Below, piece by piece: positions 1-64,000 of a stretch of 64,000 nt of DNA. Below the pieces are notes generated by a model that saw only the letters and a list, made by a program, of their open reading frames with translations, ran no database searches and was not told the DNA's origin. Source of the stretch: Ricordea florida (taxonomy: Eukaryota > Cnidaria > Anthozoa > Corallimorpharia > Ricordeidae); contig OX453279.1 in assembly GCA_949710005.1 (NCBI GenBank), positions 19,240,014-19,304,013 on the forward strand. Direction: 5' to 3'. A program made the position numbers and the translations under genes. The number at the start of each line of letters is the position of its first letter. The stretch's first letter is position 1.

Positions 1-121
1 GTAAATTAATTGTCCATTTTGCTTGTAAAATGTCAGCCTTGGAGCCAAAACCTAGCCAGTTTATCCATCCGTCGAGAGTATCTTTACCTTCAGACTTTGT
101 AGATTGGGTTGCTTTCGACAT
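1..121 (-). CDS. orfB, unit 1, partial (C-terminal part cut by window edge)
   Basis: Only the first 40 codons are inside the window. The visible part is identical to the full copies. See unit 2 for the description. Confidence 0.6.
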   Translation of the reverse strand, partial: MSKATQSTKSEGKDTLDGWINWLGFGSKADILQAKWTINL

Positions 122-194
122 CACTGTTTTCGTCTTCTTCTTTAGTGAGATCTAGAAAGAAAAATATACCATAAATAGGCTGATAGTAGGTATG

Positions 195-1028
195 TTATAA
201 AAAGTCCCGTAACTTACCGATCAAATCAACTTGAATCTTGGCGTTTCTGGTAGTTTTCAGCTTGTCCGTTTGCGTAAATGCTGCAGCAAAATTTCGCTTC
301 TCCAAGTTTAGACGCTTTGGCCGTTGTCGGGTAGCTCTTTTGAGCGCCACTTTAGCTTTGGCAGCAGCGTTGTCAATCAACGACTTGTCAGGAGTCTTCC
401 GGACGAAATAAGTGATTCTTTCATCGCCTTCTCTAAGTGTCGGATTTAGAGTGGCAGTTTTAATTCCGCGCCCTGGGGAGCTAGACTGACCGTCGTTTAG
501 GATCTCGAAAAGTTCACGATAATCCATATCTCTGGAATAGAGATATTCGGGCCTTTTTTCAATGCTGGAATCGTTTTCTAAGGCCATTTTAGTACTAAGA
601 ATAGTAATATTCTTAGCGTCCTCCTCCAAGGCCGGCCATAATACACGAAGGAAACCATCGACGTTATACTTCTCGTCATCAGACGGATAAAACACTTCGA
701 CCTCTTGAAAACGATATCGCAGATTAGTTTTCTGCCACACGATAGATATGACACGCAGTTTGACAAGGTCACCAGCTTTTTTTCCAGCATCGGGATAACA
801 CGTGAACATCCAATTATAACTACGTGGGAGAGGTGAAACGTGCGGCTCATAATACTCGAAGCTTTTAACGAAAGCGCTCTCGCTCAAATAGCCTTTCGAT
901 TCAATAAAGGCTCTGTAACTCCCTTCTCGTTCTATCCACTTCGATTTGATGCCAAAAGCGACTAACTGTTTAAACTCGTCGCTTGTTTTCGATAAGAAAT
1001 TGATGAGTTGCTGTATACGTGAAGCCAT
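195..1028 (-). CDS. orfA, unit 1, unknown protein
   Basis: Intact copy of 277 codons from ATG at 1028. The predicted 66-nt intron is at 152-217. The downstream orfC lies outside the window. Confidence 0.7.
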   Translation of the reverse strand: MASRIQQLINFLSKTSDEFKQLVAFGIKSKWIEREGSYRAFIESKGYLSESAFVKSFEYYEPHVSPLPRSYNWMFTCYPDAGKKAGDLVKLRVISIVWQKTNLRYRFQEVEVFYPSDDEKYNVDGFLRVLWPALEEDAKNITILSTKMALENDSSIEKRPEYLYSRDMDYRELFEILNDGQSSSPGRGIKTATLNPTLREGDERITYFVRKTPDKSLIDNAAAKAKVALKRATRQRPKRLNLEKRNFAAAFTQTDKLKTTRNAKIQVDLIGKLRDFL

Positions 1029-1034
1029 GTTTGC

Positions 1035-1066
1035 AAATGAATAAAAGCCACACGGGTCTGAATATA
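1035..1066 (-). promoter_or_regulatory. Candidate TATA/initiator core promoter of unit 1 orfA
   Basis: On the minus strand, TATATT (1066-1061) is 28 nt upstream of the A in TCATTT (1040-1035). TCATTT matches the arthropod initiator consensus TCAKTY at the expected spacing. The ATG follows about 10 nt later with A at -3 and G at +4. The implied 5' UTR is very short, so the real start could lie farther upstream. The arrangement is repeated in all units except for a 1-nt deletion in unit 4. Confidence 0.35.
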
Positions 1067-1072
1067 ACAAAC

Positions 1073-1078
1073 TTTATT
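1073..1078 (-). terminator. AATAAA poly(A) signal for unit 2 transcripts
   Basis: AATAAA on the minus strand is the first canonical poly(A) hexamer after the orfC-2 stop, beyond the minisatellite, and is followed by T/G-rich sequence. Cleavage here would fall inside the promoter of unit 1, so the end of one unit and the start of the next overlap. The same hexamer recurs in every unit, 45 to 50 nt upstream of the orfA ATG. Confidence 0.5.
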
Positions 1079-1133
1079 AACAAGAATAACTGGTTCTAAA
1101 AACTTGTTTGACCGCGTCTAAAAACCGGTTTGA

Positions 1134-1253
1134 CTGGTTATGCTAATTGAAAACCGGTTATGCAAATTGAAAACCGGTTATGCAAATTGAAAACCGGTTA
1201 TGCAAATTGAAAACCGGTTATGCAAATTGAAAACCGGTTATGCAAATTGAAAA
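1134..1253. repeat. 20-bp minisatellite, 6 monomers (between units 1 and 2)
   Basis: Plus-strand monomer CCGGTTATGCAAATTGAAAA. The first monomer (1134-1153), nearest the orfA promoter, is a variant reading CTGG...GCTAAT; the next five are canonical. Each canonical junction creates the palindrome AACCGGTT, which is the Grainyhead/CP2-family consensus. It is followed directly by ATGCAAAT, the POU/Oct octamer. A further AACCGGTTT lies just outside at 1123-1131. Likely an enhancer-like control region; an iteron-type origin is the alternative. It falls in the predicted 3' UTR of the upstream unit. Confidence 0.95.
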
Positions 1254-1260
1254 ACTTATA

Positions 1261-2478
1261 TCACAGCGTATTTAATCTGTGCGTGTTCTGCCTTTCTATC
1301 AGTTCGTTGATTTCCTCCTCGAGTAAATCTACGTAATGAACCCTGTAGACAAACTGCACTTTTCCCAAGGGTTTTTGACCGTAAGCTGAAGCTCCCTGCA
1401 TTTCTCCTACCATTAACGTGTTTAAAACTAAACTTAAATTTTCTAACAGCAAGCCATGTCCCGCACCGTCAGTAAATTTAAATTCCTGAATTTGTTTTCC
1501 TTTGCGATAAAACATAGGAACGCCACTCGCTGCATTAGGCAAGTCCCACGAAATAATTCCTGGCGGTTCCATCTCTAACTCTGCCACAAAAGGACCAGAA
1601 AATTTGAGCGCTCCAGGATCGGCAAAAGAAATTACCTTATCGCCAGTACTATTGACAGTAACATCTACTCCTACCTCCTGGATTCCAATAACGCCAGCTA
1701 AAGCGCCTTCATTTACAATATCACCCGTAAGATTTCCTTCGGGAAAAGTAATTTCAGCTTCAGGAGCTTTGATTTCTCCTGTAAGGGTTGCTTTCATTTT
1801 CATTTCGCCTGAATTACCTGCATTTGAAGGCCAGAAAGCGGCTTCTAGTAACCTGGCTTCTAATATCTTTTGTGTGCCTTCTTCAAAGCGAATGTAGTCT
1901 AAATATTCCGAGTTTGTAACGGGACTGTAACTGGGAAATACATTCTGAGGCGTTTTTACAACTTCAACATCGGGTTCAACTTTCGCATCAATAATACTTG
2001 CATAATATTCAACCCACTGACCTGTCATGCCGCTCTCATAATCATGAAAATAATTCGCTTCGGGAAAAGAAATTACCGCTCTAAGCAATTCTATTTTAGG
2101 TTTTCTAAATTTCTTTTGAATTTCTTTGGGTGTAAATTGCATGGCGATCATCATCAAGAAGTTTGGATCTTCTAAAGGATCGTTGTAAAAATTCATCTTG
2201 AAACTAATGACCTTCCACTCTTCATCTTTCTGATCTACTGTCTCAAATGGCAGATCTAAATATTTCTGTAACACAAACAGGCCGCTTTTTCCCGTTAAGT
2301 TTAATGGATCTTTACGGCCTATTATTGTACTATTACTAGATCTACTGGCTCTTCTTTTCTTCGGTCCATCTACAGAATCAAATGGCTTTAGTCCAGTCAA
2401 TTTTCCTTCATGATATGCACGCTTTCCTGCTGCCACACGGTTGGGATTTTTAGTCTTCTTCGTCTTCTTTTCTGTCAA
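1261..2478 (-). CDS. orfC, unit 2: large basic-armed protein, possibly capsid-like (reference copy)
   Basis: Open frame of 405 codons with no cysteine. Residues 2-26 are Lys/Arg-rich and residues 39-46 (PKKRRASR) look like a nuclear localisation signal or nucleic-acid-binding arm. Residues about 66-345 are rich in predicted beta strands, with a Gly/Glu/Pro-rich stretch at 225-305. Residues 369-382 (KPLGKVQFVYRVHY) resemble the terminal strand pattern G-x-hydrophobic-x-hydrophobic-x-Y-x-V of single jelly-roll virus capsid proteins. Residues 384-397 form an acidic helix. The apparent first codon is TTG, with an in-frame TAA 15 nt upstream, so direct initiation is unlikely. A CAG acceptor at 2472-2474, exon starting at 2471, is in phase with the orfA donor and would add orfA residues 1-270. 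The alternatives are +1 frameshifting from orfB, which overlaps by 29 nt, or initiation at Met95. This copy has Ile53, Val180 and His400 (CAC). No family was firmly recognised. Confidence 0.75.
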   Translation of the reverse strand: MTEKKTKKTKNPNRVAAGKRAYHEGKLTGLKPFDSVDGPKKRRASRSSNSTIIGRKDPLNLTGKSGLFVLQKYLDLPFETVDQKDEEWKVISFKMNFYNDPLEDPNFLMMIAMQFTPKEIQKKFRKPKIELLRAVISFPEANYFHDYESGMTGQWVEYYASIIDAKVEPDVEVVKTPQNVFPSYSPVTNSEYLDYIRFEEGTQKILEARLLEAAFWPSNAGNSGEMKMKATLTGEIKAPEAEITFPEGNLTGDIVNEGALAGVIGIQEVGVDVTVNSTGDKVISFADPGALKFSGPFVAELEMEPPGIISWDLPNAASGVPMFYRKGKQIQEFKFTDGAGHGLLLENLSLVLNTLMVGEMQGASAYGQKPLGKVQFVYRVHYVDLLEEEINELIERQNTHRLNTL

Positions 2479-2848
2479 CAGTAATTTCGGAAATTACAAG
2501 TGGAAACTTAGCAAGAGAAGTTTCGATAGCAGCTCCAGAAAGCATTTTTTTTACAGGATTGTACAACATTGTAAACTGAGTTTCCTTGCCGGGCAAGGCT
2601 TCACATTCATAAATGCCAAAGAAAAGTTTTGGCGTTGCGTTACAATCTTCTATAGGTGAAATCATGAATTCTACCATTTGCTCTATTTTCTTGCCAGGAT
2701 CGTCTAAACAATCCCAAGTTACAGTTTGTAAATTAATTGTCCATTTTGCTTGTAAAATGTCAGCCTTGGAGCCAAAACCTAGCCAGTTTATCCATCCGTC
2801 GAGAGTATCTTTACCTTCAGACTTTGTAGATTGGGTTGCTTTCGACAT
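2450..2848 (-). CDS. orfB, unit 2: small beta-rich acidic-tailed protein (reference copy)
   Basis: 132 aa from ATG at 2848; a GTG immediately upstream extends the frame but is not a likely eukaryotic start. The N terminus (1-15) is polar. Residues 17-45 contain four Trp (19, 22, 36, 45). Cysteines are at 47, 69 and 82. Residues 74-124 look beta-rich, and the last eight residues are almost all charged (R126 to D132). There is no signal peptide or membrane segment. The family was not recognised. The frame is open from just after the intron-1 acceptor, and its 3' end overlaps orfC by 29 nt in another frame. It could be translated from a downstream start on the orfA message or from the internal TATA-like element at 2922-2926. 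Intron 2 would remove most of it, so orfB and the orfC fusion would come from different messages. Confidence 0.65.
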   Translation of the reverse strand: MSKATQSTKSEGKDTLDGWINWLGFGSKADILQAKWTINLQTVTWDCLDDPGKKIEQMVEFMISPIEDCNATPKLFFGIYECEALPGKETQFTMLYNPVKKMLSGAAIETSLAKFPLVISEITVDRKEDEED

Positions 2849-2878
2849 CACTGTTTTCGTCTTCTTCTTTAGTGAGAT

Positions 2879-2944
2879 CTAGAAAGAAAAATATACCATA
2901 AATAGGCTGATAGTAGGTATGTTATAAAAAGTCCCGTAACTTAC
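2879..2944 (-). other. Predicted intron 1 (66 nt) at the 3' end of orfA
   Basis: The donor reads G|GTAAGT after the ATC codon for Ile270, and the acceptor is TTTTTCTTTCTAG, both close to ideal. Removal replaces the unspliced last seven codons of orfA with a 20-residue tail ending at the stop at 2817-2819. That tail is strongly acidic, in contrast to the basic residues 224-262 before it. The intron is present in all 24 units at 43 nt below to 22 nt above the unspliced orfA stop. Confidence 0.75.
2922..2926 (-). promoter_or_regulatory. Possible internal TATA box for orfB
   Basis: The minus strand reads TTTTTATAAC inside intron 1, about 75 nt upstream of the orfB ATG. It could give a separate orfB message, but it coincides with the unspliced orfA stop and an A/T-rich intron, so chance is a fair explanation. 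Confidence 0.2.
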
Positions 2945-3755
2945 CGATCAAATCAACTTGAATCTTGGCGTTTCTGGTAGTTTTCAGCTTGTCCGTTTGC
3001 GTAAATGCTGCAGCAAAATTTCGCTTCTCCAAGTTTAGACGCTTTGGCCGTTGTCGGGTAGCTCTTTTGAGCGCCACTTTAGCTTTGGCAGCAGCGTTGT
3101 CAATCAACGACTTGTCAGGAGTCTTCCGGACGAAATAAGTGATTCTTTCATCGCCTTCTCTAAGTGTCGGATTTAGAGTGGCAGTCTTAATTCCGCGCCC
3201 TGGGGAGCTAGACTGACCGTCGTTTAGGATCTCGAAAAGTTCACGATAATCCATATCTCTGGAATAGAGATATTCGGGCCTTTTTTCAATGCTGGAATCG
3301 TTTTCTAAGGCCATTTTAGTACTAAGAATAGTAATATTCTTAGCGTCCTCCTCCAAGGCCGGCCATAATACACGAAGGAAACCATCGACGTTATACTTCT
3401 CGTCATCAGACGGATAAAACACTTCGACCTCTTGAAAACGATATCGCAGATTAGTTTTCTGCCACACGATAGATATGACACGCAGTTTGACAAGGTCACC
3501 AGCTTTTTTTCCAGCATCGGGATAACACGTGAACATCCAATTATAACTACGTGGGAGAGGTGAAACGTGCGGCTCATAATACTCGAAGCTTTTAACGAAA
3601 GCGCTCTCGCTCAAATAGCCTTTCGATTCAATAAAGGCTCTGTAACTCCCTTCTCGTTCTATCCACTTCGATTTGATGCCAAAAGCGACTAACTGTTTAA
3701 ACTCGTCGCTTGTTTTCGATAAGAAATTGATGAGTTGCTGTATACGTGAAGCCAT
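2922..3755 (-). CDS. orfA, unit 2: unknown protein with basic C-terminal region (reference copy)
   Basis: 277 codons from the ATG at 3755, which has a strong Kozak context; the open frame extends 14 codons farther to a TTG that is not a likely start. Residues 1-60 look alpha-helical. Residues 66-135 alternate hydrophobic and polar residues as beta strands would, with aromatic residues such as W73, W98 and W131. Residues 182-188 are a Ser/Gly loop. Residues 224-262 are strongly basic (K/R at 230, 231, 234, 236, 238, 239, 244, 245), suggesting nuclear import or nucleic-acid binding. The single cysteine is C77. No HUH nickase, Walker A or phospholipase motif is present, and the family was not recognised. 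Exon 1 ends after Ile270, and the protein is then continued either by the 20-residue acidic tail (intron 1) or by orfC (intron 2). Codon 190 is AAG here, as in units 4 and 14; other copies have AAA. Confidence 0.72.
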   Translation of the reverse strand: MASRIQQLINFLSKTSDEFKQLVAFGIKSKWIEREGSYRAFIESKGYLSESAFVKSFEYYEPHVSPLPRSYNWMFTCYPDAGKKAGDLVKLRVISIVWQKTNLRYRFQEVEVFYPSDDEKYNVDGFLRVLWPALEEDAKNITILSTKMALENDSSIEKRPEYLYSRDMDYRELFEILNDGQSSSPGRGIKTATLNPTLREGDERITYFVRKTPDKSLIDNAAAKAKVALKRATRQRPKRLNLEKRNFAAAFTQTDKLKTTRNAKIQVDLIGKLRDFL

Positions 3756-3787
3756 GTTTGCAAATGAATAAAAGCCACACGGGTCTG

Positions 3788-3805
3788 AATATAACAAACT
3801 TTATT
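3788..3805 (-). promoter_or_regulatory. Overlapping AATAAA (unit 3 messages) and TATATT (unit 2 promoter)
   Basis: AATAAA (3805-3800) and TATATT (3793-3788) lie within 18 nt. The initiator-like TCATTT follows at 3767-3762. This is the best-defined instance of the shared terminator/promoter block present in every unit. Confidence 0.4.
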
Positions 3806-3860
3806 AACAAGAATAACTGGTTCTAAAAACTTGTTTGACCGCGTCTAAAAACCGGTTTGA

Positions 3861-4000
3861 CTGGTTATGCTAATTGAAAACCGGTTATGCAAATTGAAAA
3901 CCGGTTATGCAAATTGAAAACCGGTTATGCAAATTGAAAACCGGTTATGCAAATTGAAAACCGGTTATGCAAATTGAAAACCGGTTATGCAAATTGAAAA
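3861..4000. repeat. 20-bp minisatellite, 7 monomers
   Basis: One promoter-proximal GCTAAT variant followed by six canonical monomers. Confidence 0.95.
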
Positions 4001-4007
4001 ACTTATA

Positions 4008-5225
4008 TCACAGCGTATTTAATCTCTGCGTGTTCTGCCTTTCTATCAGTTCGTTGATTTCCTCCTCGAGTAAATCTACGTAATGAACCCTGTAGACAAA
4101 CTGCACTTTTCCCAAGGGTTTTTGACCGTAAGCTGAAGCTCCCTGCATTTCTCCTACCATTAACGTGTTTAAAACTAAACTTAAATTTTCTAACAGCAAG
4201 CCATGTCCCGCACCGTCAGTAAATTTAAATTCCTGAATTTGTTTTCCTTTGCGATAAAACATAGGAACGCCACTCGCTGCATTAGGCAAGTCCCACGAAA
4301 TAATTCCTGGCGGTTCCATCTCTAACTCTGCCACAAAAGGACCAGAAAATTTGAGCGCTCCAGGATCGGCAAAAGAAATTACCTTATCGCCAGTACTATT
4401 GACAGTAACATCTACTCCTACCTCCTGGATTCCAATAACGCCAGCTAAAGCGCCTTCATTTACAATATCACCCGTAAGATTTCCTTCGGGAAAAGTAATT
4501 TCAGCTTCAGGAGCTTTGATTTCTCCTGTAAGGGTTGCTTTCATTTTCATTTCGCCTGAATTACCTGCATTTGAAGGCCAGAAAGCGGCTTCTAGTAACC
4601 TGGCTTCTAATATCTTTTGTGTGCCTTCTTCAAAGCGAATGTAGTCTAAATATTCCGAGTTTGTAACGGGACTGTAACTGGGAAATGCATTCTGAGGCGT
4701 TTTTACAACTTCAACATCGGGTTCAACTTTCGCATCAATAATACTTGCATAATATTCAACCCACTGACCTGTCATGCCGCTCTCATAATCATGAAAATAA
4801 TTCGCTTCGGGAAAAGAAATTACCGCTCTAAGCAATTCTATTTTAGGTTTTCTAAATTTCTTTTGAATTTCTTTGGGTGTAAATTGCATGGCGATCATCA
4901 TCAAGAAGTTTGGATCTTCTAAAGGATCGTTGTAAAAATTCATCTTGAAACTAATGACCTTCCACTCTTCATCTTTCTGATCTACTGTCTCAAATGGCAG
5001 ATCTAAATATTTCTGTAACACAAACAGGCCGCTTTTTCCCGTTAAGTTTAATGGATCTTTACGGCCTATTATTGTACTATTACTAGATCTACTGGCTCTT
5101 CTTTTCTTCGGTCCATCTACAGAATCAAATGGCTTTAGTCCAGTCAATTTTCCTTCATGATATGCACGCTTTCCTGCTGCCACACGGTTGGGATTTTTAG
5201 TCTTCTTCGTCTTCTTTTCTGTCAA
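4008..5225 (-). CDS. orfC, unit 3
   Basis: Intact. Ile53, Ala180, Gln400. Predicted exon starts at 5218. Carries the Ala180 variant shared with units 5, 14 and 15. Confidence 0.75.
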   Translation of the reverse strand: MTEKKTKKTKNPNRVAAGKRAYHEGKLTGLKPFDSVDGPKKRRASRSSNSTIIGRKDPLNLTGKSGLFVLQKYLDLPFETVDQKDEEWKVISFKMNFYNDPLEDPNFLMMIAMQFTPKEIQKKFRKPKIELLRAVISFPEANYFHDYESGMTGQWVEYYASIIDAKVEPDVEVVKTPQNAFPSYSPVTNSEYLDYIRFEEGTQKILEARLLEAAFWPSNAGNSGEMKMKATLTGEIKAPEAEITFPEGNLTGDIVNEGALAGVIGIQEVGVDVTVNSTGDKVISFADPGALKFSGPFVAELEMEPPGIISWDLPNAASGVPMFYRKGKQIQEFKFTDGAGHGLLLENLSLVLNTLMVGEMQGASAYGQKPLGKVQFVYRVHYVDLLEEEINELIERQNTQRLNTL

Positions 5226-5595
5226 CAGTAATTTCGGAAATTACAAGTGGAAACTTAGCAAGAGAAGTTTCGATAGCAGCTCCAGAAAGCATTTTTTTTA
5301 CAGGATTGTACAACATTGTAAACTGAGTTTCCTTGCCGGGCAAGGCTTCACATTCATAAATGCCAAAGAAAAGTTTTGGCGTTGCGTTACAATCTTCTAT
5401 AGGTGAAATCATGAATTCTACCATTTGCTCTATTTTCTTGCCAGGATCGTCTAAACAATCCCAAGTTACAGTTTGTAAATTAATTGTCCATTTTGCTTGT
5501 AAAATGTCAGCCTTGGAGCCAAAACCTAGCCAGTTTATCCATCCGTCGAGAGTATCTTTACCTTCAGACTTTGTAGATTGGGTTGCTTTCGACAT
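5197..5595 (-). CDS. orfB, unit 3
   Basis: Intact 132 aa, identical in protein to unit 2. Confidence 0.65.
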   Translation of the reverse strand: MSKATQSTKSEGKDTLDGWINWLGFGSKADILQAKWTINLQTVTWDCLDDPGKKIEQMVEFMISPIEDCNATPKLFFGIYECEALPGKETQFTMLYNPVKKMLSGAAIETSLAKFPLVISEITVDRKEDEED

Positions 5596-5668
5596 CACTG
5601 TTTTCGTCTTCTTCTTTAGTGAGATCTAGAAAGAAAAATATACCATAAATAGGCTGATAGTAGGTATG

Positions 5669-6502
5669 TTATAAAAAGTCCCGTAACTTACCGATCAAAT
5701 CAACTTGAATCTTGGCGTTTCTGGTAGTTTTCAGCTTGTCCGTTTGCGTAAATGCTGCAGCAAAATTTCGCTTCTCCAAGTTTAGACGCTTTGGCCGTTG
5801 TCGGGTAGCTCTTTTGAGCGCCACTTTAGCTTTGGCAGCAGCGTTGTCAATCAACGACTTGTCAGGAGTCTTCCGGACGAAATAAGTGATTCTTTCATCG
5901 CCTTCTCTAAGTGTCGGATTTAGAGTGGCAGTTTTAATTCCGCGCCCTGGGGAGCTAGACTGACCGTCGTTTAGGATCTCGAAAAGTTCACGATAATCCA
6001 TATCTCTGGAATAGAGATATTCGGGCCTTTTTTCAATGCTGGAATCGTTTTCTAAGGCCATTTTAGTACTAAGAATAGTAATATTCTTAGCGTCCTCCTC
6101 CAAGGCCGGCCATAATACACGAAGGAAACCATCGACGTTATACTTCTCGTCATCAGACGGATAAAACACTTCGACCTCTTGAAAACGATATCGCAGATTA
6201 GTTTTCTGCCACACGATAGATATGACACGCAGTTTGACAAGGTCACCAGCTTTTTTTCCAGCATCGGGATAACACGTGAACATCCAATTATAACTACGTG
6301 GGAGAGGTGAAACGTGCGGCTCATAATACTCGAAGCTTTTAACGAAAGCGCTCTCGCTCAAATAGCCTTTCGATTCAATAAAGGCTCTGTAACTCCCTTC
6401 TCGTTCTATCCACTTCGATTTGATGCCAAAAGCGACTAACTGTTTAAACTCGTCGCTTGTTTTCGATAAGAAATTGATGAGTTGCTGTATACGTGAAGCC
6501 AT
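5669..6502 (-). CDS. orfA, unit 3
   Basis: Intact, 277 codons. Intron 1 at 5626-5691. AAA at codon 190. Confidence 0.7.
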   Translation of the reverse strand: MASRIQQLINFLSKTSDEFKQLVAFGIKSKWIEREGSYRAFIESKGYLSESAFVKSFEYYEPHVSPLPRSYNWMFTCYPDAGKKAGDLVKLRVISIVWQKTNLRYRFQEVEVFYPSDDEKYNVDGFLRVLWPALEEDAKNITILSTKMALENDSSIEKRPEYLYSRDMDYRELFEILNDGQSSSPGRGIKTATLNPTLREGDERITYFVRKTPDKSLIDNAAAKAKVALKRATRQRPKRLNLEKRNFAAAFTQTDKLKTTRNAKIQVDLIGKLRDFL

Positions 6503-6607
6503 GTTTGCAAATGAATAAAAGCCACACGGGTCTGAATATAACAAACTTTATTAACAAGAATAACTGGTTCTAAAAACTTGTTTGACCGCGTCTAAAAACC
6601 GGTTTGA

Positions 6608-6707
6608 CTGGTTATGCTAATTGAAAACCGGTTATGCAAATTGAAAACCGGTTATGCAAATTGAAAACCGGTTATGCAAATTGAAAACCGGTTATGCAAA
6701 TTGAAAA
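6608..6707. repeat. 20-bp minisatellite, 5 monomers
   Basis: Variant first monomer plus four canonical. Confidence 0.95.
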
Positions 6708-6714
6708 ACTTATA

Positions 6715-7932
6715 TCACAGCGTATTTAATCTCTGCGTGTTCTGCCTTTCTATCAGTTCGTTGATTTCCTCCTCGAGTAAATCTACGTAATGAACCCTGT
6801 AGACAAACTGCACTTTTCCCAAGGGTTTTTGACCGTAAGCTGAAGCTCCCTGCATTTCTCCTACCATTAACGTGTTTAAAACTAAACTTAAATTTTCTAA
6901 CAGCAAGCCATGTCCCGCACCGTCAGTAAATTTAAATTCCTGAATTTGTTTTCCTTTGCGATAAAACATAGGAACGCCACTCGCTGCATTAGGCAAGTCC
7001 CACGAAATAATTCCTGGCGGTTCCATCTCTAACTCTGCCACAAAAGGACCAGAAAATTTGAGCGCTCCAGGATCGGCAAAAGAAATTACCTTATCGCCAG
7101 TACTATTGACAGTAACATCTACTCCTACCTCCTGGATTCCAATAACGCCAGCTAAAGCGCCTTCATTTACAATATCACCCGTAAGATTTCCTTCGGGAAA
7201 AGTAATTTCAGCTTCAGGAGCTTTGATTTCTCCTGTAAGGGTTGCTTTCATTTTCATTTCGCCTGAATTACCTGCATTTGAAGGCCAGAAAGCGGCTTCT
7301 AGTAACCTGGCTTCTAATATCTTTTGTGTGCCTTCTTCAAAGCGAATGTAGTCTAAATATTCCGAGTTTGTAACGGGACTGTAACTGGGAAATACATTCT
7401 GAGGCGTTTTTACAACTTCAACATCGGGTTCAACTTTCGCATCAATAATACTTGCATAATATTCAACCCACTGACCTGTCATGCCGCTCTCATAATCATG
7501 AAAATAATTCGCTTCGGGAAAAGAAATTACCGCTCTAAGCAATTCTATTTTAGGTTTTCTAAATTTCTTTTGAATTTCTTTGGGTGTAAATTGCATGGCG
7601 ATCATCATCAAGAAGTTTGGATCTTCTAAAGGATCGTTGTAAAAATTCATCTTGAAACTAATGACCTTCCACTCTTCATCTTTCTGATCTACTGTCTCAA
7701 ATGGCAGATCTAAATATTTCTGTAACACAAACAGGCCGCTTTTTCCCGTTAAGTTTAATGGATCTTTACGGCCTATTATTGTACTATTACTAGATCTACT
7801 GGCTCTTCTTTTCTTCGGTCCATCTACAGAATCAAATGGCTTTAGTCCAGTCAATTTTCCTTCATGATATGCACGCTTTCCTGCTGCCACACGGTTGGGA
7901 TTTTTAGTCTTCTTCGTCTTCTTTTCTGTCAA
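6715..7932 (-). CDS. orfC, unit 4
   Basis: Intact. Ile53, Val180, Gln400. Predicted exon starts at 7925. Confidence 0.75.
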   Translation of the reverse strand: MTEKKTKKTKNPNRVAAGKRAYHEGKLTGLKPFDSVDGPKKRRASRSSNSTIIGRKDPLNLTGKSGLFVLQKYLDLPFETVDQKDEEWKVISFKMNFYNDPLEDPNFLMMIAMQFTPKEIQKKFRKPKIELLRAVISFPEANYFHDYESGMTGQWVEYYASIIDAKVEPDVEVVKTPQNVFPSYSPVTNSEYLDYIRFEEGTQKILEARLLEAAFWPSNAGNSGEMKMKATLTGEIKAPEAEITFPEGNLTGDIVNEGALAGVIGIQEVGVDVTVNSTGDKVISFADPGALKFSGPFVAELEMEPPGIISWDLPNAASGVPMFYRKGKQIQEFKFTDGAGHGLLLENLSLVLNTLMVGEMQGASAYGQKPLGKVQFVYRVHYVDLLEEEINELIERQNTQRLNTL

Positions 7933-8302
7933 CAGTAATTTCGGAAATTACAAGTGGAAACTTAGCAAGAGAAGTTTCGATAGCAGCTCCAGAAAGCATT
8001 TTTTTTACAGGATTGTACAACATTGTAAACTGAGTTTCCTTGCCGGGCAAGGCTTCACATTCATAAATGCCAAAGAAAAGTTTTGGCGTTGCGTTACAAT
8101 CTTCTATAGGTGAAATCATGAATTCTACCATTTGCTCTATTTTCTTGCCAGGATCGTCTAAACAATCCCAAGTTACAGTTTGTAAATTAATTGTCCATTT
8201 TGCTTGTAAAATGTCAGCCTTGGAGCCAAAACCTAGCCAGTTTATCCATCCGTCGAGAGTATCTTTACCTTCAGACTTTGTAGATTGGGTTGCTTTCGAC
8301 AT
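7904..8302 (-). CDS. orfB, unit 4
   Basis: Intact 132 aa, no protein change. Confidence 0.65.
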   Translation of the reverse strand: MSKATQSTKSEGKDTLDGWINWLGFGSKADILQAKWTINLQTVTWDCLDDPGKKIEQMVEFMISPIEDCNATPKLFFGIYECEALPGKETQFTMLYNPVKKMLSGAAIETSLAKFPLVISEITVDRKEDEED

Positions 8303-8375
8303 CACTGTTTTCGTCTTCTTCTTTAGTGAGATCTAGAAAGAAAAATATACCATAAATAGGCTGATAGTAGGTATG

Positions 8376-9209
8376 TTATAAAAAGTCCCGTAACTTACCG
8401 ATCAAATCAACTTGAATCTTGGCGTTTCTGGTAGTTTTCAGCTTGTCCGTTTGCGTAAATGCTGCAGCAAAATTTCGCTTCTCCAAGTTTAGACGCTTTG
8501 GCCGTTGTCGGGTAGCTCTTTTGAGCGCCACTTTAGCTTTGGCAGCAGCGTTGTCAATCAACGACTTGTCAGGAGTCTTCCGGACGAAATAAGTGATTCT
8601 TTCATCGCCTTCTCTAAGTGTCGGATTTAGAGTGCCAGTCTTAATTCCGCGCCCTGGGGAGCTAGACTGACCGTCGTTTAGGATCTCGAAAAGTTCACGA
8701 TAATCCATATCTCTGGAATAGAGATATTCGGGCCTTTTTTCAATGCTGGAATCGTTTTCTAAGGCCATTTTAGTACTAAGAATAGTAATATTCTTAGCGT
8801 CCTCCTCCAAGGCCGGCCATAATACACGAAGGAAACCATCGACGTTATACTTCTCGTCATCAGACGGATAAAACACTTCGACCTCTTGAAAACGATATCG
8901 CAGATTAGTTTTCTGCCACACGATAGATATGACACGCAGTTTGACAAGGTCACCAGCTTTTTTTCCAGCATCGGGATAACACGTGAACATCCAATTATAA
9001 CTACGTGGGAGAGGTGAAACGTGCGGCTCATAATACTCGAAGCTTTTAACGAAAGCGCTCTCGCTCAAATAGCCTTTCGATTCAATAAAGGCTCTGTAAC
9101 TCCCTTCTCGTTCTATCCACTTCGATTTGATGCCAAAAGCGACTAACTGTTTAAACTCGTCGCTTGTTTTCGATAAGAAATTGATGAGTTGCTGTATACG
9201 TGAAGCCAT
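8376..9209 (-). CDS. orfA, unit 4
   Basis: Intact. Ala192Gly (C at 8635) together with the AAG codon at 190 (C at 8640). One base is deleted just upstream of the ATG (TTTGAAATG instead of TTTGCAAATG on the plus strand), shortening the leader; this changes only the meaningless upstream extension. Intron 1 at 8333-8398. Confidence 0.7.
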   Translation of the reverse strand: MASRIQQLINFLSKTSDEFKQLVAFGIKSKWIEREGSYRAFIESKGYLSESAFVKSFEYYEPHVSPLPRSYNWMFTCYPDAGKKAGDLVKLRVISIVWQKTNLRYRFQEVEVFYPSDDEKYNVDGFLRVLWPALEEDAKNITILSTKMALENDSSIEKRPEYLYSRDMDYRELFEILNDGQSSSPGRGIKTGTLNPTLREGDERITYFVRKTPDKSLIDNAAAKAKVALKRATRQRPKRLNLEKRNFAAAFTQTDKLKTTRNAKIQVDLIGKLRDFL

Positions 9210-9313
9210 GTTTGAAATGAATAAAAGCCACACGGGTCTGAATATAACAAACTTTATTAACAAGAATAACTGGTTCTAAAAACTTGTTTGACCGCGTCTA
9301 AAAACCGGTTTGA

Positions 9314-9433
9314 CTGGTTATGCTAATTGAAAACCGGTTATGCAAATTGAAAACCGGTTATGCAAATTGAAAACCGGTTATGCAAATTGAAAACCGGTTA
9401 TGCAAATTGAAAACCGGTTATGCAAATTGAAAA
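9314..9433. repeat. 20-bp minisatellite, 6 monomers
   Basis: Variant first monomer plus five canonical. Confidence 0.95.
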
Positions 9434-9440
9434 ACTTATA

Positions 9441-10658
9441 TCACAGCGTATTTAATCTCTGCGTGTTCTGCCTTTCTATCAGTTCGTTGATTTCCTCCTC
9501 GAGTAAATCTACGTAATGAACCCTGTAGACAAACTGCACTTTTCCCAAGGGTTTTTGACCGTAAGCTGAAGCTCCCTGCATTTCTCCTACCATTAACGTG
9601 TTTAAAACTAAACTTAAATTTTCTAACAGCAAGCCATGTCCCGCACCGTCAGTAAATTTAAATTCCTGAATTTGTTTTCCTTTGCGATAAAACATAGGAA
9701 CGCCACTCGCTGCATTAGGCAAGTCCCACGAAATAATTCCTGGCGGTTCCATCTCTAACTCTGCCACAAAAGGACCAGAAAATTTGAGCGCTCCAGGATC
9801 GGCAAAAGAAATTACCTTATCGCCAGTACTATTGACAGTAACATCTACTCCTACCTCCTGGATTCCAATAACGCCAGCTAAAGCGCCTTCATTTACAATA
9901 TCACCCGTAAGATTTCCTTCGGGAAAAGTAATTTCAGCTTCAGGAGCTTTGATTTCTCCTGTAAGGGTTGCTTTCATTTTCATTTCGCCTGAATTACCTG
10001 CATTTGAAGGCCAGAAAGCGGCTTCTAGTAACCTGGCTTCTAATATCTTTTGTGTGCCTTCTTCAAAGCGAATGTAGTCTAAATATTCCGAGTTTGTAAC
10101 GGGACTGTAACTGGGAAATGCATTCTGAGGCGTTTTTACAACTTCAACATCGGGTTCAACTTTCGCATCAATAATACTTGCATAATATTCAACCCACTGA
10201 CCTGTCATGCCGCTCTCATAATCATGAAAATAATTCGCTTCGGGAAAAGAAATTACCGCTCTAAGCAATTCTATTTTAGGTTTTCTAAATTTCTTTTGAA
10301 TTTCTTTGGGTGTAAATTGCATGGCGATCATCATCAAGAAGTTTGGATCTTCTAAAGGATCGTTGTAAAAATTCATCTTGAAACTAATGACCTTCCACTC
10401 TTCATCTTTCTGATCTACTGTCTCAAATGGCAGATCTAAATATTTCTGTAACACAAACAGGCCGCTTTTTCCCGTTAAGTTTAATGGATCTTTACGGCCT
10501 ATTATTGTACTATTACTAGATCTACTGGCTCTTCTTTTCTTCGGTCCATCTACAGAATCAAATGGCTTTAGTCCAGTCAATTTTCCTTCATGATATGCAC
10601 GCTTTCCTGCTGCCACACGGTTGGGATTTTTAGTCTTCTTCGTCTTCTTTTCTGTCAA
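9441..10658 (-). CDS. orfC, unit 5
   Basis: Intact. Ile53, Ala180, Gln400. Predicted exon starts at 10651. Neighbour of an AAG-190 orfA (unit 4), the same pairing seen at units 2/3 and 14/15. Confidence 0.75.
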   Translation of the reverse strand: MTEKKTKKTKNPNRVAAGKRAYHEGKLTGLKPFDSVDGPKKRRASRSSNSTIIGRKDPLNLTGKSGLFVLQKYLDLPFETVDQKDEEWKVISFKMNFYNDPLEDPNFLMMIAMQFTPKEIQKKFRKPKIELLRAVISFPEANYFHDYESGMTGQWVEYYASIIDAKVEPDVEVVKTPQNAFPSYSPVTNSEYLDYIRFEEGTQKILEARLLEAAFWPSNAGNSGEMKMKATLTGEIKAPEAEITFPEGNLTGDIVNEGALAGVIGIQEVGVDVTVNSTGDKVISFADPGALKFSGPFVAELEMEPPGIISWDLPNAASGVPMFYRKGKQIQEFKFTDGAGHGLLLENLSLVLNTLMVGEMQGASAYGQKPLGKVQFVYRVHYVDLLEEEINELIERQNTQRLNTL

Positions 10659-11028
10659 CAGTAATTTCGGAAATTACAAGTGGAAACTTAGCAAGAGAAG
10701 TTTCGATAGCAGCTCCAGAAAGCATTTTTTTTACAGGATTGTACAACATTGTAAACTGAGTTTCCTTGCCGGGCAAGGCTTCACATTCATAAATGCCAAA
10801 GAAAAGTTTTGGCGTTGCGTTACAATCTTCTATAGGTGAAATCATGAATTCTACCATTTGCTCTATTTTCTTGCCAGGATCGTCTAAACAATCCCAAGTT
10901 ACAGTTTGTAAATTAATTGTCCATTTTGCTTGTAAAATGTCAGCCTTGGAGCCAAAACCTAGCCAGTTTATCCATCCGTCGAGAGTATCTTTACCTTCAG
11001 ACTTTGTAGATTGGGTTGCTTTCGACAT
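10630..11028 (-). CDS. orfB, unit 5
   Basis: Intact 132 aa, no protein change. Confidence 0.65.
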   Translation of the reverse strand: MSKATQSTKSEGKDTLDGWINWLGFGSKADILQAKWTINLQTVTWDCLDDPGKKIEQMVEFMISPIEDCNATPKLFFGIYECEALPGKETQFTMLYNPVKKMLSGAAIETSLAKFPLVISEITVDRKEDEED

Positions 11029-11101
11029 CACTGTTTTCGTCTTCTTCTTTAGTGAGATCTAGAAAGAAAAATATACCATAAATAGGCTGATAGTAGGTAT
11101 G

Positions 11102-11935
11102 TTATAAAAAGTCCCGTAACTTACCGATCAAATCAACTTGAATCTTGGCGTTTCTGGTAGTTTTCAGCTTGTCCGTTTGCGTAAATGCTGCAGCAAAATT
11201 TCGCTTCTCCAAGTTTAGACGCTTTGGCCGTTGTCGGGTAGCTCTTTTGAGCGCCACTTTAGCTTTGGCAGCAGCGTTGTCAATCAACGACTTGTCAGGA
11301 GTCTTCCGGACGAAATAAGTGATTCTTTCATCGCCTTCTCTAAGTGTCGGATTTAGAGTGGCAGTTTTAATTCCGCGCCCTGGGGAGCTAGACTGACCGT
11401 CGTTTAGGATCTCGAAAAGTTCACGATAATCCATATCTCTGGAATAGAGATATTCGGGCCTTTTTTCAATGCTGGAATCGTTTTCTAAGGCCATTTTAGT
11501 ACTAAGAATAGTAATATTCTTAGCGTCCTCCTCCAAGGCCGGCCATAATACACGAAGGAAACCATCGACGTTATACTTCTCGTCATCAGACGGATAAAAC
11601 ACTTCGACCTCTTGAAAACGATATCGCAGATTAGTTTTCTGCCACACGATAGATATGACACGCAGTTTGACAAGGTCACCAGCTTTTTTTCCAGCATCGG
11701 GATAACACGTGAACATCCAATTATAACTACGTGGGAGAGGTGAAACGTGCGGCTCATAATACTCGAAGCTTTTAACGAAAGCGCTCTCGCTCAAATAGCC
11801 TTTCGATTCAATAAAGGCTCTGTAACTCCCTTCTCGTTCTATCCACTTCGATTTGATGCCAAAAGCGACTAACTGTTTAAACTCGTCGCTTGTTTTCGAT
11901 AAGAAATTGATGAGTTGCTGTATACGTGAAGCCAT
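11102..11935 (-). CDS. orfA, unit 5
   Basis: Intact, 277 codons, common protein form. Intron 1 at 11059-11124. Confidence 0.7.
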   Translation of the reverse strand: MASRIQQLINFLSKTSDEFKQLVAFGIKSKWIEREGSYRAFIESKGYLSESAFVKSFEYYEPHVSPLPRSYNWMFTCYPDAGKKAGDLVKLRVISIVWQKTNLRYRFQEVEVFYPSDDEKYNVDGFLRVLWPALEEDAKNITILSTKMALENDSSIEKRPEYLYSRDMDYRELFEILNDGQSSSPGRGIKTATLNPTLREGDERITYFVRKTPDKSLIDNAAAKAKVALKRATRQRPKRLNLEKRNFAAAFTQTDKLKTTRNAKIQVDLIGKLRDFL

Positions 11936-12040
11936 GTTTGCAAATGAATAAAAGCCACACGGGTCTGAATATAACAAACTTTATTAACAAGAATAACTGG
12001 TTCTAAAAACTTGTTTGACCGCGTCTAAAAACCGGTTTGA

Positions 12041-12140
12041 CTGGTTATGCTAATTGAAAACCGGTTATGCAAATTGAAAACCGGTTATGCAAATTGAAAA
12101 CCGGTTATGCAAATTGAAAACCGGTTATGCAAATTGAAAA
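12041..12140. repeat. 20-bp minisatellite, 5 monomers
   Basis: Variant first monomer plus four canonical. Confidence 0.95.
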
Positions 12141-12147
12141 ACTTATA

Positions 12148-13365
12148 TCACAGCGTATTTAATCTCTGCGTGTTCTGCCTTTCTATCAGTTCGTTGATTT
12201 CCTCCTCGAGTAAATCTACGTAATGAACCCTGTAGACAAACTGCACTTTTCCCAAGGGTTTTTGACCGTAAGCTGAAGCTCCCTGCATTTCTCCTACCAT
12301 TAACGTGTTTAAAACTAAACTTAAATTTTCTAACAGCAAGCCATGTCCCGCACCGTCAGTAAATTTAAATTCCTGAATTTGTTTTCCTTTGCGATAAAAC
12401 ATAGGAACGCCACTCGCTGCATTAGGCAAGTCCCACGAAATAATTCCTGGCGGTTCCATCTCTAACTCTGCCACAAAAGGACCAGAAAATTTGAGCGCTC
12501 CAGGATCGGCAAAAGAAATTACCTTATCGCCAGTACTATTGACAGTAACATCTACTCCTACCTCCTGGATTCCAATAACGCCAGCTAAAGCGCCTTCATT
12601 TACAATATCACCCGTAAGATTTCCTTCGGGAAAAGTAATTTCAGCTTCAGGAGCTTTGATTTCTCCTGTAAGGGTTGCTTTCATTTTCATTTCGCCTGAA
12701 TTACCTGCATTTGAAGGCCAGAAAGCGGCTTCTAGTAACCTGGCTTCTAATATCTTTTGTGTGCCTTCTTCAAAGCGAATGTAGTCTAAATATTCCGAGT
12801 TTGTAACGGGACTGTAACTGGGAAATACATTCTGAGGCGTTTTTACAACTTCAACATCGGGTTCAACTTTCGCATCAATAATACTTGCATAATATTCAAC
12901 CCACTGACCTGTCATGCCGCTCTCATAATCATGAAAATAATTCGCTTCGGGAAAAGAAATTACCGCTCTAAGCAATTCTATTTTAGGTTTTCTAAATTTC
13001 TTTTGAATTTCTTTGGGTGTAAATTGCATGGCGATCATCATCAAGAAGTTTGGATCTTCTAAAGGATCGTTGTAAAAATTCATCTTGAAACTAATGACCT
13101 TCCACTCTTCATCTTTCTGATCTACTGTCTCAAATGGCAGATCTAAATATTTCTGTAACACAAACAGGCCGCTTTTTCCCGTTAAGTTTAATGGATCTTT
13201 ACGGCCTATTATTGTACTATTACTAGATCTACTGGCTCTTCTTTTCTTCGGTCCATCTACAGAATCAAATGGCTTTAGTCCAGTCAATTTTCCTTCATGA
13301 TATGCACGCTTTCCTGCTGCCACACGGTTGGGATTTTTAGTCTTCTTCGTCTTCTTTTCTGTCAA
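12148..13365 (-). CDS. orfC, unit 6
   Basis: Intact. Ile53, Val180, Gln400. Predicted exon starts at 13358. Confidence 0.75.
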   Translation of the reverse strand: MTEKKTKKTKNPNRVAAGKRAYHEGKLTGLKPFDSVDGPKKRRASRSSNSTIIGRKDPLNLTGKSGLFVLQKYLDLPFETVDQKDEEWKVISFKMNFYNDPLEDPNFLMMIAMQFTPKEIQKKFRKPKIELLRAVISFPEANYFHDYESGMTGQWVEYYASIIDAKVEPDVEVVKTPQNVFPSYSPVTNSEYLDYIRFEEGTQKILEARLLEAAFWPSNAGNSGEMKMKATLTGEIKAPEAEITFPEGNLTGDIVNEGALAGVIGIQEVGVDVTVNSTGDKVISFADPGALKFSGPFVAELEMEPPGIISWDLPNAASGVPMFYRKGKQIQEFKFTDGAGHGLLLENLSLVLNTLMVGEMQGASAYGQKPLGKVQFVYRVHYVDLLEEEINELIERQNTQRLNTL

Positions 13366-13735
13366 CAGTAATTTCGGAAATTACAAGTGGAAACTTAGCA
13401 AGAGAAGTTTCGATAGCAGCTCCAGAAAGCATTTTTTTTACAGGATTGTACAACATTGTAAACTGAGTTTCCTTGCCGGGCAAGGCTTCACATTCATAAA
13501 TGCCAAAGAAAAGTTTTGGCGTTGCGTTACAATCTTCTATAGGTGAAATCATGAATTCTACCATTTGCTCTATTTTCTTGCCAGGATCGTCTAAACAATC
13601 CCAAGTTACAGTTTGTAAATTAATTGTCCATTTTGCTTGTAAAATGTCAGCCTTGGAGCCAAAACCTAGCCAGTTTATCCATCCGTCGAGAGTATCTTTA
13701 CCTTCAGACTTTGTAGATTGGGTTGCTTTCGACAT
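13337..13735 (-). CDS. orfB, unit 6
   Basis: Intact 132 aa, no protein change. Confidence 0.65.
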   Translation of the reverse strand: MSKATQSTKSEGKDTLDGWINWLGFGSKADILQAKWTINLQTVTWDCLDDPGKKIEQMVEFMISPIEDCNATPKLFFGIYECEALPGKETQFTMLYNPVKKMLSGAAIETSLAKFPLVISEITVDRKEDEED

Positions 13736-13808
13736 CACTGTTTTCGTCTTCTTCTTTAGTGAGATCTAGAAAGAAAAATATACCATAAATAGGCTGATAG
13801 TAGGTATG

Positions 13809-14642
13809 TTATAAAAAGTCCCGTAACTTACCGATCAAATCAACTTGAATCTTGGCGTTTCTGGTAGTTTTCAGCTTGTCCGTTTGCGTAAATGCTGCAG
13901 CAAAATTTCGCTTCTCCAAGTTTAGACGCTTTGGCCGTTGTCGGGTAGCTCTTTTGAGCGCCACTTTAGCTTTGGCAGCAGCGTTGTCAATCAACGACTT
14001 GTCAGGAGTCTTCCGGACGAAATAAGTGATTCTTTCATCGCCTTCTCTAAGTGTCGGATTTAGAGTGGCAGTTTTAATTCCGCGCCCTGGGGAGCTAGAC
14101 TGACCGTCGTTTAGGATCTCGAAAAGTTCACGATAATCCATATCTCTGGAATAGAGATATTCGGGCCTTTTTTCAATGCTGGAATCGTTTTCTAAGGCCA
14201 TTTTAGTACTAAGAATAGTAATATTCTTAGCGTCCTCCTCCAAGGCCGGCCATAATACACGAAGGAAACCATCGACGTTATACTTCTCGTCATCAGACGG
14301 ATAAAACACTTCGACCTCTTGAAAACGATATCGCAGATTAGTTTTCTGCCACACGATAGATATGACACGCAGTTTGACAAGGTCACCAGCTTTTTTTCCA
14401 GCATCGGGATAACACGTGAACATCCAATTATAACTACGTGGGAGAGGTGAAACGTGCGGCTCATAATACTCGAAGCTTTTAACGAAAGCGCTCTCGCTCA
14501 AATAGCCTTTCGATTCAATAAAGGCTCTGTAACTCCCTTCTCGTTCTATCCACTTCGATTTGATGCCAAAAGCGACTAACTGTTTAAACTCGTCGCTTGT
14601 TTTCGATAAGAAATTGATGAGTTGCTGTATATGTGAAGCCAT
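13809..14642 (-). CDS. orfA, unit 6
   Basis: Intact with Arg4His, a plus-strand C-to-T change at a CpG (14632). Intron 1 at 13766-13831. Confidence 0.7.
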   Translation of the reverse strand: MASHIQQLINFLSKTSDEFKQLVAFGIKSKWIEREGSYRAFIESKGYLSESAFVKSFEYYEPHVSPLPRSYNWMFTCYPDAGKKAGDLVKLRVISIVWQKTNLRYRFQEVEVFYPSDDEKYNVDGFLRVLWPALEEDAKNITILSTKMALENDSSIEKRPEYLYSRDMDYRELFEILNDGQSSSPGRGIKTATLNPTLREGDERITYFVRKTPDKSLIDNAAAKAKVALKRATRQRPKRLNLEKRNFAAAFTQTDKLKTTRNAKIQVDLIGKLRDFL

Positions 14643-14747
14643 GTTTGCAAATGAATAAAAGCCACACGGGTCTGAATATAACAAACTTTATTAACAAGAA
14701 TAACTGGTTCTAAAAACTTGTTTGACCGCGTCTAAAAACCGGTTTGA

Positions 14748-14847
14748 CTGGTTATGCTAATTGAAAACCGGTTATGCAAATTGAAAACCGGTTATGCAAA
14801 TTGAAAACCGGTTATGCAAATTGAAAACCGGTTATGCAAATTGAAAA
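14748..14847. repeat. 20-bp minisatellite, 5 monomers
   Basis: Variant first monomer plus four canonical. Confidence 0.95.
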
Positions 14848-14854
14848 ACTTATA

Positions 14855-16071
14855 TCACAGCGTATTTAATCTATGCGTGTTCTGCCTTTCTATCAGTTCG
14901 TTGATTTCCTCCTCGAGTAAATCTACGTAATGAACCCTGTAGACAAACTGCACTTTTCCCAAGGGTTTTTGACCGTAAGCTGAAGCTCCCTGCATTTCTC
15001 CTACCATTAACGTGTTTAAAACTAAACTTAAATTTTCTAACAGCAAGCCATGTCCCGCACCGTCAGTAAATTTAAATTCCTGAATTTGTTTTCCTTTGCG
15101 ATAAAACATAGGAACGCCACTCGCTGCATTAGGCAAGTCCCACGAAATAATTCCTGGCGGTTCCATCTCTAACTCTGCCACAAAAGGACCAGAAAATTTG
15201 AGCGCTCCAGGATCGGCAAAAGAAATTACCTTATCGCCAGTACTATTGACAGTAACATCTACTCCTACCTCCTGGATTCCAATAACGCCAGGTAAAGCGC
15301 CTTCATTTACAATATCACCCGTAAGATTTCCTTCGGGAAAAGTAATTTCAGCTTCAGGAGCTTTGATTTCTCCTGTAAGGGTTGCTTTCATTTTCATTTC
15401 GCCTGAATTACCTGCATTTGAAGGCCAGAAAGCGGCTTCTAGTAACCTGGCTTCTAATATCTTTTGTGTGCCTTCTTCAAAGCGAATGTAGTCTAAATAT
15501 TCCGAGTTTGTAACGGGACTGTAACTGGGAAATACATTCTGAGGCGTTTTTACAACTTCAACATCGGTTCAACTTTCGCATCAATAATACTTGCATAATA
15601 TTCAACCCACTGACCTGTCATGCCGCTCTCATAATCATGAAAATAATTCGCTTCGGGAAAAGAAATTACCGCTCTAAGCAATTCTATTTTAGGTTTTCTA
15701 AATTTCTTTTGAATTTCTTTGGGTGTAAATTGCATGGCGATCATCATCAAGAAGTTTGGATCTTCTAAAGGATCGTTGTAAAAATTCATCTTGAAACTAA
15801 TGACCTTCCACTCTTCATCTTTCTGATCTACTGTCTCAAATGGCAGATCTAAATATTTCTGTAACACAAACAGGCCGCTTTTTCCCGTTAAGTTTAATGG
15901 ATCTTTACGGCCTATTATTGTACTATTACTAGATCTACTGGCTCTTCTTTTCTTCGGTCCATCTACAGAATCAAATGGCTTTAGTCCAGTCAATTTTCCT
16001 TCATGATATGCACGCTTTCCTGCTGCCACACGGTTGGGATTTTTAGTCTTCTTCGTCTTCTTTTCTGTCAA
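14855..16071 (-). pseudogene. orfC, unit 7, frameshifted
   Basis: One G is missing from the GGG run at about 15566 (ATCGGTTC instead of ATCGGGTTC). The frame is lost after residue 169 and stops four codons later at 15550, removing the beta-rich core and the C-terminal strand. The rest stays open downstream, with Ala261Pro and His400 (CAT, a codon state seen only here). Recent inactivation, or a sequencing error in a homopolymer. Confidence 0.8.
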
Positions 16072-16441
16072 CAGTAATTTCGGAAATTACAAGTGGAAAC
16101 TTAGCAAGAGAAGTTTCGATAGCAGCTCCAGAAAGCATTTTTTTTACAGGATTGTACAACATTGTAAACTGAGTTTCCTTGCCGGGCAAGGCTTCACATT
16201 CATAAATGCCAAAGAAAAGTTTTGGCGTTGCGTTACAATCTTCTATAGGTGAAATCATGAATTCTACCATTTGCTCTATTTTCTTGCCAGGATCGTCTAA
16301 ACAATCCCAAGTTACAGTTTGTAAATTAATTGTCCATTTTGCTTGTAAAATGTCAGCCTTGGAGCCAAAACCTAGCCAGTTTATCCATCCGTCGAGAGTA
16401 TCTTTACCTTCAGACTTTGTAGATTGGGTTGCTTTCGACAT
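16043..16441 (-). CDS. orfB, unit 7
   Basis: Intact 132 aa although the overlapping orfC is broken. Confidence 0.65.
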   Translation of the reverse strand: MSKATQSTKSEGKDTLDGWINWLGFGSKADILQAKWTINLQTVTWDCLDDPGKKIEQMVEFMISPIEDCNATPKLFFGIYECEALPGKETQFTMLYNPVKKMLSGAAIETSLAKFPLVISEITVDRKEDEED

Positions 16442-16514
16442 CACTGTTTTCGTCTTCTTCTTTAGTGAGATCTAGAAAGAAAAATATACCATAAATAGGC
16501 TGATAGTAGGTATG

Positions 16515-17348
16515 TTATAAAAAGTCCCGTAACTTACCGATCAAATCAACTTGAATCTTGGCGTTTCTGGTAGTTTTCAGCTTGTCCGTTTGCGTAAATG
16601 CTGCAGCAAAATTTCGCTTCTCCAAGTTTAGACGCTTTGGCCGTTGTCGGGTAGCTCTTTTGAGCGCCACTTTAGCTTTGGCAGCAGCGTTGTCAATCAA
16701 CGACTTGTCAGGAGTCTTCCGGACGAAATAAGTGATTCTTTCATCGCCTTCTCTAAGTGTCGGATTTAGAGTGGCAGTTTTAATTCCGCGCCCTGGGGAG
16801 CTAGACTGACCGTCGTTTAGGATCTCGAAAAGTTCACGATAATCCATATCTCTGGAATAGAGATATTCGGGCCTTTTTTCAATGCTGGAATCGTTTTCTA
16901 AGGCCATTTTAGTACTAAGAATAGTAATATTCTTAGCGTCCTCCTCCAAGGCCGGCCATAATACACGAAGGAAACCATCGACGTTATACTTCTCGTCATC
17001 AGACGGATAAAACACTTCGACCTCTTGAAAACGATATCGCAGATTAGTTTTCTGCCACACGATAGATATGACACGCAGTTTGACAAGGTCACCAGCTTTT
17101 TTTCCAGCATCGGGATAACACGTGAACATCCAATTATAACTACGTGGGAGAGGTGAAACGTGCGGCTCATAATACTCGAAGCTTTTAACGAAAGCGCTCT
17201 CGCTCAAATAGCCTTTCGATTCAATAAAGGCTCTGTAACTCCCTTCTCGTTCTATCCACTTCGATTTGATGCCAAAAGCGACTAACTGTTTAAACTCGTC
17301 GCTTGTTTTCGATAAGAAATTGATGAGTTGCTGTATACGTGAAGCCAT
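16515..17348 (-). CDS. orfA, unit 7
   Basis: Intact, common protein form. Intron 1 at 16472-16537. Through intron 2 it would be joined to the broken orfC. Confidence 0.7.
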   Translation of the reverse strand: MASRIQQLINFLSKTSDEFKQLVAFGIKSKWIEREGSYRAFIESKGYLSESAFVKSFEYYEPHVSPLPRSYNWMFTCYPDAGKKAGDLVKLRVISIVWQKTNLRYRFQEVEVFYPSDDEKYNVDGFLRVLWPALEEDAKNITILSTKMALENDSSIEKRPEYLYSRDMDYRELFEILNDGQSSSPGRGIKTATLNPTLREGDERITYFVRKTPDKSLIDNAAAKAKVALKRATRQRPKRLNLEKRNFAAAFTQTDKLKTTRNAKIQVDLIGKLRDFL

Positions 17349-17453
17349 GTTTGCAAATGAATAAAAGCCACACGGGTCTGAATATAACAAACTTTATTAA
17401 CAAGAATAACTGGTTCTAAAAACTTGTTTGACCGCGTCTAAAAACCGGTTTGA

Positions 17454-17553
17454 CTGGTTATGCTAATTGAAAACCGGTTATGCAAATTGAAAACCGGTTA
17501 TGCAAATTGAAAACCGGTTATGCAAATTGAAAACCGGTTATGCAAATTGAAAA
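17454..17553. repeat. 20-bp minisatellite, 5 monomers
   Basis: Variant first monomer plus four canonical. Confidence 0.95.
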
Positions 17554-17560
17554 ACTTATA

Positions 17561-18778
17561 TCACAGCGTATTTAATCTCTGCGTGTTCTGCCTTTCTATC
17601 AGTTCGTTGATTTCCTCCTCGAGTAAATCTACGTAATGAACCCTGTAGACAAACTGCACTTTTCCCAAGGGTTTTTGACCGTAAGCTGAAGCTCCCTGCA
17701 TTTCTCCTACCATTAACGTGTTTAAAACTAAACTTAAATTTTCTAACAGCAAGCCATGTCCCGCACCGTCAGTAAATTTAAATTCCTGAATTTGTTTTCC
17801 TTTGCGATAAAACATAGGAACGCCACTCGCTGCATTAGGCAAGTCCCACGAAATAATTCCTGGCGGTTCCATCTCTAACTCTGCCACAAAAGGACCAGAA
17901 AATTTGAGCGCTCCAGGATCGGCAAAAGAAATTACCTTATCGCCAGTACTATTGACAGTAACATCTACTCCTACCTCCTGGATTCCAATAACGCCAGCTA
18001 AAGCGCCTTCATTTACAATATCACCCGTAAGATTTCCTTCGGGAAAAGTAATTTCAGCTTCAGGAGCTTTGATTTCTCCTGTAAGGGTTGCTTTCATTTT
18101 CATTTCGCCTGAATTACCTGCATTTGAAGGCCAGAAAGCGGCTTCTAGTAACCTGGCTTCTAATATCTTTTGTGTGCCTTCTTCAAAGCGAATGTAGTCT
18201 AAATATTCCGAGTTTGTAACGGGACTGTAACTGGGAAATACATTCTGAGGCGTTTTTACAACTTCAACATCGGGTTCAACTTTCGCATCAATAATACTTG
18301 CATAATATTCAACCCACTGACCTGTCATGCCGCTCTCATAATCATGAAAATAATTCGCTTCGGGAAAAGAAATTACCGCTCTAAGCAATTCTATTTTAGG
18401 TTTTCTAAATTTCTTTTGAATTTCTTTGGGTGTAAATTGCATGGCGATCATCATCAAGAAGTTTGGATCTTCTAAAGGATCGTTGTAAAAATTCATCTTG
18501 AAACTAATGACCTTCCACTCTTCATCTTTCTGATCTACTGTCTCAAATGGCAGATCTAAATATTTCTGTAACACAAACAGGCCGCTTTTTCCCGTTAAGT
18601 TTAATGGATCTTTACGGCCCATTATTGTACTATTACTAGATCTACTGGCTCTTCTTTTCTTCGGTCCATCTACAGAATCAAATGGCTTTAGTCCAGTCAA
18701 TTTTCCTTCATGATATGCACGCTTTCCTGCTGCCACACGGTTGGGATTTTTAGTCTTCTTCGTCTTCTTTTCTGTCAA
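17561..18778 (-). CDS. orfC, unit 8
   Basis: Intact. First of a run of five copies (units 8-12) with Met53, which creates an in-frame ATG at codon 53. Val180, Gln400. Predicted exon starts at 18771. Confidence 0.75.
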   Translation of the reverse strand: MTEKKTKKTKNPNRVAAGKRAYHEGKLTGLKPFDSVDGPKKRRASRSSNSTIMGRKDPLNLTGKSGLFVLQKYLDLPFETVDQKDEEWKVISFKMNFYNDPLEDPNFLMMIAMQFTPKEIQKKFRKPKIELLRAVISFPEANYFHDYESGMTGQWVEYYASIIDAKVEPDVEVVKTPQNVFPSYSPVTNSEYLDYIRFEEGTQKILEARLLEAAFWPSNAGNSGEMKMKATLTGEIKAPEAEITFPEGNLTGDIVNEGALAGVIGIQEVGVDVTVNSTGDKVISFADPGALKFSGPFVAELEMEPPGIISWDLPNAASGVPMFYRKGKQIQEFKFTDGAGHGLLLENLSLVLNTLMVGEMQGASAYGQKPLGKVQFVYRVHYVDLLEEEINELIERQNTQRLNTL

Positions 18779-19148
18779 CAGTAATTTCGGAAATTACAAG
18801 TGGAAACTTAGCAAGAGAAGTTTCGATAGCAGCTCCAGAAAGCATTTTTTTTACAGGATTGTACAACATTGTAAACTGAGTTTCCTTGCCGGGCAAGGCT
18901 TCACATTCATAAATGCCAAAGAAAAGTTTTGGCGTTGCGTTACAATCTTCTATAGGTGAAATCATGAATTCTACCATTTGCTCTATTTTCTTGCCAGGAT
19001 CGTCTAAACAATCCCAAGTTACAGTTTGTAAATTAATTGTCCATTTTGCTTGTAAAATGTCAGCCTTGGAGCCAAAACCTAGCCAGTTTATCCATCCGTC
19101 GAGAGTATCTTTACCTTCAGACTTTGTAGATTGGGTTGCTTTCGACAT
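18750..19148 (-). CDS. orfB, unit 8
   Basis: Intact 132 aa, no protein change. Confidence 0.65.
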   Translation of the reverse strand: MSKATQSTKSEGKDTLDGWINWLGFGSKADILQAKWTINLQTVTWDCLDDPGKKIEQMVEFMISPIEDCNATPKLFFGIYECEALPGKETQFTMLYNPVKKMLSGAAIETSLAKFPLVISEITVDRKEDEED

Positions 19149-19221
19149 CACTGTTTTCGTCTTCTTCTTTAGTGAGATCTAGAAAGAAAAATATACCATA
19201 AATAGGCTGATAGTAGGTATG

Positions 19222-20095
19222 TTATAAAAAGTCCCGTAACTTACCGATCAAATCAACTTGAATCTTGGCGTTTCTGGTAGTTTTCAGCTTGTCCGTTTGC
19301 GTAAATGCTGCAGCAAAATTTCGCTTCTCCAAGTTTAGACGCTTTGGCCGTTGTCGGGTAGCTCTTTTGAGCGCCACTTTAGCTTTGGCAGCAGCGTTGT
19401 CAATCAACGACTTGTCAGGAGTCTTCCGGACGAAATAAGTGATTCTTTCATCGCCTTCTCTAAGTGTCGGATTTAGAGTGGCAGTTTTAATTCCGCGCCC
19501 TGGGGAGCTAGACTGACCGTCGTTTAGGATCTCGAAAAGTTCACGATAATCCATATCTCTGGAATAGAGATATTCGGGCCTTTTTTCAATGCTGGAATCG
19601 TTTTCTAAGGCCATTTTAGTACTAAGAATAGTAATATTCTTAGCGTCCTCCTCCAAGGCCGGCCATAATAGTAATATTCTTAGCGTCCTCCTCCAAGGCC
19701 GGCCATAATACACGAAGGAAACCATCGACGTTATACTTCTCGTCATCAGACGGATAAAACACTTCGACCTCTTGAAAACGATATCGCAGATTAGTTTTCT
19801 GCCACACGATAGATATGACACGCAGTTTGACAAGGTCACCAGCTTTTTTTCCAGCATCGGGATAACACGTGAACATCCAATTATAACTACGTGGGAGAGG
19901 TGAAACGTGCGGCTCATAATACTCGAAGCTTTTAACGAAAGCGCTCTCGCTCAAATAGCCTTTCGATTCAATAAAGGCTCTGTAACTCCCTTCTCGTTCT
20001 ATCCACTTCGATTTGATGCCAAAAGCGACTAACTGTTTAAACTCGTCGCTTGTTTTCGATAAGAAATTGATGAGTTGCTGTATACGTGAAGCCAT
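19222..20095 (-). pseudogene. orfA, unit 8, frameshifted by a 40-bp duplication
   Basis: A 40-bp segment at 19631-19670 is repeated directly at 19671-19710. Because 40 is not a multiple of 3, the frame from the ATG at 20095 ends at 19640 after 151 codons, within the beta-rich region. The donor and intron 1 (19179-19244) remain but are out of frame with this start, so both splice products would be lost from this unit. Confidence 0.85.
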
Positions 20096-20200
20096 GTTTG
20101 CAAATGAATAAAAGCCACACGGGTCTGAATATAACAAACTTTATTAACAAGAATAACTGGTTCTAAAAACTTGTTTGACCGCGTCTAAAAACCGGTTTGA

Positions 20201-20360
20201 CTGGTTATGCTAATTGAAAACCGGTTATGCAAATTGAAAACCGGTTATGCAAATTGAAAACCGGTTATGCAAATTGAAAACCGGTTATGCAAATTGAAAA
20301 CCGGTTATGCAAATTGAAAACCGGTTATGCAAATTGAAAACCGGTTATGCAAATTGAAAA
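20201..20360. repeat. 20-bp minisatellite, 8 monomers
   Basis: Variant first monomer plus seven canonical; the second longest in the window. Confidence 0.95.
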
Positions 20361-20367
20361 ACTTATA

Positions 20368-21585
20368 TCACAGCGTATTTAATCTCTGCGTGTTCTGCCT
20401 TTCTATCAGTTCGTTGATTTCCTCCTCGAGTAAATCTACGTAATGAACCCTGTAGACAAACTGCACTTTTCCCAAGGGTTTTTGACCGTAAGCTGAAGCT
20501 CCCTGCATTTCTCCTACCATTAACGTGTTTAAAACTAAACTTAAATTTTCTAACAGCAAGCCATGTCCCGCACCGTCAGTAAATTTAAATTCCTGAATTT
20601 GTTTTCCTTTGCGATAAAACATAGGAACGCCACTCGCTGCATTAGGCAAGTCCCACGAAATAATTCCTGGCGGTTCCATCTCTAACTCTGCCACAAAAGG
20701 ACCAGAAAATTTGAGCGCTCCAGGATCGGCAAAAGAAATTACCTTATCGCCAGTACTATTGACAGTAACATCTACTCCTACCTCCTGGATTCCAATAACG
20801 CCAGCTAAAGCGCCTTCATTTACAATATCACCCGTAAGATTTCCTTCGGGAAAAGTAATTTCAGCTTCAGGAGCTTTGATTTCTCCTGTAAGGGTTGCTT
20901 TCATTTTCATTTCGCCTGAATTACCTGCATTTGAAGGCCAGAAAGCGGCTTCTAGTAACCTGGCTTCTAATATCTTTTGTGTGCCTTCTTCAAAGCGAAT
21001 GTAGTCTAAATATTCCGAGTTTGTAACGGGACTGTAACTGGGAAATACATTCTGAGGCGTTTTTACAACTTCAACATCGGGTTCAACTTTCGCATCAATA
21101 ATACTTGCATAATATTCAACCCACTGACCTGTCATGCCGCTCTCATAATCATGAAAATAATTCGCTTCGGGAAAAGAAATTACCGCTCTAAGCAATTCTA
21201 TTTTAGGTTTTCTAAATTTCTTTTGAATTTCTTTGGGTGTAAATTGCATGGCGATCATCATCAAGAAGTTTGGATCTTCTAAAGGATCGTTGTAAAAATT
21301 CATCTTGAAACTAATGACCTTCCACTCTTCATCTTTCTGATCTACTGTCTCAAATGGCAGATCTAAATATTTCTGTAACACAAACAGGCCGCTTTTTCCC
21401 GTTAAGTTTAATGGATCTTTACGGCCCATTATTGTACTATTACTAGATCTACTGGCTCTTCTTTTCTTCGGTCCATCTACAGAATCAAATGGCTTTAGTC
21501 CAGTCAATTTTCCTTCATGATATGCACGCTTTCCTGCTGCCACACGGTTGGGATTTTTAGTCTTCTTCGTCTTCTTTTCTGTCAA
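20368..21585 (-). CDS. orfC, unit 9
   Basis: Intact. Met53, Val180, Gln400. Predicted exon starts at 21578. Confidence 0.75.
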   Translation of the reverse strand: MTEKKTKKTKNPNRVAAGKRAYHEGKLTGLKPFDSVDGPKKRRASRSSNSTIMGRKDPLNLTGKSGLFVLQKYLDLPFETVDQKDEEWKVISFKMNFYNDPLEDPNFLMMIAMQFTPKEIQKKFRKPKIELLRAVISFPEANYFHDYESGMTGQWVEYYASIIDAKVEPDVEVVKTPQNVFPSYSPVTNSEYLDYIRFEEGTQKILEARLLEAAFWPSNAGNSGEMKMKATLTGEIKAPEAEITFPEGNLTGDIVNEGALAGVIGIQEVGVDVTVNSTGDKVISFADPGALKFSGPFVAELEMEPPGIISWDLPNAASGVPMFYRKGKQIQEFKFTDGAGHGLLLENLSLVLNTLMVGEMQGASAYGQKPLGKVQFVYRVHYVDLLEEEINELIERQNTQRLNTL

Positions 21586-21955
21586 CAGTAATTTCGGAAA
21601 TTACAAGTGGAAACTTAGCAAGAGAAGTTTCGATAGCAGCTCCAGAAAGCATTTTTTTTACAGGATTGTACAACATTGTAAACTGAGTTTCCTTGCCGGG
21701 CAAGGCTTCACATTCATAAATGCCAAAGAAAAGTTTTGGCGTTGCGTTACAATCTTCTATAGGTGAAATCATGAATTCTACCATTTGCTCTATTTTCTTG
21801 CCAGGATCGTCTAAACAATCCCAAGTTACAGTTTGTAAATTAATTGTCCATTTTGCTTGTAAAATGTCAGCCTTGGAGCCAAAACCTAGCCAGTTTATCC
21901 ATCCGTCGAGAGTATCTTTACCTTCAGACTTTGTAGATTGGGTTGCTTTCGACAT
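21557..21955 (-). CDS. orfB, unit 9
   Basis: Intact 132 aa, no protein change. Confidence 0.65.
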   Translation of the reverse strand: MSKATQSTKSEGKDTLDGWINWLGFGSKADILQAKWTINLQTVTWDCLDDPGKKIEQMVEFMISPIEDCNATPKLFFGIYECEALPGKETQFTMLYNPVKKMLSGAAIETSLAKFPLVISEITVDRKEDEED

Positions 21956-22028
21956 CACTGTTTTCGTCTTCTTCTTTAGTGAGATCTAGAAAGAAAAATA
22001 TACCATAAATAGGCTGATAGTAGGTATG

Positions 22029-22862
22029 TTATAAAGAGTCCCGTAACTTACCGATCAAATCAACTTGAATCTTGGCGTTTCTGGTAGTTTTCAGCTTGTC
22101 CGTTTGCGTAAATGCTGCAGCAAAATTTCGCTTCTCCAAGTTTAGACGCTTTGGCCGTTGTCGGGTAGCTCTTTTGAGCGCCACTTTAGCTTTGGCAGCA
22201 GCGTTGTCAATCAACGACTTGTCAGGAGTCTTCCGGACGAAATAAGTGATTCTTTCATCGCCTTCTCTAAGTGTCGGATTTAGAGTGGCAGTTTTAATTC
22301 CGCGCCCTGGGGAGCTAGACTGACCGTCGTTTAGGATCTCGAAAAGTTCACGATAATCCATATCTCTGGAATAGAGATATTCGGGCCTTTTTTCAATGCT
22401 GGAATCGTTTTCTAAGGCCATTTTAGTACTAAGAATAGTAATATTCTTAGCGTCCTCCTCCAAGGCCGGCCATAATACACGAAGGAAACCATCGACGTTA
22501 TACTTCTCGTCATCAGACGGATAAAACACTTCGACCTCTTGAAAACGATATCGCAGATTAGTTTTCTGCCACACGATAGATATGACACGCAGTTTGACAA
22601 GGTCACCAGCTTTTTTTCCAGCATCGGGATAACACGTGAACATCCAATTATAACTACGTGGGAGAGGTGAAACGTGCGGCTCATAATACTCGAAGCTTTT
22701 AACGAAAGCGCTCTCGCTCAAATAGCCTTTCGATTCAATAAAGGCTCTGTAACTCCCTTCTCGTTCTATCCACTTCGATTTGATGCCAAAAGCGACTAAC
22801 TGTTTAAACTCGTCGCTTGTTTTCGATAAGAAATTGATGAGTTGCTGTATACGTGAAGCCAT
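22029..22862 (-). CDS. orfA, unit 9
   Basis: Intact. An A-to-G change at about 22036 alters the penultimate unspliced codon (Phe to Ser), but this base is inside intron 1 (21986-22051), so the spliced protein would be unchanged. Confidence 0.7.
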   Translation of the reverse strand: MASRIQQLINFLSKTSDEFKQLVAFGIKSKWIEREGSYRAFIESKGYLSESAFVKSFEYYEPHVSPLPRSYNWMFTCYPDAGKKAGDLVKLRVISIVWQKTNLRYRFQEVEVFYPSDDEKYNVDGFLRVLWPALEEDAKNITILSTKMALENDSSIEKRPEYLYSRDMDYRELFEILNDGQSSSPGRGIKTATLNPTLREGDERITYFVRKTPDKSLIDNAAAKAKVALKRATRQRPKRLNLEKRNFAAAFTQTDKLKTTRNAKIQVDLIGKLRDSL

Positions 22863-22967
22863 GTTTGCAAATGAATAAAAGCCACACGGGTCTGAATATA
22901 ACAAACTTTATTAACAAGAATAACTGGTTCTAAAAACTTGTTTGACCGCGTCTAAAAACCGGTTTGA

Positions 22968-23067
22968 CTGGTTATGCTAATTGAAAACCGGTTATGCAAA
23001 TTGAAAACCGGTTATGCAAATTGAAAACCGGTTATGCAAATTGAAAACCGGTTATGCAAATTGAAAA
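22968..23067. repeat. 20-bp minisatellite, 5 monomers
   Basis: Variant first monomer plus four canonical. Confidence 0.95.
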
Positions 23068-23074
23068 ACTTATA

Positions 23075-24292
23075 TCACAGCGTATTTAATCTCTGCGTGT
23101 TCTGCCTTTCTATCAGTTCGTTGATTTCCTCCTCGAGTAAATCTACGTAATGAACCCTGTAGACAAACTGCACTTTTCCCAAGGGTTTTTGACCGTAAGC
23201 TGAAGCTCCCTGCATTTCTCCTACCATTAACGTGTTTAAAACTAAACTTAAATTTTCTAACAGCAAGCCATGTCCCGCACCGTCAGTAAATTTAAATTCC
23301 TGAATTTGTTTTCCTTTGCGATAAAACATAGGAACGCCACTCGCTGCATTAGGCAAGTCCCACGAAATAATTCCTGGCGGTTCCATCTCTAACTCTGCCA
23401 CAAAAGGACCAGAAAATTTGAGCGCTCCAGGATCGGCAAAAGAAATTACCTTATCGCCAGTACTATTGACAGTAACATCTACTCCTACCTCCTGGATTCC
23501 AATAACGCCAGCTAAAGCGCCTTCATTTACAATATCACCCGTAAGATTTCCTTCGGGAAAAGTAATTTCAGCTTCAGGAGCTTTGATTTCTCCTGTAAGG
23601 GTTGCTTTCATTTTCATTTCGCCTGAATTACCTGCATTTGAAGGCCAGAAAGCGGCTTCTAGTAACCTGGCTTCTAATATCTTTTGTGTGCCTTCTTCAA
23701 AGCGAATGTAGTCTAAATATTCCGAGTTTGTAACGGGACTGTAACTGGGAAATACATTCTGAGGCGTTTTTACAACTTCAACATCGGGTTCAACTTTCGC
23801 ATCAATAATACTTGCATAATATTCAACCCACTGACCTGTCATGCCGCTCTCATAATCATGAAAATAATTCGCTTCGGGAAAAGAAATTACCGCTCTAAGC
23901 AATTCTATTTTAGGTTTTCTAAATTTCTTTTGAATTTCTTTGGGTGTAAATTGCATGGCGATCATCATCAAGAAGTTTGGATCTTCTAAAGGATCGTTGT
24001 AAAAATTCATCTTGAAACTAATGACCTTCCACTCTTCATCTTTCTGATCTACTGTCTCAAATGGCAGATCTAAATATTTCTGTAACACAAACAGGCCGCT
24101 TTTTCCCGTTAAGTTTAATGGATCTTTACGGCCCATTATTGTACTATTACTAGATCTACTGGCTCTTCTTTTCTTCGGTCCATCTACAGAATCAAATGGC
24201 TTTAGTCCAGTCAATTTTCCTTCATGATATGCACGCTTTCCTGCTGCCACACGGTTGGGATTTTTAGTCTTCTTCGTCTTCTTTTCTGTCAA
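23075..24292 (-). CDS. orfC, unit 10
   Basis: Intact. Met53, Val180, Gln400. Predicted exon starts at 24285. Confidence 0.75.
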   Translation of the reverse strand: MTEKKTKKTKNPNRVAAGKRAYHEGKLTGLKPFDSVDGPKKRRASRSSNSTIMGRKDPLNLTGKSGLFVLQKYLDLPFETVDQKDEEWKVISFKMNFYNDPLEDPNFLMMIAMQFTPKEIQKKFRKPKIELLRAVISFPEANYFHDYESGMTGQWVEYYASIIDAKVEPDVEVVKTPQNVFPSYSPVTNSEYLDYIRFEEGTQKILEARLLEAAFWPSNAGNSGEMKMKATLTGEIKAPEAEITFPEGNLTGDIVNEGALAGVIGIQEVGVDVTVNSTGDKVISFADPGALKFSGPFVAELEMEPPGIISWDLPNAASGVPMFYRKGKQIQEFKFTDGAGHGLLLENLSLVLNTLMVGEMQGASAYGQKPLGKVQFVYRVHYVDLLEEEINELIERQNTQRLNTL

Positions 24293-24662
24293 CAGTAATT
24301 TCGGAAATTACAAGTGGAAACTTAGCAAGAGAAGTTTCGATAGCAGCTCCAGAAAGCATTTTTTTTACAGGATTGTACAACATTGTAAACTGAGTTTCCT
24401 TGCCGGGCAAGGCTTCACATTCATAAATGCCAAAGAAAAGTTTTGGCGTTGCGTTACAATCTTCTATAGGTGAAATCATGAATTCTACCATTTGCTCTAT
24501 TTTCTTGCCAGGATCGTCTAAACAATCCCAAGTTACAGTTTGTAAATTAATTGTCCATTTTGCTTGTAAAATGTCAGCCTTGGAGCCAAAACCTAGCCAG
24601 TTTATCCATCCGTCGAGAGTATCTTTACCTTCAGACTTTGTAGATTGGGTTGCTTTCGACAT
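24264..24662 (-). CDS. orfB, unit 10
   Basis: Intact 132 aa, no protein change. Confidence 0.65.
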   Translation of the reverse strand: MSKATQSTKSEGKDTLDGWINWLGFGSKADILQAKWTINLQTVTWDCLDDPGKKIEQMVEFMISPIEDCNATPKLFFGIYECEALPGKETQFTMLYNPVKKMLSGAAIETSLAKFPLVISEITVDRKEDEED

Positions 24663-24735
24663 CACTGTTTTCGTCTTCTTCTTTAGTGAGATCTAGAAAG
24701 AAAAATATACCATAAATAGGCTGATAGTAGGTATG

Positions 24736-25569
24736 TTATAAAAAGTCCCGTAACTTACCGATCAAATCAACTTGAATCTTGGCGTTTCTGGTAGTTTTCA
24801 GCTTGTCCGTTTGCGTAAATGCTGCAGCAAAATTTCGCTTCTCCAAGTTTAGACGCTTTGGCCGTTGTCGGGTAGCTCTTTTGAGCGCCACTTTAGCTTT
24901 GGCAGCAGCGTTGTCAATCAACGACTTGTCAGGAGTCTTCCGGACGAAATAAGTGATTCTTTCATCGCCTTCTCTAAGTGTCGGATTTAGAGTGGCAGTT
25001 TTAATTCCGCGCCCTGGGGAGCTAGACTGACCGTCGTTTAGGATCTCGAAAAGTTCACGATAATCCATATCTCTGGAATAGAGATATTCGGGCCTTTTTT
25101 CAATGCTGGAATCGTTTTCTAAGGCCATTTTAGTACTAAGAATAGTAATATTCTTAGCGTCCTCCTCCAAGGCCGGCCATAATACACGAAGGAAACCATC
25201 GACGTTATACTTCTCGTCATCAGACGGATAAAACACTTCGACCTCTTGAAAACGATATCGCAGATTAGTTTTCTGCCACACGATAGATATGACACGCAGT
25301 TTGACAAGGTCACCAGCTTTTTTTCCAGCATCGGGATAACACGTGAACATCCAATTATAACTACGTGGGAGAGGTGAAACGTGCGGCTCATAATACTCGA
25401 AGCTTTTAACGAAAGCGCTCTCGCTCAAATAGCCTTTCGATTCAATAAAGGCTCTGTAACTCCCTTCTCGTTCTATCCACTTCGATTTGATGCCAAAAGC
25501 GACTAACTGTTTAAACTCGTCGCTTGTTTTCGATAAGAAATTGATGAGTTGCTGTATACGTGAAGCCAT
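24736..25569 (-). CDS. orfA, unit 10
   Basis: Intact, common protein form. Intron 1 at 24693-24758. Confidence 0.7.
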   Translation of the reverse strand: MASRIQQLINFLSKTSDEFKQLVAFGIKSKWIEREGSYRAFIESKGYLSESAFVKSFEYYEPHVSPLPRSYNWMFTCYPDAGKKAGDLVKLRVISIVWQKTNLRYRFQEVEVFYPSDDEKYNVDGFLRVLWPALEEDAKNITILSTKMALENDSSIEKRPEYLYSRDMDYRELFEILNDGQSSSPGRGIKTATLNPTLREGDERITYFVRKTPDKSLIDNAAAKAKVALKRATRQRPKRLNLEKRNFAAAFTQTDKLKTTRNAKIQVDLIGKLRDFL

Positions 25570-25674
25570 GTTTGCAAATGAATAAAAGCCACACGGGTCT
25601 GAATATAACAAACTTTATTAACAAGAATAACTGGTTCTAAAAACTTGTTTGACCGCGTCTAAAAACCGGTTTGA

Positions 25675-25814
25675 CTGGTTATGCTAATTGAAAACCGGTT
25701 ATGCAAATTGAAAACCGGTTATGCAAATTGAAAACCGGTTATGCAAATTGAAAACCGGTTATGCAAATTGAAAACCGGTTATGCAAATTGAAAACCGGTT
25801 ATGCAAATTGAAAA
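25675..25814. repeat. 20-bp minisatellite, 7 monomers
   Basis: Variant first monomer plus six canonical. Confidence 0.95.
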
Positions 25815-25821
25815 ACTTATA

Positions 25822-27039
25822 TCACAGCGTATTTAATCTCTGCGTGTTCTGCCTTTCTATCAGTTCGTTGATTTCCTCCTCGAGTAAATCTACGTAATGA
25901 ACCCTGTAGACAAACTGCACTTTTCCCAAGGGTTTTTGACCGTAAGCTGAAGCTCCCTGCATTTCTCCTACCATTAACGTGTTTAAAACTAAACTTAAAT
26001 TTTCTAACAGCAAGCCATGTCCCGCACCGTCAGTAAATTTAAATTCCTGAATTTGTTTTCCTTTGCGATAAAACATAGGAACGCCACTCGCTGCATTAGG
26101 CAAGTCCCACGAAATAATTCCTGGCGGTTCCATCTCTAACTCTGCCACAAAAGGACCAGAAAATTTGAGCGCTCCAGGATCGGCAAAAGAAATTACCTTA
26201 TCGCCAGTACTATTGACAGTAACATCTACTCCTACCTCCTGGATTCCAATAACGCCAGCTAAAGCGCCTTCATTTACAATATCACCCGTAAGATTTCCTT
26301 CGGGAAAAGTAATTTCAGCTTCAGGAGCTTTGATTTCTCCTGTAAGGGTTGCTTTCATTTTCATTTCGCCTGAATTACCTGCATTTGAAGGCCAGAAAGC
26401 GGCTTCTAGTAACCTGGCTTCTAATATCTTTTGTGTGCCTTCTTCAAAGCGAATGTAGTCTAAATATTCCGAGTTTGTAACGGGACTGTAACTGGGAAAT
26501 ACATTCTGAGGCGTTTTTACAACTTCAACATCGGGTTCAACTTTCGCATCAATAATACTTGCATAATATTCAACCCACTGACCTGTCATGCCGCTCTCAT
26601 AATCATGAAAATAATTCGCTTCGGGAAAAGAAATTACCGCTCTAAGCAATTCTATTTTAGGTTTTCTAAATTTCTTTTGAATTTCTTTGGGTGTAAATTG
26701 CATGGCGATCATCATCAAGAAGTTTGGATCTTCTAAAGGATCGTTGTAAAAATTCATCTTGAAACTAATGACCTTCCACTCTTCATCTTTCTGATCTACT
26801 GTCTCAAATGGCAGATCTAAATATTTCTGTAACACAAACAGGCCGCTTTTTCCCGTTAAGTTTAATGGATCTTTACGGCCCATTATTGTACTATTACTAG
26901 ATCTACTGGCTCTTCTTTTCTTCGGTCCATCTACAGAATCAAATGGCTTTAGTCCAGTCAATTTTCCTTCATGATATGCACGCTTTCCTGCTGCCACACG
27001 GTTGGGATTTTTAGTCTTCTTCGTCTTCTTTTCTGTCAA
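25822..27039 (-). CDS. orfC, unit 11
   Basis: Intact. Met53, Val180, Gln400. Predicted exon starts at 27032. Confidence 0.75.
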   Translation of the reverse strand: MTEKKTKKTKNPNRVAAGKRAYHEGKLTGLKPFDSVDGPKKRRASRSSNSTIMGRKDPLNLTGKSGLFVLQKYLDLPFETVDQKDEEWKVISFKMNFYNDPLEDPNFLMMIAMQFTPKEIQKKFRKPKIELLRAVISFPEANYFHDYESGMTGQWVEYYASIIDAKVEPDVEVVKTPQNVFPSYSPVTNSEYLDYIRFEEGTQKILEARLLEAAFWPSNAGNSGEMKMKATLTGEIKAPEAEITFPEGNLTGDIVNEGALAGVIGIQEVGVDVTVNSTGDKVISFADPGALKFSGPFVAELEMEPPGIISWDLPNAASGVPMFYRKGKQIQEFKFTDGAGHGLLLENLSLVLNTLMVGEMQGASAYGQKPLGKVQFVYRVHYVDLLEEEINELIERQNTQRLNTL

Positions 27040-27409
27040 CAGTAATTTCGGAAATTACAAGTGGAAACTTAGCAAGAGAAGTTTCGATAGCAGCTCCAGA
27101 AAGCATTTTTTTTACAGGATTGTACAACATTGTAAACTGAGTTTCCTTGCCGGGCAAGGCTTCACATTCATAAATGCCAAAGAAAAGTTTTGGCGTTGCG
27201 TTACAATCTTCTATAGGTGAAATCATGAATTCTACCATTTGCTCTATTTTCTTGCCAGGATCGTCTAAACAATCCCAAGTTACAGTTTGTAAATTAATTG
27301 TCCATTTTGCTTGTAAAATGTCAGCCTTGGAGCCAAAACCTAGCCAGTTTATCCATCCGTCGAGAGTATCTTTACCTTCAGACTTTGTAGATTGGGTTGC
27401 TTTCGACAT
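27011..27409 (-). CDS. orfB, unit 11
   Basis: Intact 132 aa, no protein change. Confidence 0.65.
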   Translation of the reverse strand: MSKATQSTKSEGKDTLDGWINWLGFGSKADILQAKWTINLQTVTWDCLDDPGKKIEQMVEFMISPIEDCNATPKLFFGIYECEALPGKETQFTMLYNPVKKMLSGAAIETSLAKFPLVISEITVDRKEDEED

Positions 27410-27482
27410 CACTGTTTTCGTCTTCTTCTTTAGTGAGATCTAGAAAGAAAAATATACCATAAATAGGCTGATAGTAGGTATG

Positions 27483-28316
27483 TTATAAAAAGTCCCGTAA
27501 CTTACCGATCAAATCAACTTGAATCTTGGCGTTTCTGGTAGTTTTCAGCTTGTCCGTTTGCGTAAATGCTGCAGCAAAATTTCGCTTCTCCAAGTTTAGA
27601 CGCTTTGGCCGTTGTCGGGTAGCTCTTTTGAGCGCCACTTTAGCTTTGGCAGCAGCGTTGTCAATCAACGACTTGTCAGGAGTCTTCCGGACGAAATAAG
27701 TGATTCTTTCATCGCCTTCTCTAAGTGTCGGATTTAGAGTGGCAGTTTTAATTCCGCGCCCTGGGGAGCTAGACTGACCGTCGTTTAGGATCTCGAAAAG
27801 TTCACGATAATCCATATCTCTGGAATAGAGATATTCGGGCCTTTTTTCAATGCTGGAATCGTTTTCTAAGGCCATTTTAGTACTAAGAATAGTAATATTC
27901 TTAGCGTCCTCCTCCAAGGCCGGCCATAATACACGAAGGAAACCATCGACGTTATACTTCTCGTCATCAGACGGATAAAACACTTCGACCTCTTGAAAAC
28001 GATATCGCAGATTAGTTTTCTGCCACACGATAGATATGACACGCAGTTTGACAAGGTCACCAGCTTTTTTTCCAGCATCGGGATAACACGTGAACATCCA
28101 ATTATAACTACGTGGGAGAGGTGAAACGTGCGGCTCATAATACTCGAAGCTTTTAACGAAAGCGCTCTCGCTCAAATAGCCTTTCGATTCAATAAAGGCT
28201 CTGTAACTCCCTTCTCGTTCTATCCACTTCGATTTGATGCCAAAAGCGACTAACTGTTTAAACTCGTCGCTTGTTTTCGATAAGAAATTGATGAGTTGCT
28301 GTATACGTGAAGCCAT
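27483..28316 (-). CDS. orfA, unit 11
   Basis: Intact, common protein form. Intron 1 at 27440-27505. Confidence 0.7.
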   Translation of the reverse strand: MASRIQQLINFLSKTSDEFKQLVAFGIKSKWIEREGSYRAFIESKGYLSESAFVKSFEYYEPHVSPLPRSYNWMFTCYPDAGKKAGDLVKLRVISIVWQKTNLRYRFQEVEVFYPSDDEKYNVDGFLRVLWPALEEDAKNITILSTKMALENDSSIEKRPEYLYSRDMDYRELFEILNDGQSSSPGRGIKTATLNPTLREGDERITYFVRKTPDKSLIDNAAAKAKVALKRATRQRPKRLNLEKRNFAAAFTQTDKLKTTRNAKIQVDLIGKLRDFL

Positions 28317-28421
28317 GTTTGCAAATGAATAAAAGCCACACGGGTCTGAATATAACAAACTTTATTAACAAGAATAACTGGTTCTAAAAACTTGTTTGAC
28401 CGCGTCTAAAAACCGGTTTGA

Positions 28422-28601
28422 CTGGTTATGCTAATTGAAAACCGGTTATGCAAATTGAAAACCGGTTATGCAAATTGAAAACCGGTTATGCAAATTGAAA
28501 ACCGGTTATGCAAATTGAAAACCGGTTATGCAAATTGAAAACCGGTTATGCAAATTGAAAACCGGTTATGCAAATTGAAAACCGGTTATGCAAATTGAAA
28601 A
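28422..28601. repeat. 20-bp minisatellite, 9 monomers (longest)
   Basis: Variant first monomer plus eight canonical. This makes the longest non-coding gap in the window (28317-28608, 292 bp); it holds the promoter block and these repeats and nothing else. Confidence 0.95.
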
Positions 28602-28608
28602 ACTTATA

Positions 28609-29826
28609 TCACAGCGTATTTAATCTCTGCGTGTTCTGCCTTTCTATCAGTTCGTTGATTTCCTCCTCGAGTAAATCTACGTAATGAACCCTGTAGACAA
28701 ACTGCACTTTTCCCAAGGGTTTTTGACCGTAAGCTGAAGCTCCCTGCATTTCTCCTACCATTAACGTGTTTAAAACTAAACTTAAATTTTCTAACAGCAA
28801 GCCATGTCCCGCACCGTCAGTAAATTTAAATTCCTGAATTTGTTTTCCTTTGCGATAAAACATAGGAACGCCACTCGCTGCATTAGGCAAGTCCCACGAA
28901 ATAATTCCTGGCGGTTCCATCTCTAACTCTGCCACAAAAGGACCAGAAAATTTGAGCGCTCCAGGATCGGCAAAAGAAATTACCTTATCGCCAGTACTAT
29001 TGACAGTAACATCTACTCCTACCTCCTGGATTCCAATAACGCCAGCTAAAGCGCCTTCATTTACAATATCACCCGTAAGATTTCCTTCGGGAAAAGTAAT
29101 TTCAGCTTCAGGAGCTTTGATTTCTCCTGTAAGGGTTGCTTTCATTTTCATTTCGCCTGAATTACCTGCATTTGAAGGCCAGAAAGCGGCTTCTAGTAAC
29201 CTGGCTTCTAATATCTTTTGTGTGCCTTCTTCAAAGCGAATGTAGTCTAAATATTCCGAGTTTGTAACGGGACTGTAACTGGGAAATACATTCTGAGGCG
29301 TTTTTACAACTTCAACATCGGGTTCAACTTTCGCATCAATAATACTTGCATAATATTCAACCCACTGACCTGTCATGCCGCTCTCATAATCATGAAAATA
29401 ATTCGCTTCGGGAAAAGAAATTACCGCTCTAAGCAATTCTATTTTAGGTTTTCTAAATTTCTTTTGAATTTCTTTGGGTGTAAATTGCATGGCGATCATC
29501 ATCAAGAAGTTTGGATCTTCTAAAGGATCGTTGTAAAAATTCATCTTGAAACTAATGACCTTCCACTCTTCATCTTTCTGATCTACTGTCTCAAATGGCA
29601 GATCTAAATATTTCTGTAACACAAACAGGCCGCTTTTTCCCGTTAAGTTTAATGGATCTTTACGGCCCATTATTGTACTATTACTAGATCTACTGGCTCT
29701 TCTTTTCTTCGGTCCATCTACAGAATCAAATGGCTTTAGTCCAGTCAATTTTCCTTCATGATATGCACGCTTTCCTGCTGCCACACGGTTGGGATTTTTA
29801 GTCTTCTTCGTCTTCTTTTCTGTCAA
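28609..29826 (-). CDS. orfC, unit 12
   Basis: Intact. Met53, Val180, Gln400. Predicted exon starts at 29819. Last of the Met53 run that began in unit 8. Confidence 0.75.
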   Translation of the reverse strand: MTEKKTKKTKNPNRVAAGKRAYHEGKLTGLKPFDSVDGPKKRRASRSSNSTIMGRKDPLNLTGKSGLFVLQKYLDLPFETVDQKDEEWKVISFKMNFYNDPLEDPNFLMMIAMQFTPKEIQKKFRKPKIELLRAVISFPEANYFHDYESGMTGQWVEYYASIIDAKVEPDVEVVKTPQNVFPSYSPVTNSEYLDYIRFEEGTQKILEARLLEAAFWPSNAGNSGEMKMKATLTGEIKAPEAEITFPEGNLTGDIVNEGALAGVIGIQEVGVDVTVNSTGDKVISFADPGALKFSGPFVAELEMEPPGIISWDLPNAASGVPMFYRKGKQIQEFKFTDGAGHGLLLENLSLVLNTLMVGEMQGASAYGQKPLGKVQFVYRVHYVDLLEEEINELIERQNTQRLNTL

Positions 29827-30196
29827 CAGTAATTTCGGAAATTACAAGTGGAAACTTAGCAAGAGAAGTTTCGATAGCAGCTCCAGAAAGCATTTTTTTT
29901 ACAGGATTGTACAACATTGTAAACTGAGTTTCCTTGCCGGGCAAGGCTTCACATTCATAAATGCCAAAGAAAAGTTTTGGCGTTGCGTTACAATCTTCTA
30001 TAGGTGAAATCATGAACTCTACCATTTGCTCTATTTTCTTGCCAGGATCGTCTAAACAATCCCAAGTTACAGTTTGTAAATTAATTGTCCATTTTGCTTG
30101 TAAAATGTCAGCCTTGGAGCCAAAACCTAGCCAGTTTATCCATCCGTCGAGAGTATCTTTACCTTCAGACTTTGTAGATTGGGTTGCTTTCGACAT
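29798..30196 (-). CDS. orfB, unit 12
   Basis: Intact 132 aa with one silent change (GAACTC for GAATTC at about 30017, removing an EcoRI site found in other copies). Confidence 0.65.
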   Translation of the reverse strand: MSKATQSTKSEGKDTLDGWINWLGFGSKADILQAKWTINLQTVTWDCLDDPGKKIEQMVEFMISPIEDCNATPKLFFGIYECEALPGKETQFTMLYNPVKKMLSGAAIETSLAKFPLVISEITVDRKEDEED

Positions 30197-30269
30197 CACT
30201 GTTTTCGTCTTCTTCTTTAGTGAGATCTAGAAAGAAAAATATACCATAAATAGGCTGATAGTAGGTATG

Positions 30270-31103
30270 TTATAAAAAGTCCCGTAACTTACCGATCAAA
30301 TCAACTTGAATCTTGGCGTTTCTGGTAGTTTTCAGCTTGTCCGTTTGCGTAAATGCTGCAGCAAAATTTCGCTTCTCCAAGTTTAGACGCTTTGGCCGTT
30401 GTCGGGTAGCTCTTTTGAGCGCCACTTTAGCTTTGGCAGCAGCGTTGTCAATCAACGACTTGTCAGGAGTCTTCCGGACGAAATAAGTGATTCTTTCATC
30501 GCCTTCTCTAAGTGTCGGATTTAGAGTGGCAGTTTTAATTCCGCGCCCTGGGGAGCTAGACTGACCGTCGTTTAGGATCTCGAAAAGTTCACGATAATCC
30601 ATATCTCTGGAATAGAGATATTCGGGCCTTTTTTCAATGCTGGAATCGTTTTCTAAGGCCATTTTAGTACTAAGAATAGTAATATTCTTAGCGTCCTCCT
30701 CCAAGGCCGGCCATAATACACGAAGGAAACCATCGACGTTATACTTCTCGTCATCAGACGGATAAAACACTTCGACCTCTTGAAAACGATATCGCAGATT
30801 AGTTTTCTGCCACACGATAGATATGACACGCAGTTTGACAAGGTCACCAGCTTTTTTTCCAGCATCGGGATAACACGTGAACATCCAATTATAACTACGT
30901 GGGAGAGGTGAAACGTGCGGCTCATAATACTCGAAGCTTTTAACGAAAGCGCTCTCGCTCAAATAGCCTTTCGATTCAATAAAGGCTCTGTAACTCCCTT
31001 CTCGTTCTATCCACTTCGATTTGATGCCAAAAGCGACTAACTGTTTAAACTCGTCGCTTGTTTTCGATAAGAAATTGATGAGTTGCTGTATACGTGAAGC
31101 CAT
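30270..31103 (-). CDS. orfA, unit 12
   Basis: Intact, common protein form. Intron 1 at 30227-30292. Confidence 0.7.
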   Translation of the reverse strand: MASRIQQLINFLSKTSDEFKQLVAFGIKSKWIEREGSYRAFIESKGYLSESAFVKSFEYYEPHVSPLPRSYNWMFTCYPDAGKKAGDLVKLRVISIVWQKTNLRYRFQEVEVFYPSDDEKYNVDGFLRVLWPALEEDAKNITILSTKMALENDSSIEKRPEYLYSRDMDYRELFEILNDGQSSSPGRGIKTATLNPTLREGDERITYFVRKTPDKSLIDNAAAKAKVALKRATRQRPKRLNLEKRNFAAAFTQTDKLKTTRNAKIQVDLIGKLRDFL

Positions 31104-31208
31104 GTTTGCAAATGAATAAAAGCCACACGGGTCTGAATATAACAAACTTTATTAACAAGAATAACTGGTTCTAAAAACTTGTTTGACCGCGTCTAAAAAC
31201 CGGTTTGA

Positions 31209-31288
31209 CTGGTTATGCTAATTGAAAACCGGTTATGCAAATTGAAAACCGGTTATGCAAATTGAAAACCGGTTATGCAAATTGAAAA
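31209..31288. repeat. 20-bp minisatellite, 4 monomers (shortest)
   Basis: Variant first monomer plus three canonical. Confidence 0.95.
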
Positions 31289-31295
31289 ACTTATA

Positions 31296-32513
31296 TCACA
31301 GCGTATTTAATCTCTGCGTGTTCTGCCTTTCTATCAGTTCGTTGATTTCCTCCTCGAGTAAATCTACGTAATGAACCCTGTAGACAAACTGCACTTTTCC
31401 CAAGGGTTTTTGACCGTAAGCTGAAGCTCCCTGCATTTCTCCTACCATTAACGTGTTTAAAACTAAACTTAAATTTTCTAACAGCAAGCCATGTCCCGCA
31501 CCGTCAGTAAATTTAAATTCCTGAATTTGTTTTCCTTTGCGATAAAACATAGGAACGCCACTCGCTGCATTAGGCAAGTCCCACGAAATAATTCCTGGCG
31601 GTTCCATCTCTAACTCTGCCACAAAAGGACCAGAAAATTTGAGCGCTCCAGGATCGGCAAAAGAAATTACCTTATCGCCAGTACTATTGACAGTAACATC
31701 TACTCCTACCTCCTGGATTCCAATAACGCCAGCTAAAGCGCCTTCATTTACAATATCACCCGTAAGATTTCCTTCGGGAAAAGTAATTTCAGCTTCAGGA
31801 GCTTTGATTTCTCCTGTAAGGGTTGCTTTCATTTTCATTTCGCCTGAATTACCTGCATTTGAAGGCCAGAAAGCGGCTTCTAGTAACCTGGCTTCTAATA
31901 TCTTTTGTGTGCCTTCTTCAAAGCGAATGTAGTCTAAATATTCCGAGTTTGTAACGGGACTGTAACTGGGAAATACATTCTGAGGCGTTTTTACAACTTC
32001 AACATCGGGTTCAACTTTCGCATCAATAATACTTGCATAATATTCAACCCACTGACCTGTCATGCCGCTCTCATAATCATGAAAATAATTCGCTTCGGGA
32101 AAAGAAATTACCGCTCTAAGCAATTCTATTTTAGGTTTTCTAAATTTCTTTTGAATTTCTTTGGGTGTAAATTGCATGGCGATCATCATCAAGAAGTTTG
32201 GATCTTCTAAAGGATCGTTGTAAAAATTCATCTTGAAACTAATGACCTTCCACTCTTCATCTTTCTGATCTACTGTCTCAAATGGCAGATCTAAATATTT
32301 CTGTAACACAAACAGGCCGCTTTTTCCCGTTAAGTTTAATGGATCTTTACGGCCTATTATTGTACTATTACTAGATCTACTGGCTCTTCTTTTCTTCGGT
32401 CCATCTACAGAATCAAATGGCTTTAGTCCAGTCAATTTTCCTTCATGATATGCACGCTTTCCTGCTGCCACACGGTTGGGATTTTTAGTCTTCTTCGTCT
32501 TCTTTTCTGTCAA
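31296..32513 (-). CDS. orfC, unit 13
   Basis: Intact. Ile53, Val180, Gln400. Predicted exon starts at 32506. Confidence 0.75.
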   Translation of the reverse strand: MTEKKTKKTKNPNRVAAGKRAYHEGKLTGLKPFDSVDGPKKRRASRSSNSTIIGRKDPLNLTGKSGLFVLQKYLDLPFETVDQKDEEWKVISFKMNFYNDPLEDPNFLMMIAMQFTPKEIQKKFRKPKIELLRAVISFPEANYFHDYESGMTGQWVEYYASIIDAKVEPDVEVVKTPQNVFPSYSPVTNSEYLDYIRFEEGTQKILEARLLEAAFWPSNAGNSGEMKMKATLTGEIKAPEAEITFPEGNLTGDIVNEGALAGVIGIQEVGVDVTVNSTGDKVISFADPGALKFSGPFVAELEMEPPGIISWDLPNAASGVPMFYRKGKQIQEFKFTDGAGHGLLLENLSLVLNTLMVGEMQGASAYGQKPLGKVQFVYRVHYVDLLEEEINELIERQNTQRLNTL

Positions 32514-32883
32514 CAGTAATGTCGGAAATTACAAGTGGAAACTTAGCAAGAGAAGTTTCGATAGCAGCTCCAGAAAGCATTTTTTTTACAGGATTGTACA
32601 ACATTGTAAACTGAGTTTCCTTGCCGGGCAAGGCTTCACATTCATAAATGCCAAAGAAAAGTTTTGGCGTTGCGTTACAATCTTCTATAGGTGAAATCAT
32701 GAATTCTACCATTTGCTCTATTTTCTTGCCAGGATCGTCTAAACAATCCCAAGTTACAGTTTGTAAATTAATTGTCCATTTTGCTTGTAAAATGTCAGCC
32801 TTGGAGCCAAAACCTAGCCAGTTTATCCATCCGTCGAGAGTATCTTTACCTTCAGACTTTGTAGATTGGGTTGCTTTCGACAT
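32485..32883 (-). CDS. orfB, unit 13
   Basis: Intact with Glu121Asp, from a T-to-G change at about 32521 that lies in the predicted pyrimidine tract of the intron-2 acceptor. Confidence 0.65.
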   Translation of the reverse strand: MSKATQSTKSEGKDTLDGWINWLGFGSKADILQAKWTINLQTVTWDCLDDPGKKIEQMVEFMISPIEDCNATPKLFFGIYECEALPGKETQFTMLYNPVKKMLSGAAIETSLAKFPLVISDITVDRKEDEED

Positions 32884-32956
32884 CACTGTTTTCGTCTTCT
32901 TCTTTAGTGAGATCTAGAAAGAAAAATATACCATAAATAGGCTGATAGTAGGTATG

Positions 32957-33790
32957 TTATAAAAAGTCCCGTAACTTACCGATCAAATCAACTTGAATCT
33001 TGGCGTTTCTGGTAGTTTTCAGCTTGTCCGTTTGCGTAAATGCTGCAGCAAAATTTCGCTTCTCCAAGTTTAGACGCTTTGGCCGTTGTCGGGTAGCTCT
33101 TTTGAGCGCCACTTTAGCTTTGGCAGCAGCGTTGTCAATCAACGACTTGTCAGGAGTCTTCCGGACGAAATAAGTGATTCTTTCATCGCCTTCTCTAAGT
33201 GTCGGATTTAGAGTGGCAGTTTTAATTCCGCGCCCTGGGGAGCTAGACTGACCGTCGTTTAGGATCTCGAAAAGTTCACGATAATCCATATCTCTGGAAT
33301 AGAGATATTCGGGCCTTTTTTCAATGCTGGAATCGTTTTCTAAGGCCATTTTAGTACTAAGAATAGTAATATTCTTAGCGTCCTCCTCCAAGGCCGGCCA
33401 TAATACACGAAGGAAACCATCGACGTTATACTTCTCGTCATCAGACGGATAAAACACTTCGACCTCTTGAAAACGATATCGCAGATTAGTTTTCTGCCAC
33501 ACGATAGATATGACACGCAGTTTGACAAGGTCACCAGCTTTTTTTCCAGCATCGGGATAACACGTGAACATCCAATTATAACTACGTGGGAGAGGTGAAA
33601 CGTGCGGCTCATAATACTCGAAGCTTTTAACGAAAGCGCTCTCGCTCAAATAGCCTTTCGATTCAATAAAGGCTCTGTAACTCCCTTCTCGTTCTATCCA
33701 CTTCGATTTGATGCCAAAAGCGACTAACTGTTTAAACTCGTCGCTTGTTTTCGATAAGAAATTGATGAGTTGCTGTATACGTGAAGCCAT
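32957..33790 (-). CDS. orfA, unit 13
   Basis: Intact, common protein form. Intron 1 at 32914-32979. Confidence 0.7.
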   Translation of the reverse strand: MASRIQQLINFLSKTSDEFKQLVAFGIKSKWIEREGSYRAFIESKGYLSESAFVKSFEYYEPHVSPLPRSYNWMFTCYPDAGKKAGDLVKLRVISIVWQKTNLRYRFQEVEVFYPSDDEKYNVDGFLRVLWPALEEDAKNITILSTKMALENDSSIEKRPEYLYSRDMDYRELFEILNDGQSSSPGRGIKTATLNPTLREGDERITYFVRKTPDKSLIDNAAAKAKVALKRATRQRPKRLNLEKRNFAAAFTQTDKLKTTRNAKIQVDLIGKLRDFL

Positions 33791-33895
33791 GTTTGCAAAT
33801 GAATAAAAGCCACACGGGTCTGAATATAACAAACTTTATTAACAAGAATAACTGGTTCTAAAAACTTGTTTGACCGCGTCTAAAAACCGGTTTGA

Positions 33896-34016
33896 CTGGT
33901 TATGCTAATTGAAAACCGGTTATGCAAATTGAAAACCGGTTATGCAAATTCAAAAACCGGTTATGCAAATTGAAAACCGGTTATGCAAATTGAAAACCGG
34001 TTATGCAAATTGAAAA
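33896..34016. repeat. 20-bp minisatellite, 6 monomers, one with an extra base
   Basis: The third monomer reads AATTCAAAAACC instead of AATTGAAAACC, a substitution plus a 1-bp insertion that shifts spacing between the composite sites. Confidence 0.95.
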
Positions 34017-34023
34017 ACTTATA

Positions 34024-35241
34024 TCACAGCGTATTTAATCTGTGCGTGTTCTGCCTTTCTATCAGTTCGTTGATTTCCTCCTTGAGTAAATCTACGTAAT
34101 GAACCCTGTAGACAAACTGCACTTTTCCCAAGGGTTTTTGACCGTAAGCTGAAGCTCCCTGCATTTCTCCTACCATTAACGTGTTTAAAACTAAACTTAA
34201 ATTTTCTAACAGCAAGCCATGTCCCGCACCGTCAGTAAATTTAAATTCCTGAATTTGTTTTCCTTTGCGATAAAACATAGGAACGCCACTCGCTGCATTA
34301 GGCAAGTCCCACGAAATAATTCCTGGCGGTTCCATCTCTAACTCTGCCACAAAAGGACCAGAAAATTTGAGCGCTCCAGGATCGGCAAAAGAAATTACCT
34401 TATCGCCAGTACTATTGACAGTAACATCTACTCCTACCTCCTGGATTCCAATAACGCCAGCTAAAGCGCCTTCATTTACAATATCACCCGTAAGATTTCC
34501 TTCGGGAAAAGTAATTTCAGCTTCAGGAGCTTTGATTTCTCCTGTAAGGGTTGCTTTCATTTTCATTTCGCCTGAATTACCTGCATTTGAAGGCCAGAAA
34601 GCGGCTTCTAGTAACCTGGCTTCTAATATCTTTTGTGTGCCTTCTTCAAAGCGAATGTAGTCTAAATATTCCGAGTTTGTAACGGGACTGTAACTGGGAA
34701 ATGCATTCTGAGGCGTTTTTACAACTTCAACATCGGGTTCAACTTTCGCATCAATAATACTTGCATAATATTCAACCCACTGACCTGTCATGCCGCTCTC
34801 ATAATCATGAAAATAATTCGCTTCGGGAAAAGAAATTACCGCTCTAAGCAATTCTATTTTAGGTTTTCTAAATTTCTTTTGAATTTCTTTGGGTGTAAAT
34901 TGCATGGCGATCATCATCAAGAAGTTTGGATCTTCTAAAGGATCGTTGTAAAAATTCATCTTGAAACTAATGACCTTCCACTCTTCATCTTTCTGATCTA
35001 CTGTCTCAAATGGCAGATCTAAATATTTCTGTAACACAAACAGGCCGCTTTTTCCCGTTAAGTTTAATGGATCTTTACGGCCTATTATTGTACTATTACT
35101 AGATCTACTGGCTCTTCTTTTCTTCGGTCCATCTACAGAATCAAATGGCTTTAGTCCAGTCAATTTTCCTTCATGATATGCACGCTTTCCTGCTGCCACA
35201 CGGTTGGGATTTTTAGTCTTCTTCGTCTTCTTTTCTGTCAA
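34024..35241 (-). CDS. orfC, unit 14
   Basis: Intact. Ile53, Ala180, Glu387Lys (within the acidic C-terminal helix) and His400 (CAC). Predicted exon starts at 35234. Confidence 0.75.
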   Translation of the reverse strand: MTEKKTKKTKNPNRVAAGKRAYHEGKLTGLKPFDSVDGPKKRRASRSSNSTIIGRKDPLNLTGKSGLFVLQKYLDLPFETVDQKDEEWKVISFKMNFYNDPLEDPNFLMMIAMQFTPKEIQKKFRKPKIELLRAVISFPEANYFHDYESGMTGQWVEYYASIIDAKVEPDVEVVKTPQNAFPSYSPVTNSEYLDYIRFEEGTQKILEARLLEAAFWPSNAGNSGEMKMKATLTGEIKAPEAEITFPEGNLTGDIVNEGALAGVIGIQEVGVDVTVNSTGDKVISFADPGALKFSGPFVAELEMEPPGIISWDLPNAASGVPMFYRKGKQIQEFKFTDGAGHGLLLENLSLVLNTLMVGEMQGASAYGQKPLGKVQFVYRVHYVDLLKEEINELIERQNTHRLNTL

Positions 35242-35611
35242 CAGTAATTTCGGAAATTACAAGTGGAAACTTAGCAAGAGAAGTTTCGATAGCAGCTCCA
35301 GAAAGCATTTTTTTTACAGGATTGTACAACATTGTAAACTGAGTTTCCTTGCCGGGCAAGGCTTCACATTCATAAATGCCAAAGAAAAGTTTTGGCGTTG
35401 CGTTACAATCTTCTATAGGTGAAATCATGAATTCTACCATTTGCTCTATTTTCTTGCCAGGATCGTCTAAACAATCCCAAGTTACAGTTTGTAAATTAAT
35501 TGTCCATTTTGCTTGTAAAATGTCAGCCTTGGAGCCAAAACCTAGCCAGTTTATCCATCCGTCGAGAGTATCTTTACCTTCAGACTTTGTAGATTGGGTT
35601 GCTTTCGACAT
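35213..35611 (-). CDS. orfB, unit 14
   Basis: Intact 132 aa, no protein change. Confidence 0.65.
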   Translation of the reverse strand: MSKATQSTKSEGKDTLDGWINWLGFGSKADILQAKWTINLQTVTWDCLDDPGKKIEQMVEFMISPIEDCNATPKLFFGIYECEALPGKETQFTMLYNPVKKMLSGAAIETSLAKFPLVISEITVDRKEDEED

Positions 35612-35684
35612 CACTGTTTTCGTCTTCTTCTTTAGTGAGATCTAGAAAGAAAAATATACCATAAATAGGCTGATAGTAGGTATG

Positions 35685-36518
35685 TTATAAAAAGTCCCGT
35701 AACTTACCGATCAAATCAACTTGAATCTTGGCGTTTCTGGTAGTTTTCAGCTTGTCCGTTTGCGTAAATGCTGCAGCAAAATTTCGCTTCTCCAAGTTTA
35801 GACGCTTTGGCCGTTGTCGGGTAGCTCTTTTGAGCGCCACTTTAGCTTTGGCAGCAGCGTTGTCAATCAACGACTTGTCAGGAGTCTTCCGGACGAAATA
35901 AGTGATTCTTTCATCGCCTTCTCTAAGTGTCGGATTTAGAGTGGCAGTCTTAATTCCGCGCCCTGGGGAGCTAGACTGACCGTCGTTTAGGATCTCGAAA
36001 AGTTCACGATAATCCATATCTCTGGAATAGAGATATTCGGGCCTTTTTTCAATGCTGGAATCGTTTTCTAAGGCCATTTTAGTACTAAGAATAGTAATAT
36101 TCTTAGCGTCCTCCTCCAAGGCCGGCCATAATACACGAAGGAAACCATCGACGTTATACTTCTCGTCATCAGACGGATAAAACACTTCGACCTCTTGAAA
36201 ACGATATCGCAGATTAGTTTTCTGCCACACGATAGATATGACACGCAGTTTGACAAGGTCACCAGCTTTTTTTCCAGCATCGGGATAACACGTGAACATC
36301 CAATTATAACTACGTGGGAGAGGTGAAACGTGCGGCTCATAATACTCGAAGCTTTTAACGAAAGCGCTCTCGCTCAAATAGCCTTTCGATTCAATAAAGG
36401 CTCTGTAACTCCCTTCTCGTTCTATCCACTTCGATTTGATGCCAAAAGCGACTAACTGTTTAAACTCGTCGCTTGTTTTCGATAAGAAATTGATGAGTTG
36501 CTGTATACGTGAAGCCAT
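35685..36518 (-). CDS. orfA, unit 14
   Basis: Intact. AAG at codon 190 (C at 35949), as in units 2 and 4. Intron 1 at 35642-35707. Confidence 0.7.
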   Translation of the reverse strand: MASRIQQLINFLSKTSDEFKQLVAFGIKSKWIEREGSYRAFIESKGYLSESAFVKSFEYYEPHVSPLPRSYNWMFTCYPDAGKKAGDLVKLRVISIVWQKTNLRYRFQEVEVFYPSDDEKYNVDGFLRVLWPALEEDAKNITILSTKMALENDSSIEKRPEYLYSRDMDYRELFEILNDGQSSSPGRGIKTATLNPTLREGDERITYFVRKTPDKSLIDNAAAKAKVALKRATRQRPKRLNLEKRNFAAAFTQTDKLKTTRNAKIQVDLIGKLRDFL

Positions 36519-36623
36519 GTTTGCAAATGAATAAAAGCCACACGGGTCTGAATATAACAAACTTTATTAACAAGAATAACTGGTTCTAAAAACTTGTTTG
36601 ACCGCGTCTAAAAACCGGTTTGA

Positions 36624-36763
36624 CTGGTTATGCTAATTGAAAACCGGTTATGCAAATTGAAAACCGGTTATGCAAATTGAAAACCGGTTATGCAAATTGA
36701 AAACCGGTTATGCAAATTGAAAACCGGTTATGCAAATTGAAAACCGGTTATGCAAATTGAAAA
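36624..36763. repeat. 20-bp minisatellite, 7 monomers
   Basis: Variant first monomer plus six canonical, the same count as the matching position between units 2 and 3. Confidence 0.95.
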
Positions 36764-36770
36764 ACTTATA

Positions 36771-37988
36771 TCACAGCGTATTTAATCTCTGCGTGTTCTG
36801 CCTTTCTATCAGTTCGTTGATTTCCTCCTCGAGTAAATCTACGTAATGAACCCTGTAGACAAACTGCACTTTTCCCAAGGGTTTTTGACCGTAAGCTGAA
36901 GCTCCCTGCATTTCTCCTACCATTAACGTGTTTAAAACTAAACTTAAATTTTCTAACAGCAAGCCATGTCCCGCACCGTCAGTAAATTTAAATTCCTGAA
37001 TTTGTTTTCCTTTGCGATAAAACATAGGAACGCCACTCGCTGCATTAGGCAAGTCCCACGAAATAATTCCTGGCGGTTCCATCTCTAACTCTGCCACAAA
37101 AGGACCAGAAAATTTGAGCGCTCCAGGATCGGCAAAAGAAATTACCTTATCGCCAGTACTATTGACAGTAACATCTACTCCTACCTCCTGGATTCCAATA
37201 ACGCCAGCTAAAGCGCCTTCATTTACAATATCACCCGTAAGATTTCCTTCGGGAAAAGTAATTTCAGCTTCAGGAGCTTTGATTTCTCCTGTAAGGGTTG
37301 CTTTCATTTTCATTTCGCCTGAATTACCTGCATTTGAAGGCCAGAAAGCGGCTTCTAGTAACCTGGCTTCTAATATCTTTTGTGTGCCTTCTTCAAAGCG
37401 AATGTAGTCTAAATATTCCGAGTTTGTAACGGGACTGTAACTGGGAAATGCATTCTGAGGCGTTTTTACAACTTCAACATCGGGTTCAACTTTCGCATCA
37501 ATAATACTTGCATAATATTCAACCCACTGACCTGTCATGCCGCTCTCATAATCATGAAAATAATTCGCTTCGGGAAAAGAAATTACCGCTCTAAGCAATT
37601 CTATTTTAGGTTTTCTAAATTTCTTTTGAATTTCTTTGGGTGTAAATTGCATGGCGATCATCATCAAGAAGTTTGGATCTTCTAAAGGATCGTTGTAAAA
37701 ATTCATCTTGAAACTAATGACCTTCCACTCTTCATCTTTCTGATCTACTGTCTCAAATGGCAGATCTAAATATTTCTGTAACACAAACAGGCCGCTTTTT
37801 CCCGTTAAGTTTAATGGATCTTTACGGCCTATTATTGTACTATTACTAGATCTACTGGCTCTTCTTTTCTTCGGTCCATCTACAGAATCAAATGGCTTTA
37901 GTCCAGTCAATTTTCCTTCATGATATGCACGCTTTCCTGCTGCCACACGGTTGGGATTTTTAGTCTTCTTCGTCTTCTTTTCTGTCAA
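36771..37988 (-). CDS. orfC, unit 15
   Basis: Intact. Ile53, Ala180, Gln400. Predicted exon starts at 37981. Confidence 0.75.
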   Translation of the reverse strand: MTEKKTKKTKNPNRVAAGKRAYHEGKLTGLKPFDSVDGPKKRRASRSSNSTIIGRKDPLNLTGKSGLFVLQKYLDLPFETVDQKDEEWKVISFKMNFYNDPLEDPNFLMMIAMQFTPKEIQKKFRKPKIELLRAVISFPEANYFHDYESGMTGQWVEYYASIIDAKVEPDVEVVKTPQNAFPSYSPVTNSEYLDYIRFEEGTQKILEARLLEAAFWPSNAGNSGEMKMKATLTGEIKAPEAEITFPEGNLTGDIVNEGALAGVIGIQEVGVDVTVNSTGDKVISFADPGALKFSGPFVAELEMEPPGIISWDLPNAASGVPMFYRKGKQIQEFKFTDGAGHGLLLENLSLVLNTLMVGEMQGASAYGQKPLGKVQFVYRVHYVDLLEEEINELIERQNTQRLNTL

Positions 37989-38358
37989 CAGTAATTTCGG
38001 AAATTACAAGTGGAAACTTAGCAAGAGAAGTTTCGATAGCAGCTCCAGAAAGCATTTTTTTTACAGGATTGTACAACATTGTAAACTGAGTTTCCTTGCC
38101 GGGCAAGGCTTCACATTCATAAATGCCAAAGAAAAGTTTTGGCGTTGCGTTACAATCTTCTATAGGTGAAATCATGAATTCTACCATTTGCTCTATTTTC
38201 TTGCCAGGATCGTCTAAACAATCCCAAGTTACAGTTTGTAAATTAATTGTCCATTTTGCTTGTAAAATGTCAGCCTTGGAGCCAAAACCTAGCCAGTTTA
38301 TCCATCCGTCGAGAGTATCTTTACCTTCAGACTTTGTAGATTGGGTTGCTTTCGACAT
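37960..38358 (-). CDS. orfB, unit 15
   Basis: Intact 132 aa, no protein change. Confidence 0.65.
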   Translation of the reverse strand: MSKATQSTKSEGKDTLDGWINWLGFGSKADILQAKWTINLQTVTWDCLDDPGKKIEQMVEFMISPIEDCNATPKLFFGIYECEALPGKETQFTMLYNPVKKMLSGAAIETSLAKFPLVISEITVDRKEDEED

Positions 38359-38431
38359 CACTGTTTTCGTCTTCTTCTTTAGTGAGATCTAGAAAGAAAA
38401 ATATACCATAAATAGGCTGATAGTAGGTATG

Positions 38432-39265
38432 TTATAAAAAGTCCCGTAACTTACCGATCAAATCAACTTGAATCTTGGCGTTTCTGGTAGTTTTCAGCTT
38501 GTCCGTTTGCGTAAATGCTGCAGCAAAATTTCGCTTCTCCAAGTTTAGACGCTTTGGCCGTTGTCGGGTAGCTCTTTTGAGCGCCACTTTAGCTTTGGCA
38601 GCAGCGTTGTCAATCAACGACTTGTCAGGAGTCTTCCGGACGAAATAAGTGATTCTTTCATCGCCTTCTCTAAGTGTCGGATTTAGAGTGGCAGTTTTAA
38701 TTCCGCGCCCTGGGGAGCTAGACTGACCGTCGTTTAGGATCTCGAAAAGTTCACGATAATCCATATCTCTGGAATAGAGATATTCGGGCCTTTTTTCAAT
38801 GCTGGAATCGTTTTCTAAGGCCATTTTAGTACTAAGAATAGTAATATTCTTAGCGTCCTCCTCCAAGGCCGGCCATAATACACGAAGGAAACCATCGACG
38901 TTATACTTCTCGTCATCAGACGGATAAAACACTTCGACCTCTTGAAAACGATATCGCAGATTAGTTTTCTGCCACACGATAGATATGACACGCAGTTTGA
39001 CAAGGTCACCAGCTTTTTTTCCAGCATCGGGATAACACGTGAACATCCAATTATAACTACGTGGGAGAGGTGAAACGTGCGGCTCATAATACTCGAAGCT
39101 TTTAACGAAAGCGCTCTCGCTCAAATAGCCTTTCGATTCAATAAAGGCTCTGTAACTCCCTTCTCGTTCTATCCACTTCGATTTGATGCCAAAAGCGACT
39201 AACTGTTTAAACTCGTCGCTTGTTTTCGATAAGAAATTGATGAGTTGCTGTATACGTGAAGCCAT
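38432..39265 (-). CDS. orfA, unit 15
   Basis: Intact, common protein form. Intron 1 at 38389-38454. Confidence 0.7.
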   Translation of the reverse strand: MASRIQQLINFLSKTSDEFKQLVAFGIKSKWIEREGSYRAFIESKGYLSESAFVKSFEYYEPHVSPLPRSYNWMFTCYPDAGKKAGDLVKLRVISIVWQKTNLRYRFQEVEVFYPSDDEKYNVDGFLRVLWPALEEDAKNITILSTKMALENDSSIEKRPEYLYSRDMDYRELFEILNDGQSSSPGRGIKTATLNPTLREGDERITYFVRKTPDKSLIDNAAAKAKVALKRATRQRPKRLNLEKRNFAAAFTQTDKLKTTRNAKIQVDLIGKLRDFL

Positions 39266-39370
39266 GTTTGCAAATGAATAAAAGCCACACGGGTCTGAAT
39301 ATAACAAACTTTATTAACAAGAATAACTGGTTCTAAAAACTTGTTTGACCGCGTCTAAAAACCGGTTTGA

Positions 39371-39470
39371 CTGGTTATGCTAATTGAAAACCGGTTATGC
39401 AAATTGAAAACCGGTTATGCAAATTGAAAACCGGTTATGCAAATTGAAAACCGGTTATGCAAATTGAAAA
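39371..39470. repeat. 20-bp minisatellite, 5 monomers
   Basis: Variant first monomer plus four canonical. Confidence 0.95.
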
Positions 39471-39477
39471 ACTTATA

Positions 39478-40794
39478 TCACAGCGTATTTAATCTCTGCG
39501 TGTTCTGCCTTTCTATCAGTTCGTTGATTTCCTCCTCGAGTAAATCTACGTAATGAACCCTGTAGACAAACTGCACTTTTCCCAAGGGTTTTTGACCGTA
39601 AGCTGAAGCTCCCTGCATTTCTCCTACCATTAACGTGTTTAAAACTAAACTTAAATTTTCTAACAGCAAGCCATGTCCCGCACCGTCAGTAAATTTAAAT
39701 TCCTGAATTTGTTTTCCTTTGCGATAAAACATAGGAACGCCACTCGCTGCATTAGGCAAGTCCCACGAAATAATTCCTGGCGGTTCCATCTCTAACTCTG
39801 CCACAAAAGGACCAGAAAATTTGAGCGCTCCAGGATCGGCAAAAGAAATTACCTTATCGCCAGTACTATTGACAGTAACATCTACTCCTACCTCCTGGAT
39901 TCCAATAACGCCAGCTAAAGCGCCTTCTCCAGGATCGGCAAAAGAAATTACCTTATCGCCAGTACTATTGACAGTAACATCTACTCCTACCTCCTGGATT
40001 CCAATAACGCCAGCTAAAGCGCCTTCATTTACAATATCACCCGTAAGATTTCCTTCGGGAAAAGTAATTTCAGCTTCAGGAGCTTTGATTTCTCCTGTAA
40101 GGGTTGCTTTCATTTTCATTTCGCCTGAATTACCTGCATTTGAAGGCCAGAAAGCGGCTTCTAGTAACCTGGCTTCTAATATCTTTTGTGTGCCTTCTTC
40201 AAAGCGAATGTAGTCTAAATATTCCGAGTTTGTAACGGGACTGTAACTGGGAAATACATTCTGAGGCGTTTTTACAACTTCAACATCGGGTTCAACTTTC
40301 GCATCAATAATACTTGCATAATATTCAACCCACTGACCTGTCATGCCGCTCTCATAATCATGAAAATAATTCGCTTCGGGAAAAGAAATTACCGCTCTAA
40401 GCAATTCTATTTTAGGTTTTCTAAATTTCTTTTGAATTTCTTTGGGTGTAAATTGCATGGCGATCATCATCAAGAAGTTTGGATCTTCTAAAGGATCGTT
40501 GTAAAAATTCATCTTGAAACTAATGACCTTCCACTCTTCATCTTTCTGATCTACTGTCTCAAATGGCAGATCTAAATATTTCTGTAACACAAACAGGCCG
40601 CTTTTTCCCGTTAAGTTTAATGGATCTTTACGGCCCATTATTGTACTATTACTAGATCTACTGGCTCTTCTTTTCTTCGGTCCATCTACAGAATCAAATG
40701 GCTTTAGTCCAGTCAATTTTCCTTCATGATATGCACGCTTTCCTGCTGCCACACGGTTGGGATTTTTAGTCTTCTTCGTCTTCTTTTCTGTCAA
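39478..40794 (-). CDS. orfC, unit 16, with 33-residue internal duplication
   Basis: 438 codons. A 99-bp direct duplication (about 39828-39926 and 39927-40025) repeats residues 257-289 in frame, lengthening the Gly/Val-rich beta region. Met53, Val180, Gln400. Predicted exon starts at 40787. The frame survives, but such an insertion in a compact beta fold may not be tolerated. Confidence 0.75.
   Translation of the reverse strand: MTEKKTKKTKNPNRVAAGKRAYHEGKLTGLKPFDSVDGPKKRRASRSSNSTIMGRKDPLNLTGKSGLFVLQKYLDLPFETVDQKDEEWKVISFKMNFYNDPLEDPNFLMMIAMQFTPKEIQKKFRKPKIELLRAVISFPEANYFHDYESGMTGQWVEYYASIIDAKVEPDVEVVKTPQNVFPSYSPVTNSEYLDYIRFEEGTQKILEARLLEAAFWPSNAGNSGEMKMKATLTGEIKAPEAEITFPEGNLTGDIVNEGALAGVIGIQEVGVDVTVNSTGDKVISFADPGEGALAGVIGIQEVGVDVTVNSTGDKVISFADPGALKFSGPFVAELEMEPPGIISWDLPNAASGVPMFYRKGKQIQEFKFTDGAGHGLLLENLSLVLNTLMVGEMQGASAYGQKPLGKVQFVYRVHYVDLLEEEINELIERQNTQRLNTL
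39828..40025. repeat. 99-bp direct tandem duplication inside orfC, unit 16
   Basis: Two adjacent identical 99-bp copies bounded by short C/T-rich microhomology (GCGCTCC versus GCGCCTTCTCC). Unique to this unit. Confidence 0.9.
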
Positions 40795-41164
40795 CAGTAA
40801 TTTCGGAAATTACAAGTGGAAACTTAGCAAGAGAAGTTTCGATAGCAGCTCCAGAAAGCATTTTTTTTACAGGATTGTACAACATTGTAAACTGAGTTTC
40901 CTTGCCGGGCAAGGCTTCACATTCATAAATGCCAAAGAAAAGTTTTGGCGTTGCGTTACAATCTTCTATAGGTGAAATCATGAATTCTACCATTTGCTCT
41001 ATTTTCTTGCCAGGATCGTCTAAACAATCCCAAGTTACAGTTTGTAAATTAATTGTCCATTTTGCTTGTAAAATGTCAGCCTTGGAGCCAAAACCTAGCC
41101 AGTTTATCCATCCGTCGAGAGTATCTTTACCTTCAGACTTTGTAGATTGGGTTGCTTTCGACAT
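40766..41164 (-). CDS. orfB, unit 16
   Basis: Intact 132 aa, no protein change. Confidence 0.65.
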   Translation of the reverse strand: MSKATQSTKSEGKDTLDGWINWLGFGSKADILQAKWTINLQTVTWDCLDDPGKKIEQMVEFMISPIEDCNATPKLFFGIYECEALPGKETQFTMLYNPVKKMLSGAAIETSLAKFPLVISEITVDRKEDEED

Positions 41165-41237
41165 CACTGTTTTCGTCTTCTTCTTTAGTGAGATCTAGAA
41201 AGAAAAATATACCATAAATAGGCTGATAGTAGGTATG

Positions 41238-42071
41238 TTATAAAAAGTCCCGTAACTTACCGATCAAATCAACTTGAATCTTGGCGTTTCTGGTAGTTTT
41301 CAGCTTGTCCGTTTGCGTAAATGCTGCAGCAAAATTTCGCTTCTCCAAGTTTAGACGCTTTGGCCGTTGTCGGGTAGCTCTTTTGAGCGCCACTTTAGCT
41401 TTGGCAGCAGCGTTGTCAATCAACGACTTGTCAGGAGTCTTCCGGACGAAATAAGTGATTCTTTCATCGCCTTCTCTAAGTGTCGGATTTAGAGTGGCAG
41501 TTTTAATTCCGCGCCCTGGGGAGCTAGACTGACCGTCGTTTAGGATCTCGAAAAGTTCACGATAATCCATATCTCTGGAATAGAGATATTCGGGCCTTTT
41601 TTCAATGCTGGAATCGTTTTCTAAGGCCATTTTAGTACTAAGAATAGTAATATTCTTAGCGTCCTCCTCCAAGGCCGGCCATAATACACGAAGGAAACCA
41701 TCGACGTTATACTTCTCGTCATCAGACGGATAAAACACTTCGACCTCTTGAAAACGATATCGCAGATTAGTTTTCTGCCACACGATAGATATGACACGCA
41801 GTTTGACAAGGTCACCAGCTTTTTTTCCAGCATCGGGATAACACGTGAACATCCAATTATAACTACGTGGGAGAGGTGAAACGTGCGGCTCATAATACTC
41901 GAAGCTTTTAACGAAAGCGCTCTCGCTCAAATAGCCTTTCGATTCAATAAAGGCTCTGTAACTCCCTTCTCGTTCTATCCACTTCGATTTGATGCCAAAA
42001 GCGACTAACTGTTTAAACTCGTCGCTTGTTTTCGATAAGAAATTGATGAGTTGCTGTATACGTGAAGCCAT
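41238..42071 (-). CDS. orfA, unit 16
   Basis: Intact, common protein form. Intron 1 at 41195-41260. Confidence 0.7.
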   Translation of the reverse strand: MASRIQQLINFLSKTSDEFKQLVAFGIKSKWIEREGSYRAFIESKGYLSESAFVKSFEYYEPHVSPLPRSYNWMFTCYPDAGKKAGDLVKLRVISIVWQKTNLRYRFQEVEVFYPSDDEKYNVDGFLRVLWPALEEDAKNITILSTKMALENDSSIEKRPEYLYSRDMDYRELFEILNDGQSSSPGRGIKTATLNPTLREGDERITYFVRKTPDKSLIDNAAAKAKVALKRATRQRPKRLNLEKRNFAAAFTQTDKLKTTRNAKIQVDLIGKLRDFL

Positions 42072-42176
42072 GTTTGCAAATGAATAAAAGCCACACGGGT
42101 CTGAATATAACAAACTTTATTAACAAGAATAACTGGTTCTAAAAACTTGTTTGACCGCGTCTAAAAACCGGTTTGA

Positions 42177-42296
42177 CTGGTTATGCTAATTGAAAACCGG
42201 TTATGCAAATTGAAAACCGGTTATGCAAATTGAAAACCGGTTATGCAAATTGAAAACCGGTTATGCAAATTGAAAACCGGTTATGCAAATTTAAAA
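42177..42296. repeat. 20-bp minisatellite, 6 monomers
   Basis: Variant first monomer, canonical inner monomers; the last one ends ATTTAAAA rather than ATTGAAAA. Confidence 0.95.
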
Positions 42297-42303
42297 ACTT
42301 ATA

Positions 42304-43521
42304 TCACAGCGTATTTAATCTCTGCGTGTTCTGCCTTTCTATCAGTTCGTTGATTTCCTCCTCGAGTAAATCTACGTAATGAACCCTGTAGACAAACTGC
42401 ACTTTTCCCAAGGGTTTTTGACCGTAAGCTGAAGCTCCCTGCATTTCTCCTACCATTAACGTGTTTAAAACTAAACTTAAATTTTCTAACAGCAAGCCAT
42501 GTCCCGCACCGTCAGTAAATTTAAATTCCTGAATTTGTTTTCCTTTGCGATAAAACATAGGAACGCCACTCGCTGCATTAGGCAAGTCCCACGAAATAAT
42601 TCCTGGCGGTTCCATCTCTAACTCTGCCACAAAAGGACCAGAAAATTTGAGCGCTCCAGGATCGGCAAAAGAAATTACCTTATCGCCAGTACTATTGACA
42701 GTAACATCTACTCCTACCTCCTGGATTCCAATAACGCCAGCTAAAGCGCCTTCATTTACAATATCACCCGTAAGATTTCCTTCGGGAAAAGTAATTTCAG
42801 CTTCAGGAGCTTTGATTTCTCCTGTAAGGGTTGCTTTCATTTTCATTTCGCCTGAATTACCTGCATTTGAAGGCCAGAAAGCGGCTTCTAGTAACCTGGC
42901 TTCTAATATCTTTTGTGTGCCTTCTTCAAAGCGAATGTAGTCTAAATATTCCGAGTTTGTAACGGGACTGTAACTGGGAAATACATTCTGAGGCGTTTTT
43001 ACAACTTCAACATCGGGTTCAACTTTCGCATCAATAATACTTGCATAATATTCAACCCACTGACCTGTCATGCCGCTCTCATAATCATGAAAATAATTCG
43101 CTTCGGGAAAAGAAATTACCGCTCTAAGCAATTCTATTTTAGGTTTTCTAAATTTCTTTTGAATTTCTTTGGGTGTAAATTGCATGGCGATCATCATCAA
43201 GAAGTTTGGATCTTCTAAAGGATCGTTGTAAAAATTCATCTTGAAACTAATGACCTTCCACTCTTCATCTTTCTGATCTACTGTCTCAAATGGCAGATCT
43301 AAATATTTCTGTAACACAAACAGGCCGCTTTTTCCCGTTAAGTTTAATGGATCTTTACGGCCCATTATTGTACTATTACTAGATCTACTGGCTCTTCTTT
43401 TCTTCGGTCCATCTACAGAATCAAATGGCTTTAGTCCAGTCAATTTTCCTTCATGATATGCACGCTTTCCTGCTGCCACACGGTTGGGATTTTTAGTCTT
43501 CTTCGTCTTCTTTTCTGTCAA
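42304..43521 (-). CDS. orfC, unit 17
   Basis: Intact. Met53, Val180, Gln400. Predicted exon starts at 43514. Confidence 0.75.
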   Translation of the reverse strand: MTEKKTKKTKNPNRVAAGKRAYHEGKLTGLKPFDSVDGPKKRRASRSSNSTIMGRKDPLNLTGKSGLFVLQKYLDLPFETVDQKDEEWKVISFKMNFYNDPLEDPNFLMMIAMQFTPKEIQKKFRKPKIELLRAVISFPEANYFHDYESGMTGQWVEYYASIIDAKVEPDVEVVKTPQNVFPSYSPVTNSEYLDYIRFEEGTQKILEARLLEAAFWPSNAGNSGEMKMKATLTGEIKAPEAEITFPEGNLTGDIVNEGALAGVIGIQEVGVDVTVNSTGDKVISFADPGALKFSGPFVAELEMEPPGIISWDLPNAASGVPMFYRKGKQIQEFKFTDGAGHGLLLENLSLVLNTLMVGEMQGASAYGQKPLGKVQFVYRVHYVDLLEEEINELIERQNTQRLNTL

Positions 43522-43891
43522 CAGTAATTTCGGAAATTACAAGTGGAAACTTAGCAAGAGAAGTTTCGATAGCAGCTCCAGAAAGCATTTTTTTTACAGG
43601 ATTGTACAACATTGTAAACTGAGTTTCCTTGCCGGGCAAGGCTTCACATTCATAAATGCCAAAGAAAAGTTTTGGCGTTGCGTTACAATCTTCTATAGGT
43701 GAAATCATGAATTCTACCATTTGCTCTATTTTCTTGCCAGGATCGTCTAAACAATCCCAAGTTACAGTTTGTAAATTAATTGTCCATTTTGCTTGTAAAA
43801 TGTCAGCCTTGGAGCCAAAACCTAGCCAGTTTATCCATCCGTCGAGAGTATCTTTACCTTCAGACTTTGTAGATTGGGTTGCTTTCGACAT
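43493..43891 (-). CDS. orfB, unit 17
   Basis: Intact 132 aa, no protein change. Confidence 0.65.
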   Translation of the reverse strand: MSKATQSTKSEGKDTLDGWINWLGFGSKADILQAKWTINLQTVTWDCLDDPGKKIEQMVEFMISPIEDCNATPKLFFGIYECEALPGKETQFTMLYNPVKKMLSGAAIETSLAKFPLVISEITVDRKEDEED

Positions 43892-43964
43892 CACTGTTTT
43901 CGTCTTCTTCTTTAGTGAGATCTAGAAAGAAAAATATACCATAAATAGGCTGATAGTAGGTATG

Positions 43965-44798
43965 TTATAAAAAGTCCCGTAACTTACCGATCAAATCAAC
44001 TTGAATCTTGGCGTTTCTGGTAGTTTTCAGCTTGTCCGTTTGCGTAAATGCTGCAGCAAAATTTCGCTTCTCCAAGTTTAGACGCTTTGGCCGTTGTCGG
44101 GTAGCTCTTTTGAGCGCCACTTTAGCTTTGGCAGCAGCGTTGTCAATCAACGACTTGTCAGGAGTCTTCCGGACGAAATAAGTGATTCTTTCATCGCCTT
44201 CTCTAAGTGTCGGATTTAGAGTGGCAGTTTTAATTCCGCGCCCTGGGGAGCTAGACTGACCGTCGTTTAGGATCTCGAAAAGTTCACGATAATCCATATC
44301 TCTGGAATAGAGATATTCGGGCCTTTTTTCAATGCTGGAATCGTTTTCTAAGGCCATTTTAGTACTAAGAATAGTAATATTCTTAGCGTCCTCCTCCAAG
44401 GCCGGCCATAATACACGAAGGAAACCATCGACGTTATACTTCTCGTCATCAGACGGATAAAACACTTCGACCTCTTGAAAACGATATCGCAGATTAGTTT
44501 TCTGCCACACGATAGATATGACACGCAGTTTGACAAGGTCACCAGCTTTTTTTCCAGCATCGGGATAACACGTGAACATCCAATTATAACTACGTGGGAG
44601 AGGTGAAACGTGCGGCTCATAATACTCGAAGCTTTTAACGAAAGCGCTCTCGCTCAAATAGCCTTTCGATTCAATAAAGGCTCTGTAACTCCCTTCTCGT
44701 TCTATCCACTTCGATTTGATGCCAAAAGCGACTAACTGTTTAAACTCGTCGCTTGTTTTCGATAAGAAATTGATGAGTTGCTGTATACGTGAAGCCAT
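43965..44798 (-). CDS. orfA, unit 17
   Basis: Intact, common protein form. Intron 1 at 43922-43987. Confidence 0.7.
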   Translation of the reverse strand: MASRIQQLINFLSKTSDEFKQLVAFGIKSKWIEREGSYRAFIESKGYLSESAFVKSFEYYEPHVSPLPRSYNWMFTCYPDAGKKAGDLVKLRVISIVWQKTNLRYRFQEVEVFYPSDDEKYNVDGFLRVLWPALEEDAKNITILSTKMALENDSSIEKRPEYLYSRDMDYRELFEILNDGQSSSPGRGIKTATLNPTLREGDERITYFVRKTPDKSLIDNAAAKAKVALKRATRQRPKRLNLEKRNFAAAFTQTDKLKTTRNAKIQVDLIGKLRDFL

Positions 44799-44903
44799 GT
44801 TTGCAAATGAATAAAAGCCACACGGGTCTGAATATAACAAACTTTATTAACAAGAATAACTGGTTCTAAAAACTTGTTTGACCGCGTCTAAAAACCGGTT
44901 TGA

Positions 44904-45023
44904 CTGGTTATGCAAATTGAAAACCGGTTATGCAAATTGAAAACCGGTTATGCAAATTGAAAACCGGTTATGCAAATTGAAAACCGGTTATGCAAATTGA
45001 AAACCGGTTATGCAAATTGAAAA
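44904..45023. repeat. 20-bp minisatellite, 6 monomers, GCAAAT in the first monomer
   Basis: The only array whose promoter-proximal monomer carries the full ATGCAAAT octamer instead of the GCTAAT variant. Confidence 0.95.
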
Positions 45024-45030
45024 ACTTATA

Positions 45031-46248
45031 TCACAGCGTATTTAATCTCTGCGTGTTCTGCCTTTCTATCAGTTCGTTGATTTCCTCCTCGAGTAAATCT
45101 ACGTAATGAACCCTGTAGACAAACTGCACTTTTCCCAAGGGTTTTTGACCGTAAGCTGAAGCTCCCTGCATTTCTCCTACCATTAACGTGTTTAAAACTA
45201 AACTTAAATTTTCTAACAGCAAGCCATGTCCCGCACCGTCAGTAAATTTAAATTCCTGAATTTGTTTTCCTTTGCGATAAAACATAGGAACGCCACTCGC
45301 TGCATTAGGCAAGTCCCACGAAATAATTCCTGGCGGTTCCATCTCTAACTCTGCCACAAAAGGACCAGAAAATTTGAGCGCTCCAGGATCGGCAAAAGAA
45401 ATTACCTTATCGCCAGTACTATTGACAGTAACATCTACTCCTACCTCCTGGATTCCAATAACGCCAGCTAAAGCGCCTTCATTTACAATATCACCCGTAA
45501 GATTTCCTTCGGGAAAAGTAATTTCAGCTTCAGGAGCTTTGATTTCTCCTGTAAGGGTTGCTTTCATTTTCATTTCGCCTGAATTACCTGCATTTGAAGG
45601 CCAGAAAGCGGCTTCTAGTAACCTGGCTTCTAATATCTTTTGTGTGCCTTCTTCAAAGCGAATGTAGTCTAAATATTCCGAGTTTGTAACGGGACTGTAA
45701 CTGGGAAATACATTCTGAGGCGTTTTTACAACTTCAACATCGGGTTCAACTTTCGCATCAATAATACTTGCATAATATTCAACCCACTGACCTGTCATGC
45801 CGCTCTCATAATCATGAAAATAATTCGCTTCGGGAAAAGAAATTACCGCTCTAAGCAATTCTATTTTAGGTTTTCTAAATTTCTTTTGAATTTCTTTGGG
45901 TGTAAATTGCATGGCGATCATCATCAAGAAGTTTGGATCTTCTAAAGGATCGTTGTAAAAATTCATCTTGAAACTAATGACCTTCCACTCTTCATCTTTC
46001 TGATCTACTGTCTCAAATGGCAGATCTAAATATTTCTGTAACACAAACAGGCCGCTTTTTCCCGTTAAGTTTAATGGATCTTTACGGCCTATTATTGTAC
46101 TATTACTAGATCTACTGGCTCTTCTTTTCTTCGGTCCATCTACAGAATCAAATGGCTTTAGTCCAGTCAATTTTCCTTCATGATATGCACGCTTTCCTGC
46201 TGCCACACGGTTGGGATTTTTAGTCTTCTTCGTCTTCTTTTCTGTCAA
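45031..46248 (-). CDS. orfC, unit 18
   Basis: Intact. Ile53, Val180, Gln400. Predicted exon starts at 46241. Confidence 0.75.
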   Translation of the reverse strand: MTEKKTKKTKNPNRVAAGKRAYHEGKLTGLKPFDSVDGPKKRRASRSSNSTIIGRKDPLNLTGKSGLFVLQKYLDLPFETVDQKDEEWKVISFKMNFYNDPLEDPNFLMMIAMQFTPKEIQKKFRKPKIELLRAVISFPEANYFHDYESGMTGQWVEYYASIIDAKVEPDVEVVKTPQNVFPSYSPVTNSEYLDYIRFEEGTQKILEARLLEAAFWPSNAGNSGEMKMKATLTGEIKAPEAEITFPEGNLTGDIVNEGALAGVIGIQEVGVDVTVNSTGDKVISFADPGALKFSGPFVAELEMEPPGIISWDLPNAASGVPMFYRKGKQIQEFKFTDGAGHGLLLENLSLVLNTLMVGEMQGASAYGQKPLGKVQFVYRVHYVDLLEEEINELIERQNTQRLNTL

Positions 46249-46618
46249 CAGTAATTTCGGAAATTACAAGTGGAAACTTAGCAAGAGAAGTTTCGATAGC
46301 AGCTCCAGAAAGCATTTTTTTTACAGGATTGTACAACATTGTAAACTGAGTTTCCTTGCCGGGCAAGGCTTCACATTCATAAATGCCAAAGAAAAGTTTT
46401 GGCGTTGCGTTACAATCTTCTATAGGTGAAATCATGAATTCTACCATTTGCTCTATTTTCTTGCCAGGATCGTCTAAACAATCCCAAGTTACAGTTTGTA
46501 AATTAATTGTCCATTTTGCTTGTAAAATGTCAGCCTTGGAGCCAAAACCTAGCCAGTTTATCCATCCGTCGAGAGTATCTTTACCTTCAGACTTTGTAGA
46601 TTGGGTTGCTTTCGACAT
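46220..46618 (-). CDS. orfB, unit 18
   Basis: Intact 132 aa, no protein change. Confidence 0.65.
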   Translation of the reverse strand: MSKATQSTKSEGKDTLDGWINWLGFGSKADILQAKWTINLQTVTWDCLDDPGKKIEQMVEFMISPIEDCNATPKLFFGIYECEALPGKETQFTMLYNPVKKMLSGAAIETSLAKFPLVISEITVDRKEDEED

Positions 46619-46691
46619 CACTGTTTTCGTCTTCTTCTTTAGTGAGATCTAGAAAGAAAAATATACCATAAATAGGCTGATAGTAGGTATG

Positions 46692-47525
46692 TTATAAAAA
46701 GTCCCGTAACTTACCGATCAAATCAACTTGAATCTTGGCGTTTCTGGTAGTTTTCAGCTTGTCCGTTTGCGTAAATGCTGCAGCAAAATTTCGCTTCTCC
46801 AAGTTTAGACGCTTTGGCCGTTGTCGGGTAGCTCTTTTGAGCGCCACTTTAGCTTTGGCAGCAGCGTTGTCAATCAACGACTTGTCAGGAGTCTTCCGGA
46901 CGAAATAAGTGATTCTTTCATCGCCTTCTCTAAGTGTCGGATTTAGAGTGGCAGTTTTAATTCCGCGCCCTGGGGAGCTAGACTGACCGTCGTTTAGGAT
47001 CTCGAAAAGTTCACGATAATCCATATCTCTGGAATAGAGATATTCGGGCCTTTTTTCAATGCTGGAATCGTTTTCTAAGGCCATTTTAGTACTAAGAATA
47101 GTAATATTCTTAGCGTCCTCCTCCAAGGCCGGCCATAATACACGAAGGAAACCATCGACGTTATACTTCTCGTCATCAGACGGATAAAACACTTCGACCT
47201 CTTGAAAACGATATCGCAGATTAGTTTTCTGCCACACGATAGATATGACACGCAGTTTGACAAGGTCACCAGCTTTTTTTCCAGCATCGGGATAACACGT
47301 GAACATCCAATTATAACTACGTGGGAGAGGTGAAACGTGCGGCTCATAATACTCGAAGCTTTTAACGAAAGCGCTCTCGCTCAAATAGCCTTTCGATTCA
47401 ATAAAGGCTCTGTAACTCCCTTCTCGTTCTATCCACTTCGATTTGATGCCAAAAGCGACTAACTGTTTAAACTCGTCGCTTGTTTTCGATAAGAAATTGA
47501 TGAGTTGCTGTATACGTGAAGCCAT
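46692..47525 (-). CDS. orfA, unit 18
   Basis: Intact, common protein form. Intron 1 at 46649-46714. Confidence 0.7.
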   Translation of the reverse strand: MASRIQQLINFLSKTSDEFKQLVAFGIKSKWIEREGSYRAFIESKGYLSESAFVKSFEYYEPHVSPLPRSYNWMFTCYPDAGKKAGDLVKLRVISIVWQKTNLRYRFQEVEVFYPSDDEKYNVDGFLRVLWPALEEDAKNITILSTKMALENDSSIEKRPEYLYSRDMDYRELFEILNDGQSSSPGRGIKTATLNPTLREGDERITYFVRKTPDKSLIDNAAAKAKVALKRATRQRPKRLNLEKRNFAAAFTQTDKLKTTRNAKIQVDLIGKLRDFL

Positions 47526-47630
47526 GTTTGCAAATGAATAAAAGCCACACGGGTCTGAATATAACAAACTTTATTAACAAGAATAACTGGTTCTAAAAAC
47601 TTGTTTGACCGCGTCTAAAAACCGGTTTGA

Positions 47631-47750
47631 CTGGTTATGCTAATTGAAAACCGGTTATGCAAATTGAAAACCGGTTATGCAAATTGAAAACCGGTTATGC
47701 AAATTGAAAACCGGTTATGCAAATTGAAAACCGGTTATGCAAATTGAAAA
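47631..47750. repeat. 20-bp minisatellite, 6 monomers
   Basis: Variant first monomer plus five canonical. Confidence 0.95.
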
Positions 47751-47757
47751 ACTTATA

Positions 47758-48975
47758 TCACAGCGTATTTAATCTCTGCGTGTTCTGCCTTTCTATCAGT
47801 TTGTTGATTTCCTCCTCGAGTAAATCTACGTAATGAACCCTGTAGACAAACTGCACTTTTCCCAAGGGTTTTTGACCGTAAGCTGAAGCTCCCTGCATTT
47901 CTCCTACCATTAACGTGTTTAAAACTAAACTTAAATTTTCTAACAGCAAGCCATGTCCCGCACCGTCAGTAAATTTAAATTCCTGAATTTGTTTTCCTTT
48001 GCGATAAAACATAGGAACGCCACTCGCTGCATTAGGCAAGTCCCACGAAATAATTCCTGGCGGTTCCATCTCTAACTCTGCCACAAAAGGACCAGAAAAT
48101 TTGAGCGCTCCAGGATCGGCAAAAGAAATTACCTTATCGCCAGTACTATTGACAGTAACATCTACTCCTACCTCCTGGATTCCAATAACGCCAGCTAAAG
48201 CGCCTTCATTTACAATATCACCCGTAAGATTTCCTTCGGGAAAAGTAATTTCAGCTTCAGGAGCTTTGATTTCTCCTGTAAGGGTTGCTTTCATTTTCAT
48301 TTCGCCTGAATTACCTGCATTTGAAGGCCAGAAAGCGGCTTCTAGTAACCTGGCTTCTAATATCTTTTGTGTGCCTTCTTCAAAGCGAATGTAGTCTAAA
48401 TATTCCGAGTTTGTAACGGGACTGTAACTGGGAAATACATTCTGAGGCGTTTTTACAACTTCAACATCGGGTTCAACTTTCGCATCAATAATACTTGCAT
48501 AATATTCAACCCACTGACCTGTCATGCCGCTCTCATAATCATGAAAATAATTCGCTTCGGGAAAAGAAATTACCGCTCTAAGCAATTCTATTTTAGGTTT
48601 TCTAAATTTCTTTTGAATTTCTTTGGGTGTAAATTGCATGGCGATCATCATCAAGAAGTTTGGATCTTCTAAAGGATCGTTGTAAAAATTCATCTTGAAA
48701 CTAATGACCTTCCACTCTTCATCTTTCTGATCTACTGTCTCAAATGGCAGATCTAAATATTTCTGTAACACAAACAGGCCGCTTTTTCCCGTTAAGTTTA
48801 ATGGATCTTTACGGCCTATTATTGTACTATTACTAGATCTACTGGCTCTTCTTTTCTTCGGTCCATCTACAGAATCAAATGGCTTTAGTCCAGTCAATTT
48901 TCCGTCATGATATGCACGCTTTCCTGCTGCCACACGGTTGGGAGTTTTAGTCTTCTTCGTCTTCTTTTCTGTCAA
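47758..48975 (-). CDS. orfC, unit 19
   Basis: Intact. Asn11Thr, Glu24Asp, Ile53 and Glu392Lys. Predicted exon starts at 48968. Matches unit 21 at all these positions. Confidence 0.75.
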   Translation of the reverse strand: MTEKKTKKTKTPNRVAAGKRAYHDGKLTGLKPFDSVDGPKKRRASRSSNSTIIGRKDPLNLTGKSGLFVLQKYLDLPFETVDQKDEEWKVISFKMNFYNDPLEDPNFLMMIAMQFTPKEIQKKFRKPKIELLRAVISFPEANYFHDYESGMTGQWVEYYASIIDAKVEPDVEVVKTPQNVFPSYSPVTNSEYLDYIRFEEGTQKILEARLLEAAFWPSNAGNSGEMKMKATLTGEIKAPEAEITFPEGNLTGDIVNEGALAGVIGIQEVGVDVTVNSTGDKVISFADPGALKFSGPFVAELEMEPPGIISWDLPNAASGVPMFYRKGKQIQEFKFTDGAGHGLLLENLSLVLNTLMVGEMQGASAYGQKPLGKVQFVYRVHYVDLLEEEINKLIERQNTQRLNTL

Positions 48976-49345
48976 CAGTAATTTCGGAAATTACAAGTGG
49001 AAACTTAGCAAGAGAAGTTTCGATAGCAGCTCTAGAAAGCATTTTTTTTACAGGATTGTACAACATTGTAAACTGAGTTTCCTTGCCGGGCAAGGCTTCA
49101 CATTCATAAATGCCAAAGAAAAGTTTTGGCGTTGCGTTACAATCTTCTATAGGTGAAATCATGAATTCTACCATTTGCTCTATTTTCTTGCCAGGATCGT
49201 CTAAACAATCCCAAGTTACAGTTTGTAAATTAATTGTCCATTTTGCTTGTAAAATGTCAGCCTTGGAGCCAAAACCTAGCCAGTTTATCCATCCGTCGAG
49301 AGTATCTTTACCTTCAGACTTTGTAGATTGGGTTGCTTTCGACAT
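48947..49345 (-). CDS. orfB, unit 19
   Basis: Intact with Gly105Arg (AGA; plus-strand GCTCTAG creates an XbaI-like TCTAGA), shared only with unit 21. Confidence 0.65.
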   Translation of the reverse strand: MSKATQSTKSEGKDTLDGWINWLGFGSKADILQAKWTINLQTVTWDCLDDPGKKIEQMVEFMISPIEDCNATPKLFFGIYECEALPGKETQFTMLYNPVKKMLSRAAIETSLAKFPLVISEITVDRKEDEED

Positions 49346-49418
49346 CACTGTTTTCGTCTTCTTCTTTAGTGAGATCTAGAAAGAAAAATATACCATAAAT
49401 AGGCTGATAGTAGGTATG

Positions 49419-50252
49419 TTATAAAAAGTCCCGTAACTTACCGATCAAATCAACTTGAATCTTGGCGTTTCTGGTAGTTTTCAGCTTGTCCGTTTGCGTA
49501 AATGCTGCAGCAAAATTTCGCTTCTCCAAGTTTAGACGCTTTGGCCGTTGTCGGGTAGCTCTTTTGAGCGCCACTTTAGCTTTGGCAGCAGCGTTGTCAA
49601 TCAACGACTTGTCAGGAGTCTTCCGGACGAAATAAGTGATTCTTTCATCGCCTTCTCTAAGTGTCGGATTTAGAGTGGCAGTTTTAATTCCGCGCCCTGG
49701 GGAGCTAGACTGACCGTCGTTTAGGATCTCGAAAAGTTCACGATAATCCATATCTCTGGAATAGAGATATTCGGGCCTTTTTTCAATGCTGGAATCGTTT
49801 TCTAAGGCCATTTTAGTACTAAGAATAGTAATATTCTTAGCGTCCTCCTCCAAGGCCGGCCATAATACACGAAGGAAACCATCGACGTTATACTTCTCGT
49901 CATCAGACGGATAAAACACTTCGACCTCTTGAAAACGATATCGCAGATTAGTTTTCTGCCACACGATAGATATGACACGCAGTTTGACAAGGTCACCAGC
50001 TTTTTTTCCAGCATCGGGATAACACGTGAACATCCAATTATAACTACGTGGGAGAGGTGAAACGTGCGGCTCATAATACTCGAAGCTTTTAACGAAAGCG
50101 CTCTCGCTCAAATAGCCTTTCGATTCAATAAAGGCTCTGTAACTCCCTTCTCGTTCTATCCACTTCGATTTGATGCCAAAAGCGACTAACTGTTTAAACT
50201 CGTCGCTTGTTTTCGATAAGAAATTGATGAGTTGCTGTATACGTGAAGCCAT
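49419..50252 (-). CDS. orfA, unit 19
   Basis: Intact, common protein form. Intron 1 at 49376-49441. Confidence 0.7.
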   Translation of the reverse strand: MASRIQQLINFLSKTSDEFKQLVAFGIKSKWIEREGSYRAFIESKGYLSESAFVKSFEYYEPHVSPLPRSYNWMFTCYPDAGKKAGDLVKLRVISIVWQKTNLRYRFQEVEVFYPSDDEKYNVDGFLRVLWPALEEDAKNITILSTKMALENDSSIEKRPEYLYSRDMDYRELFEILNDGQSSSPGRGIKTATLNPTLREGDERITYFVRKTPDKSLIDNAAAKAKVALKRATRQRPKRLNLEKRNFAAAFTQTDKLKTTRNAKIQVDLIGKLRDFL

Positions 50253-50357
50253 GTTTGCAAATGAATAAAAGCCACACGGGTCTGAATATAACAAACTTTA
50301 TTAACAAGAATAACTGGTTCTAAAAACTTGTTTGACCGCGTCTAAAAACCGGTTTGA

Positions 50358-50477
50358 CTGGTTATGCTAATTGAAAACCGGTTATGCAAATTGAAAACCG
50401 GTTATGCAAATTGAAAACCGGTTATGCAAATTGAAAACCGGTTATGCAAATTGAAAACCGGTTATGCAAATTGAAAA
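50358..50477. repeat. 20-bp minisatellite, 6 monomers
   Basis: Variant first monomer plus five canonical. Confidence 0.95.
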
Positions 50478-50484
50478 ACTTATA

Positions 50485-51702
50485 TCACAGCGTATTTAAT
50501 CTCTGCGTGTTCTGCCTTTCTATCAGTTTGTTGATTTCCTCCTCGAGTAAATCTACGTAATGAACCCTGTAGACAAACTGCACTTTTCCCAAGGGTTTTT
50601 GACCGTAAGCTGAAGCTCCCTGCATTTCTCCTACCATTAACGTGTTTAAAACTAAACTTAAATTTTCTAACAGCAAGCCATGTCCCGCACCGTCAGTAAA
50701 TTTAAATTCCTGAATTTGTTTTCCTTTGCGATAAAACATAGGAACGCCACTCGCTGCATTAGGCAAGTCCCACGAAATAATTCCTGGCGGTTCCATCTCT
50801 AACTCTGCCACAAAAGGACCAGAAAATTTGAGCGCTCCAGGATCGGCAAAAGAAATTACCTTATCGCCAGTACTATTGACAGTAACATCTACTCCTACCT
50901 CCTGGATTCCAATAACGCCAGCTAAAGCGCCTTCATTTACAATATCACCCGTAAGATTTCCTTCGGGAAAAGTAATTTCAGCTTCAGGAGCTTTGATTTC
51001 TCCTGTAAGGGTTGCTTTCATTTTCATTTCGCCTGAATTACCTGCATTTGAAGGCCAGAAAGCGGCTTCTAGTAACCTGGCTTCTAATATCTTTTGTGTG
51101 CCTTCTTCAAAGCGAATGTAGTCTAAATATTCCGAGTTTGTAACGGGACTGTAACTGGGAAATACATTCTGAGGCGTTTTTACAACTTCAACATCGGGTT
51201 CAACTTTCGCATCAATAATACTTGCATAATATTCAACCCACTGACCTGTCATGCCGCTCTCATAATCATGAAAATAATTCGCTTCGGGAAAAGAAATTAC
51301 CGCTCTAAGCAATTCTATTTTAGGTTTTCTAAATTTCTTTTGAATTTCTTTGGGTGTAAATTGCATGGCGATCATCATCAAGAAGTTTGGATCTTCTAAA
51401 GGATCGTTGTAAAAATTCATCTTGAAACTAATGACCTTCCACTCTTCATCTTTCTGATCTACTGTCTCAAATGGCAGATCTAAATATTTCTGTAACACAA
51501 ACAGGCCGCTTTTTCCCGTTAAGTTTAATGGATCTTTACGGCCCATTATTGTACTATTACTAGATCTACTGGCTCTTCTTTTCTTCGGTCCATCTACAGA
51601 ATCAAATGGCTTTAGTCCAGTCAATTTTCCTTCATGATATGCACGCTTTCCTGCTGCCACACGGTTGGGATTTTTAGTCTTCTTCGTCTTCTTTTCTGTC
51701 AA
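50485..51702 (-). CDS. orfC, unit 20
   Basis: Intact. Met53, Val180, Glu392Lys, Gln400. Predicted exon starts at 51695. Confidence 0.75.
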   Translation of the reverse strand: MTEKKTKKTKNPNRVAAGKRAYHEGKLTGLKPFDSVDGPKKRRASRSSNSTIMGRKDPLNLTGKSGLFVLQKYLDLPFETVDQKDEEWKVISFKMNFYNDPLEDPNFLMMIAMQFTPKEIQKKFRKPKIELLRAVISFPEANYFHDYESGMTGQWVEYYASIIDAKVEPDVEVVKTPQNVFPSYSPVTNSEYLDYIRFEEGTQKILEARLLEAAFWPSNAGNSGEMKMKATLTGEIKAPEAEITFPEGNLTGDIVNEGALAGVIGIQEVGVDVTVNSTGDKVISFADPGALKFSGPFVAELEMEPPGIISWDLPNAASGVPMFYRKGKQIQEFKFTDGAGHGLLLENLSLVLNTLMVGEMQGASAYGQKPLGKVQFVYRVHYVDLLEEEINKLIERQNTQRLNTL

Positions 51703-52072
51703 CAGTAATTTCGGAAATTACAAGTGGAAACTTAGCAAGAGAAGTTTCGATAGCAGCTCCAGAAAGCATTTTTTTTACAGGATTGTACAACATTGTAAAC
51801 TGAGTTTCCTTGCCGGGCAAGGCTTCACATTCATAAATGCCAAAGAAAAGTTTTGGCGTTGCGTTACAATCTTCTATAGGTGAAATCATGAATTCTACCA
51901 TTTGCTCTATTTTCTTGCCAGGATCGTCTAAACAATCCCAAGTTACAGTTTGTAAATTAATTGTCCATTTTGCTTGTAAAATGTCAGCCTTGGAGCCAAA
52001 ACCTAGCCAGTTTATCCATCCGTCGAGAGTATCTTTACCTTCAGACTTTGTAGATTGGGTTGCTTTCGACAT
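51674..52072 (-). CDS. orfB, unit 20
   Basis: Intact 132 aa, Gly105. Confidence 0.65.
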   Translation of the reverse strand: MSKATQSTKSEGKDTLDGWINWLGFGSKADILQAKWTINLQTVTWDCLDDPGKKIEQMVEFMISPIEDCNATPKLFFGIYECEALPGKETQFTMLYNPVKKMLSGAAIETSLAKFPLVISEITVDRKEDEED

Positions 52073-52145
52073 CACTGTTTTCGTCTTCTTCTTTAGTGAG
52101 ATCTAGAAAGAAAAATATACCATAAATAGGCTGATAGTAGGTATG

Positions 52146-52979
52146 TTATAAAAAGTCCCGTAACTTACCGATCAAATCAACTTGAATCTTGGCGTTTCTG
52201 GTAGTTTTCAGCTTGTCCGTTTGCGTAAATGCTGCAGCAAAATTTCGCTTCTCCAAGTTTAGACGCTTTGGCCGTTGTCGGGTAGCTCTTTTGAGCGCCA
52301 CTTTAGCTTTGGCAGCAGCGTTGTCAATCAACGACTTGTCAGGAGTCTTCCGGACGAAATAAGTGATTCTTTCATCGCCTTCTCTAAGTGTCGGATTTAG
52401 AGTGGCAGTTTTAATTCCGCGCCCTGGGGAGCTAGACTGACCGTCGTTTAGGATCTCGAAAAGTTCACGATAATCCATATCTCTGGAATAGAGATATTCG
52501 GGCCTTTTTTCAATGCTGGAATCGTTTTCTAAGGCCATTTTAGTACTAAGAATAGTAATATTCTTAGCGTCCTCCTCCAAGGCCGGCCATAATACACGAA
52601 GGAAACCATCGACGTTATACTTCTCGTCATCAGACGGATAAAACACTTCGACCTCTTGAAAACGATATCGCAGATTAGTTTTCTGCCACACGATAGATAT
52701 GACACGCAGTTTGACAAGGTCACCAGCTTTTTTTCCAGCATCGGGATAACACGTGAACATCCAATTATAACTACGTGGGAGAGGTGAAACGTGCGGCTCA
52801 TAATACTCGAAGCTTTTAACGAAAGCGCTCTCGCTCAAATAGCCTTTCGATTCAATAAAGGCTCTGTAACTCCCTTCTCGTTCTATCCACTTCGATTTGA
52901 TGCCAAAAGCGACTAACTGTTTAAACTCGTCGCTTGTTTTCGATAAGAAATTGATGAGTTGCTGTATACGTGAAGCCAT
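52146..52979 (-). CDS. orfA, unit 20
   Basis: Intact, common protein form. Intron 1 at 52103-52168. Confidence 0.7.
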   Translation of the reverse strand: MASRIQQLINFLSKTSDEFKQLVAFGIKSKWIEREGSYRAFIESKGYLSESAFVKSFEYYEPHVSPLPRSYNWMFTCYPDAGKKAGDLVKLRVISIVWQKTNLRYRFQEVEVFYPSDDEKYNVDGFLRVLWPALEEDAKNITILSTKMALENDSSIEKRPEYLYSRDMDYRELFEILNDGQSSSPGRGIKTATLNPTLREGDERITYFVRKTPDKSLIDNAAAKAKVALKRATRQRPKRLNLEKRNFAAAFTQTDKLKTTRNAKIQVDLIGKLRDFL

Positions 52980-53084
52980 GTTTGCAAATGAATAAAAGCC
53001 ACACGGGTCTGAATATAACAAACTTTATTAACAAGAATAACTGGTTCTAAAAACTTGTTTGACCGCGTCTAAAAACCGGTTTGA

Positions 53085-53204
53085 CTGGTTATGCTAATTG
53101 AAAACCGGTTATGCAAATTGAAAACCGGTTATGCAAATTGAAAACCGGTTATGCAAATTGAAAACCGGTTATGCAAATTGAAAACCGGTTATGCAAATTG
53201 AAAA
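53085..53204. repeat. 20-bp minisatellite, 6 monomers
   Basis: Variant first monomer plus five canonical. Confidence 0.95.
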
Positions 53205-53211
53205 ACTTATA

Positions 53212-54429
53212 TCACAGCGTATTTAATCTCTGCGTGTTCTGCCTTTCTATCAGTTTGTTGATTTCCTCCTCGAGTAAATCTACGTAATGAACCCTGTAGA
53301 CAAACTGCACTTTTCCCAAGGGTTTTTGACCGTAAGCTGAAGCTCCCTGCATTTCTCCTACCATTAACGTGTTTAAAACTAAACTTAAATTTTCTAACAG
53401 CAAGCCATGTCCCGCACCGTCAGTAAATTTAAATTCCTGAATTTGTTTTCCTTTGCGATAAAACATAGGAACGCCACTCGCTGCATTAGGCAAGTCCCAC
53501 GAAATAATTCCTGGCGGTTCCATCTCTAACTCTGCCACAAAAGGACCAGAAAATTTGAGCGCTCCAGGATCGGCAAAAGAAATTACCTTATCGCCAGTAC
53601 TATTGACAGTAACATCTACTCCTACCTCCTGGATTCCAATAACGCCAGCTAAAGCGCCTTCATTTACAATATCACCCGTAAGATTTCCTTCGGGAAAAGT
53701 AATTTCAGCTTCAGGAGCTTTGATTTCTCCTGTAAGGGTTGCTTTCATTTTCATTTCGCCTGAATTACCTGCATTTGAAGGCCAGAAAGCGGCTTCTAGT
53801 AACCTGGCTTCTAATATCTTTTGTGTGCCTTCTTCAAAGCGAATGTAGTCTAAATATTCCGAGTTTGTAACGGGACTGTAACTGGGAAATACATTCTGAG
53901 GCGTTTTTACAACTTCAACATCGGGTTCAACTTTCGCATCAATAATACTTGCATAATATTCAACCCACTGACCTGTCATGCCGCTCTCATAATCATGAAA
54001 ATAATTCGCTTCGGGAAAAGAAATTACCGCTCTAAGCAATTCTATTTTAGGTTTTCTAAATTTCTTTTGAATTTCTTTGGGTGTAAATTGCATGGCGATC
54101 ATCATCAAGAAGTTTGGATCTTCTAAAGGATCGTTGTAAAAATTCATCTTGAAACTAATGACCTTCCACTCTTCATCTTTCTGATCTACTGTCTCAAATG
54201 GCAGATCTAAATATTTCTGTAACACAAACAGGCCGCTTTTTCCCGTTAAGTTTAATGGATCTTTACGGCCTATTATTGTACTATTACTAGATCTACTGGC
54301 TCTTCTTTTCTTCGGTCCATCTACAGAATCAAATGGCTTTAGTCCAGTCAATTTTCCGTCATGATATGCACGCTTTCCTGCTGCCACACGGTTGGGAGTT
54401 TTAGTCTTCTTCGTCTTCTTTTCTGTCAA
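53212..54429 (-). CDS. orfC, unit 21
   Basis: Intact. Thr11, Asp24, Ile53, Lys392, as in unit 19. Predicted exon starts at 54422. Confidence 0.75.
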   Translation of the reverse strand: MTEKKTKKTKTPNRVAAGKRAYHDGKLTGLKPFDSVDGPKKRRASRSSNSTIIGRKDPLNLTGKSGLFVLQKYLDLPFETVDQKDEEWKVISFKMNFYNDPLEDPNFLMMIAMQFTPKEIQKKFRKPKIELLRAVISFPEANYFHDYESGMTGQWVEYYASIIDAKVEPDVEVVKTPQNVFPSYSPVTNSEYLDYIRFEEGTQKILEARLLEAAFWPSNAGNSGEMKMKATLTGEIKAPEAEITFPEGNLTGDIVNEGALAGVIGIQEVGVDVTVNSTGDKVISFADPGALKFSGPFVAELEMEPPGIISWDLPNAASGVPMFYRKGKQIQEFKFTDGAGHGLLLENLSLVLNTLMVGEMQGASAYGQKPLGKVQFVYRVHYVDLLEEEINKLIERQNTQRLNTL

Positions 54430-54799
54430 CAGTAATTTCGGAAATTACAAGTGGAAACTTAGCAAGAGAAGTTTCGATAGCAGCTCTAGAAAGCATTTTT
54501 TTTACAGGATTGTACAACATTGTAAACTGAGTTTCCTTGCCGGGCAAGGCTTCACATTCATAAATGCCAAAGAAAAGTTTTGGCGTTGCGTTACAATCTT
54601 CTATAGGTGAAATCATGAATTCTACCATTTGCTCTATTTTCTTGCCAGGATCGTCTAAACAATCCCAAGTTACAGTTTGTAAATTAATTGTCCATTTTGC
54701 TTGTAAAATGTCAGCCTTGGAGCCAAAACCTAGCCAGTTTATCCATCCGTCGAGAGTATCTTTACCTTCAGACTTTGTAGATTGGGTTGCTTTCGACAT
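54401..54799 (-). CDS. orfB, unit 21
   Basis: Intact with Gly105Arg, as in unit 19. Confidence 0.65.
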   Translation of the reverse strand: MSKATQSTKSEGKDTLDGWINWLGFGSKADILQAKWTINLQTVTWDCLDDPGKKIEQMVEFMISPIEDCNATPKLFFGIYECEALPGKETQFTMLYNPVKKMLSRAAIETSLAKFPLVISEITVDRKEDEED

Positions 54800-54872
54800 C
54801 ACTGTTTTCGTCTTCTTCTTTAGTGAGATCTAGAAAGAAAAATATACCATAAATAGGCTGATAGTAGGTATG

Positions 54873-55706
54873 TTATAAAAAGTCCCGTAACTTACCGATC
54901 AAATCAACTTGAATCTTGGCGTTTCTGGTAGTTTTCAGCTTGTCCGTTTGCGTAAATGCTGCAGCAAAATTTCGCTTCTCCAAGTTTAGACGCTTTGGCC
55001 GTTGTCGGGTAGCTCTTTTGAGCGCCACTTTAGCTTTGGCAGCAGCGTTGTCAATCAACGACTTGTCAGGAGTCTTCCGGACGAAATAAGTGATTCTTTC
55101 ATCGCCTTCTCTAAGTGTCGGATTTAGAGTGGCAGTTTTAATTCCGCGCCCTGGGGAGCTAGACTGACCGTCGTTTAGGATCTCGAAAAGTTCACGATAA
55201 TCCATATCTCTGGAATAGAGATATTCGGGCCTTTTTTCAATGCTGGAATCGTTTTCTAAGGCCATTTTAGTACTAAGAATAGTAATATTCTTAGCGTCCT
55301 CCTCCAAGGCCGGCCATAATACACGAAGGAAACCATCGACGTTATACTTCTCGTCATCAGACGGATAAAACACTTCGACCTCTTGAAAACGATATCGCAG
55401 ATTAGTTTTCTGCCACACGATAGATATGACACGCAGTTTGACAAGGTCACCAGCTTTTTTTCCAGCATCGGGATAACACGTGAACATCCAATTATAACTA
55501 CGTGGGAGAGGTGAAACGTGCGGCTCATAATACTCGAAGCTTTTAACGAAAGCGCTCTCGCTCAAATAGCCTTTCGATTCAATAAAGGCTCTGTAACTCC
55601 CTTCTCGTTCTATCCACTTCGATTTGATGCCAAAAGCGACTAACTGTTTAAACTCGTCGCTTGTTTTCGATAAGAAATTGATGAGTTGCTGTATACGTGA
55701 AGCCAT
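54873..55706 (-). CDS. orfA, unit 21
   Basis: Intact, common protein form. Intron 1 at 54830-54895. Confidence 0.7.
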   Translation of the reverse strand: MASRIQQLINFLSKTSDEFKQLVAFGIKSKWIEREGSYRAFIESKGYLSESAFVKSFEYYEPHVSPLPRSYNWMFTCYPDAGKKAGDLVKLRVISIVWQKTNLRYRFQEVEVFYPSDDEKYNVDGFLRVLWPALEEDAKNITILSTKMALENDSSIEKRPEYLYSRDMDYRELFEILNDGQSSSPGRGIKTATLNPTLREGDERITYFVRKTPDKSLIDNAAAKAKVALKRATRQRPKRLNLEKRNFAAAFTQTDKLKTTRNAKIQVDLIGKLRDFL

Positions 55707-55811
55707 GTTTGCAAATGAATAAAAGCCACACGGGTCTGAATATAACAAACTTTATTAACAAGAATAACTGGTTCTAAAAACTTGTTTGACCGCGTCTAAA
55801 AACCGGTTTGA

Positions 55812-55931
55812 CTGGTTATGCTAATTGAAAACCGGTTATGCAAATTGAAAACCGGTTATGCAAATTGAAAACCGGTTATGCAAATTGAAAACCGGTTATG
55901 CAAATTGAAAACCGGTTATGCAAATTGAAAA
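55812..55931. repeat. 20-bp minisatellite, 6 monomers
   Basis: Variant first monomer plus five canonical. Confidence 0.95.
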
Positions 55932-55938
55932 ACTTATA

Positions 55939-57156
55939 TCACAGCGTATTTAATCTCTGCGTGTTCTGCCTTTCTATCAGTTTGTTGATTTCCTCCTCGA
56001 GTAAATCTACGTAATGAACCCTGTAGACAAACTGCACTTTTCCCAAGGGTTTTTGACCGTAAGCTGAAGCTCCCTGCATTTCTCCTACCATTAACGTGTT
56101 TAAAACTAAACTTAAATTTTCTAACAGCAAGCCATGTCCCGCACCGTCAGTAAATTTAAATTCCTGAATTTGTTTTCCTTTGCGATAAAACATAGGAACG
56201 CCACTCGCTGCATTAGGCAAGTCCCACGAAATAATTCCTGGCGGTTCCATCTCTAACTCTGCCACAAAAGGACCAGAAAATTTGAGCGCTCCAGGATCGG
56301 CAAAAGAAATTACCTTATCGCCAGTACTATTGACAGTAACATCTACTCCTACCTCCTGGATTCCAATAACGCCAGCTAAAGCGCCTTCATTTACAATATC
56401 ACCCGTAAGATTTCCTTCGGGAAAAGTAATTTCAGCTTCAGGAGCTTTGATTTCTCCTGTAAGGGTTGCTTTCATTTTCATTTCGCCTGAATTACCTGCA
56501 TTTGAAGGCCAGAAAGCGGCTTCTAGTAACCTGGCTTCTAATATCTTTTGTGTGCCTTCTTCAAAGCGAATGTAGTCTAAATATTCCGAGTTTGTAACGG
56601 GACTGTAACTGGGAAATACATTCTGAGGCGTTTTTACAACTTCAACATCGGGTTCAACTTTCGCATCAATAATACTTGCATAATATTCAACCCACTGACC
56701 TGTCATGCCGCTCTCATAATCATGAAAATAATTCGCTTCGGGAAAAGAAATTACCGCTCTAAGCAATTCTATTTTAGGTTTTCTAAATTTCTTTTGAATT
56801 TCTTTGGGTGTAAATTGCATGGCGATCATCATCAAGAAGTTTGGATCTTCTAAAGGATCGTTGTAAAAATTCATCTTGAAACTAATGACCTTCCACTCTT
56901 CATCTTTCTGATCTACTGTCTCAAATGGCAGATCTAAATATTTCTGTAACACAAACAGGCCGCTTTTTCCCGTTAAGTTTAATGGATCTTTACGGCCCAT
57001 TATTGTACTATTACTAGATCTACTGGCTCTTCTTTTCTTCGGTCCATCTACAGAATCAAATGGCTTTAGTCCAGTCAATTTTCCTTCATGATATGCACGC
57101 TTTCCTGCTGCCACACGGTTGGGATTTTTAGTCTTCTTCGTCTTCTTTTCTGTCAA
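55939..57156 (-). CDS. orfC, unit 22
   Basis: Intact. Met53, Lys392, as in unit 20. Predicted exon starts at 57149. Confidence 0.75.
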   Translation of the reverse strand: MTEKKTKKTKNPNRVAAGKRAYHEGKLTGLKPFDSVDGPKKRRASRSSNSTIMGRKDPLNLTGKSGLFVLQKYLDLPFETVDQKDEEWKVISFKMNFYNDPLEDPNFLMMIAMQFTPKEIQKKFRKPKIELLRAVISFPEANYFHDYESGMTGQWVEYYASIIDAKVEPDVEVVKTPQNVFPSYSPVTNSEYLDYIRFEEGTQKILEARLLEAAFWPSNAGNSGEMKMKATLTGEIKAPEAEITFPEGNLTGDIVNEGALAGVIGIQEVGVDVTVNSTGDKVISFADPGALKFSGPFVAELEMEPPGIISWDLPNAASGVPMFYRKGKQIQEFKFTDGAGHGLLLENLSLVLNTLMVGEMQGASAYGQKPLGKVQFVYRVHYVDLLEEEINKLIERQNTQRLNTL

Positions 57157-57526
57157 CAGTAATTTCGGAAATTACAAGTGGAAACTTAGCAAGAGAAGTT
57201 TCGATAGCAGCTCCAGAAAGCATTTTTTTTACAGGATTGTACAACATTGTAAACTGAGTTTCCTTGCCGGGCAAGGCTTCACATTCATAAATGCCAAAGA
57301 AAAGTTTTGGCGTTGCGTTACAATCTTCTATAGGTGAAATCATGAATTCTACCATTTGCTCTATTTTCTTGCCAGGATCGTCTAAACAATCCCAAGTTAC
57401 AGTTTGTAAATTAATTGTCCATTTTGCTTGTAAAATGTCAGCCTTGGAGCCAAAACCTAGCCAGTTTATCCATCCGTCGAGAGTATCTTTACCTTCAGAC
57501 TTTGTAGATTGGGTTGCTTTCGACAT
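57128..57526 (-). CDS. orfB, unit 22
   Basis: Intact 132 aa, Gly105. Confidence 0.65.
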   Translation of the reverse strand: MSKATQSTKSEGKDTLDGWINWLGFGSKADILQAKWTINLQTVTWDCLDDPGKKIEQMVEFMISPIEDCNATPKLFFGIYECEALPGKETQFTMLYNPVKKMLSGAAIETSLAKFPLVISEITVDRKEDEED

Positions 57527-57599
57527 CACTGTTTTCGTCTTCTTCTTTAGTGAGATCTAGAAAGAAAAATATACCATAAATAGGCTGATAGTAGGTATG

Positions 57600-58433
57600 T
57601 TATAAAAAGTCCCGTAACTTACCGATCAAATCAACTTGAATCTTGGCGTTTCTGGTAGTTTTCAGCTTGTCCGTTTGCGTAAATGCTGCAGCAAAATTTC
57701 GCTTCTCCAAGTTTAGACGCTTTGGCCGTTGTCGGGTAGCTCTTTTGAGCGCCACTTTAGCTTTGGCAGCAGCGTTGTCAATCAACGACTTGTCAGGAGT
57801 CTTCCGGACGAAATAAGTGATTCTTTCATCGCCTTCTCTAAGTGTCGGATTTAGAGTGGCAGTTTTAATTCCGCGCCCTGGGGAGCTAGACTGACCGTCG
57901 TTTAGGATCTCGAAAAGTTCACGATAATCCATATCTCTGGAATAGAGATATTCGGGCCTTTTTTCAATGCTGGAATCGTTTTCTAAGGCCATTTTAGTAC
58001 TAAGAATAGTAATATTCTTAGCGTCCTCCTCCAAGGCCGGCCATAATACACGAAGGAAACCATCGACGTTATACTTCTCGTCATCAGACGGATAAAACAC
58101 TTCGACCTCTTGAAAACGATATCGCAGATTAGTTTTCTGCCACACGATAGATATGACACGCAGTTTGACAAGGTCACCAGCTTTTTTTCCAGCATCGGGA
58201 TAACACGTGAACATCCAATTATAACTACGTGGGAGAGGTGAAACGTGCGGCTCATAATACTCGAAGCTTTTAACGAAAGCGCTCTCGCTCAAATAGCCTT
58301 TCGATTCAATAAAGGCTCTGTAACTCCCTTCTCGTTCTATCCACTTCGATTTGATGCCAAAAGCGACTAACTGTTTAAACTCGTCGCTTGTTTTCGATAA
58401 GAAATTGATGAGTTGCTGTATACGTGAAGCCAT
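57600..58433 (-). CDS. orfA, unit 22
   Basis: Intact, common protein form. Intron 1 at 57557-57622. Confidence 0.7.
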   Translation of the reverse strand: MASRIQQLINFLSKTSDEFKQLVAFGIKSKWIEREGSYRAFIESKGYLSESAFVKSFEYYEPHVSPLPRSYNWMFTCYPDAGKKAGDLVKLRVISIVWQKTNLRYRFQEVEVFYPSDDEKYNVDGFLRVLWPALEEDAKNITILSTKMALENDSSIEKRPEYLYSRDMDYRELFEILNDGQSSSPGRGIKTATLNPTLREGDERITYFVRKTPDKSLIDNAAAKAKVALKRATRQRPKRLNLEKRNFAAAFTQTDKLKTTRNAKIQVDLIGKLRDFL

Positions 58434-58538
58434 GTTTGCAAATGAATAAAAGCCACACGGGTCTGAATATAACAAACTTTATTAACAAGAATAACTGGTT
58501 CTAAAAACTTGTTTGACCGCGTCTAAAAACCGGTTTGA

Positions 58539-58658
58539 CTGGTTATGCTAATTGAAAACCGGTTATGCAAATTGAAAACCGGTTATGCAAATTGAAAACC
58601 GGTTATGCAAATTGAAAACCGGTTATGCAAATTGAAAACCGGTTATGCAAATTGAAAA
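58539..58658. repeat. 20-bp minisatellite, 6 monomers
   Basis: Variant first monomer plus five canonical. Confidence 0.95.
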
Positions 58659-58665
58659 ACTTATA

Positions 58666-59883
58666 TCACAGCGTATTTAATCTCTGCGTGTTCTGCCTTT
58701 CTATCAGTTTGTTGATTTCCTCCTCGAGTAAATCTACGTAATGAACCCTGTAGACAAACTGCACTTTTCCCAAGGGTTTTTGACCGTAAGCTGAAGCTCC
58801 CTGCATTTCTCCTACCATTAACGTGTTTAAAACTAAACTTAAATTTTCTAACAGCAAGCCATGTCCCGCACCGTCAGTAAATTTAAATTCCTGAATTTGT
58901 TTTCCTTTGCGATAAAACATAGGAACGCCACTCGCTGCATTAGGCAAGTCCCACGAAATAATTCCTGGCGGTTCCATCTCTAACTCTGCCACAAAAGGAC
59001 CAGAAAATTTGAGCGCTCCAGGATCGGCAAAAGAAATTACCTTATCGCCAGTACTATTGACAGTAACATCTACTCCTACCTCCTGGATTCCAATAACGCC
59101 AGCTAAAGCGCCTTCATTTACAATATCACCCGTAAGATTTCCTTCGGGAAAAGTAATTTCAGCTTCAGGAGCTTTGATTTCTCCTGTAAGGGTTGCTTTC
59201 ATTTTCATTTCGCCTGAATTACCTGCATTTGAAGGCCAGAAAGCGGCTTCTAGTAACCTGGCTTCTAATATCTTTTGTGTGCCTTCTTCAAAGCGAATGT
59301 AGTCTAAATATTCCGAGTTTGTAACGGGACTGTAACTGGGAAATACATTCTGAGGCGTTTTTACAACTTCAACATCGGGTTCAACTTTCGCATCAATAAT
59401 ACTTGCATAATATTCAACCCACTGACCTGTCATGCCGCTCTCATAATCATGAAAATAATTCGCTTCGGGAAAAGAAATTACCGCTCTAAGCAATTCTATT
59501 TTAGGTTTTCTAAATTTCTTTTGAATTTCTTTGGGTGTAAATTGCATGGCGATCATCATCAAGAAGTTTGGATCTTCTAAAGGATCGTTGTAAAAATTCA
59601 TCTTGAAACTAATGACCTTCCACTCTTCATCTTTCTGATCTACTGTCTCAAATGGCAGATCTAAATATTTCTGTAACACAAACAGGCCGCTTTTTCCCGT
59701 TAAGTTTAATGGATCTTTACGGCCTATTATTGTACTATTACTAGATCTACTGGCTCTTCTTTTCTTCGGTCCATCTACAGAATCAAATGGCTTTAGTCCA
59801 GTCAATTTTCCTTCATGATATGCACGCTTTCCTGCTGCCACACGGTTGGGATTTTTAGTCTTCTTCGTCTTCTTTTCTGTCAA
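58666..59883 (-). CDS. orfC, unit 23
   Basis: Intact. Ile53, Val180, Glu392Lys, Gln400, without Thr11/Asp24. Predicted exon starts at 59876. Last of five successive Lys392 copies. Confidence 0.75.
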   Translation of the reverse strand: MTEKKTKKTKNPNRVAAGKRAYHEGKLTGLKPFDSVDGPKKRRASRSSNSTIIGRKDPLNLTGKSGLFVLQKYLDLPFETVDQKDEEWKVISFKMNFYNDPLEDPNFLMMIAMQFTPKEIQKKFRKPKIELLRAVISFPEANYFHDYESGMTGQWVEYYASIIDAKVEPDVEVVKTPQNVFPSYSPVTNSEYLDYIRFEEGTQKILEARLLEAAFWPSNAGNSGEMKMKATLTGEIKAPEAEITFPEGNLTGDIVNEGALAGVIGIQEVGVDVTVNSTGDKVISFADPGALKFSGPFVAELEMEPPGIISWDLPNAASGVPMFYRKGKQIQEFKFTDGAGHGLLLENLSLVLNTLMVGEMQGASAYGQKPLGKVQFVYRVHYVDLLEEEINKLIERQNTQRLNTL

Positions 59884-60253
59884 CAGTAATTTCGGAAATT
59901 ACAAGTGGAAACTTAGCAAGAGAAGTTTCGATAGCAGCTCCAGAAAGCATTTTTTTTACAGGATTGTACAACATTGTAAACTGAGTTTCCTTGCCGGGCA
60001 AGGCTTCACATTCATAAATGCCAAAGAAAAGTTTTGGCGTTGCGTTACAATCTTCTATAGGTGAAATCATGAATTCTACCATTTGCTCTATTTTCTTGCC
60101 AGGATCGTCTAAACAATCCCAAGTTACAGTTTGTAAATTAATTGTCCATTTTGCTTGTAAAATGTCAGCCTTGGAGCCAAAACCTAGCCAGTTTATCCAT
60201 CCGTCGAGAGTATCTTTACCTTCAGACTTTGTAGATTGGGTTGCTTTCGACAT
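59855..60253 (-). CDS. orfB, unit 23
   Basis: Intact 132 aa, no protein change. Confidence 0.65.
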   Translation of the reverse strand: MSKATQSTKSEGKDTLDGWINWLGFGSKADILQAKWTINLQTVTWDCLDDPGKKIEQMVEFMISPIEDCNATPKLFFGIYECEALPGKETQFTMLYNPVKKMLSGAAIETSLAKFPLVISEITVDRKEDEED

Positions 60254-60326
60254 CACTGTTTTCGTCTTCTTCTTTAGTGAGATCTAGAAAGAAAAATATA
60301 CCATAAATAGGCTGATAGTAGGTATG

Positions 60327-61160
60327 TTATAAAAAGTCCCGTAACTTACCGATCAAATCAACTTGAATCTTGGCGTTTCTGGTAGTTTTCAGCTTGTCCG
60401 TTTGCGTAAATGCTGCAGCAAAATTTCGCTTCTCCAAGTTTAGACGCTTTGGCCGTTGTCGGGTAGCTCTTTTGAGCGCCACTTTAGCTTTGGCAGCAGC
60501 GTTGTCAATCAACGACTTGTCAGGAGTCTTCCGGACGAAATAAGTGATTCTTTCATCGCCTTCTCTAAGTGTCGGATTTAGAGTGGCAGTTTTAATTCCG
60601 CGCCCTGGGGAGCTAGACTGACCGTCGTTTAGGATCTCGAAAAGTTCACGATAATCCATATCTCTGGAATAGAGATATTCGGGCCTTTTTTCAATGCTGG
60701 AATCGTTTTCTAAGGCCATTTTAGTACTAAGAATAGTAATATTCTTAGCGTGCTCCTCCAAGGCCGGCCATAATACACGAAGGAAACCATCGACGTTATA
60801 CTTCTCGTCATCAGACGGATAAAACACTTCGACCTCTTGAAAACGATATCGCAGATTAGTTTTCTGCCACACGATAGATATGACACGCAGTTTGACAAGG
60901 TCACCAGCTTTTTTTCCAGCATCGGGATAACACGTGAACATCCAATTATAACTACGTGGGAGAGGTGAAACGTGCGGCTCATAATACTCGAAGCCTTTAA
61001 CGAAAGCGCTCTCGCTCAAATAGCCTTTCGATTCAATAAAGGCTCTGTAACTCCCTTCTCGTTCTATCCACTTCGATTTGATGCCAAAAGCGACTAACTG
61101 TTTAAACTCGTCGCTTGTTTTCGATAAGAAATTGATGAGTTGCTGTATACGTGAAGCCAT
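60327..61160 (-). CDS. orfA, unit 23
   Basis: Intact with Ser56Gly (shared with unit 24) and Asp137His (C to G at 60752, unique). Intron 1 at 60284-60349. Confidence 0.7.
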   Translation of the reverse strand: MASRIQQLINFLSKTSDEFKQLVAFGIKSKWIEREGSYRAFIESKGYLSESAFVKGFEYYEPHVSPLPRSYNWMFTCYPDAGKKAGDLVKLRVISIVWQKTNLRYRFQEVEVFYPSDDEKYNVDGFLRVLWPALEEHAKNITILSTKMALENDSSIEKRPEYLYSRDMDYRELFEILNDGQSSSPGRGIKTATLNPTLREGDERITYFVRKTPDKSLIDNAAAKAKVALKRATRQRPKRLNLEKRNFAAAFTQTDKLKTTRNAKIQVDLIGKLRDFL

Positions 61161-61265
61161 GTTTGCAAATGAATAAAAGCCACACGGGTCTGAATATAAC
61201 AAACTTTATTAACAAGAATAACTGGTTCTAAAAACTTGTTTCACCGCGTCTAAAAACCGGTTTGA

Positions 61266-61365
61266 CTGGTTATGCTAATTGAAAACCGGTTATGCAAATT
61301 GAAAACCGGTTATGCAAATTGAAAACCGGTTATGCAAATTGAAAACCGGTTATGCAAATTGAAAA
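61266..61365. repeat. 20-bp minisatellite, 5 monomers
   Basis: Variant first monomer plus four canonical. Between this array and the orfA-23 ATG, one base differs from other units (TTTCACCGCG for TTTGACCGCG at about 61242). Confidence 0.95.
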
Positions 61366-61372
61366 ACTTATA

Positions 61373-62590
61373 TCACAGCGTATTTAATCTCTGCGTGTTC
61401 TGCCTTTCTATCAGTTCGTTGATTTCCTCCTCGAGTAAATCTACGTAATGAACCCTGTAGACAAACTGCACTTTTCCCAAGGGTTTTTGACCGTAAGCTG
61501 AAGCTCCCTGCATTTCTCCTACCATTAACGTGTTTAAAACTAAACTTAAATTTTCTAACAGCAAGCCATGTCCCGCACCGTCAGTAAATTTAAATTCCTG
61601 AATTTGTTTTCCTTTGCGATAAAACATAGGAACGCCACTCGCTGCATTAGGCAAGTCCCACGAAATAATTCCTGGCGGTTCCATCTCTAACTCTGCCACA
61701 AAAGGACCAGAAAATTTGAGCGCTCCAGGATCGGCAAAAGAAATTACCTTATCGCCAGTACTATTGACAGTAACATCTACTCCTACCTCCTGGATTCCAA
61801 TAACGCCAGCTAAAGCGCCTTCATTTACAATATCACCCGTAAGATTTCCTTCGGGAAAAGTAATTTCAGCTTCAGGAGCTTTGATTTCTCCTGTAAGGGT
61901 TGCTTTCATTTTCATTTCGCCTGAATTACCTGCATTTGAAGGCCAGAAAGCGGCTTCTAGTAACCTGGCTTCTAATATCTTTTGTGTGCCTTCTTCAAAG
62001 CGAATGTAGTCTAAATATTCCGAGTTTGTAACGGGACTGTAACTGGGAAATACATTCTGAGGCGTTTTTACAACTTCAACATCGGGTTCAACTTTCGCAT
62101 CAATAATACTTGCATAATATTCAACCCACTGACCTGTCATGCCGCTCTCATAATCATGAAAATAATTCGCTTCGGGAAAAGAAATTACCGCTCTAAGCAA
62201 TTCTATTTTAGGTTTTCTAAATTTCTTTTGAATTTCTTTGGGTGTAAATTGCATGGCGATCATCATCAAGAAGTTTGGATCTTCTAAAGGATCGTTGTAA
62301 AAATTCATCTTGAAACTAATGACCTTCCACTCTTCATCTTTCTGATCTACTGTCTCAAATGGCAGATCTAAATATTTCTGTAACACAAACAGGCCGCTTT
62401 TTCCCGTTAAGTTTAATGGATCTTTACGGCCTATTATTGTACTATTACTAGATCTACTGGCTCTTCTTTTCTTCGGTCCATCTACAGAATCAAATGGCTT
62501 TAGTCCAGTCAATTTTCCTTCATGATATGCACGCTTTCCTGCTGCCACACGGTTGGGATTTTTAGTCTTCTTCGTCTTCTTTTCTGTCAA
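61373..62590 (-). CDS. orfC, unit 24
   Basis: Intact. Ile53, Val180, Glu392, Gln400. Predicted exon starts at 62583. Confidence 0.75.
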   Translation of the reverse strand: MTEKKTKKTKNPNRVAAGKRAYHEGKLTGLKPFDSVDGPKKRRASRSSNSTIIGRKDPLNLTGKSGLFVLQKYLDLPFETVDQKDEEWKVISFKMNFYNDPLEDPNFLMMIAMQFTPKEIQKKFRKPKIELLRAVISFPEANYFHDYESGMTGQWVEYYASIIDAKVEPDVEVVKTPQNVFPSYSPVTNSEYLDYIRFEEGTQKILEARLLEAAFWPSNAGNSGEMKMKATLTGEIKAPEAEITFPEGNLTGDIVNEGALAGVIGIQEVGVDVTVNSTGDKVISFADPGALKFSGPFVAELEMEPPGIISWDLPNAASGVPMFYRKGKQIQEFKFTDGAGHGLLLENLSLVLNTLMVGEMQGASAYGQKPLGKVQFVYRVHYVDLLEEEINELIERQNTQRLNTL

Positions 62591-62960
62591 CAGTAATTTC
62601 GGAAATTACAAGTGGAAACTTAGCAAGAGAAGTTTCGATAGCAGCTCCAGAAAGCATTTTTTTTACAGGATTGTACAACATTGTAAACTGAGTTTCCTTG
62701 CCGGGCAAGGCTTCACATTCATAAATGCCAAAGAAAAGTTTTGGCGTTGCGTTACAATCTTCTATAGGTGAAATCATGAATTCTACCATTTGCTCTATTT
62801 TCTTGCCAGGATCGTCTAAACAATCCCAAGTTACAGTTTGTAAATTAATTGTCCATTTTGCTTGTAAAATGTCAGCCTTGGAGCCAAAACCTAGCCAGTT
62901 TATCCATCCGTCGAGAGTATCTTTACCTTCAGACTTTGTAGATTGGGTTGCTTTCGACAT
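62562..62960 (-). CDS. orfB, unit 24
   Basis: Intact 132 aa, no protein change. Confidence 0.65.
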   Translation of the reverse strand: MSKATQSTKSEGKDTLDGWINWLGFGSKADILQAKWTINLQTVTWDCLDDPGKKIEQMVEFMISPIEDCNATPKLFFGIYECEALPGKETQFTMLYNPVKKMLSGAAIETSLAKFPLVISEITVDRKEDEED

Positions 62961-63033
62961 CACTGTTTTCGTCTTCTTCTTTAGTGAGATCTAGAAAGAA
63001 AAATATACCATAAATAGGCTGATAGTAGGTATG

Positions 63034-63867
63034 TTATAAAAAGTCCCGTAACTTACCGATCAAATCAACTTGAATCTTGGCGTTTCTGGTAGTTTTCAGC
63101 TTGTCCGTTTGCGTAAATGCTGCAGCAAAATTTCGCTTCTCCAAGTTTAGACGCTTTGGCCGTTGTCGGGTAGCTCTTTTGAGCGCCACTTTAGCTTTGG
63201 CAGCAGCGTTGTCAATCAACGACTTGTCAGGAGTCTTCCGGACGAAATAAGTGATTCTTTCATCGCCTTCTCTAAGTGTCGGATTTAGAGTGGCAGTTTT
63301 AATTCCGCGCCCTGGGGAGCTAGACTGACCGTCGTTTAGGATCTCGAAAAGTTCACGATAATCCATATCTCTGGAATAGAGATATTCGGGCCTTTTTTCA
63401 ATGCTGGAATCGTTTTCTAAGGCCATTTTAGTACTAAGAATAGTAATATTCTTAGCGTCCTCCTCCAAGGCCGGCCATAATACACGAAGGAAACCATCGA
63501 CGTTATACTTCTCGTCATCAGACGGATAAAACACTTCGACCTCTTGAAAACGATATCGCAGATTAGTTTTCTGCCACACGATAGATATGACACGCAGTTT
63601 GACAAGGTCACCAGCTTTTTTTCCAGCATCGGGATAACACGTGAACATCCAATTATAACTACGTGGGAGAGGTGAAACGTGCGGCTCATAATACTCGAAG
63701 CCTTTAACGAAAGCGCTCTCGCTCAAATAGCCTTTCGATTCAATAAAGGCTCTGTAACTCCCTTCTCGTTCTATCCACTTCGATTTGATGCCAAAAGCGA
63801 CTAACTGTTTAAACTCGTCGCTTGTTTTCGATAAGAAATTGATGAGTTGCTGTATACGTGAAGCCAT
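63034..63867 (-). CDS. orfA, unit 24
   Basis: Intact with Ser56Gly. Intron 1 at 62991-63056. Confidence 0.7.
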   Translation of the reverse strand: MASRIQQLINFLSKTSDEFKQLVAFGIKSKWIEREGSYRAFIESKGYLSESAFVKGFEYYEPHVSPLPRSYNWMFTCYPDAGKKAGDLVKLRVISIVWQKTNLRYRFQEVEVFYPSDDEKYNVDGFLRVLWPALEEDAKNITILSTKMALENDSSIEKRPEYLYSRDMDYRELFEILNDGQSSSPGRGIKTATLNPTLREGDERITYFVRKTPDKSLIDNAAAKAKVALKRATRQRPKRLNLEKRNFAAAFTQTDKLKTTRNAKIQVDLIGKLRDFL

Positions 63868-63972
63868 GTTTGCAAATGAATAAAAGCCACACGGGTCTGA
63901 ATATAACAAACTTTATTAACAAGAATAACTGGTTCTAAAAACTTGTTTGACCGCGTCTAAAAACCGGTTTGA

Positions 63973-64000
63973 CTGGTTATGCTAATTGAAAACCGGTTAT
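63973..64000. repeat. 20-bp minisatellite, cut by window edge
   Basis: The variant first monomer and the start of a canonical one are visible, so the array continues beyond the window. Confidence 0.9.

What the first reader, a model, noticed from the sequence alone, without database searches (positions are those of the whole stretch)
1..64000. Gene-dense 2.7 kb megasatellite with three overlapping frames per unit
The unit is repeated 24 times with no other DNA in between. Unlike ordinary satellites, nearly the whole unit is protein coding, with overlapping frames, an intron and a compact control region. It has no replication, recombination or mobility gene. A compact alternatively spliced unit that is just long enough to be a small circular genome suggests an amplified virus-like or satellite-like element, or host genes derived from one, for example for making particles. 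That origin is inference; the array itself is seen directly.
Basis: partly seen in the sequence, partly recalled or inferred. Interest (0 to 1): 0.9.

Follow-up and report, generated by a model that had tools for sequence, protein, structure and literature searches.

The report
Megasatellite of virus-like circular DNA
A chromosome of a GFP-rich animal, probably a coral, holds about 150 head-to-tail copies of a 2.7-kb element that looks like the genome, or one segment, of an unknown small circular DNA virus, and the same assembly also holds a near-identical site without them.

Summary
The array is real. The window (C8:19,240,014-19,304,013 of a 538-Mb genome) holds 23.5 units of about 2.73 kb, about 90% coding, without N; nearly all gene copies are over 99.6% identical. 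It belongs to one locus of two blocks totalling about 410 kb (~150 units by length; 145 open ORF1 copies listed). Both outer ends join host DNA inside a BEL/Pao retrotransposon. A near-identical empty site lies in the same assembly: 851 bp of target lost, about 34 bp of filler, no target duplication.

Six diverged loci were detected elsewhere and four read. Three are single, nearly unit-length and circularly permuted; one is a fragment. They share a 66-68-nt intron and a spliced SUMO-interaction-like tail, and their aligned frames have no stop. dN/dS is 0.02-0.27 with dS of 0.6 or more. ORF2's predicted fold lands, weakly but consistently, on jelly-roll capsids. No replicase was found.

Best reading: an undescribed, Rep-less, spliced, capsid-bearing circular DNA virus-like element, or one segment of a multipartite virus, evolved outside the chromosome and integrated repeatedly by end-joining; one insertion became a megasatellite. 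Circularity, capsid role and host identity are inferences.

The parts
1..64000 (-). Tandem array, 23.5 units of about 2.73 kb, genes on the minus strand; interior of a larger array on contig C8 (blocks 18,897,070-19,093,992 and 19,129,768-19,342,533)
1026..3755 (-). One representative unit as it stands in the window (others follow at about 2,727-bp steps)
2922..3755 (-). ORF1, 277 aa unspliced, pI 9.5, no signal or membrane stretch by hydropathy; function unknown, possibly DNA-binding (inference)
   Evidence: homologues; selection
2879..2944 (-). 66-nt GT-AG intron, 24 of 24 copies; GTAAGT occurs once in the unit counted; 66-68 nt in the four diverged loci read (C14a with GTGAGT, read by eye)
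2817..2878 (-). Alternative C-terminus of ORF1 after splicing (LIDLTKEEDENSD..., SUMO-interaction-like by recalled motif); the core is conserved in the diverged loci, the stop position is not
2450..2848 (-). ORF3, 132 aa, acidic; codon usage fits ORF1/ORF2; dN/dS 0.08-0.27 where computable
1261..2478 (-). ORF2, 405 aa, capsid-like: basic N-terminus, conserved core, variable middle, conserved C-terminus (DGAGHG, YRxHYV)
2472..2488 (-). Candidate second 3' splice site at the ORF2 start (GAAATTACTGTTGACAG here; ending TTTCAG at the same place in the four diverged loci); not verified by RNA
   Evidence: read by eye
1136..1253 (-). 20-bp iterons (TTTTCAATTTGCATAACCGG), 3 to 8 per unit in the window; related iteron-like repeats in three diverged loci
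1026..1135 (.). Control region between iterons and ORF1, with an AATAAA at 1073-1078

Best explanation
The unit is the genome, or one capsid-bearing segment, of an undescribed small circular DNA virus-like element of a GFP-rich animal, most likely an anthozoan. Shown: three genes under purifying selection, one conserved intron, iterons, single-unit circularly permuted insertions, and an array inside a BEL/Pao element with a near-identical empty site. Inferred: in the nucleus the element is a double-stranded circle transcribed from the region between iterons and ORF1. Splicing switches the end of ORF1 between GKLRDFL and a SUMO-interaction-like tail, and a second 3' splice site may give ORF2. 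ORF2 is the capsid. ORF1 and/or host factors act at the iterons. No replicase is encoded, so replication uses host polymerases or a helper segment and yields circles and head-to-tail concatemers. Circles and a concatemer were captured at chromosome breaks by end-joining; one insertion is, or became through unequal exchange, an array of about 150 units.
For: Permuted single units at C1 (break inside ORF1) and twice on C14 (break inside ORF3); a partial copy on C5; no tandem unit in the 10-20 kb read around each. Intron and spliced tail shared by the array and the four loci; no stop inside the aligned frames; dN/dS ORF1 0.05-0.15, ORF2 0.02-0.06 and ORF3 0.08-0.27 where computable, dS from 0.63 to beyond saturation. 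The C1 copy is cut inside ORF1 and the C5 copy inside ORF2, so the constraint most likely predates insertion. Of the 50 viral-library rows shown, 23 bear names: 20 capsid or coat proteins, 2 geminivirus nuclear shuttle proteins, 1 uncharacterized parvovirus protein. Distant ORF2 relatives lie on contigs whose longest are 1,945, 3,146, 3,147, 2,467 and 2,507 bp, as expected of a circle or a collapsed repeat. At the array, 851 bp of target are lost and 34 bp of AAATT-rich filler added; next to the empty site the flanks are 100% identical over 4,672 and 3,477 bp. The array lies inside BEL/Pao pol. Neighbouring units share variants (7 sites; lag 1: 31 differences against 42.1 permuted, 31 of 5000 permutations as low; lag 2: 27 against 40.2, 5 of 5000; not at lags 3, 4, 6).
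Against: No free circle was seen; permuted single units could in principle be fragments of older arrays. The ORF2 model is weak (mean pLDDT 55.7, core mostly 70-85) and only one viral match has E <= 0.001, with TM-scores up to 0.35; sequence searches found no capsid family. ORF1 could not be modelled (pLDDT 41). Pattern-seeded scans of IMG/VR found no relative. No Rep was found, so autonomy is unproven. Only four of the six dispersed loci detected were read.
Confidence: 0.78

Rival explanations
1. The unit is one segment or satellite of a multipartite virus whose replicase lies on another molecule (a sub-case of the best explanation, not exclusive of it: not autonomous).
For: No Rep or helicase domain in the three frames; the unit is about 90% occupied by three other genes; iteron-like repeats are kept in three dispersed loci. 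Tisza et al. 2020 say that some dark-matter circles may be segments of multipartite genomes (PMC7000223, passages seen).
Against: No second element sharing the iterons is known; the exact iteron was found in no IMG/VR contig, and the host genome was not searched for it.
Confidence: 0.4
2. Domesticated viral genes: the array is a host locus that makes particles or proteins in bulk, kept by selection.
For: 145 listed array ORF1 copies are open without stops; 91 of 107 listed array ORF2 matches keep the full 410-codon frame (both lists are capped).
Against: An empty site with 100% identical near flanks in the same assembly; variants among window copies are 15 amino-acid-changing to 3 silent; dispersed relatives are permuted or truncated; copies this similar need no selection to stay open.
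Confidence: 0.1
3. A host-born satellite that sheds unit-length circles which reinsert, without viral ancestry.
For: Tandem array, sharing of variants by neighbours and a dimer-like pattern, single reinserted units.
Against: Three selected genes with an intron and an NLS-like motif, high dS between copies in one genome, capsid-like fold, distant relatives in other sequence sets.
Confidence: 0.07
4. The array is largely an assembly artefact.
For: A 200-N gap follows block 1, and the 35.6 kb between the blocks, as far as read, is a near-identical copy of both flanks, i.e. a misplaced empty-site contig or a segmental duplication.
Against: The window has no N, its units differ by variants that neighbours share, and both outer ends pass into host DNA without a gap.
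Confidence: 0.04

Closest known systems
CRESS-DNA viruses (circo-, gemini- and related groups) and their endogenous copies
   Same: Small unit, iterons (both recalled as CRESS features), capsid-like protein whose named weak structural matches are mostly CRESS, geminivirus and parvovirus capsids; integrated copies.
   Different: No Rep (HUH endonuclease or helicase) found in the unit; three genes on one strand with a small intron; no sequence match to any known capsid family.
Anelloviruses (recalled)
   Same: Small circle without Rep, overlapping genes, splicing.
   Different: Known only from vertebrates (recalled); no Pfam match here; ORF2's basic stretch is short rather than a long arginine-rich arm.
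Small polyoma/papilloma-like dsDNA viruses (recalled)
   Same: Circle, spliced nuclear transcripts, jelly-roll capsid (one polyomavirus VP1 among the 50 rows), NLS-like PKKRR.
   Different: No large T/E1 helicase found; genes on one strand; about half the size.
Endogenous viral tandem arrays such as geminivirus-related DNA in plants (recalled)
   Same: Head-to-tail viral units in a chromosome.
   Different: About 150 nearly identical, mostly open units, with the empty site in the same assembly.

Membership tests
Endogenous viral element | Sits in a host chromosome between host sequences | tested here: met
Endogenous viral element | Related to a demonstrated virus | tested here: inconclusive
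   Only weak structural similarity of ORF2 to capsids; no sequence match
CRESS-DNA virus | Rep with HUH endonuclease and helicase | tested here: not met
   No such domain in ORF1, ORF2 or ORF3 and little room for another gene
CRESS-DNA virus | Single jelly-roll capsid | tested here: inconclusive
   Weak but consistent
Circular DNA element | Unit-length circularly permuted insertions | tested here: met
   3 of 4 loci read; two further loci not read
Circular DNA element | Free circle or junction reads | not testable with these tools
   No read data; contig lengths only suggest it
Transposon | Transposase, integrase or reverse transcriptase in the unit | tested here: not met
Transposon | Target-site duplication at the array | tested here: not met
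   851-bp target loss and filler instead
Anelloviridae | Homology to anellovirus ORF1 | tested here: inconclusive
   No Pfam match; no anellovirus among the 23 named rows, 27 rows unnamed
Secreted or structural host gene cluster | Signal peptide or known family | tested here: not met
   Hydropathy without signal or membrane stretch; no Pfam family

The most novel reading that the evidence does not exclude
A new family of animal DNA viruses whose complete 2.5-3.1-kb circular genome carries a jelly-roll capsid and two further proteins but no replicase at all, driven entirely by host polymerases recruited to iterons, with alternative splicing that adds a SUMO-interaction tail as the regulatory switch; and a chromosome caught soon after gaining about 410 kb of it by capture of one concatemer.
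Probability: 0.3. Interest if true: 0.95.

Novelty: new variant of a known kind. Interest (0 to 1): 0.86.

Why it matters
Integrated small DNA viruses are usually old, broken and single (general knowledge). Here a probably undescribed virus-like lineage is present both as diverged, permuted single copies and as a megasatellite of nearly identical, mostly open units, with the empty site in the same assembly. That would let the birth of a satellite array from viral DNA be studied directly, suggests a small DNA virus lineage that searches by known Rep or capsid sequences would miss, and poses a testable question: how a capsid-bearing circle without a replicase is copied.

Tried and rejected
Searches that gave nothing or chance-level matches: Pfam, PHROGs and PDB sequences, Rfam on window 1-9000, IMG/VR with ORF2, ORF1, alignments A1, A2, A3, P0009 and the iteron, GTDB contigs, phage records. 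tRNA scan: none. The control region folds somewhat better than its shuffles as DNA (z -2.6, 2 of 200 shuffles as stable), but its inverted repeats come from the iterons, and I claim no origin stem-loop. The ten paper searches (two of them empty) listed nothing that names this element; only PMC7000223 was opened (passages), the others were seen as listings with abstract starts. ORF1 as a HUH Rep was considered and dropped by eye; its model was unusable.

Corrected on the way: I first took the ENA relatives P0002, P0007 and P0008 for other species. P0007 is 100% identical to the C14b locus and P0008 97% to a second C1 locus, so they are probably other assemblies of this or a very close species and are not counted as independent. 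P0001 was not searched against this genome. P0006 (no source shown, contig 13,770 bp) is the same ORF1. The array was first taken as one 445-kb block; some searches showed the interior empty-site segment and the 200-N gap. The host label rests on 61 GFP-family (PF01353) matches against 0 in 14 control genomes and a recalled look of flank repeats; amphioxus, also GFP-rich (recalled), is not excluded. A troponin test meant to separate the two did not complete. In one search I used 7 of the 9 variable sites printed (one dropped as a duplicate pattern, one for having three states) and padded patterns of 23 to 24.
Full report
WHAT IS THERE. The window is wholly a head-to-tail array of a unit of about 2,727 bp: 24 ORF1, 24 intron, 24 control, 23 full plus 1 partial ORF3 and 23 ORF2 copies. 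Nearly all copies differ from the first by 0 to 4 bases per gene; exceptions are a 40-bp duplication in ORF1 (19222-20092), a 99-bp in-frame duplication in ORF2 (39478-40794) and a 1-nt deletion in ORF2 (14855-16071). Length steps of 20 bp come from a 20-bp iteron, TTTTCAATTTGCATAACCGG in gene sense, present 3 to 8 times per single unit. CpG is not depleted (1.06). The genes lie on the minus strand.

GENES. In the unit at 1026-3755: ORF1 3755-2922 (277 aa, pI 9.5); a 66-nt GT-AG intron 2944-2879, whose GTAAGT occurs once in the unit counted and whose 3' site has one of the two richest pyrimidine tracts among five candidates; ORF3 2848-2450 (132 aa, pI 4.6); and ORF2 with a 410-codon open frame ending at 1261. 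The longest and third-longest stop-free frames exceed all 500 shuffles (410 against at most 176; 142 against at most 94), and ORF3 has the codon usage of ORF1 and ORF2 in its own frame only. Splicing replaces the ORF1 end GKLRDFL by LIDLTKEEDENSDVESNPIYKV-like sequence, which resembles a SUMO-interaction motif followed by acidic residues (motif recalled). None of the three has a signal or membrane stretch by hydropathy. ORF2 carries PKKRR, NLS-like (recalled), and no ATG near its beginning (reading).

WHERE IT LIES. The window is G000:C8:19,240,014-19,304,013 of a 537.8-Mb genome in 48 contigs. The array runs from 18,897,070 to 19,342,533 in two blocks, 18,897,070-19,093,992 and 19,129,768-19,342,533, together 409.7 kb or about 150 units if unbroken inside (most of the array outside the window was not read base by base). 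One capped search listed 150 ORF1 matches, 145 of them in the array, none with a stop; the ORF1 copy of the window with the 40-bp duplication is not in that list, so damaged copies are under-counted. For ORF2, 107 array matches were listed with P0003 (111 scored of 353 candidates): 91 keep the 410-codon frame, 14 share a 198-codon frame, one has 375 and one 178. The left end is cut inside ORF3 and the right end inside ORF2. The left flank holds a BEL/Pao-like integrase (Integrase_H2C2, and rve below its cut-off) and the right flank DUF1759, a reverse-transcriptase match just below its cut-off, and Peptidase_A17 of Pao type, so the array sits inside pol.

THE EMPTY SITE. Between the two blocks lie about 35.6 kb of other DNA after a 200-N gap; about 9 kb of it was not read. 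It repeats the left flank (99.99% over 8,308 bp) and the right flank (99.96% over 9,200 bp). At its middle the left flank runs with 100% identity over 4,672 bp to C8 18,897,068, next to the array's left end; 851 bp follow; then the right flank resumes at 19,342,568 with 100% identity over 3,477 bp. The 34 bp between the array's right end and that point are AAATT-rich filler. At the empty site the open frames are longer (550 and 1,017 codons against 362 and 917), as expected of the uninterrupted element. So the same assembly contains the site without the array. Most simply, an empty allele was scaffolded into the array; a recent duplication of the flanks or mosaicism would look alike. The join of this segment to block 2 shows a fold-back of array sequence and may be artificial. 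Loss of 851 bp, filler and no target duplication point to end-joining, not to a transposase (inference).

DISPERSED COPIES. Searches with relatives revealed six places outside the array: C1:13.02 Mb, C1:13.06 Mb, C5:15.49 Mb, C8:18.04 Mb, C14:11.67 Mb and C14:11.70 Mb (capped lists). Four were read. C1:13.02 reads ORF1 (aa 209-277), ORF3, ORF2, control, ORF1 (aa 1-200): one unit opened inside ORF1. The two C14 copies each begin in the later part of ORF3, pass ORF2, control and ORF1 and end in the earlier part of ORF3: one unit opened inside ORF3, with about 160-175 nt of ORF3 not aligned. C5 is a fragment from ORF1 nt 104 to ORF2 nt 899. No tandem unit shows in the 10-20 kb read around each; the flanks of the two C14 copies, and of C14a and C5, do not match each other. 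Circles give such insertions; random pieces of an old array should also include pieces longer than a unit, which were not seen, though four loci are few.

SELECTION. Between array, C1, C14a, C14b and C5 the silent divergence is high (dS 0.63 to beyond saturation), while the aligned protein pieces are 57-82% identical to the array's. dN/dS is 0.05-0.15 (ORF1), 0.02-0.06 (ORF2) and 0.08-0.27 (ORF3) where computable; four pairs are saturated and give no value (one aligned stretch per gene and locus was used). No aligned frame has a stop. Introns of 66-68 nt and the core of the spliced tail recur (C14a has GTGAGT, read by eye; the tail's stop is not at the same place in all). Since C1 is cut inside ORF1 and C5 inside ORF2, this constraint probably acted before insertion, in an element living outside these places. 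By contrast, differences among the window's units are 15 amino-acid changing and 3 silent, as expected of a young amplification without much selection. Neighbours share variants beyond chance at lag 1 and lag 2 but not at lags 3, 4 and 6, so exchange or local duplication has shaped the array.

RELATIVES AND FOLD. ORF2 finds five proteins, and with the alignment seven. P0003-P0005 and P0009-P0010 are distant, on contigs of 1.9-3.1 kb, with similar conserved ends and a variable middle. The ORF2 model has a beta-rich core of fair confidence (69-215 and 322-404) and low-confidence 1-66 and 217-321. Against predicted viral structures, 361 matches had E up to 10 but only one reached 0.001; of the 50 rows shown 23 bear names, 20 of them capsid or coat proteins of parvo-, CRESS-, circo-, gemini- or polyomaviruses and similar, 2 geminivirus nuclear shuttle proteins (capsid relatives by recall) and 1 uncharacterized parvovirus protein; TM-scores are at most 0.35. 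I read this as a divergent jelly-roll capsid, not as membership in any of these families. The PDB fold comparison never ran. ORF1 gave no usable model.

HOW IT MAY WORK. Shown: genes, intron, iterons, selection, permuted insertions, array with empty site. Inferred: a nuclear circle; capsid ORF2; regulation of ORF1 by splicing; replication by host enzymes or a helper, producing concatemers; capture of DNA at breaks. Whether the unit is a whole genome or one segment stays open; I give the segment or satellite version 0.4 and the autonomous Rep-less version 0.3.

HOST. 61 matches to the GFP family, none in 14 control genomes, and GC of 37-40% in the flanks are consistent with an anthozoan; the record carries no name, and amphioxus is not excluded.

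VERDICT.

Noticed in passing
L034:1493-1692 and L035:9200-9290: A 200-N scaffold gap after array block 1, and a fold-back of array sequence where the empty-site segment meets block 2; probably scaffolding artefacts.
   Followed up: partly
window 47758-58666: Variants alternate unit by unit (N11T, E24D and G106R in the units at 47758 and 53212) inside five consecutive units with E392K: a young dimeric higher-order repeat; the 5,454 autocorrelation exceeds the 2,727 one.
   Followed up: partly
G000:C8 18,994,471-19,217,794: 14 listed array copies share an ORF2 cut to a 198-codon frame: a damaged variant was multiplied within the array.
   Followed up: no
window 1136-1253: The iteron contains ATGCAAAT (ATTTGCAT in gene sense), the POU/octamer motif (recalled), and its junctions form the palindrome AACCGGTT.
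   Followed up: no
G000:C11 8.97-19.74 Mb: 57 of the 61 GFP-family matches lie on one contig, many with stops: a large, partly decayed GFP gene cluster.
   Followed up: no
L009:191-970, L009:2292-3455, L015:514-1536, L015:3711-4133, L015:7681-8355: Host flanks rich in mobile elements: Tc5/DDE_1 transposase, chromodomain ORF, weak THAP match, LINE-like reverse transcriptase, Pif1-like helicase piece.
   Followed up: partly
P0004 N-terminus: The distant relative's protein call begins with a hydrophobic stretch that reads like an intron end just before DVVDG, while P0003 reads through in frame: a second intron upstream of the capsid core may exist in that lineage.
   Followed up: no
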